From Siphonodentalium dalli (taxonomy: Eukaryota; Mollusca; Scaphopoda; Gadilida; Siphonodentaliidae): a stretch of DNA of 64,000 nt. Where the stretch lies: the NCBI GenBank assembly GCA_032622095.1, contig CP136061.1, positions 6,334,734 to 6,398,733 on the forward strand, read 5' to 3'. Shown here one piece after another: positions 1 to 64,000 of this stretch. The notes below the pieces were generated by a model that had not been told where the DNA came from, did not search any database, and saw only the letters and a list, made by a program, of their open reading frames with translations. Within the stretch, counting starts at the first letter, position 1, and every line of letters starts with the position of its first letter. The position numbers and the translations under genes were made by a program.

Positions 1-3000
1 ATCGTATGAATACATAGATGTAATAAGGTGAGTTGATCATTTAACAAACTAGTCAAATCGTATGAATACATAGATGTAATAAGGTGAGTTGATCATTTAA
101 CAAACTAGTCAAATCGTATGAATACATAGATGCAATAAGGTGAGTTGATCATTTAACAAACTAGTCAAATCGTATGAATACATAGATGTAATAAGGTGAG
201 TTGATCATTTAACAAACTAGTCAAATCGTATGAATACATAGATGCAATAAGGTGAGTTGATCATTTAACAAACAGTCAAATCATATGAATACATAGATGC
301 AATAAGGTGAGTTGATCATTTAACAAACAGTCAAATCGTATGAATACATAGATGCAATAAGGTGAGTTGATCATTTAACAAACTAGTCAAATCATATGAA
401 TTCATAGATGCAATAAGGTGTGTTGATCATTTAACAAACTAGTCAAATCGTATGAATACATAGATGCAATAAGGTGAGTTGATCATTTAACAAACAGTCA
501 AATCGTATGAATACATAGATGCAATAAGGTGAGTTGATCATTTAACAAACAGTCAAATCGTATGAATACATAGATGCAATAAGGTGAGTTGATCATTTAA
601 CAAACTAGTCAAATCGTATGAATACATAGATGCAATAAGGTGAGTTGATCATTTAACAAACAGTCAAATCGTATGAATACATAGATGTAATAAGGTGAGT
701 TGATCATTTAACAAACTAGTCAAATCGTATGAATACATAGATGCAATAAGGTGAGTTGATCATTTAACAAACTAGTCAAATCGTATGAATACATAGATGT
801 AATAAGGTGAGTTGATCATTTAACAAACTAGTCAAATCGTATGAATACATAGATGCAATAAGGTGAGTTGATCATTTAACAAACAGTCAAATCATATGAA
901 TACATAGATGCAATAAGGTGAGTTGATCATTTAACAAACAGTCAAATCGTATGAATACATAGATGCAATAAGGTGAGTTGATCATTTAACAAACTAGTCA
1001 AATCATATGAATTCATAGATGCAATAAGGTGTGTTGATCATTTAACAAACTAGTCAAATCGTATGAATACATAGATGCAATAAGGTGAGTTGATCATTTA
1101 ACAAACAGTCAAATCGTATGAATACATAGATGCAATAAGGTGAGTTGATCATTTAACAAACAGTCAAATCGTATGAATACATAGATGCAATAAGGTGAGT
1201 TGATCATTTAACAAACTAGTCAAATCGTATGAATACATAGATGCAATAAGGTGAGTTGATCATTTAACAAACAGTCAAATCGTATGAATACATAGATGCA
1301 ATAAGGTGAGTTGATCATTTAACAAACAGTCAAATCGTATGAATACATAGATGCAATAAGGTGAGTTGATCATTTAACAAACAGTCAAATCGTATGAATA
1401 CATAGATGCAATAAGGTGAGTTGATCATTTAACAAACAGTCAAATCGTATGAATACATAGATGCAATAAGGTGAGTTGATCATTTAACAAACCAGTCAAA
1501 TCATATGAATACATAGATGCAATAAGGTGAGTTGATCATTTAACAAACAGTCAAATCATATGAATACATAGATGCAATAAGGTGAGTTGATCATTTAACA
1601 AACTAGTCAAATCATATGAATACATAGATGCAATAAGGTGAGTTGATCATTTAACAAACAGTCAAATCGTATGAATACATAGATGCAATAAGGTGAGTTG
1701 ATCATTTAACAAACAGTCAAATCATATGAATACATAGATGCAATAAGGTGAGTTGATCATTTAACAAACAGTCAAATCGTATGAATACATAGATGCAATA
1801 AGGTGAGTTGATCATTTAACAAACAGTCAAATCGTATGAATACATAGATGCAATAAGGTGAGTTGATCATTTAACAAACAGTCAAATCATATGAATACAT
1901 AGATGTAATAAGGTGAGTTGATCATTTAACAAACAGTCAAATCGTATGAATACATAGATGCAATAAGGTGAGTTGATCATTTAACAAACAGTCAAATCGT
2001 ATGAATACATAGATGCAATAAGGTGAGTTGATCATTTAACAAACTAGTCAAATCATATGAATACATAGATGTAATAAGGTGAGTTGATCATTTAACAAAC
2101 AGTCAAATCATATGAATACATAGATGTAATAAGGTGAGTTGATCATTTAACAAACTAGTCAAATCGTATGAATACATAGATGCAATAAGGTGAGTTGATC
2201 ATTTAACAAACTAGTCAAATCATATGAATACATAGATGCAATAAGGTGAGTTGATCATTTAACAAACTAGTCAAATCGTATGAATACATAGATGCAATAA
2301 GGTGAGTTGATCATTTAACAAACTAGTCAAATCGTATGAATACATAGATGCAATAAGGTGAGTTGATCATTTAACAAACTAGTCAAATCGTATGAATACA
2401 TAGATGTAATAAGGTGAGTTGATCATTTAACAAACAGTCAAATCGTATGAATACATAGATGCAATAAGGTGAGTTGATCATTTAACAAACAGTCAAATCG
2501 TATGAATACATAGATGCAATAAGGTGAGTTGATCATTTAACAAACTAGTCAAATCATATGAATACATAGATGCAATAAGGTGAGTTGATCATTTAACAAA
2601 CTAGTCAAATCGTATGAATACATAGATGGAATAAGGTGAGTTGATCATTTAACAAACTAGTCAAATCATATGAATACATAGATGCAATAAGGTGAGTTGA
2701 TCATTTAACAAACTAGTCAAATCATATGAATACATAGATGCAATAAGGTGAGTTGATCATTTAACAAACAGTCAAATCGTATGAATACATAGATGCAATA
2801 AGGTGAGTTGATCATTTAACAAACTATAGTCAAATCATATGAATACATAGATGCAATAAGGTGAGTTGATCATTTAACAAACTAGTCAAATCGTATGAAT
2901 ACATAGATGCAATAAGGTGAGTTGATCATTTAACAAACAGTCAAATCATATGAATACATAGATGCAATAAGGTGAGTTGATCATTTAACAAACAGTCAAA

Positions 3001-5743
3001 TCGTATGAATACATAGATGCAATAAGGTGAGTTGATCATTTAACAAACAGTCAAATCGTATGAATACATAGATGCAATAAGGTGAGTTGATCATTTAACA
3101 AACAGTCAAATCATATGAATACATAGATGCAATAAGGTGAGTTGATCATTTAACAAACAGTCAAATCGTATGAATACATAGATGCAATAAGGTGAGTTGA
3201 TCATTTAACAAACAGTCAAATCGTATGAATACATAGATGCAATAAGGTGAGTTGATCATTTAACAAACAGTCAAATCGTATGAATACATAGATGCAATAA
3301 GGTGAGTTGATCATTTAACAAACAGTCAAATCGTATGAATACATAGATGCAATAAGGTGAGTTGATCATTTAACAAACAGTCAAATCATATGAATACATA
3401 GATGCAATAAGGTGAGTTGATCATTTAACAAACAGTCAAATCGTATGAATACATAGATGCAATAAGGTGAGTTGATCATTTAACAAACAGTCAAATCATA
3501 TGATTACATAGATGCAATAAGGTGAGTTGATCATTTAACAAACAGTCAAATCGTATGAATACATAGATGCAATAAGGTGAGTTGATCATTTAACAAACTA
3601 GTCAAATCATATGAATACATAGATGCAATAAGGTGAGTTGATCATTTAACAAACAGTCAAATCGTATGAATACATAGATGCAATAAGGTGAGTTGATCAT
3701 TTAACAAACAGTCAAATCATATGAATACATAGATGCAATAAGGTGAGTTAATATAACAAACAGTCAAATCGTATGAATACATAGATGCAATAAGGTGAGT
3801 TGATCATTTAACAAACAGTCAAATTGTATGAATACATAGATGCAATAAGGTGAGTTAATATAACAAACAGTCAAATCGTATGAATACATAGATGCAATAA
3901 GGTGAGTTGATCATTTAACAAACAGTCAAATCGTATGAATACATAGATGCAATAAGGTGAGTTGATCATTTAACAAACTAGTCAAATCATATGAATACAT
4001 AGATGCAATAAGGTGAGTTGATCATTTAACAAACAGTCAAATCGTATGAATACATAGATGCAATAAGGTGAGTTGATCATTTAACAAACAGTCAAATCGT
4101 ATGAATACATAGATGCAATAAGGTGAGTTGATCATTTAACAAACAGTCAAATCGTATGAATACATAGATGCAATAAGGTGAGTTGATCATTTAACAAACA
4201 GTCAAATCGTATGAATACATAGATGCAATAAGGTGAGTTGATCATTTAACAAACAGTCAAATCGTATGAATACATAGATGCAATAAGGTGAGTTGATCAT
4301 TTAACAAACAGTCAAATCATATGAATACATAGATGCAATAAGGTGAGTTGATCATTTAACAAACAGTCAAATCGTATGAATACATAGATGCAATAAGGTG
4401 AGTTGATCATTTAACAAACAGTCAAATCGTATGAATACATAGATGCAATAAGGTGAGTTGATCATTTAACAAACAGTCAAATCGTATGAATACATAGATG
4501 GAATAAGGTGAGTTGATCATTTAACAAACAGTCAAATCATATGAATACATAGATGCAATAAGGTGAGTTGATCATTTAACAAACAGTCAAATCGTATGAA
4601 CACATAGATGCAATAAGGTGAGTTGATCATTTAACAAACAGTCAAATCATATGAATACATAGATGGAATAAGGTGAGTTGATCATTTAACAAACTAGTCA
4701 AATCGTATGAATACATAGATGCAATAAGGTGAGTTGATCATTTAACAAACTAGTCAAATCGTATGAATACATAGATGGAATAAGGTGAGTTGATCATTTA
4801 ACAAACTAGTCAAATCATATGAATACATAGATGCAATAAGGTGAGTTGATCATTTAACAAACAGTCAAATCGTATGAATACATAGATGCAATAAGGTGAG
4901 TTGATCATTTAACAAACAGTCAAATCATATGAATACATAGATGCAATAAGGTGAGTTGATAATTTAACAAACTAGTCAAATCATATGAATACATAGATGC
5001 AATAAGGTGAGTTGATCATTTAACAAACAGTCAAATCATATGAATACATAGATGCAATAAGGTGAGTTGATAATTTAACAAACTAGTCAAATCGTATGAA
5101 TACATAGATGCAATAAGGTGAGTTGATCATTTAACAAACAGTCAAATCATATGAATACATAGATGCAATAAGGTGAGTTGATCATTTAACAAACTAGTCA
5201 AATCGTATGAATACATAGATGCAATAAGGTGAGTTGATCATTTAACAAACAGTCAAATCGTATGAATACATAGATGCAATAAGGTGAGTTGATCATTTAA
5301 CAAACAGTCAAATCGTATGAATACATAGATGCAATAAGGTGAGTTGATCATTTAACAAACAGTCAAATCGTATGAATACATAGATGCAATAAGGTGAGTT
5401 AATATAACAAACAGTCAAATCGTATGAATACATAGATGCAATAAGGTGAGTTGATCATTTAACAAACTAGTCAAATCGTATGAATACATAGATGCAATAA
5501 GGTGAGTTGATCATTTAACAAACAGTCAAATCGTATGAATACATAGATGCAATAAGGTGAGTTGATCATTTAACAAACAGTCAAATCGAATGAATACATA
5601 GATGCAATAAGGTGAGTTGATAATTTAACAAACAGTCAAATCGAATGAATACATAGATGCAATAAGGTGAGTTGATAATTTAACAAACAGTCAAATCGTA
5701 TGAATACATAGATGCAATAAGGTGAGTTGATAATTAACCAACA
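1..5743. repeat. 55/56-bp satellite array, about 103 copies
   Basis: Head-to-tail units of 56 bp, or 55 bp when the T of the CTAG variant is missing (CAAACTAGTCAA versus CAAACAGTCAA). Units differ at a few diagnostic sites: CGTATG/CATATG and GATGCA/GATGTA. A few shortened units (near 3750, 3857, 5400) read GTTAATATAAC. There are no unique spacers. The array runs off the left edge and decays at about 5740. It lies upstream of the RBSN terminal exon, so it is probably intronic. Confidence 0.97.
57..1278. repeat. Higher-order duplication inside the satellite (2 x 611 bp)
   Basis: Classifying each unit by its variants gives an 11-unit series at 57-667 that repeats in the same order at 668-1278. 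This includes the rare unit with GAATTCATAG and GGTGTGTTG at 391 and again at 1002, exactly 611 bp apart. Unit 1 does not match unit 12, which places the left edge of the duplication at 57. Confidence 0.9.
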
Positions 5744-5816
5744 CTATTTTCTAAGGTTTAAACATCTGCTGATCATGATTGGTCTGTCATTTCCGTTACT
5801 TGTCAGGATTCTTCAA

Positions 5817-6047
5817 TATGTGAGATTGTATATGCCGAAACAATGTGTGTCTTTTTAAATGTTTAAGCATATATGATATCGATATATATTTTTTTCCATT
5901 CCCAGTGAGAGAATTTCTGGATTTGAATTAGACGCTGACCAACCTCGTCAGTGAAAAATAAGTGAAGCTAAAATGGTCAATAAGATAGTATATATGCTCA
6001 AACAAAGTGCGCCTTTAATCTATTTTAAAGATTTATTTTAGTAAGGC
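5817..6047 (+). pseudogene. Decayed copies of the RBSN exon start region
   Basis: Following an AG at about 5908 the sequence GAGAGAATTTCTGG... mirrors the start of the real exon at 6800 (AAAAGAATATGTGG...). It reads for about 15 residues like the real exon start and then hits TGA. On either side are copies of a linking segment (TATATGCCGAAACAATG near 5830; TATATGCTCAAACAAAG near 5990) that recurs before the real exon. This looks like a tandemly duplicated intron-exon junction that has lost coding capacity. Confidence 0.6.
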
Positions 6048-6639
6048 CAAAACAAAAAACTTGTCTGTTTATGATTTCTTGAGTGAAAAAAACCAGGTAG
6101 GCAGGTAGGATTTTTTTTCTCCAATTCCATCTATAATGAACCATATTCTAAAAACAAGATAAAAGTTGGTATTCCCAATACCTTTGTATCCAGTTGCTGA
6201 AATTTCTGACAGAAAACTAGTTTTATATCTGACAATTATACCCAGAATATACACCAGAGTGATCTGAGTTCCAAGAAGGGACATTAAAATGCTCTCTCCC
6301 GTGGCTCATGGCACCGCAACACTGTACATGACAACATTGATACATTTTCACCTGGCCGTGCGACTCTCAGAACAGAACAGATTTATTCCTGAGATTCATC
6401 TGCAACCACAAATACATGTATTTTAATAGAAGTAAATTTATTTTTATATTATCCAACTAAAATTATTGCTGCTTAATGTAAGCATAGTATATAGTATGTA
6501 TTTAGTGATATAGATGTATTTTACATGTCAATTACATGAATACAAAAAAAAAAATTGTTGCAAATTTTAGAAAACAATTCCAGGTTGGCCCAATTTCGGC
6601 AGGTTGGTTGGCAAACCGGAAACACTGATTTTTTTTTTG

Positions 6640-6790
6640 GCATAAGAGTATATCTGGATTCACTATTCAGACAAGAAGCTGACCCACCTCAGTCACTGAA
6701 ACATATGCAGGATCGGTGATCAGTGAGATCCTATATGCCTAAACTGAGTGTGTCCCTTCAATATATGCACCATAAATAGATTTTCTTCTT
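6640..6790 (+). pseudogene. Second decayed copy of the RBSN exon start
   Basis: AGAGTATATCTGGATTC followed by GCTGACCCACCTCAGTCAC and GATCAGTGAGATCCTATATG matches the first ~90 bp of the true exon, with frame breaks. It then joins directly to the linking segment and the polypyrimidine tract of the real acceptor at 6799. It belongs to the same duplicated series as the relics at 5817-6047. Confidence 0.6.
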
Positions 6791-6799
6791 TTTTTTTAG

Positions 6800-7325
6800 T
6801 AAAAGAATATGTGGATTCGGATTAGATGCTGACCCACCTCCATCACCGAAACAAGTGAAACTACAAGGATCAGTGAGATTGTACGCCAGTAATTTCATGC
6901 AGGATAACATGATCGGATTGCAAGCTCTCCCGACGTCAGAACAATACCACGTATTACAGAAAGCGCGGTTAGACGAGCAGGAACGACGGCTGAAGGAGGA
7001 GAGGGAATCCGCTCTCGTAGCTCAAGAGATAGAACGGGAACGACTGAAGAAACTCGAGAATTCGCCCGTGAAGAAAGTAAAAAACAATGAGCGAGAACGC
7101 AGTGATTCTCGTGATAGTGTCGGGTCGGGTTGGAAGCCGGCCGGTAATGTGGTTTCTCCTGCTAATTCTGATGATCCTCTCGTGCAGCAAATGAATATAA
7201 TACGCGGGTACATAAAACAGGCGAAACAAGTGCAGAAGTACGACGAGGTCGACATGTTACAAATGAACCTTAAAGAACTACAGCAGGAGTATCTCCGAAA
7301 TAAACACAAGCAAGATGAAGCATGA
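6800..7325 (+). CDS. RBSN: Rabenosyn-5, C-terminal exon (partial gene)
   Basis: Last coding exon of rabenosyn-5, a FYVE-domain Rab4/Rab5 effector acting in early-endosome recycling. A long T tract ends in AG at 6798-6799, and the open frame runs from 6801 (AAAAGA...) to TGA at 7323-7325, about 174 residues. The first third is proline-containing linker. Next is a charged coiled coil rich in E, R and K (genomic ~6950-7080). The end contains PLVQQMNIIRGYIKQAK and DEVDMLQMNLKELQ, which align with the C-terminal Rab5-binding helical hairpin of rabenosyn-5, in which the human protein has a QQIDNIKAYI-type motif. The FYVE, zinc-finger and Rab4-binding exons must lie left of the window, beyond the satellite. 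A GTG at 6855 is only an internal valine. The last codons also form a minisatellite unit. Confidence 0.85.
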
Positions 7326-7440
7326 TCGTAACCAAGCAAGATGAAGAATGATTGTAACCAAGCAATATGAAGCATGATCGTAACCAAGCAATATGAAGCG
7401 TGAACGTAACCAACCAAGATGAAGCATGATATTGTAACCT
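7308..7440 (+). repeat. 26-bp minisatellite overlapping the RBSN stop codon
   Basis: Five units of AAGCAAGATGAAGCATGATC plus GTAACC. The first unit (7308-7333) contains the last five codons and the TGA stop. The other four lie in the 3' UTR with substitutions, and the last is slightly longer. Confidence 0.85.
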
Positions 7441-7491
7441 TGTTTTGGTAGTTTTCATGATTAGGTCTAAAAAAAATAGTGTTTTATAATA

Positions 7492-7743
7492 CCCATATAA
7501 TATGAGCAGGGGGATGCTCGTATCCAGGGCGTACAGTAGAGGTACCCCTGTCTTGGACGTCGGTAGTGGATAACTTCACGAATAATGATGTACAGAGCAG
7601 TCTACCTTGCAGCAGTTTACAAATGTCAGGATAAGAGTAACAAAAGCATAGAATATAACAGTCGAGACTACCTTGGATTAACCAACCTTTATCATATTCC
7701 CGTGGGACCGGGATACGAGCATCCCCTGCTCATATATTATGGG
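7492..7743. mobile_element. TA-flanked MITE (252 bp)
   Basis: Terminal inverted repeats of about 35 bp: the left end reads CCCATATAATATGAGCAGGG and the right end is its near reverse complement. They are flanked by TA at 7490-7491 and 7744-7745. There is no coding capacity. The TA duplication suggests a Tc1/mariner-type mobiliser. It sits in the RBSN 3' UTR or just downstream. Confidence 0.75.
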
Positions 7744-7748
7744 TAACA

Positions 7749-7823
7749 TAAAACACAAGCAAGATGAAGCATGGTTGTATCCTTGTTTCAGTAGTTTTCA
7801 TGATTAGGTCTAAAAAATAGTGC
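7749..7823 (+). repeat. Duplicated RBSN 3' end fragment
   Basis: Right after the MITE the sequence AAACACAAGCAAGATGAAGC and then GTAGTTTTCATGATTAGGTC repeats the end of the coding exon and the early 3' UTR (7303-7330 and 7449-7480). It looks like a short tandem duplication across the MITE site. A more diverged third copy is at 9527-9605. Confidence 0.7.
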
Positions 7824-7885
7824 TGTTTCTAGATCTGGTGATCCACCAACCCTCCTAATATAATTGCCCCCCCCCCCCAAAAAAA

Positions 7886-8190
7886 GGTTTCCAGATGATA
7901 ACTGTAATTTCTGATCGGATCTGAACCAAATTTGGTATGTCATGTTATCAGCTCCAAATACAGGTCAAGTACGAATATGGGTTTGCCGGAGTTATGGTCC
8001 TTATCGACTTAATATTTGCCCATTATTTTGGGTTCTGGATAACTTTAATTTTAGTTATCTGATTGTTTTTAAATTCAACTGAATATCTTGATATTTGGTA
8101 CGTGATTCAAATTGCAAAAGACAAAGGACAAGTTTGAATTTGGTCGTGGTCCAATGAATTTTGACACAATTAAAAAAAAAATCTATCCTT
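7886..8190. repeat. Interspersed repeat, TTTCCAGATGATAACT type
   Basis: The segment beginning TTTCCAGATGATAACTG, followed by ACCAAATTTGGTATG and CAGGTCAAGT, recurs at 49745-49880 and 60245-60660. Such phrases are widespread in bivalve genomes to my knowledge. No open frame is seen. Confidence 0.6.
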
Positions 8191-8539
8191 ACTTAAAAGC
8201 TACCTTTTCAGGGTACATGTGGTCGGCAACCTTTTATTCTGTATTTTAAAAATGAACGCAAAGACCAAAAAAACAAAATTGTTTTATCGATCCCTGACTG
8301 AGGTAGTAAAACTGCGCTGATTAGTTGCCGATCTGCATTATTTAGACCTGAAGTCAGTGCTTTAAGATGGCGGCGAACTTCTGTACATGGGCTACAAGGC
8401 TTCCTTATTCCAGCCAATACCTACAGTAATGTGCTCATTATGTCCTGTTATATCATTTGTGCTGCCAAGGGCATATATTCAGAACAAATATATTCCAGAT
8501 ATAAAATAATTAATATTCTTTTTTATTTCCACTTGACAA
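8191..8539. other. Stretch without recognised features
   Basis: AT-rich DNA. A short minus-strand open frame at 8208-8417 has no family resemblance and I do not call it a gene. Confidence 0.5.
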
Positions 8540-8905
8540 AGTTATGTTTGAGCAATTCCATGAGCTTGCATCTGTTGTTCATCTGTGCATGCGCCATCCA
8601 TCCGTGACACCCTACAGACCACATTACTCATCTGATCATTACCAAATTTCATATGGATCTTTTGGGTGACCGCTAGATGGGACCTGTCAAATGTTTCTGA
8701 ATTTTGTTGAATAACATGGCTGCCAGTGGCCATCTTGGATTTTACTCTTTGCATGACTAAATCATTCGGCACACCCTACAGACCACATCCCTCATCCGAT
8801 CGTCACTAAACTTCAAGGATCTTCTGGGTGACCACAGATGGCCATCTTGGATTTCACATTTGAATCTACCGGCACACCCTGCAGTCGACATTTATTAGAG
8901 AAATG
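8540..8905. repeat. Diverged copies of the GCCATCTTGGATTTTAC repeat
   Basis: Two to three diverged units carry ATGGCTGCCAGTGGCCATCT and GGATTTTACTCTTTGCATGA. They are the same family as the array at 52088-54390 and the fragments at 61980-62200. Confidence 0.7.
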
Positions 8906-9076
8906 TTTTCAAAAATTTACAGGCATGTTCAGGATCACTTCTAGATTGGAGCTATCAAATTTGAACGATATTCAATCTAAAACTGCAGTGCCATTGATGC
9001 TTTCATAAACCTATGTTACCACAAACATCACTATTTTTTTAGGCATATATAAAACATGATTGTTGGCCTGATTATA

Positions 9077-9497
9077 GCATGTCTGTCATTTGAAGAATGA
9101 GGTCCCCAGAGAGTGAATTTAGTGACGCTATCCCGCATAGATAGCTAGCATCACTAAATTCACCCTCTGGGGACCTCTTTCTGCTTAGGCCTCATCTTCA
9201 TTGGAAAGTTTCTTTATTATCAAATTTCTACAGAAACTTCTTCACATAGATTCTATTTCTTTTTTAGTTTAGTTTCTCTATATCCCTAAATTGGCTGACG
9301 ACACATTGCATAATCGAGGTTCCCAATGGGTGTACATCACAATATTCACCATTTGGGAACTTCAATCTGAGTCTATGTCTCCCATAGCAGATGAGGCCAT
9401 GCAAAATGAGGTTCCCAGAGGGTGAATTTAGTGATGCTAGCCCACTATGCAGGATAGCGTCACTAAATTCACCCTCTGGGGACCTCATTCTGTAAAT
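9077..9497. mobile_element. Family A MITE (paired hairpins), full copy
   Basis: A left hairpin at about 9096-9184 and a right hairpin at about 9403-9492 share GAATGAGGTCCCCAGAG...GTGAATTTAGTGA and its complement. Each hairpin has a short loop (CGCATAG-like). The 220-bp middle contains CTTCAATCTGAGTCTATGTC and CCATAGCAGATGAGGCC. This copy matters because its middle is intact at 9384-9386, the position where the related copy is split by the giant CACTA element. Confidence 0.8.
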
Positions 9498-9526
9498 GCG
9501 CACTAAACTCAGACTTGATGTAGGCT

Positions 9527-9605
9527 TGTTCCTGTAGCAAGATGAAACATAATTGTAGGCTTGTTCGTGTAGTTTTCAGGACTGTTTTCATGATTATTCC
9601 AAACA
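9527..9605 (+). repeat. Third diverged copy of the RBSN 3' end segment
   Basis: TGTAGCAAGATGAAACATAA followed by GTAGTTTTC and TTTTCATGATTA resembles 7308-7475 and 7749-7823, with gaps. Confidence 0.5.
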
Positions 9606-9780
9606 AAAATTTATGTTCTATTTCCCAGTCGCCTGCCTCCACATAAAAATATGGCTCCATGGATGCTTTTTATGGTGCTCGAATTATTATCGTCTGCTCA
9701 TGTTTGTCTGGGGCTCTGTATGGGTGAAATTATAAAATTGTTAAAGAATACAAGAACAAATTATTAAAATTGTAAAAAAT

Positions 9781-9867
9781 TGTTAGGCCAATGCATTCTC
9801 TTATATATGCGAGGCGACCTATGGTCGACTCGCATATATAAGAGAATGCATTGGCACAGGGTAAAAA
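9781..9867. mobile_element. GCCAATGCATTCTC hairpin, solo copy
   Basis: Near-perfect palindrome at 9787-9855: GCCAATGCATTCTCTTATAT, then GCGAG, a short loop (GCGACCTATGGTCGAC), and the complement, followed by ACAGGG. The same hairpin occurs twice inside each TTAA MITE in this window. Confidence 0.85.
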
Positions 9868-9978
9868 AAATCCCAACTTACGACTGGATTTGATTTGGCG
9901 GGTCACATTAATACATGCTCTGCTCGTGTCATAATTATAAATCATCCTGCCACTTGACAAAGGATGACCATAGATTTA

Positions 9979-10193
9979 CAGTAATGCTCTAATTAATCGA
10001 CTCCTTTAACCACAGCAGAATTATGGGTAACTTTTCAGGATTTAGTCGGAAATATGGCTTGTTGCCATTCATCTGAAAGCACTTGGCGAGAGCTTTCCGA
10101 TGAATGGCAACAAGCCATATTTCCGACTAAATCCTGTAAAGTTACCCATAATTCTGCTGTGGTTAAAGGAGTCGATTAATTAGGGCATTACTG
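9979..10193. mobile_element. Foldback MITE with TA target duplication (215 bp)
   Basis: The ends CAGTAATGCTCTAATTAATC and reverse complement are flanked by TA (9977-9978, 10194-10195). The element is almost entirely palindromic. Tc1/mariner elements typically start CAGT and duplicate TA. A second copy lies at 23134-23343, inside the giant element. Confidence 0.85.
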
Positions 10194-10431
10194 TAGCTTC
10201 ACACATTACAGCTTGTATTATTTGATACATCCCTTTGTTATTTCTGGTAAATTTTCTTTTTGATTTGTTTATTAAGTATTTCTCAGGTTGTATAACAGAC
10301 TGTTACATTAAAATTGCATTAACTCTTAAAGGGGTACTGTACACAAAATCTGGCCATTTATGAAATCATCTCCTTTTATATTAACAGAATATATGCAACA
10401 AATGAATGAATTTGAGTCATGGATTAGTGCA
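10194..10431. other. Stretch without recognised features
   Basis: AT-rich DNA with no open frame of note. Confidence 0.5.
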
Positions 10432-10571
10432 AAATACACTTATGTGCTCTATGAATGATGCAAACAACATGGTAATTATAGTAAAAATGAATGTATGACT
10501 CCAGCCTTTTATTCATTTTCATTATAATTACCACGTTGTTTGCATCGTTCATAGAGCACATGAGTGTATTT
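10432..10571. repeat. 140-bp inverted repeat
   Basis: AAATACACTTATGTGCTCTA... is mirrored by ...CATAGAGCACATGAGTGTATTT, with arms of about 60 bp and a short centre. It replaces the left hairpin of the family A copy that follows. Confidence 0.75.
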
Positions 10572-10700
10572 CTTTATTAGTTTAGTTTCTCTTTTCCCCA
10601 AAATTGGCAGACGACACAATGCATGATTGAGGTGCCCTAATGGGTGTAAATCACAATATTCACCATTTGGGAACTTCAATCTGAGTATATGTCTCCCATA
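10572..10700. mobile_element. Left half of a family A MITE, split by the giant CACTA element
   Basis: Colinear with 9255-9386: AGTTTAGTTTCTC, GACGACACAATGCATGATTG, AATATTCACCATTTGGGAAC, CTTCAATCTGAGTATATGTC, TCCCATA. The sequence continues at 42131 with the expected next bases (ATAGCAGATGAG). The left hairpin of this copy is missing. Confidence 0.9.
10698..10700. other. Target site duplication ATA, left
   Basis: ATA lies directly before the CACTA terminus and is repeated at 42131-42133. CMC/EnSpm elements make 3-bp duplications, and the unoccupied relative at 9384-9386 has a single ATA. Confidence 0.9.
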
Positions 10701-10725
10701 CACTACTGCACACAAACCCATTAAA
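10701..10725 (+). repeat. CACTA terminal inverted repeat, left
   Basis: It starts CACTACTGCACACA followed by AACCCATTAAA. It pairs with 42105-42130 with a one-base length difference after the first 14 bp. Confidence 0.9.
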
Positions 10726-11285
10726 TGACCATTAAATAACCATTAATCAGAAGTCATTAAAACACCATTAAAACACCATTAAAACCCAATTAAAATCCCA
10801 TTAGAAAAACCTCTTATTCGTTGTCCTTTAAGTGCCATTAAATTGCCATTAATACGGACCATTAATGGGCATTAAATCCAAAAATATTTAATGGCATATA
10901 CACAATATGTGTTAATGGGCATTAATTATTAAGTATCGATTAAAGGCCATTAAAACAAATTAATGGGTGATGACATCTGTTAATGGGCATTAATTTCCCA
11001 TTAAAAACCACTTAAAGGACAACGAATAATGCCCATTAAAATCATGGCCATTAAATATTTGTAATTGTCATGGCCATTAATTTTTGCAGAAGCATTTTCA
11101 TTGCTATTAATGGGCATTAATTTCCCATTAAAAGTACTTTTTACTTTCATGGCCATTAATTTTATGACCATTAATGACATTCCACATTTTAATGGGTTGA
11201 ACTTATTTTTACTTTAATGGCCATTAATGAGATTTCGAATGGTTTAAAATAATGGCCATTAAATATACCATAGCAACCATTAACC
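10712..11285. repeat. CACTA left subterminal motif array
   Basis: About 30 occurrences of CCATTAA/TTAATGG in both orientations, many as palindromes (TTAATGGGCATTAA, GGCCATTAAT). A 21-bp inverted pair is embedded at 10813-10833 and 11009-11029 (core CGTTGTCCTTTAAG). Dense short subterminal motifs are the hallmark of CACTA elements, where they serve as binding sites for an element-encoded protein. Confidence 0.9.
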
Positions 11286-12210
11286 AGGGCTGGAATTTTG
11301 TAGGCAGGCTGCCCGCGGCCTACAGCCCATGCAAAATTATTTTAGGCGGGCAATTGATAGCCCGCCTAACTTCTAAGTTTGACTGGCAAAGTCGCGAAGT
11401 TTTTCAGAACAAAACTTCAAAGGTCGACACCGCCGACGAAACACCAAAGAGACTGTCGGTTTAATCGAAGTTCCATCGCTGAAACAAAGACTAATTCGTG
11501 TTTATTGTCAACGGAGGACCACGTGCTATCCCGCACATCACTGTTATGTGTTGAAGTATCACTTTGAACGCCATTTTGTTCTGGAGTTGTAATTTTTAAC
11601 ACCATTCTTGAAATTTTGCGAGACCTCAATGGAATCGAAAGTTGTTTATTCACGTAAACTTTAAACAAATAAAAAAATTATTTGTAAATGAAATCAATAA
11701 ATTTTATAACTAGAAAGTCAATGTTTTCCGCAGGAATACTTTGTCAATTTTTATAACACTTAGTTGATTCAGTGTTGTACGGGTCAATATTAAACAATTT
11801 CTGAAGAATTTGTTATTGAATTTAGAAAATGCAAAATGAGTTAAATTTCGTGGAATTTCCGCAGACAATATTAATACAAATGTATAACAATCTGACGGGA
11901 AAATTGGGACAAATCTTCCGAATAAATTATTTTCATTCAACAGGTCTGGTATGCTGTTTAATATAATTTATATATTTTTTGGTTGAGGAGGCTTACTAGC
12001 GTGATCACCTGATCACAAGATACTAGGATATCTGTTACCTAATATGGTTTAGCCTTCCACTCGAATGATATCAGTGTGTCATATTCAAAGCACACAATAT
12101 ATTATTCCTATTGTCTCGGCATTGCCTGTTTCAATTATGAATGAGCTTTATTCTTATCAATGGGGAGTTGGGATAGGTACTATTGTACACTCCCACTCAG
12201 TTATAAAAGT
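11286..12210. other. Giant element interior, no recognised gene
   Basis: A somewhat GC-richer patch (about 11290-11560, with GCCCGCGGCC and GGCGGGC) gives way to AT-rich DNA. Overlapping short open frames on both strands near 11252-11668 resemble nothing known to me. The patch could be promoter or leader sequence of the element. Confidence 0.4.
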
Positions 12211-12625
12211 ATACATATGAATAGTCTGGAGGGGTGTTCATGAAACCAACAGGAAACGACATGAATACAGAGTCTATAAATCAATCGCATCAAACTAGAC
12301 AAATAGCCATTTTGCACCAGCGTTGCTGAAGACAAATCTGAAACTATGGGTTCCAATAATGCTCCAGACCAAGTTTGAAAGAAATACACCCTGTGGTTCT
12401 TGCTAAGATTTTTTAAAGTTGCACCAAATTAGTCCTCTTTTGCCCATAATTAACATATTGACCTAATTTTAACAAACATGAATACCAGTCATCCAATTAG
12501 CAAGGCACTTGCACACCAAATTTGAGCAAAATCGGCCAAGTGGTTTTGTAGAAGAAGTCGTTTAAAGAATTGTTGACAGACTAACGCATGAAGAGTGACG
12601 ATCATAGATCCCCTCGATACTTTGT
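12211..12625 (-). repeat. Fragment of the AGCTCACCTGA-type repeat, minus orientation
   Basis: It contains AAACTATGGGTTCCAATAAT, CTCCAGACCAAGTTTGAAAG, TTGAGCAAAATCGGCC and TTGACAGACTAACGCATGA, the complement of modules at 33250-34080 and 39770-40265. Confidence 0.7.
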
Positions 12626-12783
12626 AGACGTATCAGGCTAGGTGATCTAAAAATTATGTTTAAAATTCTTGACGAAATGAACACAAAATCATTCAAATTT
12701 TTTATTTGCATATCTTTTATGCAAATTTTGTTCTCATGCCTTAACTCTTTCATGATGGGAGCTGTGCTGGTGCAGCATTATAA

Positions 12784-12933
12784 CCCTGTGCCAGTGCATT
12801 CTCTTATATATAAGAGAATGCACTGGCTTACAAGATCAAGGTAAATATTGTTAGGCCAATTGATGGAATCTCTTTTATATGCGAGGCGCCCTATGGGCGA
12901 CTCGAATATATAAGAGAATGCATTGGCACAGGG
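12784..12933. mobile_element. CCCTGTGCC double-hairpin element
   Basis: It begins CCCTGTGCCAGTGCATTCTC and ends GAGAATGCATTGGCACAGGG, with a short hairpin at each end. It is the stand-alone form of the module found inside the TTAA MITEs. Confidence 0.8.
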
Positions 12934-13089
12934 TTTTTCGACTCTCCATGACCATTTATGTTAGGAAGAATAAAATATAAAAAATAAAATTTGCCCTCCC
13001 ACCCCAGTTTTCTGAAAAAGTTGGATGTAAATCTAGCAATTTATTCTTATTGGCCTTATGAGGAATATACACACCCGAGGATGAAATTG

Positions 13090-13196
13090 AATCAATATTA
13101 CATGGTTACGAAATGAGATTTGACAAATGTTGTGTGAACCTGAATCGTGTGAACGCCATTTGTCGAAGTTCACTTCGCAACCATGTAATAACATTG
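13090..13196. repeat. Short inverted repeat
   Basis: TATTACATGGTTACGAAATG... is mirrored by ...TTCGCAACCATGTAATA, with arms of about 40 bp. Confidence 0.6.
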
Positions 13197-13445
13197 AGAA
13201 CGACAATCATTTGTTAACTATTGCCAGGAAGTGCAAATCAACAAGGGAGTGGGTTTAAGTTCTATGCATGCGTAACATGTATATACATGTGGAGGAGCGT
13301 AGACAATTGCATGATGGTCTCCAGGAAATAAACATAAAACGGTAGGTTTATAATTGCATTCATAGGCATGTCAGCACAAATATTTGAATGCAAAATCTTG
13401 AAAAATGATCGTATAATTATTTCTTCGAAAAATATTGATATTGTA

Positions 13446-13925
13446 ATTTTAATTCACACACAGGAATTGATTTATCTTAAATATTTTAATAAATTTAATA
13501 AAATCACTCCATCGGTCGTTGAGTTATAGACCCCTGAACCAGATATACCCTTCTGGATGAATTGCCACCCACACATGACAGATAAAGTCGCTGCAAAAAA
13601 AGAAAATCCCTCCAATAAAAAAAAAGTGATTACAGATTCGGAACTGACTTATGTCAGCTTCAGCATGACACATGCATGATGCATCGTGAAAAAAGGCACA
13701 CTAGATCTAAAATTATAAGCCATCGACTGCACATACCCCAGTACCGTAACAAATGCGGTCTGCCATTTATCAGTGAGTGCTACATCCTTACCTGTGCCGT
13801 CATGTTTGGTAGGAAAATTATCCACGCAGGTATTTCTGGTTCGGGGTCTATAACTCTGATAGACTGATTTTAATAAATTTGGTATCAAATTAAATCAATT
13901 CCTGCAATAAGATATCAATTTTCAT
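13446..13925. repeat. 480-bp foldback element
   Basis: Left arm ACACAGGAATTGATTTATC...AGTTATAGACCCCTGAACCA. Right arm GGTTCGGGGTCTATAACTCT...AAATCAATTCCTGC. The arms are about 90 bp, diverged. Open frames on both strands at 13649-13888 are shadows of the element. Confidence 0.65.
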
Positions 13926-13996
13926 GACGTGGTGAAAAACGGCAGCACCAACCGCTAGCTAGTTCCCTATATATAATATATACTATTCCACATGTA

Positions 13997-14370
13997 CCCC
14001 GCTGGACAAAACAAGTGTCCATTGGCACCGTGTTGTATTTGCCGTTCGGCTGCGGTGTCAGAGTTTGTAACTGCAGTTGAACACTGCGGCCGAACGGCAA
14101 GTACACTGCGGCCAAACGACAAATTCACTGCGGCCGAAAGGCAACTACCCTCACGGTCGAATGGCATGTACACCGTGGTTAGATTTCTGGTTTGTATTGT
14201 ATTTTTTCAGTTTGATGAAAGTACACCGTGGCAAATACACCATGCTGAATGGCAATTACACCGCGGCCCAACTGTAGTTAGCCGGTGGAGCCGCGTGTAG
14301 TTGCATGTCGGCCGCGGTGGCAATGCTAACCGCACCGCAGTTAAGTGGACACTTGTTTTGTCCAGCAGGG
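13997..14370. mobile_element. TA-flanked foldback MITE with GC-rich internal repeats
   Basis: The ends CCCCGCTGGACAAAACAAGT and near reverse complement (ACTTGTTTTGTCCAGCAGGG) are flanked by TA at 13995-13996 and 14371-14372. The interior holds several ~24-bp units around CACTGCGGCCGAACGGCAAG. The GC content is well above the surroundings. The open frames here are repeat-encoded and not credible genes. Confidence 0.8.
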
Positions 14371-14372
14371 TA

Positions 14373-15520
14373 TATACCCATATTAAGTGTTCGTAAACCC
14401 ATTTCCGCATAGGGTTGCAAAGTTTTTGCATAAAATATTCGCCCTGAGATTTATATGGACGCAATATATAGACATACCATTTTGTTTATTTCCTGCGACC
14501 ATCTATTCTACACTCCTGATTAGATCACACACAGTATCCGACAATGTTCATGTGATAAATGTGTTTACCATTGGCATCTAATTGTAATATAATGTAGAAC
14601 ATTGTAACAACTGTGAATAAACTTTATTTTAACAAGGAATCAAACGAAACAGCGAACATGCTCATTATTTGAGAAGATAAAACTAACAGAACATGAATTG
14701 GGATTTTCATGCCAACTCAAACATACAAGATGGATTATGCGCAATTGCGTATTTATCATGAAAGGCAAATAAAAGCTTTGATTGAATAGATAATTAAATA
14801 GTAAGGACAGAGTATATATACATAGTTGCATAAAAAAACCCAAATATGTATTTCTCTGGATATACTTAGTCGTCAGTCATTCCATATACCAAAAGAAAGG
14901 GCATTGTCTAAGGAACATTGTGCCAAAAAATGTAGTTGTTTGAACCATGCAAAGGAAAAGAAATCATTCCTGAAATCTGACCACAGACGGTCATCGGGAC
15001 GACAAAGTCATTTTTTTCATATGGTCAATAATGTTATTTTACGGGTTTGTCATTAACATTGACACCATATAGACTTGAAATTTTGACCTTTGGAACCAAT
15101 CCTATGTGAAGAGCTTGTGGTACACTTTATGAAGAAACTTCAAATAGTATGTGAACAATAAATGCATAAGATAGTTCTGAAATTTCTGTATATTATGAGC
15201 TGAGACTTGGAAAATATTGTTTTTGTTCCAGTTTATCAATTTTGATATGTTATGAAAGGGTTTTCATGCAAATATTTGGTCCACCAAATTATTGGGCTGT
15301 GTATGTCTTTCATTGATCTCGGACCTCTTTTTATATGAGAGTAGATGACTAGCTAGTAATACTGTGTTCACTGGGGCTGCTAAATCATCAGGTTGACTAT
15401 GGGGAAACTGTGACCCAGTTCATGGTCTAATGTCATGTCGCATGTCATTTCTGGGTTGGTGGGTGAAGCATTGGGCCAGGCATAATTGTGTATTCTGTAA
15501 ATAAACTAGAGCTGACAGGG
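14373..15520. other. Giant element interior, no recognised gene
   Basis: AT-rich, with only short open frames (14640-15056) without recognisable domains. Confidence 0.5.
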
Positions 15521-15524
15521 CGGC

Positions 15525-16235
15525 TGGGACGCTCACCTGACCACAGGACCCCTGGTGCGACAACACTACCATAAGTATATACATGTACCTTAATACAAGG
15601 TTTATACATGTATCTATCGGACCTATATTGAGCATAGACTCACTTGCAATCTAATTTCATCAATATCCTCTGTACATAAGATAATGTCACATCCCCAGTT
15701 CTTTTGACCATATTCACACCTTTAATTTGGTGTATCTAGATCTCTTGCATCGATACGTGTACGATCACCAAAGATATATCTGAATGTGTGCACACTTTCA
15801 AATCCAGACAAACCCTTGAACAGATTCCCATCAAATATAGCATACTAGTAGTACTACTGCAGAATTCCACTTGTCACAATAATTCACAATGGATGGTCCT
15901 GTCTGTGTGACCTCAGCAGAGTAAATTCTGCAGTGCTACTGTGCTATATTTGATGGGAATCTGTTCAGGGGTTTGTCTGATTTTGAAAGTGTGCACATAT
16001 TCATAAATATCTTTGGCGATCTTCCACGTATCGATGTGGGAGATACACCAAATTAAAGGTGCGAATATGGTCTAAAGAACTTGGTATGCGGCATTATATT
16101 ATACACAGGGGATATTGATGAATTTTTATCGCAAGCGAATCTATGCTCAATATAGGTCGGATAGATATAAACCTTGTATTAAGGTATATACTCATGGTAG
16201 TCGCCTGTGCACCTGACATGGTGTAGTGCCTTAAG
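15525..16235. mobile_element. 710-bp foldback element
   Basis: Left arm about 15560-15850 (ATACAAGGTTTATACATGTA, CCTATATTGAGCATAGACTC, AGATTCCCATCAAATATAGC) is mirrored by about 15935-16200 (GCTATATTTGATGGGAATCT, TATGCTCAATATAGG, AACCTTGTAT). The outer edges carry GGGACGCTCACCTGA and GTGCACCTGACATGGTGTAG, motifs shared with 34520-34560 and 40745-40790. Confidence 0.75.
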
Positions 16236-16424
16236 CTTCATATTTCTATCATTGCATGCGATGCTAATTTGTTGAGCATGATTAACCCAGTCATACATAA
16301 ATAAATTATAGACTATAAGATAAACTGTTATATATGATGAATTTGTGATCACAAACAGTATTTGAACCCAATTGCCAGCGCCTAATTAACCAATCGAGCC
16401 TATTTCAACACGGATGCCCTATCA

Positions 16425-16575
16425 CCAAAAGTATATAGACACAAAGTTTTTGAGCAAAATCGGCCAAGGGGTTTTGGAGAAGTCATTTGAAGAAATTGTT
16501 GACAGACTAACGCATGATGAGTGACGACTATAGCTCACCTTGATACTTTGTATCAAGTGAGCTAAAAAGTGTTTT
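16425..16575 (-). repeat. Fragment of the AGCTCACCTGA-type repeat
   Basis: TTGAGCAAAATCGGCCAAGG, GACAGACTAACGCATGATGA and CACCTTGATACTTTGTATCA are the complement of the start of 33250-33400. Confidence 0.65.
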
Positions 16576-16649
16576 ACAACTTGGGTCTTCAAAAGTATTT
16601 ATATTTCGGGTCTCAGCTCATAACATACATAACTTTCAGAACACACTTA

Positions 16650-17938
16650 CACTGGGGGGAAACTATTTCACCAGAATCGATTCTATCGCCCTTCCGGTTG
16701 CGTCTCTATCGAATTAAGTTCCGACTCTTTCGCGATTTCTAAAACATGTTTTCAAAGTTTTGACCGTTGTTTATAGACTGAATGTCAAAACAGAATGTTT
16801 TCTCCAATAACAATCGACAGATTATGTCTTTATACGTGTTTATTGATGACAGTAAAGCAAAATCGGCTGCATGTTGTGCACAGTCACAGACGTAGTGCGT
16901 TTGGGTGCATTTCCCATGAAAATTAAGCAGCACTTTGATGCTCAGATTATCGGCCTTGTCTACTTTAAATTGGACTGAAACTTGTCAAGTTTTATGGTTG
17001 AACATTAGATAATTATAATACAATACCTCCCGACGGTTCCTCGCCATACAATTCCTTCAAATTAGTGCCTAAAAAAGCAACAAAAGGTTCCGATTCTATT
17101 GTGATGTTTATGTTCACGATCGGTTCTTTCGTTCCTGTTTACAGTACATTCATACTCGATCAGATTATTTGATTGTACATCTATAGTTGCCCAATGACAA
17201 TCCATGATAATATATGGTTTAAAATTGTAGCCATAGTAAATCAATAGATGAGTTTTAGTGGTCCCAAACGATCATAGGTCAGATATTAAAGATGTTCGAC
17301 GGATAATCTTTAATATCCAACCTATGATGCTTTGCGACTACTGAACAACTCATATTGGTGTTGCTGTGACTATAGTTTAAACCATATATGGTAATATGGC
17401 AACTAGAAACACAAATGAACTCTCTGGTCGAATATAATATTGCATTAAACGGGGGGCGAAAGAACCGATCGTGAACATAAAAATCACATTAGAACCGGAA
17501 CATTGCGTTGCTTCTTTTGGTGGATTAATTTGAGGGTCTTTTACTGTGAGGAGCCATCGAGAGCTGTGCTGTAATCGTGTCCTGGTGTTCGATCATACAA
17601 GAAGACATATTTCAGTCTAATTAACAGGTAAAAAGGCCGATAAAAGGAGCATCAAAATGCTGCTTAATTTACAAAGGAAATGCACACAAACACATTACTC
17701 TTCTAAGTGTGCAAAAAATAGCCGACTTCGCATTATTATCACCAATAATTACGCACAAAGACACAATCAAGCGATAGTTTTTGTAAAATACGTTCTGTTT
17801 TAACATTTAGTGTATAAATGGAGGTCAAAACTTTGAAAACATTTGTTTCAAGTCGCGAAAGAGACGGGACTTAATTCGATAGAGACGGAACCCGATAGGC
17901 GATAGAATCGATTCTTGTGAAACAGTTTCCCCCCAGTG
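16650..17938. mobile_element. 1,289-bp full-length foldback element, ACTTA duplications
   Basis: The ends CACTGGGGGGAAACT... and reverse complement are flanked by ACTTA at 16645-16649 and 17939-17943. The two halves mirror each other along most of the length. Examples are AAAACATGTTTTCAAAG versus CTTTGAAAACATTTG, and the centre near 17270-17310 where TTTAATATC meets GATATTAAAG. Open frames at 16739-16933 and 17062-17244 are arm-encoded. The 5-bp duplication and CACTG start do not settle the superfamily. Confidence 0.85.
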
Positions 17939-17943
17939 ACTTA

Positions 17944-18851
17944 GCTATTTAAAGTTTCATCAAAAAGTGTACCAAAAGTGTTTAACATAAGATAATTTCC
18001 AAACATCACATTTTTTTAAATAAACATCTTGAAATTTGTGGAGTCAGTTTTAAATACACATCTTTGTGGAGACAAACGGTGACCCACAAAGAACATTACT
18101 GACCAAATAGAAGAATTGTATGTCTTAATTCCTCAAAAATGAGATTTTAGAAATGTCTAAGAGTGGTCGCAGGGCTAAACTTTACAAATATGGTGAGTTG
18201 GTTTGAGATTATTCACAAAATGTGTATGTCTTTGTGTCCCTTCAATAAACATATATAAATGTATTCACAAAATAGCATCAGTGGACAATATCGTAAGCAA
18301 GTAAAATTTAGATAAAATTCAATTAAAATATGAAGACCATAAAATTAAGGTTCCACTCACATACAATACTGATTTCAAGGGCTATACATATGTACAGTTC
18401 ATTACCCACTGTTTTTGAGTAGGTACCAAGAATTATCCCATGATTGGCTACAAGGAAAGAAATATAAGATTTTCAGACGCGATTGATAATCTAGATTTTC
18501 TTGTAGGAACGAATGAGATAATTAATCATGGTATTCAAAAACAGTAGGTTTTCTTTTTATTATATGATTTATTGCTCGAATTTCATTGAATTGAAATCTT
18601 GATATTAATTTATTGTCTTCCAAATAATCGTGGGATATTAATACTGTATCAAATCATAAGTTCATTTACCAGCATGTCTGAGCTAGGAAAAGCATGCAAT
18701 ACAAATACAGTTGAATTTCATGACTTCACCTATGAAGCTACTAGTATTAAACTTTAAAAAAAATAAAAATAAAAACATTTCATAATATAAAAAGTTGGGG
18801 GGGGGGGGGGGGCTTAAAAATTGTCCCAAATGTGTACTCTACATATTAATA
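17944..18851. other. Giant element interior, no recognised gene
   Basis: AT-rich. It contains a G homopolymer of about 18 bases near 18797-18813. Confidence 0.5.
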
Positions 18852-19193
18852 CAATTGCTTCTGACTAGTCCCCCTTCAATTTTTTTTATTTTTTTTTTTA
18901 TTTTTTCATTTGTTTATTTAATTTGTTTAGTGCCCCTTTAAATTTTCTTGTGTTCCTAGACTGAACTGGAAGCACTCATTTTTTTTAAAGTTTTTCAAAT
19001 ATGCGACATGCATGTCTTCACTTCAACCTTCGATAATGGATATCTCTGAATATCAAATAATACCGCAATAAACGTTGAGAAAATGGGTGCTTTCAGTTCT
19101 GATTAGGAAACAAGAAAATATAAGGGGGCACTAAAAAAAATGAACAAATGAAAAAAATAAAATAATTCAAGGGGAGACTAGTCAGAAGCAATT
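18852..19193. mobile_element. MITE with ATTGCTTCTGACTAGTC ends
   Basis: AATTGCTTCTGACTAGTCCC at the left is mirrored by GGGGAGACTAGTCAGAAGCA at the right. Both sides also carry the complementary AGTGCCCC / GGGGGCACT and GTTCCTAG / CTGATTAGGAAAC stretches. A diverged half copy is at 32775-32960. Confidence 0.75.
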
Positions 19194-20343
19194 CGGATTA
19201 TCTACCTATAAATATGTTAATTCAGCCAATTATAGTGGTCGTGTGTGAATCTATATTTAGAATGCCCTTGAAAGTGGTAAAATATACAGCAGTGGAACAT
19301 TTAATCTTCATAAAACAAAACAAATTCACTCATTCTTTGAGTAGGAACACAAGATTTGGCACGCTACGATTCATTTCCGGTGACAAACAAGTTTTTCCTC
19401 GTGTTTAGGCCTTTAAATGCAGTTTCGGTGACAAATTAGGATTCATATCATTATATTAATACACTGTAGAATAACGGTTTAAAAGATAGGCGATACTTCA
19501 TTTCGGAAAAAGAACTGTCGCGTATCTTTCAAATGGCTTTTCTACTTATTTTATTCAATGTACTGTCTTGATTTGGATGGATATCAGTAACACGAGACAC
19601 ACTCTGGATGGAGGGACAGCTTCTGGACAGACAGACCCCGGGACATACAACGACTCATCGCGAACGACATTACATGTATGTGTACCAGTGATGTGGATAA
19701 AAATGAAGAAAAAAATCGGAAGAATTTTTTTAAAACAATAAAATGGAATTCGGCGCCAGGTTTGGAGTAGGGGCGGGCCGCAGGCGGGTTACCCTAAACA
19801 CAGGTATATTTTATTTGGCCTGATGTGAATGCCAATTTGAATTTGTAACGGAAACTGCGTTTAAATGCCTAATCACGAAGAAAAAACTTGTTTGTCACTG
19901 GAAACGAATCGTCTTGTTTATCAGAACGCCACCAGGTCCTATCAACACGTCACATGTAATTGTAACTAGAGAACATTTTGTCGCCTGGGCCGGATATCAT
20001 ACATGATGTAGGCTGCAATTAAAGATCACGTATTTCACTTATCCACAAATAACACTTACCAATTTAATAAATATTTGCCGAAATATTTTGCGCCTTAAAT
20101 CAACGACGGACTGTGACGGACACCTTGAACAAAACAGAGAACTCAAAGCGAAGCACACATCAAGGGCCTGGTAGCGACGTATCAGATCTCCAAAAATGAG
20201 CATTTTCCAAGGGTCTAAGGGCTAAACCTCCCTCAAATCATAATATTCACCCTAACACCCAACATTTTAATTTGAGAGAGCTTTAACAGCAAGGGACTTG
20301 AAACTTGCTCATTTTTGTAATCCAAATTCATGGCCACCTACAT
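19194..20343. other. Downstream flank of the minus-strand gene; diverged inverted repeat
   Basis: Segments at about 19345-19440 (GGCACGCTACGATTCATTTC, CGGTGACAAACAAG) and 19840-19925 (CTTGTTTGTCACTGGAAACG) are inverted copies about 500 bp apart. A GC-rich run (GGCGGGCCGCAGGCGGG) lies at about 19771-19790. No gene is recognised. Confidence 0.5.
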
Positions 20344-22010
20344 TTACAAAATGTTGGTATTGCTCATATACATATCAAACTTCTGTTTGAATGTTTCATA
20401 AAATTTGCTCTCGTCAAGATCATCATCAAATCGAAGTAGTCCTTCTTCCAGGTTTAGTTTGTAATTCATAACACAGAACTGCTCATCGATGTCGTAGGCC
20501 ATATCCCGCTGGTTAAGCTTCTTCGATTTTGGGTCATTCACAAAAGTTAATTTTTTGCTGACATCGTCTATTTTAGCAATCGCTTTGTTGCAATTGATAA
20601 GGTATTTGATTCCACGGTCATTAACTATTGTTTGGCAAAGATAGAGGTCTCCTGCTGCCCATTCATATATGGCTACACAAACCCTCTCTGAATTTGAAGC
20701 TTTCTGCTTAATTTCCTTCTCTATCATTGAATTAGGCGACTTTTTGTTGTCAATCACATCACTTTGTTTGGCAACGGTTGATGTCTTTATATTAAGCTTC
20801 TGCGTTGTTCTCTCTGAATTTGAAGCTTTCTGCTTAATTTCCTTCTCTATCATTGAATTAGGCGACTTTTTGTTGTCAATCACATCACTTTGTTTGGCAA
20901 CGGTTGATGTCTTTATATTAAGCTTCTGCGTTGTTCTCTCTGAATTTGAAGCCTTCTGCTTAATTTTCTTCTCTATCATTGAATTAGGCAACTTTTTGTT
21001 GTCAATCACATCACTTTGTTTGGCAACGGTTGATTGAACTGATGCCAATTCATCAATTACTTTCTCTGATGTCTTATTAATTATAAGCTTCTGCGTTTTT
21101 TTCTTCTTTTCTTTACCAGTGGCCCTCTTCTTGTTATCAGAGTCAGACTGCTTCTCTGTTTGTCTTATTAATTTATCTTTTTTAGCTAACCTTTCTGTCC
21201 AATATAAAATCCTACCAATGTCTTTGTGCAATCTTGTACCGGTCCCGGTACTACCACATCCTGAAGGTAACTCCATGTCATTTTCATCAATATCATTTGT
21301 CACAACAGATTTAACAACAATTTCAGAAAAGAGATCCGAACTGGATAGAAGGAATATACCAAGTCCAATTTTCACATTCCTTTGTCTATTTAAAAGAACC
21401 ACTTCATCCCCTGCTTGGTAACGCAGACAACTTTCAGAACTTTGGGGCATTTTTTCAATGTTTTTTTTGGTCCCTCGCTTCCCATTTGTACAGTCTTGTG
21501 TGTACTTCCGCCTGTTCTGCAGTTGTTTCCCAAGTCTTTTGAGAACGGTGCCCCTTTTTTTTTTCAGCTGAGGAAGAACATTAAATACTTGTTCGAAAAA
21601 ACGTTCTCGTCTTGAACTTGGTAACGCAGACAACTTTGGGGCATTTTTCCAGATTTTGGCGTTTACTGCAGCATCCTTCAGAACATTGGTAAAGAGCTTC
21701 TGTGCCAGTGTTGGTTTCCCTCTTAGAGGTTTCATCTGCAGTAATTCTTCTTCAGAAAATTCATTATTGACATCGGTACATGTATTAACTTGAGCATCGA
21801 GTGAGGATACATGTAATTCATCATTAAAACTAGTGTCACCATTTACTTGAGTAACTGGACTACTCAAAATATCAGACTCGCCATCTGTATCGGTATTAGT
21901 GTCCTTGCAAAGAAATTTTCTTATCTTATGTCTGTCCCAGAAGTTTTTGAACAAGTCCAATATGTCTGCTTCAGTGAAATTTAAGAGTTGCCATAGTTGG
22001 ACTCCATTTT
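20344..22010 (-). CDS. Giant-element protein 2, last exon (three 42-residue repeats)
   Basis: A 554-codon open frame on the minus strand ending at 20344. On that strand a pyrimidine tract plus CAG at 22013-22011 precedes an in-frame stretch (NGVQLWQLLNFTEADI) joining the TTG at 21960, so the exon most likely starts at 22010 and upstream exons are missing from my call; no in-frame ATG occurs before about residue 75. N-terminal part: acidic, S/T-rich, then a basic region (PQLKKKRGTVLKRLGKQLQN). Middle: GDEVVLLNRQRNVKIGLGIF...LHKDIGRILYWTERL, vaguely like the small domain in plant En/Spm-associated proteins. Then a K/E-rich region with three near-identical 42-residue repeats starting TVAKQSDVIDNKK, and an acidic C-terminus. 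It is the only other substantial protein in the transposon. A TNPA-like DNA-binding partner is my guess; the family is not recognised. Confidence 0.75.
20684..21032 (-). repeat. 126-bp in-frame tandem repeat in giant-element protein 2
   Basis: CAACGGTTG recurs at 20772, 20898 and 21024, exactly 126 bp apart. The two complete units are nearly identical in DNA, and the last is truncated after about 32 codons. Conservation at the DNA level implies recent expansion or conversion. Confidence 0.95.
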
Positions 22011-22300
22011 CTGAAAAGAGTAACGGGAATTAATGAGTGAACTCAATCTGGGCATCATATCTGGCCATACTCAGCCCTCGACAATTTGTTCCCAAATGTT
22101 TTTAACTCCATCTGGGACTATAGAAATAATCTCCTTCCTTTGCCATATTTACAGCAACATGCATGGTCTACATACTGTAGTGGTCATAATGAATACCATA
22201 CATGGATTAAATGAAAGTGTCAATGACACTGTAGCTTATCTCACTTTCATTTTAACAAGCATCAGCTCTGATGATAGTACTATGCAATGGAACTAATGTA

Positions 22301-24566
22301 GGGTTGCCACGACTGAGTTTTCATAATCAACTGTTATAGTCGACGGTTAGTCGATTAATCGTTTATATGTGGCCTATATTGCACCTGGGCAGGTAAAGAC
22401 GTGATCAAATCGAAATTACAATGACTACAATACATTCAGTCTGAACACAGTTATAAACTGTCAATCAGCAGGCTTGTCATTCTGAGGCACCCACCCGTCA
22501 TCGGCCACCTAAACTCAAATTTACGCAGCAGGTAAACGCCCTCTATGGGAGGCCAAATTCACATTTAATAATTAATTGTGCTTAAGCGCAATCAATTGCG
22601 CTTAAGCGCAATTCATGGTTATATGTAACAAAACACCCCTGGTGAATAAATAGGTTTCTCCATAACTTAGCATTAACTCCTATTGACATGTCACTTCTTG
22701 GTTTCATTGGTTTGGATGGGTAGGGAGCTAGCCCAACTTCTTTATCAAAATGGCTGACTCGCAATAGTATCACCTTCTGTTTTAGTTGGAGCGATTCGTG
22801 ATAGCATTATATTATCTTCGGTATATATTAGTTGGGGCTACTTGCAATAGCATTACTTTCTGTATTAGTCGGGGCGACATTGATTTTCTTAAATTTTCGA
22901 GTATACAGGCACACCATATGAGGGAAGCAAGCCCTCGGTGACACCACATTCACACTATATGATCATGGAAATACTATAGATTTGTGCAAGAGCTGCTGAT
23001 TTAATAAGAAAAACTAGAGCTTCAGGACTGAGACACCAAAGCTCCAGTAATTACACACCATTTTTTGGACAGGGATGCTGATAATATGAAAATAGGGTTT
23101 TTCCCTCTGATTTAAGTAAATAACTAAACCATACAGTAATGCTCTAATTAATCGACTCCTTAACCACAGCAGAATTATGGATAACTTTTCAGGATTTAGT
23201 CGGAAATATGGCTTGTTGCCATTCATCGGAAAGCTCTCGAGAGCTTTTCGATGAATGGCAACAAGCCATATTTCCGACTAAATCCTGAAAAGTTATCCAT
23301 AATTCTGCTGTGGTTAAGAAGTCAATTAAATAGAGCATTACTGTATGAGGGAAGAAAGCCCTCATGCAGTGACACCGCATGCATGTATAGGATATTACCA
23401 TAGTAAAGGCTAAAATCTGTGCAAAAATACATTAAAAACATCATACAAAACATTACTAGAGTTCCGGGAAGGCGACATCAATTCTTTGGATAGAGGGATG
23501 CTGATATGTAATTAGGGGATTCTCCTTGTTGAACACATACTCACAGTTTGACTGTTGAGTACAGGTCAAAATTAGCCCAATGCTCATCTTGTGTTGCTAG
23601 GTGATACACCAGGTCATGCTAATAGTTTATGGGTGGGTTAGATAGTAGTCACAATTACGCTTAAGCGCAATATGTGGTATTTGCGCTTAAGCGCAATTCA
23701 TTATTAAATGTGAATTTGGCCTCCCATAGCCCTCCTCATCGCTATTCCCGCGGACGAGAATTGTTTTAAATATCTGTCCAGTCAATCAATGTTACCTGTG
23801 AACATGTATCGCGGTCACAGCGACAAAACATGAAAGCATGCGGATTTGTCGCATACTTATTGAAAACGGACTATAGTTATGTTTGCAGAAAATCCCATTG
23901 TGTACCGATTGCTTCACCTGACACATTATTTTATTTCTGTTATTCAAATTGCATGCAACGCATCGTGCAGTAATGGGGTGAGGGGGGGTATATATGTTAC
24001 CAAGTTGGAGAATGTAATGTATGTAGCACTAATAAGTGATGACATCAATTTGTTATTAACTGTCTAGTAACACTAAACAATCCATGTCCCGCGAACTTTA
24101 TGACTTTGTCAATTATTATCAATAATGGTGAACGTTTTACAGTATGAAATTTGAAGAAAAAAAATATATAGATGAGTCCATTTTGGATATGTTGATCGCT
24201 AACTACAGATCCATAGGAAGATAGGTTTACATTTAAACATAATACATAAACAATGTCAAGTCTGTAACACCGAACCCTTTGAAGATGACCGCCACACATT
24301 GGCTGCGTTATCAAAGGAAGCCGCATTAGAAGTGGCGACAGTAGGCTACAGGCTGTCGGGTGGTAAATTGCGCTACAAACACTGTTAACTTTTACTTCTA
24401 GGCATGGTATTTGCGCATAGTACTGCTTAAATACACAACCATACCCCACATCACACCCCCCCCCCCCCCCCCCCCCCCCCCGGTTGGGCGATTAGTTGAC
24501 GAAAGTAAATAACCGTCGACTACCGCACCTGCCGAAGGTTAGTCGAATGATCGTGGCAAGCCTAAG
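22301..24566. mobile_element. hAT-like non-autonomous element, 2,266 bp
   Basis: The left end GGGTTGCCACGACTGAG and right end ATCGTGGCAAGCCTAAG are imperfect inverted repeats. Further inside, GTCGACGGTTAGTCG and ACCGTCGACTACC also pair. An 8-bp direct repeat CTAATGTA flanks it (22293-22300 and 24567-24574), as expected for hAT. No transposase is seen. It contains a nested TA-type foldback, GCGCTTAAGCGCAAT palindromes near 22580 and 23660-23695, and a C homopolymer near 24449-24481. It lies just upstream of the acceptor of giant-element protein 2. Confidence 0.7.
23134..23343. mobile_element. Foldback MITE, second copy of the 9979 family
   Basis: The ends CAGTAATGCTCTAATTAATC and inverse are flanked by TA at 23132-23133 and 23344-23345. 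The interior nearly matches 9979-10193. It is nested in the hAT-like element. Confidence 0.85.
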
Positions 24567-25400
24567 CTAATGTATATCTATTTTTTGTTTAAAGAAAAAA
24601 AAAAACATTTGAAAAAAAAAGAAAAGATTTTTTTTTTCGAGAAATGAGCTGAAAGCAAAGAATTAAATTTTTTTTTAAATTATTCCTTTTTTCAAGAAAC
24701 TCTAAAGGGGACGTCCTCGCCTAGACCTTGACCTGAACCTGCATTTATGGCTGCATATGAAATTTGGTGATGATCGGATGAGAAATGCGGTCTGTAGACT
24801 GTGCGGGAGGAAATGTGGACGGACAGACTTCCGCACACTTGATGGAAATAGCTTAGCTTGACAAGTCAAGATATTAAGCTAAAAATGTTGAAATTTTCAT
24901 AGTCGAAAAATATAATGCTGACAGCGAAATTATATACCCCCTGTCTATGGAATTAGTGCTTGCTTGTTTGTGCTTGCTTGCAAAGACCATATACATAATT
25001 TTTTAACACAATTGGAGTTGATTAAAAATCTCACTGGGCTGAATAATAGGCCCAGAACAAAGCCCTAACAGGGCCGATTACGGGGCCTGGGCCTAAAGGC
25101 CCCGCTAAAATGCGAAGCCTGGCGTTTTATGTATAATACACGTTTTATGCATAATATAAGTTATTATTTATTAAACGGTTGAAGTATGCATCTAAAGCAT
25201 GAGAATGTCTCCGATTTCAGTCGCGATCAACGATGCTCCTGTTGCAGGATTTCAATATACGGCGCCTATACTGGTACACTGTCGCGCAGCTGTCACCGAA
25301 CATTTCTTTAATATGAAAGTATCAATGACACTGTAGCTTATCTCATGAATGACTGATCGAAATCCATTTCTGAAGCGCGAGGTTGCCTTTCAAAATTTGA
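24567..25400. other. Giant element interior with mollusc-like repeat fragment
   Basis: 24715-24900 carries ATATGAAATTTGGTGATGAT and TGTGGACGGACAGAC, phrases typical of a dispersed repeat. TGAAAGTATCAATGACACTG at 25312-25331 also occurs at 22211 and, inverted, at 54362. No gene. Confidence 0.5.
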
Positions 25401-25405
25401 CTTAA

Positions 25406-25776
25406 CCCTTTACCCAACAAACCGGCCAAATAAAGCTTCAACAGCCTAAAATATCTTCGGTCTGTCTCAATAGAACCATACAAATATGGATATCATTGGA
25501 ACCGGCTCCTTGACCACATTGTGATATTTACAGTTATGCCCTGTGCCAATGCATTCTCTTATATATGCGAGTCGACCATAGGTCGCCTCCCATATATAAG
25601 AGAATGCATTGGCCTAAAAAAAATCTTTTTTTAACACTTTTTACTATTTTTTCTTACATTTTATAATTTTTAATGTGTTAAGCCAATGCATTCTCTTATA
25701 TATGCGAGGCGACCTATGGTCGACTCGCATATATAAGAGAATGCATTGGCACAGGGCCGTTCTGTTGGGTAAAGGG
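25406..25776. mobile_element. TTAA MITE (piggyBac-type), copy 1
   Basis: The ends CCCTTTACCCAACA and TGTTGGGTAAAGGG are flanked by TTAA (25402-25405, 25777-25780). The interior has an AAGCTTCAACAGCCTAAAAT block, then two GCCAATGCATTCTC hairpins in mirrored arrangement. TTAA duplication with CCC ends is characteristic of piggyBac relatives. No transposase. Confidence 0.9.
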
Positions 25777-25780
25777 TTAA

Positions 25781-28700
25781 GCCATGATCACCGACAGTAC
25801 TGCATGTTGCAGGATTTTGATTTGGAGCACTGCTGGGCAAGTGCCAACAAAGAATCAGTCAGCACACTGGAATTTAAGACCACGTCTTTTTAAAACCTAA
25901 ACATGTCTCGATCCCGATAACACGTACTTGTGCAGCAAAATGAAACAGAGTTACAGAGGGTTAAAATTTACACATCTTAGCTTGCACGTGGTTTGGTGTC
26001 TTCAATTCGATATAACTACGGAAATTGACAATTTTTCTTGATAAATTTTGCCACAATCGACCGCCCGCTGCAGTTGGATCTAAGGTTCTTTCGGTTCTCG
26101 TTAGACCATAGAACAATTGACTTCCCGTAAGTTTCATGACTTCCGAATCCATGCACATTCATCCATAAAATTGTTCTCCCAACGTGATACCATATGGTAG
26201 TAATATATATATATATATACTAGGGTTATAACCTGTGGAGCTGCGAATTCCATTTTCGCCGAATCATTTTCAAGTTTCCTAATTTCGTGATATTGCGACT
26301 TTGACAATTTGTAAAAGTCTTTTAAAAAAGAAAATCTCGAAAATGTACAGTTATTGTTATAGTACAGGGCGGATTTCCCCCAGAATTTAATAAACGTACA
26401 GACCCGTATAACATCGTACAGGGGGGATTTTTTTCTATGAAATTAATAAACGTACAGGTACGTTTATTTGGCACGCGAGAGAATATGGAACTGTCTCAGA
26501 TGCCGCGTTATGTAATATCGCTGCGAATGTAAACAACACATGTTTCAGACATCGAAAAGTCCGAGTGGGCAGCATTTTCTTTTAAATTTGACATTGAGTT
26601 TCGGAGTAGGGCTGGACGATATTAACGAAAATAAAAACCGCGATTTTTGGAAATTAAAACCGCGGTTAACGATATAATCGCGGTTTTTTAAAACATCAGA
26701 TACTAGTAACTTAAACAGTTTCTCACTGTTCGCTAGAATCACATCATTGTCATTAATTTTGACAAGTTGACGTCAATAATAACATACCTGTACACAACCT
26801 TTCAACCAGTGACAACCTCATGCTCGCATCGATATTCGGAATGAAAAGTAAATTCACTGGTTAAATTCCGCTATTCGGACAATTTCTTTCCGGTGACTTG
26901 ACAAATTCTGGTATATACCGATAATTAATAAAACCATTATCTAGTCTATGCCAAAACTAAAAGTGTTCTATACTATACAGTATCCTTTTCTAACTCGGTA
27001 TATTCAACTATGTTGAGCAAATACATATGTTGTTCCCGATGACACTTGCGTCGCTTGACAAATGGAATATGGTTTACCGTCAAGACAAATTTTAGCGAAG
27101 TCCACACACACGTAGTACATAACTTTTGGAATTCGGCCAAGCAAGGACACCATGTATTTTGGGCGGGTTTGAAGCCCTAATTCTATAATATTGGTTTTAA
27201 CCAATCGCCGTGAGTGGTTTCTTCTAGACGAGAAGGGGGCGGTATCTTCGCTCATTTACTATTTTGATTGACGGTGCATGTGCATCATTGTACTGAAGGA
27301 AGAGACATGGCAAAACTGACATTCATATTGATCTATCACCCGATCAGTCGTCAATTCATTTGGTGAATTCTCTTGTAATAAAAAGTACGCAGGGAAGTCG
27401 GAGCGTTTGTGTAATATTGTGAGCGAAAGGGGGACGTATTCGGGGTTTTCGTATCCCCTTAATTTTGTTAGTCGTCCTAAACGTTGTTTACTATGATTTA
27501 TATTGAATATTGAAAAAGTCAGGACACGGGGATTTAGTTGGAATTTAAAACTTAAATAACTCGATTTAGGCTTGAGTTAAACTATTTGTTTGTATACGCT
27601 TATGATGGTCTGGCACCCTCTAATTGCCGACGATATTACGATTATTTTAGTTTAGACGATATTACTGACGATATTGAAATATTAACCGGGTATTGACAAT
27701 TAATCGGGAAACCGCCCAGCAGGCCAGCACTATTTCGGAGCACTCCTTTACTAAGGCCAAAACAAATTTAATGCGTGTTTCCCGTAACCTGACTGACCAT
27801 CTTCAAAACCCCCCGACCCAAGTTCATTTTATTGGTTTCAAAGAAAAAAAATCAATCTATAAACAGACCGACTGCACTGTTAACCAAATTGTGTACACAT
27901 GGTTACATTTTACCTGTATCTGATTCGCCCCGCGAGATAAATTATATCTTTGATATATTTATATATTTTTCGCAAACCCACATCGTCACTCTTCAAATGG
28001 AAAGTCAAATTACGACCAGACGCTATACCGGAAGATCATGAGTTATCGTTCCTCTTCGCTGACCGGAAGCACGTGTTTGTGTTGATATGGAGTATTTATA
28101 TTAAACATGGATGTTCTCTGAGGTTGATTCGAACCGAAATTTGAATGCAGGAACAAGTTCTTTTCAACGATAGCGGTCGCACATGGGTCGATTCCCATGT
28201 GCATAATTCACGACTGCTGTGGCAAAAAAACCCGCATTTTAAAGATAACAGAAATCTGTTTTATACATGTTTCCCCTCAATATATCAGTTTTATCACCAA
28301 TTTGTTGGTTACTCTGGCAATATATATGGCATTTTAATCAGCGATGTTCTCCGCAATGCAATTGCGAGTGTACTTTGTTTGTATAAGACTACAAATGCAT
28401 ACTTAGAATTTACTAGTAAAGGCTATCGCATATCTTGTGGTGAATGCTGAATGAAACTGACTATTATGAAATACTTTGCTTGTTCTGAGTCCTGCAATTT
28501 GCGGGTGGGGGCACACGTTTGTGATTGTTAACCACGCTCTGGAAGTTTGATGAAACTTATTGTTTCCGTAACATTTGATTCCTTTCTTTAGGAACCGCCG
28601 GCGGTCCAACGCGTTCATTCCTACTTTTATATTATTGGATATGTGGCTATTCATTAAAATGAAATAGTAATCGCCACGTTCGTTCTAGTGAACTCACAAA

Positions 28701-29940
28701 TATTATAAGTTAACCATGACATCGCCGAGAAATGTGCTAGTATTCAATACATTGTGCTCTTTAGTCATTAAGGGTGGTCTATGATGCACTTTATTAACGT
28801 AAAAATTACATCAGCCAATGCCTCAAACAACCAGTTAAAATTGAGTTAACCAGCACCTAGGCAATAGTCCATATTACGGAATACTTCCACTGATGTTATT
28901 AATATTAGGTACAGTTAAGTCGATTATTGATGAACGATTATCAAAATCAATAATCGTGTCACCTCTACTCTAGGCTCTACCTTAACTTTGACATGTAACT
29001 GAGTAGACTGTTTGGATTTTGTAAAGTTGGTAGGGGAAGCTTATACGAGTATGGAATTTTCCTGGATGATTAATCATTTAATAATGTTCTCTGTATTGTA
29101 CAACATCTAGATCTATTTAACAAGATTCATCTACCCTAGGAATTCCAATTCACAAAATTAATTACTTTTGAAGCATTTTTTTTCCCTCCAGCCAGCCTGC
29201 CACTAGTGCCAGGTGACAAGAAATCACCCATTCGGCCATTGTCGTCTGCTTTTTTCTTGTCAGTAAATGTCACCTCAAATCCAAACAGTTCAATCAATCA
29301 TACTCATACGAGTCATAGGCCCTAGCACAGAAGTTGGAATCACTGACTTTTATAGATTACCAGGGGACTTATAAGCAAACCCTAATGCTTTTAACTCGCC
29401 TGATAATCTCTAAAAGTGGCATAAAAGTCAGTGATTCCAACTTCTGAGGATCGTACTCGTAGGCCTAGCTAAAATTAAAAATTGGACTCTGCAGACAATA
29501 ATCTGTAGAGTCCAATTTGGATAACATGTATATATCAATAGACCGACAACACACCATTTAAAGATTTCAGACCATCGTCGCTAAGTCCAATACTTTGGAT
29601 ACTCATTGTTGAATTGTATTAATATTTGCTGAAACAAAAAGGCGCCAATGGAATTGGTAAAGCCGAAAAGTCCGCGTTGCTAATTGACTAATTAAAACCA
29701 TTGTTTTAATTTCACTTCAGCCTTTATGGCTTTATCCAATCAGAATGCATAACACTCAATTTATCTGAGGAAGAGATAAAACGTGATACTGAGGTACGAT
29801 ATCGATGAAATTGAGAACACTCGAGAAATCAACACTTACGCTTAATATTCACATTCTGAGATGTGACACAAACGAAAAATGTCACCACAATGCAACTCCA
29901 ATGTATTAGCCACGCATCTGATTGGAAGTGAAAATTAAAA
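25781..29940. other. Region between the two element genes, nothing firmly called
   Basis: AT-rich, with an AT microsatellite near 26202-26219 and a patch with CCGCGATTTTTGG...CGCGGTTTTTT (26637-26692) that looks like a hAT-type terminus. The minus-strand frame at 27004-27255 (ATG start, internal GGTAAACC donor-like site near 27075) could be an upstream exon of giant-element protein 2. The plus-strand frame at 28145-28450 (101 residues) matches nothing I know. It would hold the promoters if the two genes are divergent. Confidence 0.4.
29303..29470. repeat. Short foldback plus adjacent hairpin
   Basis: CACAGAAGTTGGAATCACTG is mirrored by CAGTGATTCCAACTTCTGAG around a ~70-bp centre. Just after it a hairpin at 29481-29517 pairs AATTGGACTCTGCAGA with TCTGTAGAGTCCAATT. 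Confidence 0.7.
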
Positions 29941-29951
29941 AAATATATAAA
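29925..29951 (+). promoter_or_regulatory. Possible TATA-type promoter of the transposase gene
   Basis: An inverted CCAAT box (GATTGG, ~29929) precedes TATATAAA near 29944-29951. This would place transcription start near 29975, just before the first transposase exon opens. A short upstream frame starts at ATG 29986 and overlaps the exon out of frame. Sequence motif only. Confidence 0.35.
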
Positions 29952-30029
29952 CCAGCTACTGACACAAGTTAACATTACACGTTTTATGGGAGCCCATTTT
30001 TTCGGATCGATGTTTGGTCATGTGACAAT

Positions 30030-30469
30030 GTGCGCGAATTGTTGATTGTTGATCAAGAAAAAGAACAAATTATATCAGCATATATGTATAAATCTAGGAA
30101 AAGACCATGTGGCTGTAAGCGTTGTAAATACCATCGCTCTCAACATTACAGTACCGTACAGAAACATTTGGTCGAATTTGGCAAGTATAATGCCAATGGA
30201 ACTTCTGACATTGACAATAAATTGAATAAGTTTAAGAATAACGTTGTTGATGTTGTTATTGTGGACAATGAAAGTATAAGTGATACTGATAGTGAAGATA
30301 TTCAGTGTGATGATCTTACCAGTACTGATGATGAATCAACTACCAGTACTGATGATGAATCAACTGATGACATCATGGAGTCGATGGACCAAAGCATTTC
30401 TAATAATGCTCTTGTTGCCAATGTTGGCACTACTGGACATTCAACCAATTACCAAACCAGCCTTACCAG
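30030..30469 (+). CDS. CACTA transposase, exon 1 (N-terminal zinc motif)
   Basis: The frame is open from 29973. The coordinate 30030 is a GTG, and the first in-frame ATG is at 30084, so translation probably starts there or in an unseen upstream exon. It encodes CGCKRCKYHRSQH...HLVEFG (Cys 27, 29, 32; His 35, 39, 46 counting from the GTG), resembling the transposase-associated domain at the N-terminus of plant En/Spm TNP2 proteins. An acidic D/S/T-rich linker with repeated STDDEST follows. It ends ACC AG at a clean GTGAGAA donor (30470) in phase 2, compatible with the exon at 32587. Confidence 0.8.
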
Positions 30470-32586
30470 GTGAGAACTTATGATATTTATTAATTCTCCA
30501 GGCTCTTGCCATTTTACTAGTCTTAGTTCAAAATGAACCTATTTAAATCAGGTCGAGCACTAGCCCGCATCTTCCCGGGCTTTAATGACCTGGATTGGAA
30601 TATCACAGATTGGTGTCGTTATAGACCGCGTTCCATGCCTATATTTTCAATAGCACTTTGTGCGCCTATGATCCTGAGCATGAACGGTGCATGTTTATAG
30701 GGTTTTCCATGACTGAGATTTGAAGGTCAACTAATCAGCCGTAATAGTCAAAGATTATTCGATTAATCATCAACTCATACACCAAAAACTGTCATCAATG
30801 CCAGAGTACTAGTACCTTCCTGTGGATACCATACTTTTCTTCCGCAGTTATTAACTATCCGTGTATCTTTTTTCAGCCCTCAAAATTCACTAAGGCAATT
30901 CCGTAGTAAAATGCCATAGTTCATGTAATTAGCCATGGCATATCATTACTAGTACCGTAGTAAAGTGTCAGGTAAATCCTGTGTAATCACTCAGCTCCAG
31001 TACAAACGTGACAAGATTGAATACAATCACGCAATACCGCTATTCTCAAAGTAATTGACCAGAAAAACGGGGTGATACCCCGGTCATGACCGCGGTGATA
31101 CCGGTAATAAACGGTAGCGGTATCGAGGCGGTCATGGCGTGGAGTTACGGTATTGGGCGATAATGATACCGTGGTCTTTTAGCGGGCACCGCATTAATTT
31201 TGTTGAATACCGCAGTGATTTTCGTGGAACTCTTTTAGGGGAAGTATTTACTCACACATACTTGTTCGCGTTAACAAGCGGTATCAGTACCGTGGTATTG
31301 GAGGATACCGCGGCATAGTACCGCCATATTAACGGGGTGACACCACGTTATTGGTGGTCAATTACTTTAAGTATAGCGGTACTTCCAATACATGCAAATA
31401 AACAAGTGCGAATGGTGAAGGATCAAGAGGTGCCGGGGAGTATGTATTTGTTACACATTAGATGTTTTTCTGTTCTGTTAATATCATTGAAATGACTATA
31501 ACAAATAATTTCCCGGCTTCCCTGCCCAAAAGTTGACAATTTAATAACGAATTTTGTCTAAAAATACCATATTTTTCCAAAGTAAAAATAAACACAAAAA
31601 CAATCATAATATGTGCCAATAATTATAAATGAAAAAATTTAATATTCAGACATAAAATAATGAGTCAAATTGTGTAAATCAAGCATAAAGAATTATAAAA
31701 TAAAGGTTTTACTTCATTTTAGTGTCCTAAAACCTCCTCCAGGTGGCACCTCCTGATCCGTCACCATTGAGAGGAATGGGAGGAACTTGAACATTACATG
31801 AAGGTTCATTTTGAACTAGACTAGTCTAAACAAAGTAGACTGAGTAGTACAAAATGAACCTATGTCCTATACTAATATGTATAGTATTGGTTCATTTTCA
31901 ATGTCCAATGTGTATCAAATAATGCCTCGAAAACCTCCCCTGGCACCTCTTGATCCCTCACCATTGAAATGAATGTTGGCAATTACATGTAGGTTCATTT
32001 TAAACTCAGCCTTTTGTCATTGACTCGCCGTATTGTACATGTAACCAACATATGAACCCAGAATGGCAGAAATAATAAATCACTTACCGGTAGTTATCTT
32101 CGTAATAGCCCATTCACATTCGGCAACATAAATATAAATGAAATCAGGATGTTTTCTTAATTTTCTGTGGATATTATTGTGAGAAAAAAATCCCTCTTTG
32201 TTTATCTTCTTAAAACGGAAAAATATCTGAAAAGTATCGTAAGAAAATTTGAGTTTTTCATTTCACCGAGTGTGTTATGGATACAGCCCTCTAAATTTAG
32301 ATTGTTTGGCTTCGGCAACAGTATGCCGTGCCCCAGTTTGCTTCAGCAAATTGCTTCGGCAATGCTGATTGCCGTAGCCAATTATGAAGGCTGTGGATAT
32401 GCATACATGCAAAAATGCAGCGACATTGAATTCACAGCGAATTACCTCAGCCAGATACCTGCGTATAAAAAGCAGCAAAGCTACATATTTATTTGAGTGC
32501 TGTCTCTTATTTATACTGAAAAATAAGAAATTATTATGGTGATCAATTCCAAGGCAATTTCTTTTATTTCACTGTTCTTTTTGCAG
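30470..32586 (+). other. Transposase intron 1
   Basis: GTGAGAAC donor, and a TTCTTTTTGCAG acceptor at 32575-32586. It contains a hAT-like fragment (about 30705-30790), the TACCG-rich foldback at 31042-31383, and repeated AGGTTCATTTT phrases near 30525, 31801 and 31991. The open frame at 32167-32496 has no recognised domain and sits entirely in the intron. Confidence 0.7.
31042..31383. mobile_element. TACCG-rich foldback element in intron 1
   Basis: TACCGCTATTCTCAAAGTAA...GACCAG at the left is mirrored by ACTTTAAGTATAGCGGTA at the right, and inside are CGGGGTGATACC / ACGGGGTGACACC. The interior is packed with GATACCG, GGTATCG and TACCGC words in both strands and is far more GC-rich than the neighbours. 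Confidence 0.7.
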
Positions 32587-32706
32587 GGACACTGGTATGG
32601 ATCATGCGGGTGATGGATCGACTATCGGTGCTGCATGCCAGGACCATAGCATTGCTAATGGTACTCATAACTGTACTGCTGGACATTCAACCAATTACCA
32701 AAGCAG
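32587..32706 (+). CDS. CACTA transposase, exon 2 (120-bp symmetric cassette)
   Basis: Flanked by TTTTTGCAG and GTGAGAAT. It is 120 nt, entered and left in phase 2, so including or skipping it keeps the frame. It encodes a 40-residue S/T/H-rich linker ending GHSTNYQS. The last ~70 bp and the donor resemble the end of exon 1 (GGACATTCAACCAATTACCA in both), so it seems to be a duplicated exon end. No known domain. Confidence 0.7.
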
Positions 32707-34778
32707 GTGAGAATATTTATAGTATGAACCAGCTGTATCTTAACAGATCATGTTATGTCTTAATCCGAATTGCTTTTTATTTTTTTTGTTCATTTTTTTT
32801 TAGTGCCACTTTAAATTTTCAGTGTTCCTAGTCAGAACTCCTCATTCATACTCATCTTTGGGAAGTTTTCAAAATATGCGACATGTGTTCACTTCAACCT
32901 ACGATTTCTCAGCCATATCTCTGAATATCAAATCATGCCTTCTATGAGTTGAATAGGGCATTCAGATAACGCCTTTGCGACGCGTGCGTTTCAGTGTTAA
33001 CTATACCAAGCTCTGAGACATGAGCAACACGTGCGATGTGCCAATCGTTTTCAACGCACGTTCCGTATTTTGTTTGTGCACCACAGAGGCCGCATACCTT
33101 TATAAATGGAAAATTACGTCACTTGGCTTTTTGACTACCGCAAAGTCGCCTCTGTAACAATTTATTCATTTAAACATAGCTCCGATTGGCAAAATAAATA
33201 TTCTCTTGTTGCAGGTGGGATAATATATGGAAGTGTGTTTTGTTTTCGTTAGCTCACCTGATACGAAGTATCATGGGGAGCTACAGTCGTCACATATTGT
33301 ACGTTAGTCAACAATTTCTTTAAATGACTTCTTCTCCAAAACCCCTTGGTCGATTTTGCTCAAATTTGGTGTGGGAGTGGGCGACTGGTTTTCAGATTTG
33401 TTAAAATTAGGTCAATATGTTGAAAGGGACTTATTTGGGTGCAACTTTAATCTTCTTCTCAAGAACCACCAGGTGGATTTCTTTCAAACTTGATCTGGAG
33501 CATTATTGGTACTCATAGTTTCAGATTTGTTCAAGGCATTATGCTCGAATGATTTTAAGGGGCCATTAGGGCCCTTTGAAAATAGTGGTTTTGGGTTTGA
33601 CTTGGAAAAATATGTTTTCTCAAGATAAACATGGTGGCTTGGCCCATTTCGCTCAAATTTGTTGTGCATGTGCCTTGGGTGACTGGTATTCAGATATGTT
33701 AACATTAGGTCAATATGTTCATACCGGTAAGGGGGCAAAAGGGGCTTATTTGGGTGAAATTAAAAAAAATTGGTTTCCTCAAGAACCACTAAGTGGATTT
33801 CTTTCAAACTTGGTCTGGAGCATTACAATTTACTGGAACCCATATTTTCAGATTAGTTCAAGGCGTCATGCTTGACTGATTTAAAGGGTCGCAGGGCTCT
33901 CTGAAACTAGGGTTTTTGGGTTCGATGCAGCTTTTCAAATTGGAAAAATATGTTTTTCTCAAGAAAAACATGGTGGAATTCTTCCAAATTTGGTTTGGAA
34001 CATTAATGGGAGACCTAGTATCAGATTTGTTTACCATTATGTTGGTGGGGCCAAACAATTTGTTATTTTTTTCTATTTTTTAAGGACGACCATGGCCAGC
34101 TGGGTGCAGCCCAGCCACACATTTGTTGAGTAGCAACAAATGCGCTGGTCGTCCTTATACTGAGTTCACTTTCAAACATGGGTGCCGCCATCTTGAATTT
34201 GAGGGGGCCTTCATCTTGGTCGTCCTTATACTGAGTTCGCTTTCGAACATGGGTGCCACCATCTTGAATTTGAGGGGCCGCCATCTTGGAACGTCATTGC
34301 AGTTAAATTAAAACTACAAAATGTTACTTTTCATATAGCCAACATAACAGTAATCATTACGTTAAGGCATTACATGGTTTATTCTTTGCACGTTTATGTA
34401 AACTATTAGGTGACATCACAGATATGTTGTATCCAAAGCGACGTCATATTGGCACGCACATTTCCCCGCGAAATTTCCCCAACTAAAATTTCAATGATAG
34501 AAATATGAAGCTTACGGCACTACACCATGTCAGGTGAGCATCCCAGCCGCCTCTAGTCAACTAGATATTGTGTATGAATAAAAGTTGAGTGCATCGTGCA
34601 TGTATATATGCAAAATTTTCTCCTGTTCCAGCAGGCCTAATGTTTTGAGGTCCGGTAAATACTGGGGTGTTCTACCGGTACATTAATTTAAAATTGAGGA
34701 TTATGTAAATAAGGCCTGAAAGCTAATCCATTTGAAGCTTATATCTGCATTGTAATATTTTAAAACCTTCTTTTCTAG
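32707..34778 (+). other. Transposase intron 2
   Basis: GTGAGAATA donor, and a CCTTCTTTTCTAG acceptor ending at 34778. It is filled with a diverged half copy of the 18852 MITE (about 32775-32960), a block of AGCTCACCTGA-type repeats, and two ATGGGTGCCRCCATCTTGA units (about 34160-34300). Confidence 0.7.
33250..34080 (+). repeat. AGCTCACCTGA-type dispersed repeat, internally iterated
   Basis: It starts TAGCTCACCTGATACGAAGT. Three diverged modules follow, each with TTTGCTCAAATTTG / GACTGGTATTCAGA / TTAGGTCAATATGTT / CTTTCAAACTTGGTCTGG. It resembles a family common in bivalves. Several translated frames here are by-products. Confidence 0.7.
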
Positions 34779-37485
34779 CTCATCTGAAAATGACAAGTCT
34801 TCTGTTGATTCATCTGACTCTGAAAACATGGACAGTGATGGATCTGGAGAATTTGAAGCCGACGTTGAATCAGAATGGTGTTGTCGGTATGACCAAGATA
34901 TTTACAACTCACATGTGGCTGATGAGAAAGTAACAGAAGATTTAACAATACTACAGTGGTTGGCGATGAATTTTCACCTATTCGTTCTCCACCCTACTAT
35001 GAGCAAAGCAGCCTTTAGTCATATTCTGGAGATGCAAAGTGTGCTACATCATGACAAAAGTGTCATGCCAAATTCTTATTATAATGCACGCAAGATTATT
35101 GAACCATTTCTTATCAAGAAATTTGTTTACCATGTCTGTGTCAATGACTGCATAATATTTAGAGGAGAGTATGAAGACGTTGAAATTTGTCCAATTTGTA
35201 AGGAGGAAAGGTACAAGATGGACAGATCTAGATCTATAGCTAGTGGCCGAAATAAAAACAATTCAACAGGACGTCGCAGATTTGTGTACATTCCTATAGG
35301 CCCGAGAATTGCAAGAATGTTTGGTGAAGTGAACCTGGCACAGCTGGTACAATCCCACCCTGGAAACACTGATACATGTAGTGATGGTAAAATGTCTGAT
35401 ATTCATGATTCGCCAATCTGGAAGGAGCTGTATTCTGTGCAGGGTCACTTCAAAGGTGACAAAAATGGGTTATCCTTTGCATTGGAACTGGATGGTGTCA
35501 ACCCGTTCCACAATATTGGTGCTATATACTCTATGACTCCAATTATGCTCACATTGTTAAACCTACCGAGACATGTGAGGAACGCATTCGGAAACATAAA
35601 CCTTGTGGGAATAATTCCAGGAAATGGACGTTCAGAAGCAAAAAACATTGATCCTTACATTGAGATCTTAGTCGATGAGTTGATTTTCATTTCTGGCTAC
35701 TCGGCATTTAATAGTTATGAAAAAGCTCCTATAGAGGTGAAAGTGAAACTTCTGCTCTTTGTTTTAGACTATCCAGGCCTTTCAAAACTTTTTCATCAAC
35801 AGGGAAGTGGTAGTTTGTCTGGATGCCATTGGTGTATGGTCAGAGGTAGAAAATGCAAACATTTAGATAAGGTTATTTACTTGTCCAACAGATCTTTTCT
35901 GGATACAGGAGATTCTCTGAGACTTGATGATAAAAATTTCAGCGTAAAGTCGACCGATTTTTCTGAGAAGCCAGACCTACGCGATTCAAGAAATGAGTTG
36001 GCCTACCGTAAAGCATTTCAAGGGGCATCAAATAAAACAAATTCAAATAAAGTTGCTAGTGCGACAGGCTGCAAGAGTACATATCCTTTAATGCGTTTAC
36101 CAGGACATTCGAGAATTGAGAGCACCCTGCCAGATGCATGCCACACCATAAAGGATGCAATACAGAACATTATGAATGTTATAGTACAAAACAAAAAAGT
36201 TAACATGGCCAAAGTCATAAGTGCTGAACAGAATTATGGTAGGCTTCATAATTCAGTATTGGATGTGGTAACTTCTGATGATGGGCCAGTATGTAAAAAG
36301 AGGAAGTTGCAAAAACCAGAACTTCCATATGTGTTGACAAAATCTGAGTTGAATATCGCTGACCAACGTGCAAGTAGTTTAAGGGTGCCATCTGACTTTG
36401 GCTTGAAACCGTCCAAATTCATTTCAAATACCAGCAGCTTGAAATCACACGACTGGAAACAGTTAGGCTCTCAAGAAATTCTAAAGTTTTGTCTAAAAGG
36501 GGCCCTTGAGCCACGATGTAGAGGAACGTTATTTTCCCTACTTGATTGCGTGGCAGACATGTGTCAGGAATGTTTGTCTATTGACGATATCAATGACTTG
36601 AAAGTAAAAATCAACACAGCACTAGCGCTACTGGAAAGAGACTTCCCACTACACATACAGAATATAACTACACACATTCTGCATCATATTCCAGAGGGGA
36701 TGGTCCGATATGGACCTGTGTACAGCACATGGATGTGGGTCTATGAACGCTTCAATTCCTGGATTTGCAAACGTGTACAAAACAAAAGATATCCGGAGGC
36801 AACTGTTGTGGAAACATTTCTCATTCATGATTGGTGTAACTTCATGATTTCTTCGGGTCGACTCCCATTGCATGCATTGAAGAGCTGCTCAATGTTCACT
36901 TCGAGCTTTTTTGATGATGGTGATGCAAATAATAGTAAACAGCGACAGAAACAATTATATGTGCTTAGAAGAAAAAAGCTTAAAAATTTACACAAACAGC
37001 TGGGCAAGGAAAATTGTGATGGAAAGTGTTCAGTGTATAGATATTTTGTTCACAAAGAATCAAATCCTAAGACAATGCGAATACGCACATACACTTCGCA
37101 ATCAAAAGAATTACTCTCTGCAAAAAGTATGTCGTCATTCATATGTGCAGAATTCCAGCGAGGAACGCAGAAGCAAAAGTTGTGTTCTGGAAAGTTTGCA
37201 TTCTTTGGTAGAATTGATTTCTTCGTTGAACATATGAGTGAAAATAATAGTGCAATCAACACACTTGCATTTGTTAATTGGTATGATAACATCAGAGTTG
37301 ACCATGACTCTGGTCTGTGGTACACAGACATGAATACTGCAGGTGGCAATTCAAAAAAATCTTTTATTTTAACAAAACTCATGTCGGATCCTCTTGTGAC
37401 TGCTGTTGAAGATGGTTGTCTGTGGTTTCTTGGTAATACACCCCAGCCTAATGACTTTAAATATAATCATACAGTGAGAGATTGA
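34779..37485 (+). CDS. CACTA TNP2-like transposase, exon 3 (catalytic part)
   Basis: Entered in phase 2 (AG + C) and in frame with ATG 34828; stop at 37483-37485. The spliced product is about 1,088 residues from the GTG at 30030, or 1,070 from ATG 30084. Counting from 34828: a zinc-ribbon-like CVNDC...CPIC at 104-124; LELDGVNPFHNIGAIYSM at 220-236, equivalent to plant DGFNPFG, with D222 a candidate catalytic acid; NLPRHVRNAFGNINLVGIIPG near 245-265; LLFVLDYPGLSKLF with D314, then CHWC at 333-336; LPDACHTIKDAI at 434-445; LLERDFP with E603 a candidate third acid; and HHIPEGMVRYGP...WMWVYERFNSWI at 619-646, like the region after the core in TNP2 (DUF4218-like). No internal stop or frameshift. 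Family: transposase_21 (tnp2), which cuts CACTA ends. The catalytic assignments are inferred. Confidence 0.9.
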
Positions 37486-37539
37486 GTCATGGACCAACAA
37501 ATATAGGCAAATTTAACTGTATACATTACATTGTACTAA

Positions 37540-38190
37540 ACCCATATTGATGTTTAGAGGCGTCATCACTTTGAGTAAGGTATACAGCCCGCATTTCCCC
37601 GGCCTCTGCTCGCTAAGACATTCGGATAGATAATGATGCTAGACAGATCGCCCGAGAGCACTCCCATAGGCCTCCTATAGCGGGATTACGTCGCCACAAA
37701 TGGTTTGTTCACATTTAGTAATTGGTGTGTTTTTTTTAAAGTATAGAGAAGACGATAAAATATATTAGCAATTGATGAGACAACTAAATCATTGACCAAT
37801 ACAACAGTGTAAATGAATTGTAAAGGTACGAAGCAAAGGATTTTTTACATTTATCGAGTGACATCCAAAATAGCGTTGAATGTAATATATATATAAACAA
37901 AGCTTTGTGAACTTAATTCAACTTGCTAGCTATATGGACAGCTAATTTACCAGGACTGTTGATGTATCACACATTGTAATCGGAAGACACTGATCTTTCC
38001 AACTATAGTACTATACCAGGGTTTTGGTTCAAGAATATCTGAGTGGAAATCCTGTTATAGGATGGCTACGGGAGCACTCCCGGGCTCTGTCGACCATTTA
38101 TATCTAACCGAATGTCTTAGTGAGCAGAGGCCGGGGAAACGCGGGCTAAGTAAGCTTTAGAGGCATTCTTCGAGTGTTCTTAATGCTACT
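37540..38190. mobile_element. Foldback element with GC-richer arms
   Basis: CCCGCATTTCCCCGGCCTCT with GCTCGCTAAGACATTCGG (about 37590-37627) is mirrored at 38113-38152. GAGCACTCCCATAGG also pairs with the inverse in GGGAGCACTCCCGGG. The ends are imprecise. Confidence 0.7.
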
Positions 38191-38258
38191 GATCATGACA
38201 TGGTTACATGGTGAATGAGTCGATTTCATTGGATCAGTTTTAATAATGCAGTACATCT

Positions 38259-39049
38259 ACCTTACTCGTATTTGAATTCGCGCAGTACTTTTAGCGTGAC
38301 CATGAAATTAAAACTGAGTGATAAAAAGTATGATACAAAAGTTTATCGATAATTTTATTTCAAATTCTATTAGATTCTTAGATTGGAACTCTCTATAATT
38401 GTTCTGTATTTCAGACGTCTGAAAGCAGTAAACTGACTAAATGTCGGAGAAATTATTATTATCGGAAATGGCATTACATTACAGGTGGTCTATATGTTCA
38501 CAACTTTCTAGTTCAAATTTGGAACTGATACTATGTATCCATGGAGCTGTCGTCCATTGTATATAAAATTGATTTACCTTTGCTATTCCCAGGAACACAA
38601 AATGTTGGGTAATAGTCTTTGAGAATGTGTTTGAACTTTGAAGTTTCAGATTTGCATGCAGTATATAGATACTATTATTTACGAGGTTTTTGTGGAACAT
38701 AAAATTATAGCAGCGTTCGCAGTTTTAAACTTTATCAGATCAATTGAACCATATATATGAGGTAACATGTCTTAAGATATACATCAAGCAACGAAGTATA
38801 ACCACTAAATTGATGTTCTGCACCTGCTATGATATTTGGCACAGACCACATTTCCATTCACTTCTACATGTATACCTTTTTGCAACATTTCCGCATGGAT
38901 TCTATATATTCTGAACAACTTAAAATAAAACTGTCAGCTTTAAATTCGCATCAGGGTGCGCGAATTCAAAATGTGCGAATTTAAAACTGAGTGAAAAATA
39001 GGTACTACATGTACATGTACGTGAATTTAAATACGAGTAAGGTATATAG
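38259..39049. mobile_element. Non-autonomous element with TACCTTACTCG ends
   Basis: TACCTTACTCGTATTTGAAT at 38259 is inverted at 39030-39049 (ATACGAGTAAGGTA). Inside both ends are GAATTCGCGC-like and TTAAAACTGAGTGA words. The open frame at 38479-38700 is not recognised. Confidence 0.6.
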
Positions 39050-39139
39050 CTTTATTGAAGACCTATTCCCAATAAAGGATAGAAAACCACATAATGCCTT
39101 AATTTCAAATTTGTATGGCAGACATGTGTCCATATAGAT

Positions 39140-39615
39140 TAAAGGTACTCAATCCGATAAAACTCCTCCCAATTACTATTTCAATGGCTTCGGGGGGTCA
39201 AAAATATTTGATTCGAGTCGAGGAAGTCACCCATCAAAGCTCAGATTTGTTAGATATCGATTTTAGAAATCTATTATTTTTCATTATCGGGAATACTTTC
39301 TGGCCCAGAACGCAGTCAAAATTGCGTTATTATTACCACTTGATTTTAGAGTTATCCATCCTTGTCTGTTTGAATAGAGTTTTGGTGTACACATCTCGAG
39401 CAGGATATGAAATTGACGGCAATTATTAGTATCTCGAGAATATAACAAATTTCAAAAATCAATATCTAATAACTCTGAGCTTTGTTTGATGGGTTCCTCG
39501 ACTCGAAGCAAATATTTGTTACCCCCAAAGAAATAGTAATATAGGACCCTCTGATCGGATTGTTGTTGTTGGAATCTGTTGAGATGGGGACCCTCTGTTC
39601 GGATTGAGTACCTTT
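39140..39615. mobile_element. Foldback element, GGTACTCAATCCGA ends
   Basis: AAAGGTACTCAATCCGATAA at the left pairs with CGGATTGAGTACCTTT at the right. Inner arms CATCAAAGCTCAGATTTGTT and TAACTCTGAGCTTTGTTTGA pair around the centre. The frames at 39115-39429 and 39466-39708 are arm-encoded. Confidence 0.7.
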
Positions 39616-39769
39616 AAGCAACATAAATTGTTCCTGTTTTGACGTCAGTGTGTAATTAACACAGAATCGCACACTTGTGGGATGGCTTTGGTGCAGTATG
39701 GCACTCAATTTGACGACACTACCCCCAGTGCTTCATGACATCATAGACTCGTGCCATAACCATCAAAGC

Positions 39770-40265
39770 CTTCACACATGTACAAGTGTAATGTGGGGTT
39801 CTGTGAAAGTAGGATTTTTGGGTTCGACTTGCAAAAATCTGTTTTCTCAACATATACATAGTGGCTCGGCTGATTTTGCTCAAATTTAGTGTGAACGTGC
39901 CTTGGGTGACTGGTATTCGGATTTGTTAAAATTAGGTCAATATGTCGATAAAGGGGTCGGGTGTATTTGGGTACAACTTTTAAAAAATCTTTTTTCTCAC
40001 AAACCACTAGGTGGAATTCTTTCATACTTGGTCTGTAGCATTATTGAAACCTATAGTTTCAGATTTGTCCAAGGTATCATGCTTAACTGATTTTAAAGGG
40101 CTAGCTATAGGGCTCTCTGAAAATAGGGTTTTTGGGTTCGACTTGGAAAAATCTGTTTTCTCAAGAAATACATGGTGGAATTCTTCCACATTCGGTTTGG
40201 AACATTAATGTGACAACTAGTATCAGATTTGTTTACCATTATTTTTTCTGGGCTTTTCAGCTCAT
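39770..40265 (+). repeat. AGCTCACCTGA-type repeat, second block
   Basis: Two modules with TTTGGGTTCGACTTG, GATTTTGCTCAAATTTAG and TTAGGTCAATATGTCG are homologous to 33340-34000. Confidence 0.7.
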
Positions 40266-41365
40266 TTCTAAAAAAAAAAATTTGGATTTAATTAATTTGG
40301 TTTTATATCTTGGTTTTTTGTTCTGACCCCCTTGATAAAGAATATATTTTTTCTTCAACGCCACAGTAGTCAAGTGGGCTCAAATTTGATCTGCAATATC
40401 TATGGGGGAGTAGAACTTTTGTTGAAACCACCTCAACATTAATTTAATAGACCCAAGGCCATAAAATTTAAACCCATTTGCTGACGCACATTTTGAAAAT
40501 ATTGTGTGTCACTGTGAAACTGATATTTGTTGAAATGAGTGGGTTGGTAACTTATAATGTGCGCCAGAACCTCTGGTGACAAGCCTGTGACTAATATTGC
40601 CATGAAAGTGCTTGCTCGATAAATTGAGCCCCCCAATCAAGTGACAATATATCACATTTTATCGTATAGTCTATATATTATATATCGTAAAGTTACTAAG
40701 GCTCGAATTAGTTTCTCCTTTTGAAAACAAGCATATAGCACCGACGCATGTCAGGTGAGCGTCCCAGCTGCCCTGGCGGCTCTAGTTTGAAAATACTATG
40801 GTTGGCATCACATAATATAGCTATAGTGTATATCATATATATCAAACTATCCAATTAATAAAACACACTGATCATCAGACATGATTCCATTTCTATCCAT
40901 GAAAACTGTTTTGCTTTTGGGTTGTATTGGTATTTTATATATAAAAGCAGTTTAACAAGCTTAAGTTGCACAGGCACAACTTGTACATTCCAATTTATTT
41001 CATTAGAATCTAAAAGAAACCACATTTGGAAAGTGATGAACATCAATTTTCCTATTCCAATAAGATGGGGGTGTTAATTAATATTTACACTTCTACCTGC
41101 ACTTCTGCTACCGAGACTGAATCAAGTCTTCTGTTTGGTCAGGAACTGATCAGCTGATAGAGCAACCGTAATGCATAAAGTATGAAAGAAGTTGACACCT
41201 GCTTCACATGTGTAACGTAGCAATTACGTTAACAACGCGCCTGTCGCTTTTAACATTCTATTTTTCACTAGAAAACGGTGCAAATCACATGTGCAAATCA
41301 TTCATTTTATTCAATAATCGAAACAAATTTCCATTGAATGTTCTTTTTGGTGTGTAAATATAAAT
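40266..41365. other. Giant element interior, no recognised gene
   Basis: AT-rich. 40748-40790 repeats the TGTCAGGTGAGCGTCCCAGC motif seen at 34540 and, inverted, at 15525. Confidence 0.5.
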
Positions 41366-41490
41366 AATGTTTCCTGTATTTCCATGCGTTATGAAATCAG
41401 GTTGGTCTGACAAAGTTATGTGAGGAGCGCTTCAGCGCTACACACTGCAACCTGCTTTCATACATCGATCATATCTAGAAATACAGGAAG
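41366..41490. repeat. Hairpin next to the right subterminal array
   Basis: GTTTCCTGTATTTC, then ATGAAATCAGGTTG, is mirrored by CAACCTGCTTTCAT and GAAATACAGGAAGC, with an apex GAGCGCTTCAGCGCT. Confidence 0.7.
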
Positions 41491-41504
41491 CAAACTTTCA
41501 GTTC

Positions 41505-42117
41505 TTAATGAGTTTGATGGGCATTCATTTTTCAAATTCTATGTTAATGGCCATTAACCACCATAGGTACATCATTTAGGGCCCTTAATTTTTTTATTAC
41601 TAAGTTAATGGGCATTAAACACCAGCACTATTGAGGTGATAGCCATTAATTTTTCAAAATTATTAGATAATGGCCATTAAACACCAAAATGCATATAATT
41701 AATGGTCATTAACATATAATTAATGAGCATCAAGTTTTCAAATCATACTTTAATGGCCATTAACCATCATGGATGTACAACAGTTGGTATCAATTTCTCA
41801 AAGTACTTAATTAATGGCCATTAAACACTCAAATACATATAAGATGGATAATAGCCATTAAAATATTAGAGACTATGGCCATTAAATTGTGGTCTTTACA
41901 AATTTTAAGGGCATCTAATGGCCATTAACAATACATTGTTGATGATTAATGGGAAATATGGCAGTATTGGCCATTAAAATAACAAAATGTAATGGTTTTT
42001 AATGGGTTCTGGGAAACCCATTATTTTTTTTGTTACAAGAATTAATGGCATAAAGTAATGGATTTATGATATTTAATGGAATTTTAATGGGATTTTAATG
42101 ATATTTTAATGGGTTGT
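41505..42117. repeat. CACTA right subterminal motif array
   Basis: More than 25 occurrences of TTAATGGCCATTAA-like words (for example 41543-41556, 41752-41763, 41810-41822), on average less G/C-extended than in the left array, and becoming TTTTAATGGGA near the end. It is the counterpart of 10712-11285. Confidence 0.9.
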
Positions 42118-42130
42118 GTGTGCAGTAGTG
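42105..42130 (-). repeat. CACTA terminal inverted repeat, right
   Basis: Reads ...GGGTTGTGTGTGCAGTAGTG to the end, the inverse of the left terminus. Confidence 0.9.
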
Positions 42131-42133
42131 ATA
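42131..42133. other. Target site duplication ATA, right
   Basis: ATA directly after CAGTAGTG. It matches 10698-10700 and the single ATA of the empty-site relative. Confidence 0.9.
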
Positions 42134-42245
42134 GCAGATGAGACCATGCAGAATGAGGTCCCAAGAGGGTGAATTTGGTGATGCTAGCCTGCTGTGCAGG
42201 ATAGCTTCACTAATTTCACCCTCTGGGGACCTCATTCTGAAAATG
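42131..42245. mobile_element. Right half of the split family A MITE
   Basis: ATAGCAGATGAGACCATGCA, then GAATGAGGTCCCAAGAGGG and its hairpin partner ending CCTCATTCTG. It is colinear with 9384-9492. Confidence 0.9.
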
Positions 42246-42318
42246 ACAGGCACCTTATTCTCAGGCCTGAATCGGACGATCTGCGTTGTAACACAAGGCA
42301 CCCGTGTGAGCAGTTTAA

Positions 42319-42692
42319 CCCTTTACCCAACAAACCGGCCAAAACCGGCCAAATAAAGCTTCAACAGCCTAAAATATCTTCGGTCTGTCTCAATAGAACC
42401 ATACAAATATGGATATCATTAGAACCGGCTCCTTGGCCACATTGTGATAGTTACAGTTTTGCCCTTTGCCAATGCATTCTCTTAGGTCGCCTCGCATATA
42501 TAAGAGAATGCATTGGCCTAAAAAAATCATTTTTTTAACACTTTTTATCATTTTTTTCTTACATTCTTTAACAATTTTATAATTTTTAATGTGTTAAGCC
42601 AATGCATTCTCTTATATATGCGAGGCGACCTATGGTCGACTCGCATATATAAGAGAATGCATTGGCACAGGGCCGTTCTGTTGGGTAAAGGG
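42319..42692. mobile_element. TTAA MITE, copy 2
   Basis: CCCTTTACCCAACA ... TGTTGGGTAAAGGG between TTAA at 42315-42318 and 42693-42696. The first hairpin has lost part of its left arm and loop (CTCTTAGGTCGCC). Confidence 0.9.
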
Positions 42693-42752
42693 TTAACATA
42701 AGACAACAGATCATGTTATTTTAATGGACCAACACAACACAGTCGTCTGAAT

Positions 42753-43601
42753 GCTGGAAATAGTTTGTCTGTAATTTGCAGAATGAGGTCCCCAGCATGG
42801 CAGGCTAGCATCACCAAATGCACCCTCTGGGAACCTCATTCTGCTGAGGCCTTAACCCTTTACCCAACAAAAACGGCCAAATAAAGCTTCAACAGCCTAA
42901 AATATCTTCGGTGTGTCTCAATAACACCATACAAATATGGATATCATTGGAACCGGTTCATTGACCCCATTGTGATGGTTACAGTTATGCCCTGTGCCAA
43001 TGCATTCTCTTATATATGCGAGTCGATCATAGGTCGCCTCGCATATATAAGAGAATGCATTGGCCTAAACAAAATTCATTTTTTAACACTTTTTACCATT
43101 TTTTCTTACATTCTTTAGCAATTTTATAATTTTTTCTTACATTTTTTAACAATTTTTATAATATTTTTCTACTTTCTTTGACAATTTTATCATTTTTAAT
43201 ATGTGTTAAGCCAATGCATTCTCTTATATATGCGAGGCGACCTATGGTTGACTCGCATATATAAGAGAATGCATTGGCACAGGGCCGTTCTGTTGGGTAA
43301 AGGGTTAACTGCTATGGGCGATCTAGGATCAGATTGAAGTTCCCCAGTTGAAGTTCTGCAAATTAGGGGATATAGAAACTACAGATTAGGGGATATAGAA
43401 ACTGATCAGAAGGAGGGTGGAAGTAACTACAAACAATGTTAATTTGAGACTATGAATACTTCCCAGAAGATGATGCCTAAGCTGAATGAGGTCCCCAGAG
43501 GGATAATTTAGTAAAACTAGCCCGCTGTGCAGGGTAGCGTCACTAAATTCACCCTCTGTGGACCTCATTCTGCAAATTACAGACACACTATTTCAAGGCT
43601 T
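42753..43601. mobile_element. Family A MITE split by a TTAA MITE
   Basis: The left hairpin (42781-42844, shortened) runs to GCTGAGGCC. After the TTAA MITE the element resumes with AACTGCTATGGGCGATCTAG, which in intact copies (46080, 50848) follows GCTTAGGCCCTC directly. The right hairpin is at 43487-43573. Confidence 0.85.
42856..43304. mobile_element. TTAA MITE, copy 3 (nested)
   Basis: TTAA at 42852-42855 and 43305-43308, with the same ends and double hairpin as the other copies. The spacer between the hairpins is longer here, with iterated TTTTTCTTACATT words. Confidence 0.9.
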
Positions 43602-43609
43602 GTGTCGTC

Positions 43610-44204
43610 TGCTCCAGTCTATTTGGGGCTCTCTATGAGTTCAGACACATAATGGCCAGTTAACAATAGTTAAAAATAAAACCATGTTGTAAAATATTTA
43701 GAAAAAATCATTTTCGAGGCATCTGTTTTGCTATTCTATTATTAAGAAAAGAATGTTGTTTGAGCTTGTTTTATTGGCTCATGTTATGGTGTGATTTATT
43801 GGAATATGCATCGAGACCCCTGTGAATTTTGATAATCGTTTTGTTATTCGATTGAACCTCGATATTCGATTCAAAGTGATTCAACTTTAAAACAATGAAT
43901 ACTAATTTTGAATACTTCAAACCAGTGAACACGAAAGTAAATGCTTTCATCGGTATTATATTTGAACATTCACAACTAGTGTGAAGTATAAAAAGTAGAT
44001 ACGCTAGCAAATATTTGCTCAAAATCTGCCATTTTAAGTTAACATTAATAACTGTTCTACATTACCCTCTTGTTTCACGACCGCAGACATAACAGTTTAT
44101 AATTTAATCTGAGGACATTCAATTTGAGACGGTAAGATACCTCACAATTCTGTTGAACATCACGTGACTCACAGTGACTGCTAATACCTTCATTATATAA
44201 AGTT
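43610..44204. other. Stretch without recognised features
   Basis: AT-rich, with only short open frames and no recognised domain. Confidence 0.5.
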
Positions 44205-44368
44205 ATTATACAATGTTGTGTACAGTATGTGTTTTTCTTGTACGAGTCCAGGTTGTGGTGAAAAGTCATATTGGACGAGACACGCCAGTGTCGAGTCCAA
44301 TATGACTTTTCACCACAACCTGGACGAGTACAAGAAAAACTCATACTGTACACAACATTGTATAATGA
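44205..44368. mobile_element. Foldback element of 164 bp
   Basis: TTATACAATGTTGTGTACAG...GAGTCCAGGTTGTGGTG is mirrored almost perfectly by CACCACAACCTGGAC...CTGTACACAACATTGTATAA, around a loop with CACGCCAGTGTCG. Fragments of GAGTCCAATATGACTTT recur at 44609-44702. Confidence 0.85.
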
Positions 44369-45119
44369 CATTTTTATTATCCATCTGCAGTATGTTTATC
44401 CAAATTTTGGAAATAAAACTTTTGTGGTTATTTTTGGTATTTGTCGGCACTTAATTCTCTATAAGCCTGTACCGTATATTGATCATCAGAAAGCATGATT
44501 TGGAAAAGTAAACACGGAAGTGAGAAAAAACTCAATAAAATCCATCAATGTTGTGCGCGCATCACAATTTCACCGATTCATTTCGCAATAGAGTTAATTC
44601 GTGACGTCACGGAGTCCAATATGAAAAGTCATATTGTACAGTCGGGAGTCCAATATGACTTTCGGGAGTCCAATTACACTCCAATTACACTCCAATATGA
44701 CTTTTTCCAGGACTATCACGTGGCGGCTTTTGTCCAATCGGAAATGGTGTTAGTTAAGGGATGGATAATAATATGTATTATTGTATTACCTTCATTATCT
44801 GTTTGTGTTTGCTCAGTTTTGACTTGCAGTGACAGTTGTAATGTCATTCGCAAAAGTGCAAGTCAAAGTCCTTTAATTCAACGGCCGTTTTAATTTTGAG
44901 AGAGTTGTGATAACATAATTCTGCAATGGTCCATTTATTTCGCATTTTGAATCGATATGGAATTCCCCATTAGTGGCATCATTCAATTCCAGAAGTTTTT
45001 ATTTACCCTGCAATAAAATTGACAAAATGGTATTTTTCAAATTGTTTGTTATATTTTGAAGAAATGATGTCTTTAATTGTCGATCCACCTTTCACAAAAA
45101 AGATGACAACGAGTTTTAT
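44369..45119. other. Stretch with GAGTCCAATATGAC fragments only
   Basis: 44609-44702 has iterated GAGTCCAATATGA and ACTCCAATTAC pieces related to the preceding foldback. The open frame at 44495-44893 overlaps them and is not recognised. Confidence 0.45.
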
Positions 45120-45123
45120 TTAA

Positions 45124-45497
45124 CCCTTTACCCAACAGAAGGGCCCTGTGCCAATGCATTCTCTTATATATGCGAGTCGACCATAGGTCGCCTCGCATAT
45201 ATAAGAGAATGCATTGGCTTAACACATTAAAAATTATAAAATTGTTAAAGAAAATATGGTAAAAAGTGTTAAAAAAAGATTTTTTTTAGGCCAATGCATT
45301 CTCTTATATATGCGAGGCGACCTATGGTCGACTCGCATATATAAGAGAATGCATTGGCACAGGGCATAACTGTAACTATCACAATGTGGTCAAGGAGCCG
45401 ATTCCAATGATATCCATATTTGTATGGTTCTATTGAGACAGACCGAAGATATTTTAGGCTGTTGAAGCTTTATTTGGCCGGTTTGTTGGGTAAAGGG
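45124..45497. mobile_element. TTAA MITE, copy 4 (opposite orientation)
   Basis: Flanked by TTAA (45120-45123, 45498-45501). The CAACAGAAGGGCCCTGTGCC end comes first, so it is inverted relative to copies 1-3. Both hairpins are intact. Confidence 0.9.
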
Positions 45498-45501
45498 TTA
45501 A

Positions 45502-45948
45502 TAGATAATTCTGACATACAGATGAAAATGGGAAATATATCTTTATATTATCATTTCGGATTATGAAACACTTGATTCGATATTCGATTTGTTTTTAAGA
45601 GCTATTCGATACGATTCGATCAAAAACCCACTATTCGCAGGGGCCTATATACAACACATGACCTAATTAGTATTGCTTGATGACCAATCACGTCACAGTA
45701 TTCAGTCACGGAACAGGATTCAGTGTAACAAACGGACTATGCAAATATAGTGCCATAACATTTATCCACAGGGTATCATGCTTTCCTATGTTCTGTGCTT
45801 CATGGTTAAATCATACAGGGAGCAGTCTAGAGGGCGACATTGAAGATATCCTCTCCCTAAATTGTGTCATTTCTCCCTAATTGTGTCCCAGGGAGAAGGG
45901 ACTTCTCTCTCTCTCTCTCTCTCATATACCAGAATGCACATGTCCCCG
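45502..45948. other. Stretch with a CT microsatellite
   Basis: (CT)n at about 45905-45923. No gene is recognised. Confidence 0.5.
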
Positions 45949-46384
45949 CCAAGCCTGCAAATAGCGTGTCTGTCATTTGCAGAATTAGGTCCCCAGAGGG
46001 TGAATTTAGTGACGCTATCCCGCACAGTGGGCTAGCATCACTAAATTGACCCTCTGGGAACCTCAATCTGCTTAGGCCCTCAACTGCTAGGTAGACCTAG
46101 GATCAGATTGAAGTTCCCCAGTTGAAGTTGGTGATTGGGCACCTCAATTATGAATTTTATCTTCTGCAAATTAGTGGATATAGAAACTTCCAAGAAGAGA
46201 AATGTAACTAAAAACCATCTTAATTTGACATTATAGATACTTCCCAGAAGATGAGGCCTAAGCAGAATGAGGTCTCCAGAGGGTGAATTTGGTGATGCAA
46301 GCCCGCTATGCGGGATATCATCACTAAATTCACCCTCTGGGGACCTCATTCTGCAAATGACAGACACGCTATTTGCAGGCTTGG
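45949..46384. mobile_element. Family A MITE, full copy
   Basis: The ends CCAAGCCTGCAAATAGCGTG and inverse enclose the left hairpin (about 45982-46073), the middle with ACTTCCCAGAAGATGAGGCC, and the right hairpin (about 46264-46353). The flanks TCCCCG and TCCCTG may be an imperfect target duplication. Confidence 0.85.
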
Positions 46385-46426
46385 TCCCTGCAGCATATTA
46401 AACTCTATTTTCTGATTATTATGATG

Positions 46427-46708
46427 TTTGATTGATTGATTGATTGGTGTTTAATATCACTTTCAGCAACAAAGGTCATAACACGACATTGCCAGTTTTA
46501 ACGATTAATCTAACAGTGATTTCAATGGCTGATAAACTCATCGTCCATGTGCGGCAAACCACTGGCCATTGGCGAGTAACTGGCAACTCCACCAGATAAC
46601 ATTTTAAGTTATAAATTCCATGATGGTAACATGTAGATTTGAACCCTCATTGCCATGGCTGGAGGGCGTGGAATTCTTCTCCTAACCGACTGAGCCACTG
46701 AATCCCCC
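46427..46708 (-). mobile_element. tRNA-derived SINE with target duplications
   Basis: On the minus strand it begins GGGGGATTCAGTGGCTCAGT with CGGTTAGGAG (A-box-like TGGCTCAGTCGG). GGTTCAAATCT (B-box-like) follows about 45 bp later, then a 200-bp body and an ATCAATCAATCA tail. Flanking direct repeats CTGATTATTATGATG (46412-46426) and CTGATTATAATGGTG (46709-46723) differ at two positions. Confidence 0.8.
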
Positions 46709-47280
46709 CTGATTATAATGGTGTCATTACTCATTATAATCGTTTTTAAATGTGCTCTTGTGTTACTTATTGGAACATAGAATAGTGATGATGCAGTGTA
46801 AATTGAACTTTTCCTTAATAACAATCAAATATGGAGAAGGTCTAGGTTGGTCCCCAGATTCATACATTCTTTGTTTCATCACTTTTGCTTCCTTTGCTGT
46901 TCATTTGTAAATTGGTGCATACATGTGTTTTCATCACTATTTTCGAAAATCGCATGAGATCGTGCAATAATTTTATTTGAGCTACATGTATGTGCATGTT
47001 TGTGTGGGTGTGTGTGTGTAAGTGTGTGTGTTTCAAAAAAGGTCCATAGCTCTGGTGAATGGAACCCAAAATGGAACTTGACCATATTTTATGTTTGTAA
47101 CCGGCGTATTCCAGGGCTCCTTCTGCAATTTAATTTATCTGTCTGCTTTTATCACCTTAACATCCCTCCAAATGAATAATAGACCGTTCCAGTATAAACT
47201 TTTAACAGACTGGGAGAATCCAATATTGGATAAGATTAAATCTCCTGTCCATAGAATTTTTTCTGGTACTAAACACTCTA
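46709..47280. other. Stretch with a TG microsatellite
   Basis: GTGTGGGTGTGTGTGTG at about 47000-47030. No gene is recognised. Confidence 0.5.
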
Positions 47281-47455
47281 CTGTATGGAGCCTCACACAG
47301 ACCGAAGCAGACGACAGTCGTCAGTGCATTGTTCTCTCTGTCTGGGTCTCCATAAAGGATTATATAACACTCCCGTATGGAGCCTCTCTCAGACCGAAGC
47401 AGACGACAGTCATCGGTGTATTGTTCTCTGTCTGGGGCTCCATAAAGGGATAATC
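47281..47455. repeat. Two direct copies of a GAAGCAGACGACAGTC unit
   Basis: CGTATGGAGCCTC, CAGACCGAAGCAGACGACAG and CTGGGGCTCCATAAAGG occur twice about 97 bp apart. Single pieces recur at 43595-43640 and 48140-48215. Confidence 0.75.
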
Positions 47456-47529
47456 AATTTAGTATAGAAAGGGTTAAAATATATGCAGTCCAGTTGATAT
47501 TTCTGATATCAGACAAGTCTAAGTTTAGT

Positions 47530-47625
47530 GTGTCTGTCATTTGCAGAACGAGGTCCCCAGAGGGTGAATTTAGTGACGCTATCTCGCATAGCAGGCTAGC
47601 ATCACTAAATTCACACTCAGTTGCG
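47530..47625. mobile_element. Family A solo left hairpin
   Basis: GTGTCTGTCATTTGCAGAAC, then GAGGTCCCCAGAGGGTGAAT and its mirrored arm, ending at ATTCACACTC. The rest of the element is missing. Confidence 0.8.
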
Positions 47626-47669
47626 GACCGAGATGACTTGTCTATGAGTGTGGCTAAAAAACTATTTGA

Positions 47670-48115
47670 ACCATTTACCCAACAGAACGGCCCTGTGCCA
47701 ATGCATTCTCTTATATATGCGAGTCGACCATAGGTCGCCTCGCATATATACGAAAATGCATTGGCTTAACATATTAAAAATGATAAAATTGTCAAAGAAT
47801 GTAGAAAAATATTAAAAAATTGTTAAAAGATGTAAGACAAAATTATAAAATTGTTAAAGAATGTAAGAAAAAATGGTAAAAAGTGTTAATAAAAGATTTT
47901 TTTAGGCCAATGCATTCTTATATATGCGAGGCGACCTATTGTTGACTCGCATTTATAAGAGAATGCATTGGCACAGGGCATAACTGTAACCCTCACAATG
48001 TGGTCAATGAACCGGTTCCAATGATATCCATATGGTGTTATTGAGACAGACCGAAGATATTTTAGGCTGTTGAAGCTTTATTTGGCCGTTTTTGGCCGTT
48101 TTGTTGGGTAAAGGA
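47670..48115. mobile_element. TTAA MITE, copy 5 (diverged, inverted)
   Basis: The left edge has decayed to TTGA-ACCATTTACCC. The right edge TTGTTGGGTAAAGGA is followed by TTAA. It has two hairpins and a long TTGTTAAA-rich spacer. A bare terminal remnant TTGTTGGGTAAAGGGTTAA is at 48216-48234. Confidence 0.8.
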
Positions 48116-48234
48116 TTAATTAAGAGATTTATCCCACAGGGAGCCTCACACAGATGGAAGCATGCACTGCAGAGTGTCGTCTGCTCCAGTATATGTGGGG
48201 CTCTATAAGGGGTTTTGTTGGGTAAAGGGTTAAC

Positions 48235-48523
48235 ACTTGAATGTTAAGATGTTGGATGTTATGTTCTCATTTTGTCTGTTTATATGAGCAGTGAGTGTCT
48301 TATTATTATGTATACCTATTTATTATTATTATTATTTATTATTTCCTTCTTTCCAACCACCACAGTTGTTGGAAATTATTATCAAATCTGCTGATAAGAC
48401 TCACCGTTTAATAATAGAGAGATTCCGCTTGTAGGTTTTGGAATGTTACATGTAGTCATTAAACCAACATTTTAGGAAAATGTCCTATCATAAAAATGGT
48501 TTATTTCATTTGGAAGATAGCTG
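48235..48523. other. Stretch with a TTA microsatellite
   Basis: TTATTATTATTATTTATTAT near 48321-48342. No gene. Confidence 0.5.
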
Positions 48524-49260
48524 AGGGTTAGTTATAATAGAATACTATGGTGATTGATCCTTCGAATTTATAACCCGTTATAACCCAGGGTTAGTTATAA
48601 TAGAATACTATGGTCATTGATCCTTCGAATGTATAACCCGTTATAACCCAGGGTTAGTTATAATAGAATACTATGGTGATTGATCCTTCGAATGTATAAC
48701 CCACGGTTAGTTATAATAGAATACTATGGTGATTGATCCTTCGAATGTATAACCCGTTATAACCCAGGGTTAGTTATAATAGAATACTATGGTCATTGAT
48801 CCTTCGAATGTATAACCCGTTATAACCCAGGGTTAGTTATAATAGAATACTATGGTGATTGATCCTTCGAATGTATAACCCACGGTTAGTTATAATAGAA
48901 TACTATGGTGATTGATCCTTCGAATGTATAACCCGTTATAACCCAGGGTTAGTTATAATAGAATACTATGGTGATTGATCCTTCGAATGTATAACCCGTT
49001 ATAACCCAGGGTTAGTTATAATAGAATACTATGGTGATTGATCCTTCGAATGTATAACCCGTTATAACCCAGGGTTAGTTATAATAGAATACTATGGTGA
49101 TTGATCCTTCGAATGTATAACCCGTTATAACCCAGGGTTAGTTATAATAGAATACTATGGTGATTGATCCTTCGAATTTATAACCCGTTATAACTCAGGG
49201 TTAGTTATATTACAGTATACTATGGTGATTGATCCTTCGAATGTATAACCCGTTATAACA
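48524..49260. repeat. 63/50-bp minisatellite, about 12 units
   Basis: The unit starts GGGTTAGTTATAATAGAATA and contains TGATTGATCCTTCGAATG. A shorter 50-bp form lacks GTTATAACCCAGG. The first six units follow the order long, long with TCATTGATC, short, and then repeat that order, a three-unit higher-order repeat. The junction (TTATAACCCAGGGTTAGTTATAA) can fold. Confidence 0.9.
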
Positions 49261-50236
49261 CAGCCGATTGCCATAAGCTCTTTTGACTTCAACTACTGCA
49301 GAGTTATGCCATTTTAAACGACATTTATTAATATAGCGCCAAAGTCTTGTTAAAATTTTATATAACAAGATGTTCCCTAATTGCAGACATTTGTTTGTCT
49401 CGTATTAATTGTCGCTGTCACATGCTGCCATTTACCTTACAAGCTACACGTCACAAGTTAAAAGAGGAATCTCTCTAATATAGGCATGTATGGAAAGCTC
49501 CTTATCAGATTGACATTCACCATCCGAGATACTTCTAATTATAGCCTGTGACTCACTATCGATGGTTACTCATCAGATTTATGAATTTGGTGGTGTTTGA
49601 AGTTAAAGTGAATGTAGCAAAAACCGGCAAATCATTCAGTGTAAGGTTCCAGCGAGATAGTTAATTGTTTACGATCTGTTAATTTTTATACGCTTTTTTT
49701 TTTTTTTTTTAAACGGGGCATATTATGTTATTAGTCTGCTTTTGGTTTCAGGATGATAACTTTAGATTATATCAAATGAATGAAATGAAATTTGGTATGT
49801 GAGTTAGTCTAAAATACAGGTCAAGTTCAATTTGGGTTTCACCCGCCAAATTTGACCAGTTATGGCCTTTTCTCGGAATTATCACACCCTGGTGATGCCC
49901 TAAATGTTAATGCTGAAATAGAGTTTGAAACAAGCAGTAGTAGGAGTTTGGATTGACTCTGAATTGACCAGCTTTCCGTACTTGTGTACATTATTATTAA
50001 ATGAAAAGATATGTGTCTTTATCAGCAGATTTTAATAACAATTTCCAACAACTCGCGTTCCAACGATCATTTTAATTGATATATCAAAACCCAGTCTCTT
50101 TTTAAAAGCTGACGAAAATTTTACAATATTTACGTCCTTGGATATCTATTGTCAGTTAACAATATTTGTGACTGATTATTCTTTCACGTCGTGTTGTATT
50201 TATAACTATTTCTGATTACTCACAAACATTTACTAT
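49261..50236. other. Intergenic stretch with one dispersed repeat fragment
   Basis: 49748-49880 (TTTCAGGATGATAACTTTAG, AAATTTGGTATGTGAG, CAGGTCAAGTTC) is a copy of the family at 7886 and 60245. A T run lies at about 49687-49710. No gene. Confidence 0.55.
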
Positions 50237-50690
50237 GCCAGGAATGCAAATAACGTGTCTGTCATTTGCAGAATGAGGTCCCCAGAGGGTGAATTTAGTG
50301 ATGCTAGCCCGCATATCACGCATAGCGGGCTAGCATCACCAAATTCACCCTCTGGAGACCTCATTCTGCTTAGGCCTCATCTTCTGGGAAGTATCTAAAG
50401 TATCAAATTAACATTGTTTTTAGTTACGTTTTCCCATCTGGGAAGTTTCTATATCCCCTGATTTGCAGCAGAAGGTAAAATCCATAATCGAGGTGCCCAA
50501 TAGGTGATCATCACCAACTTCAACTGGGGAACTTCAATCTGATCCTAGATCTACCATAGCAGTTGAGGGCCTAAGCAGAATGAGGTCCCCAGAGGGTGAA
50601 TTTGGTGATGATAGCCCGCTATGCGGGATAGCATGACTAAATTCACCCTCTGGGGACCTCATTCTGCAAATAACGGAACTGGTTTACTAC
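50237..50690. mobile_element. Family A MITE, full copy
   Basis: Hairpins at about 50272-50369 and 50576-50668, the intact middle, and outer GCAAATAACG on both sides in inverse orientation. Confidence 0.85.
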
Positions 50691-50701
50691 TTCATGTTGG
50701 G

Positions 50702-51131
50702 AATTTAGGCCTACACTGGCCAAGCCTGGAAATAACGTGTCTGTCATTTGCAGAATGAGGTCCCCAGAGGTTGAATTTAGTCATGCTATCCCGCATAGCG
50801 GGCTATCATCACCAAATTCACCCTCTGGGGATCTCATTCTGCTTAGGCCCTCAACTGCTATGGTTGATCTAGGATCAGATTGAAGTTCCCCAGTTGAAGT
50901 TGGTGATGATCACCCATTGGGCACCTCGATTATGGATTTTACCTTCTGCTGCAAATTAGGGGATATACTTCCCAGAAGATGAGGCCTAAGCAGAATGAGG
51001 TCTCCAGAGGGTGAATTTGGTGATGCTAGCCCGCTATGCGGGATAGCATCACTAAATTCACCCTCTGGGGACCTCATTCTGCAAATGACAGACACGTTAT
51101 TTCCAGGCTTGGCCAGTGCAGGCCTAAATTT
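50702..51131. mobile_element. Family A MITE, full copy with longest ends
   Basis: The inverted ends extend to AATTTAGGCCTACACTGGCC at the left and GGCCAGTGCAGGCCTAAATT at the right. Hairpins are at about 50753-50848 and 50992-51082. It lies head-to-tail next to the previous copy. Confidence 0.85.
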
Positions 51132-51349
51132 TCAAAAGTTGAAATTCGCATCGTTTTAGAAATGAAACATAATAGACCCATCTAGAGATGTACATCTGTT
51201 AGGATTATCGTCGGCTTTTCAATGAGACTGATCAAAACCTAAGTTATTGTTAATGTCTGTTATAACGTCTGGAAATAAAAATACTATCAAATTATGGTTT
51301 GTGAATACTCTGATGAGGGTACCCAAGTAAAACTCTATTGTAAGATTAA

Positions 51350-51556
51350 CCCTTTCAGTGCCAAGTCCGATTTTTGTATCAACCCATATTTCCTTGATCA
51401 TTTTTCAAATTTATTGATTATAATAATGTGATACATTGATGGAAAGACCTCTTAGAGCTCTTTCCATCAATGTATCACATTATTATAATCAATAAATTTG
51501 AAAAATAATCAAGGAAATATGGGTTGATACAAAAATCGGACTTGGCACTGAAAGGG
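51350..51556. mobile_element. TTAA-flanked perfect foldback (207 bp)
   Basis: The ends CCCTTTCAGTGCCAAGTCCG and inverse, with TTAA at 51346-51349 and 51557-51560. The arms of about 100 bp are nearly perfect, meeting at CTCTTAGAGCTCTT. CCC plus TTAA points to a piggyBac-type mobiliser, distinct from the other TTAA MITEs. Confidence 0.9.
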
Positions 51557-51560
51557 TTAA

Positions 51561-52087
51561 TGGGTTGCTTGAAATTCCATATAAAGTGAGGGTCAGTTCT
51601 AAACCACTGGTGTGTACACAAGCGATGCATTTTTGGGTATATATTGTGAAGTATGTCATAAGAGGACAATAACTGTGTCAACCAAATAAAAAGTAGCATA
51701 ACCCATGACATAGCGGCTGAATAGTTATTTAAAAGGAAGCTCTCATTTCAGATAGTGTACAACCAGCAATGGTGAAGCTTCTTGCAAAAGGCCGAATCTG
51801 TGCAAACTCGCCTCAATAATACTATCAACATCGCTCAGGTGGAAAATTAAAGGACCGTAACCTGGTGTTGAGTCTTAATCATTTTGAAAATAATAATTTA
51901 TAGCATTTATTTTAGAAAGTTAGTCAGTATACATGTGTGTTGTAAAAGGAAAGATAAATGTTTGCATAGTCTTCAGAAAGATATATGCTACTTCTTAACT
52001 TTGACCTTTTGCCGGTGGGTTGGGTAAAATGCTAGGAATCGGGCCATATGGAACCATCGGCCATCACGAAAATCGCGAACCAGTGAC
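51561..52087. other. Stretch without recognised features
   Basis: AT-rich, with no gene recognised. Confidence 0.5.
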
Positions 52088-54390
52088 AAGGCTTATTAGC
52101 TCAACTTTACTTTGTAAAGTTTGAGCTATTGCCATGGCTTTGTCGTCCGTGTGTGCGTGTGTACGTAAGGCGTCAACAATGCAGTCTACAGGTCGTACCT
52201 TTGGTCGGATCATTATGAAATTCGTCATAGCTGTTGACATCAACATTTAGACCAGAATGATTAATTTTGGGGTCATTCGGTAAAAAAACATGGCCGCCAG
52301 TGGCCATCTTGCATTTCAAAATTCAATCCATTAGCACAGGCTACAGGGCGTACTGTTTGTCTGATCGTCATGAAATTTGTCATGGATGTTAATAATGACA
52401 TGTAGATGGGAACGAGTCATTTTGGGGTCATTCGGCCAAAAAACATAGCCGCCAGCAGGCATCTATGATTTCACTCTTTGTATGACTAAATCCTTTAGCA
52501 CGGGCTACAGGTCGTACCTTTAGTCCGATCATCATAAAATTTGTCATGGCTGTTGAAATTGGAATGTAGATGGGAACGAGTCATTTTGGGGTCATTCGGA
52601 CTAAAAACATGGCCGCCAGCGGCCATCTTGGATTTCAAAATTCAACCCATTAGCACGGGCCACAGGTCGTACTGTTCGTCTGATCATCATGAAATTTGTC
52701 ATGGATGTTAATATTGACATGTAGATGGGAAAGAGTAATTTTGGGGTCATTTGGCCAAAAAACATGGCCGCCAGCAGCCATCTTGGATTTTACTCTTTGT
52801 ATGACTAAATCCTTTAGCATGGGCTACAGGTTGTACCTTTAGTCTGATCATCATTAAATTGTCATGAATGTTAATAATGACATGTAGATGGGAACGAGTC
52901 ATTTTAGGGTCATTCGGCCAAAAAAAATGGCCGCCAGCAGCCATCTTTGATTTTACTCTTTGTATGACTAAATTCTTTAGCATGGGCTACAGGTCGTACT
53001 TTTAGTCTGATCATCATAAAATTTGTCAAGAATGTTAATAATGACATGTAGATGGGAACGAGTCATTTTGGGGTCATTCGGCCAAAAAACATAGCCGCCA
53101 GCAGGCATCTATGATTTCACTCTTTGTATGACTAAATCCTTTAGCACGGGTTACAGGTCGTACCTTTAGTCCGATCATCATAAAATTTGTCATGGCTGTT
53201 GAAATTGGAATGTAGATGGGAACGAGTCATTTTGGGGTCATTCGGACTAAAAACATGGCCGCCAGTGGCCATCTTGGATTTCAAAATTCAACCCATTAGC
53301 ACGGGCCACAGGTCGTACTGTTCGTCTGATCATCATGAAATTTGTCATGGATGTTAATATTGACATGTAGATGGGAACGAGTAATTTTGGGGTCATTCGT
53401 CCAAAAAACATGGCGGCCAGCAGCCATCTTGGATTTTACTCTTTGTATGACTAAATTCTTTAGCACGGGCTACAGGTCGTACCTTTAGTCTGATCATCAT
53501 CAAATTTGTCATGGATGTTAATATTGACATGTAGATGGGAACGAGTAATTTTGGGGTCATTTGGCCCAAAAACATGGCCGCCAGCAGCCATCTTGGATTT
53601 TACTCGTTGTATGACTAAATCCTTTAGCACGGGCTACAGGTTGTATCTTTAGTCTGATCATCATTAAATTTGTAATGATTGTTAATGACATGTAGATGGG
53701 AACGAGTCATTTTGGGGTCATTCGGCCAAAAAACATGGCCGCCAGCAGGCATCTTGGATTTTACTCTTTGTATGACTAAATCCTTTAGCATGGGCTACAG
53801 GTTGTACCTTTAGTCTGATCATCATTAAATTGTCACGAATGTTAATAATGACATGTAGATGGGAACGAGTCATTTTAGGGTCATTCGGCCCAAAAAAATG
53901 GCCGCCAGCAGCCATCTTTGATTTTACTCTTTGTATGACTAAATCCTTTAGCACGGGCTACATGTCATACCTTTAGTCTGATCATCATAAAATTTGTCAT
54001 GGCTGTTGAAATTGGAATATAGATGGGAACGAGTAATTTTGGGGTCATTTGGCCAAAAAACATGGCCGCCAGCAGCCATCTTGGATTTTACTCTTTGTAT
54101 GACTAAATTTTTTAGCACAGGCTACAGGTCGTACCTTTAGTCTGAACGTCATAAAATTTGTCATGGATGTTAATGATGACATGTTGATGGGAACGACTCA
54201 TTTTGGGGTCATTCGGCCGAAAACATGACCACCAGCAGCCATCTTGGATTTTACTTTTCTCTTCATGTCTATAAACTAGTATTAGACATTCAACTTTCCA
54301 TATTCCTAATCGCTCCATTGACTGTAATACATTAAATTATTCCCTTTCCAAGTTGAGCTACAGTGTCATTGACACTTTCATTATCAGGTG
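52088..54390. repeat. About 162-bp tandem array, 13 units, in a bounded module
   Basis: Each unit has GGGCTACAGGTCGTACCTTT, GATCATCATAAAATTTGTCA, GATGGGAACGAGTCATTTTG and ACATGGCCGCCAGCAGCCAT. Cores fall near 52284, 52443, 52608, 52763 and onward to 54215. A segment at about 52435-52790 recurs 646 bp downstream, so multi-unit blocks have been copied. The left edge is AGCTCAACTTTACTTTGTAA and the right edge TTGAGCTACAGTGTCATTGA. Minus-strand frames here are repeat-encoded. Confidence 0.9.
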
Positions 54391-57200
54391 ATGATCCCTC
54401 TAAATGAAGGACCACCGCTTTTCGGCGCTTAAATAATAAATAAAATTATCACTTAAATAATAAATAAAATTATCACTTAAATAATAAATAAAACTAGAAA
54501 TTTTAAACTTCCAATTGGAAGTTTGATACTTCCATATAATTATCATATATATTCCAATCCAAACCCCTTCTCAATCATTACCTTTCCCATAACCCAAACC
54601 TTAACCATAACCATACCTATCGGCATCCCATACTGTATCTTAATGCGAAATGTTTTCATAAGCATAACCGTGCTCTAGTCGTAACCACAACCACATCTAC
54701 TATTCTAACTATGTATATAACAATAGCCAACCCTTTCCCATCCTTTAGCCCTGACTATACTATTCACATCCCTGACATAATCCATAACACTAACCATAAA
54801 ACTAACCCGAACACAAACCCTAAATATTTCTCTAACGGTTACCTGGATCAAGTTACCCATGTGTCGATTTGTACTGAGATAAACCACACATATTCCATGA
54901 GACACCTCTGGGAGCTACCAATTTCTCCATCCATTTATTCGAAGCTAAAGATAAACGATCTTTATTGCTAATGATTAGTGCTGCTTAAGTCAGCTGAGAT
55001 CCACGGCACCTGCCCCATGGCAATATCATGGTCAAGTTACCCATCTGTAGCAATTTCCCCACAATCTTCCAAGCTGATAATAAGCGCTATTTGATGTGTA
55101 TCTTTGTTGATATCATTTATTTGTCCCACCTCAAGTCATATGATGGCAAAGCACCTAACGGATAGCATTTCCCTGGACAATTTAAACATGTGCACTAATT
55201 TTCAGCTCCGTGGGTCCGATCATAATAGGTATGTAATTAATTATGTTATTAAATTATTCATGAATGCCAATTTAAATCATTTGACGTCAGCTGTACCTAT
55301 CCGATGACACTCCATTTGAGAATTTACCATGTGTACCAATTTTGTGTTAAAAATTACATCTGCAATTGGATGGTATTTTCCCGTGAATGATACAGAGAGT
55401 TATAGTCTGTCCAACACTGAAGTGCGAAATTTTAAATCAATGCCGATCTGTAATTTGCCCGTGTCGGTTTATCAATTTATCGGGTCAGTTATTTCAACGG
55501 CCAGTGGAAACACACCTGCTGGTGACAATCATTATTTAAAGCTAAGTGAGTAAAGGCCGATCCACACCTGGCGCGATTATAACGGCCGTGACTGACAACA
55601 TGTATGCACTTTGTGTATGTATACACCTAGTTTATGAACTGAAGCGATCACAAACATGCCTGATATATAAAACCTGATGCACGATATAGTTCTCTACTTA
55701 TAATATTAATAGTTGTACTCGATCATGATGGAGACAGAGTATAATAAAAGCCAAGCACCCTTCTGGTGGTAATATTATTACTTGATTATGACGGTGATAG
55801 TATATATAATAAACGTCCGTGCAACATTCTATACTCGTTCGCTAAAAAACTAACTTAGAAAATCGTACTAAAGTTGCACTTAGGTACTACTATCCTGCAC
55901 ATCCTCTCTTCGGTTTAGTTTTATCTGGATTGGCAAATTTGACCCCCCCCCCCTCTCTAAGTTTCTGCGGAATTTGCATAAAGTCTGAACCCTCCCGAAG
56001 CGAGCTCTTCGTTGGGCAGGTTGCTTTGTGGTCAATCTTGGTGGGCAATCCGACATTATACCGACGTACATGTCCCTGCATTAAAGATGGATTATCTCTT
56101 TAAATAACAAATTTGAAATAGTGGCATGTGTCTACAATAATAACTATGAATTGAATAACCCTGCCCGGAAAGGCTTCTATCAATTACTATCTATTTTATT
56201 TCGAATATTTTATTGTGAAATGAGATGATTAATTGGGACACTTTATTTGTCTATTTTTAGAACAGATAATTCAAGCGATATCATATAAAGATAGGTAGCA
56301 TTAGGTTGTTTTTATAGCTACGTACCGAACATCAAATATCCCAGATTGATTGATTGTATTGTTTTATTCCATAGTTGTTCATTAACTAAACAACCACACC
56401 TTTTTTTAGCAGAAAATATTCGCAATCAAATCAATATTAATCGAAAGAAGCATTTCTGGACATGAATCTTTGATTCATTTTTAATATTTTATACCCCGGT
56501 AACTATATAATACATGTTTACAAAGAGATAATCCACCTATAACATCCGTCCTTCATTCGCCCGTTTTTATTTGGCAGGAAAAATATCGGATTGTTTTGTC
56601 CCAGCCATACATTGGTAACAGCTGGGACAAAACACTTTCAAGTGGAACATTTCGGTCCGAATCACTCTTCTCATCTGGAAAATGCAATAAATATTTGGCT
56701 CCTCTATTTGCCATGTTCCTTAATTGGAGAGAGAGGGGGGGTGATTAATTTGTTCAATATTTTTCAACGGTAACTCGGTCAATTTTAAACCAATTACAAA
56801 ATGTTCACGGCATCGATATCGGGGTGTCAGGTAGAACATGCATTACATTAAAGTTTGGTCGTGATTGGAGAGAATTTGAACATTGAACACCCCTCCCCGT
56901 CAATATTATGATAACAGCCACTTTTTTTATAAATGAAGATAATTTGTCCCGTTCCGCTACCTCAAAGCATTCCGGTGATACTCTACAATAAATTGTCGAC
57001 ACATGTGAGAGGTCGGTTTAAGGGCGATAACTACATAAAGCAAGCAATGACAAATTCACGATGGCTTAACATAATGAATCCAATGCATAACTGTGTATAG
57101 TATACCGACTTATTCAACACTGAGAATATGGGAAAAATGCCAGCCCTTGAAGTGATTGGTGGCTTGGAGAGTACATTGGTCCACTGTATATCCCTTTATT
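54391..57200. other. Intergenic stretch, no recognised gene
   Basis: It contains three copies of AAATAATAAATAAAATTATC (54430-54495), an ACTTCCAATTGGAAGT palindrome (54508-54523), AACC-rich sequence to about 54830, and a hairpin TGTTTTGTCCCAGC...GCTGGGACAAAACA at 56592-56631. Open frames of 60-86 codons have no recognisable domain. Confidence 0.5.
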
Positions 57201-57212
57201 TATCCAATAGAT

Positions 57213-57420
57213 CACAGGGCCCTGTAACTCGCTCAGTTGCCCATCCCTTTGCGCTGCCCATATACACCGCTTCTGTATACGCGCCTGCTTCACGTTAATG
57301 GTAGGATAATAAGGTCCTTATTATACTACCATTAACGCGTAGGCGAGTATATAGAAGCAGCGTATATATGGGCAGAGCAAAGGGGTGGGAACGAAGCTGA
57401 GCGCGTTACAGGCCCCTGTG
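57213..57420. mobile_element. hAT-type MITE with 8-bp target duplication (208 bp)
   Basis: CACAGGGCCCTGTAAC at the left, GTTACAGGCCCCTGTG at the right, and foldback arms meeting at TAATAAGGTCCTTATTA. CAATAGAT flanks it at 57205-57212 and 57421-57428. Confidence 0.9.
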
Positions 57421-57428
57421 CAATAGAT

Positions 57429-59330
57429 ATATACAAAATACTACATATATTCGTTACTGTAGTTTAGAGAGCGTCCTGCTTTATCCTTCTGCATAACGGG
57501 ACAGTCCATTAATTCCTCACATCTCTATGAAATCATTACATTCACCAGAATGTGATAAAAGCGAATATTTGGATAAATGAAGTTCTACTATACCCAAACT
57601 CTCGCATTGTAGAAATATCACGGACATGTCACTTTCGAATCAGTTAACTAATACTAAAGTTATCAATCAGAAACCATCTCAGACGGACGCACGGACAGAC
57701 ATGTTGATTACTATATTCCTCCTCCATCTATCGGGGACAATTAGATATATATATTGATGAACGGACGGACGGATGAACAAACAAGCTGATTCATGTAGGC
57801 ATATACAATTCCCACCCCACCATAATTGATTGCAGGGGTATAATAAGGTAATAATTATAATATAAATGGTACCTGAACACTCCACATTAATGCACGTATA
57901 ATCGGAAGATTAATGAGAATGCTTTAATGTCGTTCTCTTTAGCACTGCACATTTGCAGAATTCCAACATGGAAACACGACTCCAATTTGACGATTTCCCT
58001 ATATTGGATGTTCCTCACTCCGAAAATATCCGTCCCATTCTCACAAGACTTGTCCCACATGGGCAGATAAGTGGTTCAAACAAGCACATAACATGTACCG
58101 CGATCAATGAACGTTGAATCCGAAGAATAAAATGAATTTCACAGTATATTCAACAGTCACGATAAACAACAACACACAAAGCAATCCACATGGGGTATGA
58201 ACGTAACCGAACAGAAAAGAGCGTTCTCTGTAAGTACATTCCCCTGTATGGTAGAAATAATGAGCGTTTGTTTCACGTTTGCTTGTTGACAAGACTTATA
58301 TGACGGCGCACGAACCTATCAGTGGTGTTTTATTTTGTGAAAGTATAAAGGGAGTCATTTCTAATTTGGCAGACATATACTAACAGAAAGAATTGAATGT
58401 CCATTTGCAATATCCTACGGTGTATAACAATATACAAATTGTTATTACGAAAATGATGATGTTTGCATTTTTCTATGTGTTTATCGTTGTTATCGCAAAT
58501 GAAATAATTGGATATACGTCGTCTTTACGTTAGTATAAGATTACATAGTATAACTAAGCCTTGTTTGATCCCATTATTGTAATTTTTGTATTTTGTTTGG
58601 TTGTATATGAGATGCAGTGCGTTGAAGATGCGAAAGAAAATACAAAAGTGAAATGCACGCACGCAGATAGTTCATGACACACTATACACGATAAAATGAT
58701 AATTTAGCACACACCATGGGCTACAAAATTTACGAATCGGTGGGTTTATATTCAAATCCAAGTTATTTGGTTTATAATGGCTCCGATATGTACTCATACC
58801 AATATACCACTCTGGAAATGACTGTTGGAATTCGATGGGAGTTCTGTCGGTTCCCACATAGAGGAATGAGTCTGGCCCGCGAGACGGGTGTGTTCGAATC
58901 GGAGCTAGGTTCCATCCGCGGGAGGATGGGGTGGCCGGAGAAAGGAGAGAGGGGAGTGACAAATTTTTGGCGTATATATAGAAAATATATATTATATATA
59001 TAAGCGGAAATTTTGTGAAGAGTTATTTTCACTTGACTGAGAAAAAAATTATTTTCTAAGTCCAAAAGTTTAGGTTAAAATAATGAAGCCTTTTTCAAAA
59101 AGTTACTTTTCTGGTATAGGTTGGTTTGGACCCTTTTGGACTCTGGTTTCCCCAAAAGTTGACTCCGTTTCGTGTGTAGCAAAACGAGAAATTTATGAAT
59201 CGGTATTTGAATAAGACGGGATGAAGGTACAGCCGCTAGTTTGTTGAATGACACGTGAGCATGTACAACATTCGTTCATAGTTCGTGTATTATACTTTGA
59301 ATAGACAATTTCTTTGTTAACAGTTTGTTA
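57429..59330. other. Intergenic stretch, no recognised gene
   Basis: It contains ACGGACGGACGG-type words near 57675-57770. Open frames on both strands at 58672-59065 overlap each other and have no recognised domain. Confidence 0.5.
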
Positions 59331-59339
59331 ACGGGGTTA

Positions 59340-60660
59340 GGTTTGAGCGGACCTTTGTCAAAATTTCCTAGTTTGGTCTTCTGTCTATGTTTAAGACGCT
59401 CACATAGACCAAATCCAGCTGTTGCGCTTCGTCTAGGAGAAGATCTGGGCACAAGCACTTTCTACACATGGACTTTATTAGTACATTTTTCGATGTGTTA
59501 TAACTTGGCCATTTCTCAACCGATTTACAAAATTCTTTTACGAGTAGCATCAGTACGTCGTATAGATACACGACAGTAAAAATGGTTGGAATCGGTGACA
59601 AATAAAAAATTGACAAATTTTGCACCCCTCCCCAGGTCAACAAATTGTTTTCGGACCTTGGTGAAAATTTCCCCGATTCGTACCCTTTCGTTAGTTAACA
59701 CGATTACGAGAACCAAATTCAGCTGCTTGACTTCTTATAGGAGAAGATCTGGGCACAAACTTTTTCCAAAATTTTGGTTTAAGGGCCATAACTCTGGTAA
59801 GCATATTGGGACATAAACCGAAATGTCTCGAGTCGCTGTAGGTCGGCAAGGTGCATATACATACCAAATTTCAATATTCTATCTTTTAAACTTTCAGAGA
59901 TATAAGGGTTACAAAATATATTAAGAAGAAGAATAAATAATAGTGAAAAATAAAAAATTGAATAACAATATACTTCCATATTAAAATATGGAAGTATAAT
60001 TATCACATGCAAATTATGTTTGTAAATACTCTGTGATGAGGGTACTCCGAGTAAAACTCACATCACGCATTGAAAATTGAAATTGTGATCGTACAAACAT
60101 TCATATCCCGATGTTCCTAATGACCACATGGATTCTCATTTTGAATATAAGCTGTCCAAGGAAGTCTGATACTATTTTTAAGCATCTTTTTGTCTGCCGA
60201 CCCAACGGGTTCGGAGGACTATTATAATCAGCCTGTGCGTCCGAGGTTTCCAGATGATAACTTTAGTTAGAGTGAACCAAATTAAATTAAATTTGGTATG
60301 TGGGTTTACTAGCAGAAAAGACAGGTCAAGTTCGAATTCTGGTTCCGTCCGCCAATTTTCACCAGAGTTATGTCCCCTTTTCAACTTAGAATTTGACCGT
60401 CTGTTAACATTTTTGGTTTCCGACCGATAACTCCAGTTTGGATTATTTGATCTGAACCAAAGTTGGTATGTGTCTTTCTCCCAGCAAAACACAGGTCAAG
60501 TTCGAATTCGGGTTCCGCCCGCCAATTTTCACCAGAGTTATGTCCCTTTTTTACTTAGAATTTTTGTCAATTTGAGGTTTCCGGATGATAACTATAGTAA
60601 ATGTGTACTGAATGAAATTAAATTTGGTATGTAGGTTTACTAGCACTAAAGACAGGATTT
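59340..60660. repeat. Diverged dispersed repeats, AACTCTGG/GAGTTATGTCC types
   Basis: GGAGAAGATCTGGGCACAA occurs at about 59438 and 59740. GGGCCATAACTCTGG is at 59783. Then 2.5 diverged units (about 60245-60410, 60410-60560, 60573-60660) have GATGATAACT, AAATTTGGTATGT, ACAGGTCAAGTTCGAATTC and CCAATTTTCACCAGAGTTAT. The style is bivalve-like. Confidence 0.7.
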
Positions 60661-61073
60661 TATGCGCAAACAACGGTCGTATCAAGCCGACACTTAGATG
60701 CGGACATGAGGTCTACCGACCTTTTATTCGCTTTGTAAAAACTCGACCTAGTGTCCATGCAGGCGTCTATAAATGGCATTAGCTCAATAACTTGAACAAA
60801 TTTCAACAGATTTCTTTGATATTCGGTATATGAGACATGCTCATCAATATCTTGATCAAGTTGAAAACCAGCCTGGTCCATGCATTGTGGGTGGAATTAC
60901 GGACCTTAATTAGTTAATTTTGTTGAATAATTTTTATGGCGTTTGCTTGAAAACTTAAACAAATATCAACTGATTTTGTTTATATTCAGTACATCACAAA
61001 TATTTAAGTGCCGTCTTCATCCGCTTAACTGAAAGTTCATTAAGAGTTCAACAGTTAATATAAGCAGCTGATC
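60661..61073. other. Stretch without recognised features
   Basis: A 73-codon minus frame at 60660-60881 is not recognised. Confidence 0.5.
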
Positions 61074-61548
61074 ACGGAAACATATCTATCAAATTAATTA
61101 ACGACGGAAACATATCTATCAAATTAATTAACGACGGAAACATATCTATCAAATTAATTAACGACGGAAACATATCTATCAAATTAATTAACGACGGAAA
61201 CATTTCTATCAAATTAATTAACGACGGAAACATCTATCAAATTAATTAACGACGGAAACATATCTATCAAATTAATTAACGACGGAAACATATCTATCAA
61301 ATTAATAACGACGGAAACATATCTATCAAATTAATTAACGACGGAAACATATCTATCAAATTAATTAACGACAGAAACATATCTATCATATTAATTAACG
61401 ACGGAAACATATCTATCAAATTAATTAACGACGGAAACATATCTATCAAATGAATTAACGACGGAAACATATCTATCAAATTAATTAACGACGGAAACAT
61501 ATCTATCAAATTAATTAACGACGGAAACATATCTATCAAATTCATTAA
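61074..61548. repeat. 30-bp minisatellite, about 16 units
   Basis: Units CGGAAACATATCTATCAAAT plus TAATTAACGA, nearly identical, with two shortened ones (near 61230 and 61305). The unit is a multiple of three, so the minus strand reads as a long NLIDMFPSLI repeat; that is not evidence for a protein. Confidence 0.95.
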
Positions 61549-62248
61549 TGAAATTGAAAGTTTGTAAAAACAGAATAATTAAACGGTTTTAATGAGTATG
61601 TGATATAATTCACTTGGGGAGTTGGACCAAAATAAATTGATTACCTTGTAATCAACAAGCCTCATATTAATCCCGGTAATTTCTTGTTTCTGATCAAAAT
61701 AAATACATAAATATTTACATGCAGTTTGATATGTATTAAATTACTACAACATATTTTAAGATGGGAGCTATCAAATGTTTTTGATATTCATTGGAAAAGT
61801 GGCCATCTTAGATTTTATTTTATATATATCTCTTCATGTTGATAATCTAGTATTACTTAGACATTTCAACTTTCCGCATTCCTAATCCATTGACTGTAAC
61901 ACTTGAAATTATTCCCTTTCCAAGTTGAGCTACAGTCATTGACACTTTCATTACTGAATACTGTTAAAAAGCATGGCTGCCAGTGGCCATCTTGGATTTT
62001 ACTCTTAGTATGACTAAATCCTTTAGCACACCTTACAGGTCACATTTCTCATCCAATCATTACCAATTGGATCTTTCGGGTGACCTCTAGATTGGAGCCT
62101 CCATTTTTTCCCAAAATTCGTAAAAAAAAAAAACATTGGCCGTCAGCAGCCATCTTGGATTTCAAATGTGAATCCTGCAGCCCACATTTATTGGAGATAT
62201 GGGAGCTATCAAATTTTAACTATGTTTTATTAAAAACATGACAATTCT
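61549..62248. repeat. Fragments of the ~162-bp array family
   Basis: 61740-61960 matches the right edge of 52088-54390 (TTCCCTTTCCAAGTTGAGCT). 61970-62200 has CATGGCTGCCAGTGGCCATC and TTACTCTTAGTATGACTAAA, as at 8690-8760. Confidence 0.7.
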
Positions 62249-62252
62249 TTAA

Positions 62253-62643
62253 CCCTTTACCCAACAGAACGGCCCTGTGCCAATGCATTCTCTTATATAT
62301 GCGAGTCGACCATAGGTCGCCTCGCATATATAAGAGAATGCATATATAAGAGAATGCATTGGCTTAACATATTAAAAATGATAAAATTGTCAAAGAATGT
62401 AGAAAAAAATTATAAAAATTGTTAGGCCAATGCATTCTCTTATATATGCGAGGCGACCTATGGTCGACTCGCATATATAAGAGAATGCATTGGCACAGGG
62501 CATAACTGTAACCATCACAATGTGGTCAATGAACCGGTTCCAATGATATCCATATTTGTATGGTGTTATTGAGACAGGCCGAAGATATTTTAGGCTGTTG
62601 AAGCTTTATTTGGGCGTTTTTGGCCGGTTTGTTGGGTAAAGGG
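62253..62643. mobile_element. TTAA MITE, copy 6 (inverted)
   Basis: TTAA at 62249-62252 and 62644-62647. The first hairpin carries a partial duplication (ATATATAAGAGAATGCAT twice, 62324-62359). Confidence 0.9.
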
Positions 62644-62765
62644 TTAATACAAGACAACTTAGACAACAAATTCTGCAGCCGAACAATTTGAAAAGGCAAA
62701 GGCTTGTCATATACAGGTACTGGATGGTTGGATGGCTGGACAGATGGATGCATGAATACAGTAAA

Positions 62766-62797
62766 CCCCCCCCCCCAACCCCCCCCCCCCCCCCCCA
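62766..62797. repeat. C homopolymer tract
   Basis: Two C runs separated by AA. A slippage-prone tract. Confidence 0.9.
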
Positions 62798-62939
62798 TCT
62801 TTTGGGATGGGGATATAATTATGAAACTCGTTTGATAAATTTGAATCATAATTCATCTATGACGTATGAATAAAGTCATTTCATCAAAACCTATATCGTA
62901 ACATAACTCGTTGAAGATCCTCTATATATTTACTTAATC

Positions 62940-63410
62940 AAGTCTGGAAATAGTGTGTCTGTCATTTACAGAATGAGGTCCCCAGAGTGTTAATTTATCC
63001 CACACAGCGGGTTAGCATCACCAAATTCACCCTCTGGGAACCTCATTCTGCTGAGGCCCTCAACTGCTACGAGAGACCTTGGGTCAGATTGAAGTTCCCC
63101 AGTTGAAGTAGGTGATGTTCTCCCTTTAGTCACCTTTATTCACCATTACTCATTTTATCTTCTGCAAATTATGGGATATAGAACAGAAGGGGAAAAAGTA
63201 ACTAAAACAATGTTATTTGAGATTAGAAATCGTTCCCAGAAGATGAGGCCTAAGCGATGCTACCCCGCACAACAGGCAAGCATCACCAAATTCACGACAG
63301 CAGCAATATGCATGCCTTGAAATAGTGTGTCTGTCATTTGCAGAATGAGGTTCCCAGAGGGTGAATTTTGTGATGCTACCCTGCATAGCGAATCATCAGG
63401 ATCTTCAGTC
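62940..63410. mobile_element. Family A fragments
   Basis: A left hairpin with damaged loop (62969-63052), a middle with AGTTCCCCAGTTGAAGTAGG, then a broken right side. A second partial left end at 63318-63390 stops at CTGCATAGCGAATCATCAGG. Confidence 0.7.
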
Positions 63411-63585
63411 ATTTAGCAGCACATGAATCATCAGGATCTTCCAAATTTTTCTGGATTTTTTCCATGATGAATTTAATGGAGCTTTCATGATGATTGATAG
63501 CACATCAGTGCTGAAATTACGAAATTAAAAATTATGGTTGAAGTTAACCCTTTTCATGACTGGAGCTTCCTGGAATTTTGCGAAA

Positions 63586-63768
63586 ACCCTGTGCCGATGC
63601 ATCCTCTTATATATGCGAGTCTCCCATAGGGAGCCTCGCATATATAAGACAATACATATGGCCGAACAGTATTGACCTTGACCTTGTAAGCCAGTGCATT
63701 CTCTTATATATGCGAGGCTCCCTATGGGAGACTGGAATATATAAGACAATGCACTTGCACAGGATCTT
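63586..63768. mobile_element. CCCTGTGCC double-hairpin element, diverged
   Basis: CCCTGTGCCGATGCATCCTC at the left and AATGCACTTGCACAGG at the right. Each end is a hairpin with a CTCCCATAGGGAG-type loop, a variant of the one at 12784-12933. The 63525-63979 open frames are its by-products. Confidence 0.8.
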
Positions 63769-64000
63769 TAATGCTGAACTAGCTGAAACGGTTAATGATC
63801 TACGATCTAATTTTGTCCCAGATCAAGACCCTTCTTCTTCTTGTCGTTCTATTTCCTCAAAGAATTTCATTTTCCTGTATTTTCCCGTTTCTTCCTTAGG
63901 AAATGGCACGAAAGCCGGGCATGGCCTTTGTCCGGGAATCTCGCACACACACCACCTCCTGAATGTGTCTCCGAAATAAGCCGGGTTTGACGCCACCGCC
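63769..64000. other. Right edge, nothing recognised
   Basis: Slightly GC-richer at the very end. No feature called. Confidence 0.4.

Follow-up and report, generated by a model that had tools for sequence, protein, structure and literature searches.

A CACTA (EnSpm) transposon of 31.4-32.4 kb, very probably recently active, in an animal genome

The window analysed here, a stretch of 64,000 nucleotides from the genome of Siphonodentalium dalli, contains what is in all probability a recently active cut-and-paste transposon of the CACTA (EnSpm) type, present in this animal genome as units of 31.4-32.4 kb. The superfamily is a known one; the element is unusual in its size, its youth and its movement as a 32-kb unit. 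An earlier note on this DNA had described a two-gene CACTA transposon in an animal genome, and our analysis supports this reading, with corrections as to what fills its length and to the four of ten copies that lack a duplication. The terminal inverted repeats, the 3-bp target-site duplication, the Transposase_21 and DUF4218 domains, the subterminal repeats and the occurrence of ten near-identical copies at dispersed sites all point to CACTA, and a second open reading frame accompanies the Tnp2 transposase gene. The animal host is supported by wnt exons that scored over the Pfam cut-off in the same assembly, with matches in none of 14 control genomes.

The element proper occupies positions 10701-42130 (31,430 bp), the range 10698-42133 given previously being the element plus both ATA duplications. 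Its left terminal inverted repeat, CACTACTGCACACA (10701..10714, plus strand, 14 bp), and the inverse of this sequence at the right end (42117..42130, minus strand) match exactly and were found, to the base, at the distance of 31,430 bp that had been claimed for them, each beside ATA. This triplet stands at 10698..10700 and is repeated at 42131..42133; a related empty site holds it once. Five matches to CACTACTGCACACA were detected in the window, of which the two exact ones are the ends of the element and the other three carry three mismatches each. Inverse 14-mer pairs lying more than 1 kb apart with the same outer 3-mer numbered 21 in the window, and only this pair starts with CAC. Subterminal repeats, as in CACTA/EnSpm elements, were observed at either end: all 13 AATGGNCATTAA-type motifs of the window fall within 800 bp of one or the other terminus, six on the left (10701..11500) and seven on the right (41331..42130), and the six copies read whole carry 12-13 motifs each, with none in the interior. 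When the flanks were joined with one ATA, they aligned unbroken across the junction to the uninterrupted site at 9243..9498 (plus strand; 230/257 identical, 89%), which bears out the empty-site proof offered previously. Four further window copies of the same repeat family also span the junction, at 72-79% identity.

The transposase gene is predicted to be spliced. Its upstream exon (29973..30469, plus strand), open from 29973 and present in 11 genome copies, is followed by a GTGAG donor at 30470, and its main exon (34779..37485, plus strand) is preceded by an acceptor AG ending at 34778. The predicted splice is in phase and would give 1048 codons with no stop. As expected for a CACTA/EnSpm Tnp2, the main exon matched Transposase_21 (PF02992) with an E-value of 9.6e-27 and 94 bits (cut-off 28.6), together with DUF4218 (PF13960; E 6.4e-12). 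The N-terminus, in the upstream exon, gave only a weak match to Transpos_assoc (PF13963; E 0.0057, 17.2 bits, below the 27.7 cut-off). The CACTA DDE triad is defined in PMC12730594 by C(2)C and H(3-4)H motifs between the second D and the E. Candidate residues for such a triad are D222, D314, C333-x2-C336, H616-x3-H620 and E640, numbered from the ATG at 34828 and picked by eye from the sequence rather than from an alignment.

The second gene, ORF2 (20344..21960, minus strand), encodes 538 amino acids, is conserved from residue 76 and contains 126-bp tandem repeats. It may code for an end-binding protein resembling TNPA, a role that we infer by analogy. Relatives of ORF2, with 29-34% identity, lie near Tnp2 relatives at six places that belong to two other CACTA families by our own grouping, and three aligned sequences share an invariant core (RGxPTxAQ, IWK, NRRKY, GKR), as would fit a core transposon gene. 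It is nevertheless quite possible that ORF2 is another carried protein, such as a factor acting against silencing or the product of a host gene that the element captured. No Pfam family was found over its cut-off, PF03017 and PF03004, which would mark a protein of the TNPA/TNP1 kind, were absent from the matches at E up to 10, NCBIfam gave nothing at E 0.01, and a profile built from three relatives reached at best E 0.62 against the PDB. Moreover, the orientation of ORF2 relative to Tnp2 varies between families. Among the matches listed, none to ORF2 falls close to at least eight of the Tnp2-related places or fragments, and some ORF2 relatives have no nearby Tnp2 match; the pairing is thus not universal.

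We also considered that the element may no longer be self-mobile, the ten copies having been moved by another source of transposase with the long interior as passive baggage. Other Tnp2 families do exist in the genome, and 21 shorter relatives (median 6.9 kb), in which neither a transposase match in general nor a Tnp2 or ORF2 match was detected, have spread too. In addition, one of the complete copies has a disrupted ORF2 frame, so that self-sufficiency need not hold for each copy. For the ORF2 at C6:123.29 Mb, which showed an 84% protein match, a mosaic origin was rejected: at the DNA level the identity is 99.2% and the alignment opens five gaps, and the gene is therefore frameshifted. Against a loss of self-mobility, all 12 copies of this family's Tnp2 in the genome have an open frame, each listed at 100% identity, and so do 10 of the 11 copies of ORF2 that match in full or almost in full. 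Among the other Tnp2 genes of the genome, the nearest of those matched along most of their extent share 47-50% identity, fragments reaching 62%, and each of the six whole-read copies retains its termini and subterminal repeats. We therefore regard passive movement as rather unlikely and favour an element that moves by its own transposase.

The left terminus with its next 11 bases occurred exactly ten times in the 2.23-Gb genome, in a search whose exact pattern copies with a mutated terminus escape. At all ten, the right terminus lay 31,430-32,365 bp from the left one, and the 14-bp repeats, starting with CACTA, were perfect and identical. Two further Tnp2 copies have a right end, and their left end was not found where looked for. 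Near-identical copies were found on six contigs; in the six compared whole, identity was 99.82-99.99% when indels were left aside, with no alignment shorter than 31.3 kb, and in one pair an alignment of 31,740 bases showed three mismatches and a single indel. Identity this high might also be expected if a 32-kb block had been copied with its surroundings by segmental duplication, or if the assembler had reused sequence, and the copy at C1:96.47 Mb does sit in a local duplication. However, similarity ends at the CACTA termini, the flanks of different copies (600-1500 bp compared) having only short repeats in common, and the six whole-read copies differ mutually by mismatches and indels. The earlier note had proposed searching the same assembly with the element ends for copies bearing 3-bp duplications. 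Pairing of the ends was found for every left terminus, and the expected CACTA/EnSpm duplication was perfect in six of the ten copies (ATA, TAA, ATA, TTA, ATC and TTA) and absent from the other four. Such copy-specific duplications contradict block duplication, and five of the six copies bearing them have an empty-site relative, one of these being weak (C6:1.81 Mb; 68-72% with many gaps) and one nearly identical. At C1:96.47 Mb, a copy of the left flank (99.9%) starts 2.0 kb past the element and at 3.0 kb enters the right flank, with one TTA; the right flank, compared over 68 bp, is identical. This closer empty site and the one at 9243-9498 fix the size of the duplication at 3 bp.

The copies with no matching 3-bp duplication lie at C4:160.95, C3:0.46, C2:230.26 and C5:191.06 (Mb). 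The left flank at C3:0.46 and the right flank at C2:230.26 together form one unbroken frame of 398 codons in which TGT is duplicated, and no other of the 100 left-right flank combinations joined as well; the next best, with 64 codons on its shorter side, is the C5 copy's own junction. These two copies have therefore exchanged flanks, either through recombination or through misassembly within the repeats. Undoing the exchange recovers a further insertion, flanked by duplicated TGT; the remaining flanks show no duplication, and the two halves left over from this pair neither match each other nor have a partner that we could find. Both the four copies without duplications and the exchanged pair speak for duplication or assembly error, a reading that we nonetheless hold to be very improbable beside transposition of the element. 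That two unrelated half-elements end here by chance, with nothing in favour except the size, is refuted, since all ten exact left termini are paired with the same right end at a distance of 31.4-32.4 kb.

The coding sequence identified amounts to about 4.8 kb, and the remainder of the element is non-coding, nested inserts included. What makes the element long is not a tight packing of its two genes but this extensive non-coding part, in which an intron and nested inserts lie. A foldback or MITE at 25402..25780, present in all six copies read whole, is 97.6% identical to 45120-45501, its family also occurring outside the element. A 471-bp foldback with a 19-bp terminal inverted repeat (39143..39613) is present in the 12 large copies listed but missing from 19 of the 28 other relatives that were scored; in these 19, the matches run to 39142 and resume at 39614, adjoining or overlapping by a few bases. 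Two large foldbacks lie at 15565-16201 and 16650-17938. The 125 open reading frames of at least 60 amino acids that the element contains matched no further family of transposons or viruses at E <0.05. Of 166 shorter frames listed, 129 (28-59 amino acids, on chosen strands and stretches) were also scanned, and ten frames, nine longer ones from the window and one from another copy, were scanned a second time. Captured host genes or viral cargo were rejected as the source of the size, the best matches apart from Tnp2 being HlyIII (E 0.00045, below the cut-off) and Ribosomal_bL9m_C (E 0.00053). A nested retrotransposon was likewise rejected as the bulk, there being no reverse transcriptase or integrase core in these scans. 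Like the HlyIII and Ribosomal_bL9m_C matches, weak matches to transposon or virus names (IS66_C 0.068, Circovir2_Orf4 0.073, Integrase_H2C2 0.051, Orbi_VP2 0.099) were judged to be chance because so many frames were scanned; the Integrase_H2C2 match was one among the 129 short frames. No protein relatives were found in IMG/VR or in bacterial and archaeal contigs, and the 14-base terminal repeat matched 83 IMG/VR stretches, as a word this long would be expected to by chance. The window contained no Rfam family at the gathering score and no tRNA.

Chapaev elements make a 4-bp duplication, in contrast to the 3 bp found here. The giant transposons have hallmark genes of their own: DNA polymerase B with integrase in Polinton/Maverick, a Rep-helicase in Helitrons and herpesvirus genes in Teratorn. 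None of these was found among the scanned frames, a scan that genes in short exons could escape. The element shares with these giants (Polinton/Maverick, Teratorn, large Helitrons; reviewed in PMC6431247) a size above 20 kb, whereas it is of the cut-and-paste CACTA type. Among plant CACTA/EnSpm elements, a close counterpart is soybean Tgmt*, an element of 20.5 kb with 13-14-bp terminal inverted repeats, a 3-bp ATA duplication, subterminal repeats and a spliced Tnp2 (PMC2613891). Our element resembles it in all of these, including the ATA and the very large size, but reaches 31.4-32.4 kb, has an animal host and is represented by ten young near-identical copies; unlike in plant CACTA elements, its second protein is encoded by a separate gene on the opposite strand, with no detected Pfam TNP1 match. 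A CACTA-like element of Chenopodium quinoa (16,523 bp; PMC8978399) is likewise lengthened by internal non-coding baggage, there a 5.5-kb satellite array, here nested foldbacks and introns at twice the length. The EnSpm families of the red alga Chondrus (16-20 kb, cited in PMC6431247) are similarly enlarged but are reported to have 4-5 open reading frames, against the two genes identified here. SmTRC1 and the animal TRC elements, of 5.2 kb in Tribolium and 9.2 kb in Aedes (PMC1636069), share the animal host and the Transposase_21 domain, whereas they have CCC termini and 2-bp duplications in place of CACTA termini and 3-bp duplications. A literature search, which lay outside Repbase and subscription papers, returned no animal CACTA element of this size.

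We propose the following model. The spliced Tnp2, of the RNase H-like DDE type, would bind the 14-bp CACTA termini, excise the whole element and insert it where the target has been cut with a 3-bp stagger. The protein encoded by ORF2 would bind the palindromic repeats (TTAATGGCCATTAA) inside both ends and draw these distant ends together, as TNPA or TNP1 are thought to do in plants. Copy number could grow through repair of the donor gap from the sister or the homologue. The unit would have been enlarged by taking small transposons into its introns and non-coding parts while remaining mobile, and its shorter relatives, about 6.9 kb in length, would be non-autonomous and moved in trans. In its fullest form, which we advance only tentatively as a whole, a self-sufficient 32-kb CACTA element would still be polymorphic and moving whole among living animals of a population, and the empty twin at C1:96.47 Mb would be the other allele; ORF2 would represent an undescribed end-binding family common to the large CACTA elements of the lineage; and growth by nested insertion would show that cut-and-paste DDE elements meet no practical ceiling on their size around 10-20 kb.

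Cut-and-paste elements are generally regarded as small. A 32-kb, two-gene unit that has moved several times recently makes the size limit of animal DDE transposition directly testable, and it carries nested transposons with it as passengers. Near-identical repeats of 32 kb are also a warning for assembly, since their flanks can be swapped, in the assembly or in the chromosome. Finally, ORF2, common to three families, offers a target for finding how such distant ends meet.

We confirmed the limits of the 31.4-kb animal CACTA (EnSpm) transposon that the earlier note had placed at 10698-42133 of the window. Both termini and the ATA duplications (10698-10700 and 42131-42133) were exact, the element proper occupying 10701-42130. 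The empty site, offered there as proof of insertion, was also recovered: the flanks joined by a single ATA aligned to window 9243-9498 (230 of 257 columns identical, 89%) with an unbroken junction, and 4 more window copies of this repeat family span the insertion point at 72-79%. The anatomy of the element is of the CACTA type, and five of the seven features tested for CACTA/EnSpm membership were clearly present. On the other two, a PF13963 match stayed below its cut-off (E 0.0057), and the second gene, itself conserved, gave no PF03017 or PF03004 match at E up to 10.

Further copies were sought in the same assembly (2,226,750,531 bases in nine contigs, C1 to C9, window included). The extended terminus pattern gave 52 exact matches, 10 left and 42 right termini by hand count, and its reversed control none. 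All ten left termini had a right terminus 31,430-32,365 bp away (nine read at other loci, the tenth being that of the window copy), a census by exact left terminus that copies with a mutated one would escape. Two extra right ends matched at 100%, with no left end found, and stand outside the count of ten. At C1:95.51 Mb, no element sequence was present within 1,151 bp at the expected left-end position; at C3:271.40 Mb, none was present within 501 bp at the then-expected position, and a 1-kb stretch of the element's left part was 91.8% alike. The copy there (C3:271400773-271433150) has a right part 99-100% like the window copy and a left part 91.8% like it over that 1 kb.

The six copies read whole (the window copy and five fetched) were pairwise 99.818-99.991% identical over aligned bases, indels apart. 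In the other four, the ends compared were 99.25-99.85% (left, over about 2 kb) and 99.37-99.74% (right, over about 4.9 kb) identical. The window copy lacks 304, 32, 21 and 13 bp present in all five fetched copies, and the 304-bp segment has TACCC at both edges.

The 3-bp duplications that the earlier note proposed to look for were perfect in six of the ten copies: the window copy (ATA), C3:63.92 (TAA), C6:123.29 (ATA), C6:1.81 (TTA), C3:30.67 (ATC) and C1:96.47 Mb (TTA). Within the window and 26 genome loci, sequence spanning the restored site was found for five of these six. Besides that of the window copy, the relatives lay inside a minisatellite for C6:123.29 (about 91%), within its own left flank for C3:30.67 (90%) and, as a weak match, in the window's repeat family for C6:1.81 (68-72%, 68-89 gap positions); for C1:96.47 the relative was 100% identical over the part seen. 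The same search gave none for C3:63.92 or the four copies without a duplication. At C1:96.47 (C1:96467611-96503040), a left-flank copy, 99.9% identical over 1001 columns, starts 2.0 kb past the element and at 3.0 kb meets the right flank directly with one TTA, followed by 68 bp of locus. This arrangement would fit either a local duplication with one unit hit or two alleles in a row. Taken together, the duplications, the empty sites and the identity between copies show that the element moved as a 31-32 kb unit.

No 3-bp duplication was present at C4:160.95, C3:0.46, C2:230.26 or C5:191.06 Mb. Among 100 left-right flank combinations, the longest junction-crossing open frame joined the left flank of C3:0.46 to the right flank of C2:230.26, with at least 198 codons on each side (600-bp flanks) and TGT duplicated; the next best reached 64 codons, at the C5 copy's own junction. 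In PDB, part of the joined piece matched a Ty3 reverse transcriptase on one side of the junction (E 5e-14) and other reverse transcriptases across it (E 4e-8), and a Pfam scan at 0.01 gave no match. The joined frame and its TGT show that the flanks of a single insertion now lie at two copies. Across 31,740 aligned bases, 3 mismatches and one 47-bp indel separate these copies, a near-identity that would suit either recombination between them or a misjoin in the assembly. As the remaining halves (GAC and CAC) did not match each other, the exchange accounts for just part of the four duplication-free copies.

Shorter relatives were found through a survey of ends, in which 40 left-end and 40 right-end places were scored of 122 and 142 candidates, making all counts lower bounds. 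For at least 30 of the 40 left ends, a partner right end lay no more than 40 kb away, although one pair is doubtful as the right end at C9:180.29 Mb is common to two left ends. At least nine pairs spanned 31.4-32.4 kb (the tenth large copy's right end is outside the scored list) and at least 21 spanned 4.7-20.4 kb, with a median of 6,913 bp. Scored end matches outside the large class were 87-95% like it. On the left, at least parts of the element's outer 1.65 kb recur in the shorter relatives, as do, on the right, at least parts of its outer 3.1 kb or so; the comparison covered these ends. Since none of the 21 places was among the listed matches to the transposase gene Tnp2 or the second gene, ORF2, we read them as non-autonomous.

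Identified coding sequence makes up about 4.8 kb of the element. A 471-bp foldback (39143-39613) was present in 12 large copies and skipped in 19 of 28 other scored relatives, where matches end at its left edge and restart at its right edge. The family of a second foldback (25402-25780), of about 380 bp and MITE-like, also occurs outside the element, at window 42315-42696, 45120-45501 and 62249-62647 (87-98%). When the end 25-mers of six nested inserts were tested in the six whole copies, both ends were exact in 33 of 36 cases and one end in 3. The C4 copy carries an extra 500-bp foldback with ATGCCC at both sides. The inserts common to the whole copies and this extra foldback indicate that the element gained inserts before spreading and since.

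Tnp2 contains Transposase_21 (E 9.6e-27) and DUF4218 (E 6.4e-12) domains. Its upstream exon (29973-30469, +) is followed by a GTGAG donor at 30470, and its main exon (34779-37485, +) starts after a pyrimidine-rich AG (34778). The predicted spliced frame is stop-free over 1048 codons, and there may be further exons. The main exon was open in 12 of 12 family copies (51 of 106 candidates scored), and the upstream exon was found in 11. Residues picked by eye agree with the DD-C(2)C-H(3)H-E scheme of CACTA transposases, as described in PMC12730594. An open frame at 32520-32828 (+), in the predicted intron, has a sub-threshold HlyIII match (E 0.00045). ORF2 (20344-21960, 538 aa) lies on the opposite strand. 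Its frame was open in 10 of 11 copies matched fully or nearly so and frameshifted in C6:123.29; partial matches with stops at C2:54.76 and C3:18.96 Mb were left out of the 11. We infer that Tnp2 is catalytic, that ORF2 has a role in the element and that the element is autonomous.

The host is an animal, as its genome gave 41 wnt matches, all above the Pfam cut-off, and none of 14 control genomes was positive. Around the element, a Rabenosyn Rab-binding domain was seen in an ORF at about 6855-7325, near a 55-bp unit repeated ~104 times at 97% (1-5743). Other tandem arrays have units of 63 bp (48524-49263), 164 bp (52186-54255) and 30 bp (61074-61548).

In the literature consulted, the closest large precedents are soybean Tgmt* (20.5 kb; PMC2613891), Chondrus families (16-20 kb; cited in PMC6431247) and a Chenopodium element (16.5 kb; PMC8978399), compared with 31-32 kb here. 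For animals, the TRC paper (PMC1636069) gives element lengths of 5.2 and 9.2 kb. A search of the open-access literature, Repbase being outside it, found no larger animal CACTA element.

Among the matches listed, no ORF2 match lay near Tnp2 relatives or fragments at C2:4.68, C2:5.42, C8:155.29, C3:269.69, C3:38.19, C3:38.72, C3:282.42 and C3:294.57 Mb, and some ORF2 relatives had no nearby Tnp2 match (e.g. C2:156.96 Mb), so pairing of the two genes is not a general rule. At six genome places, Tnp2 relatives (47-50%; one split in two, its second piece at 39%) lay near ORF2 relatives (29-34%), and 39 columns were invariant when the ORF2 core was aligned across three sequences. Spans and a grouping into two families were derived from match coordinates rather than element ends. 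At two places (C8:188.66 and C1:18.82 Mb), the two genes lie on opposite strands, as in the window element, and the spans are 11.4 and 12.2 kb. The other four, C9:48043471-48063266 (C9:48.04 Mb), C8:10668221-10688020 (C8:10.67 Mb), C6:46704433-46724231 (C6:46.72 Mb) and C3:199576318-199596105 (C3:199.58 Mb), span 19.8 kb from match to match with both genes on the same strand. With Tnp2-to-ORF2 spans of up to 19.8 kb, large size probably extends beyond the 31-32 kb family to other CACTA families of this genome.
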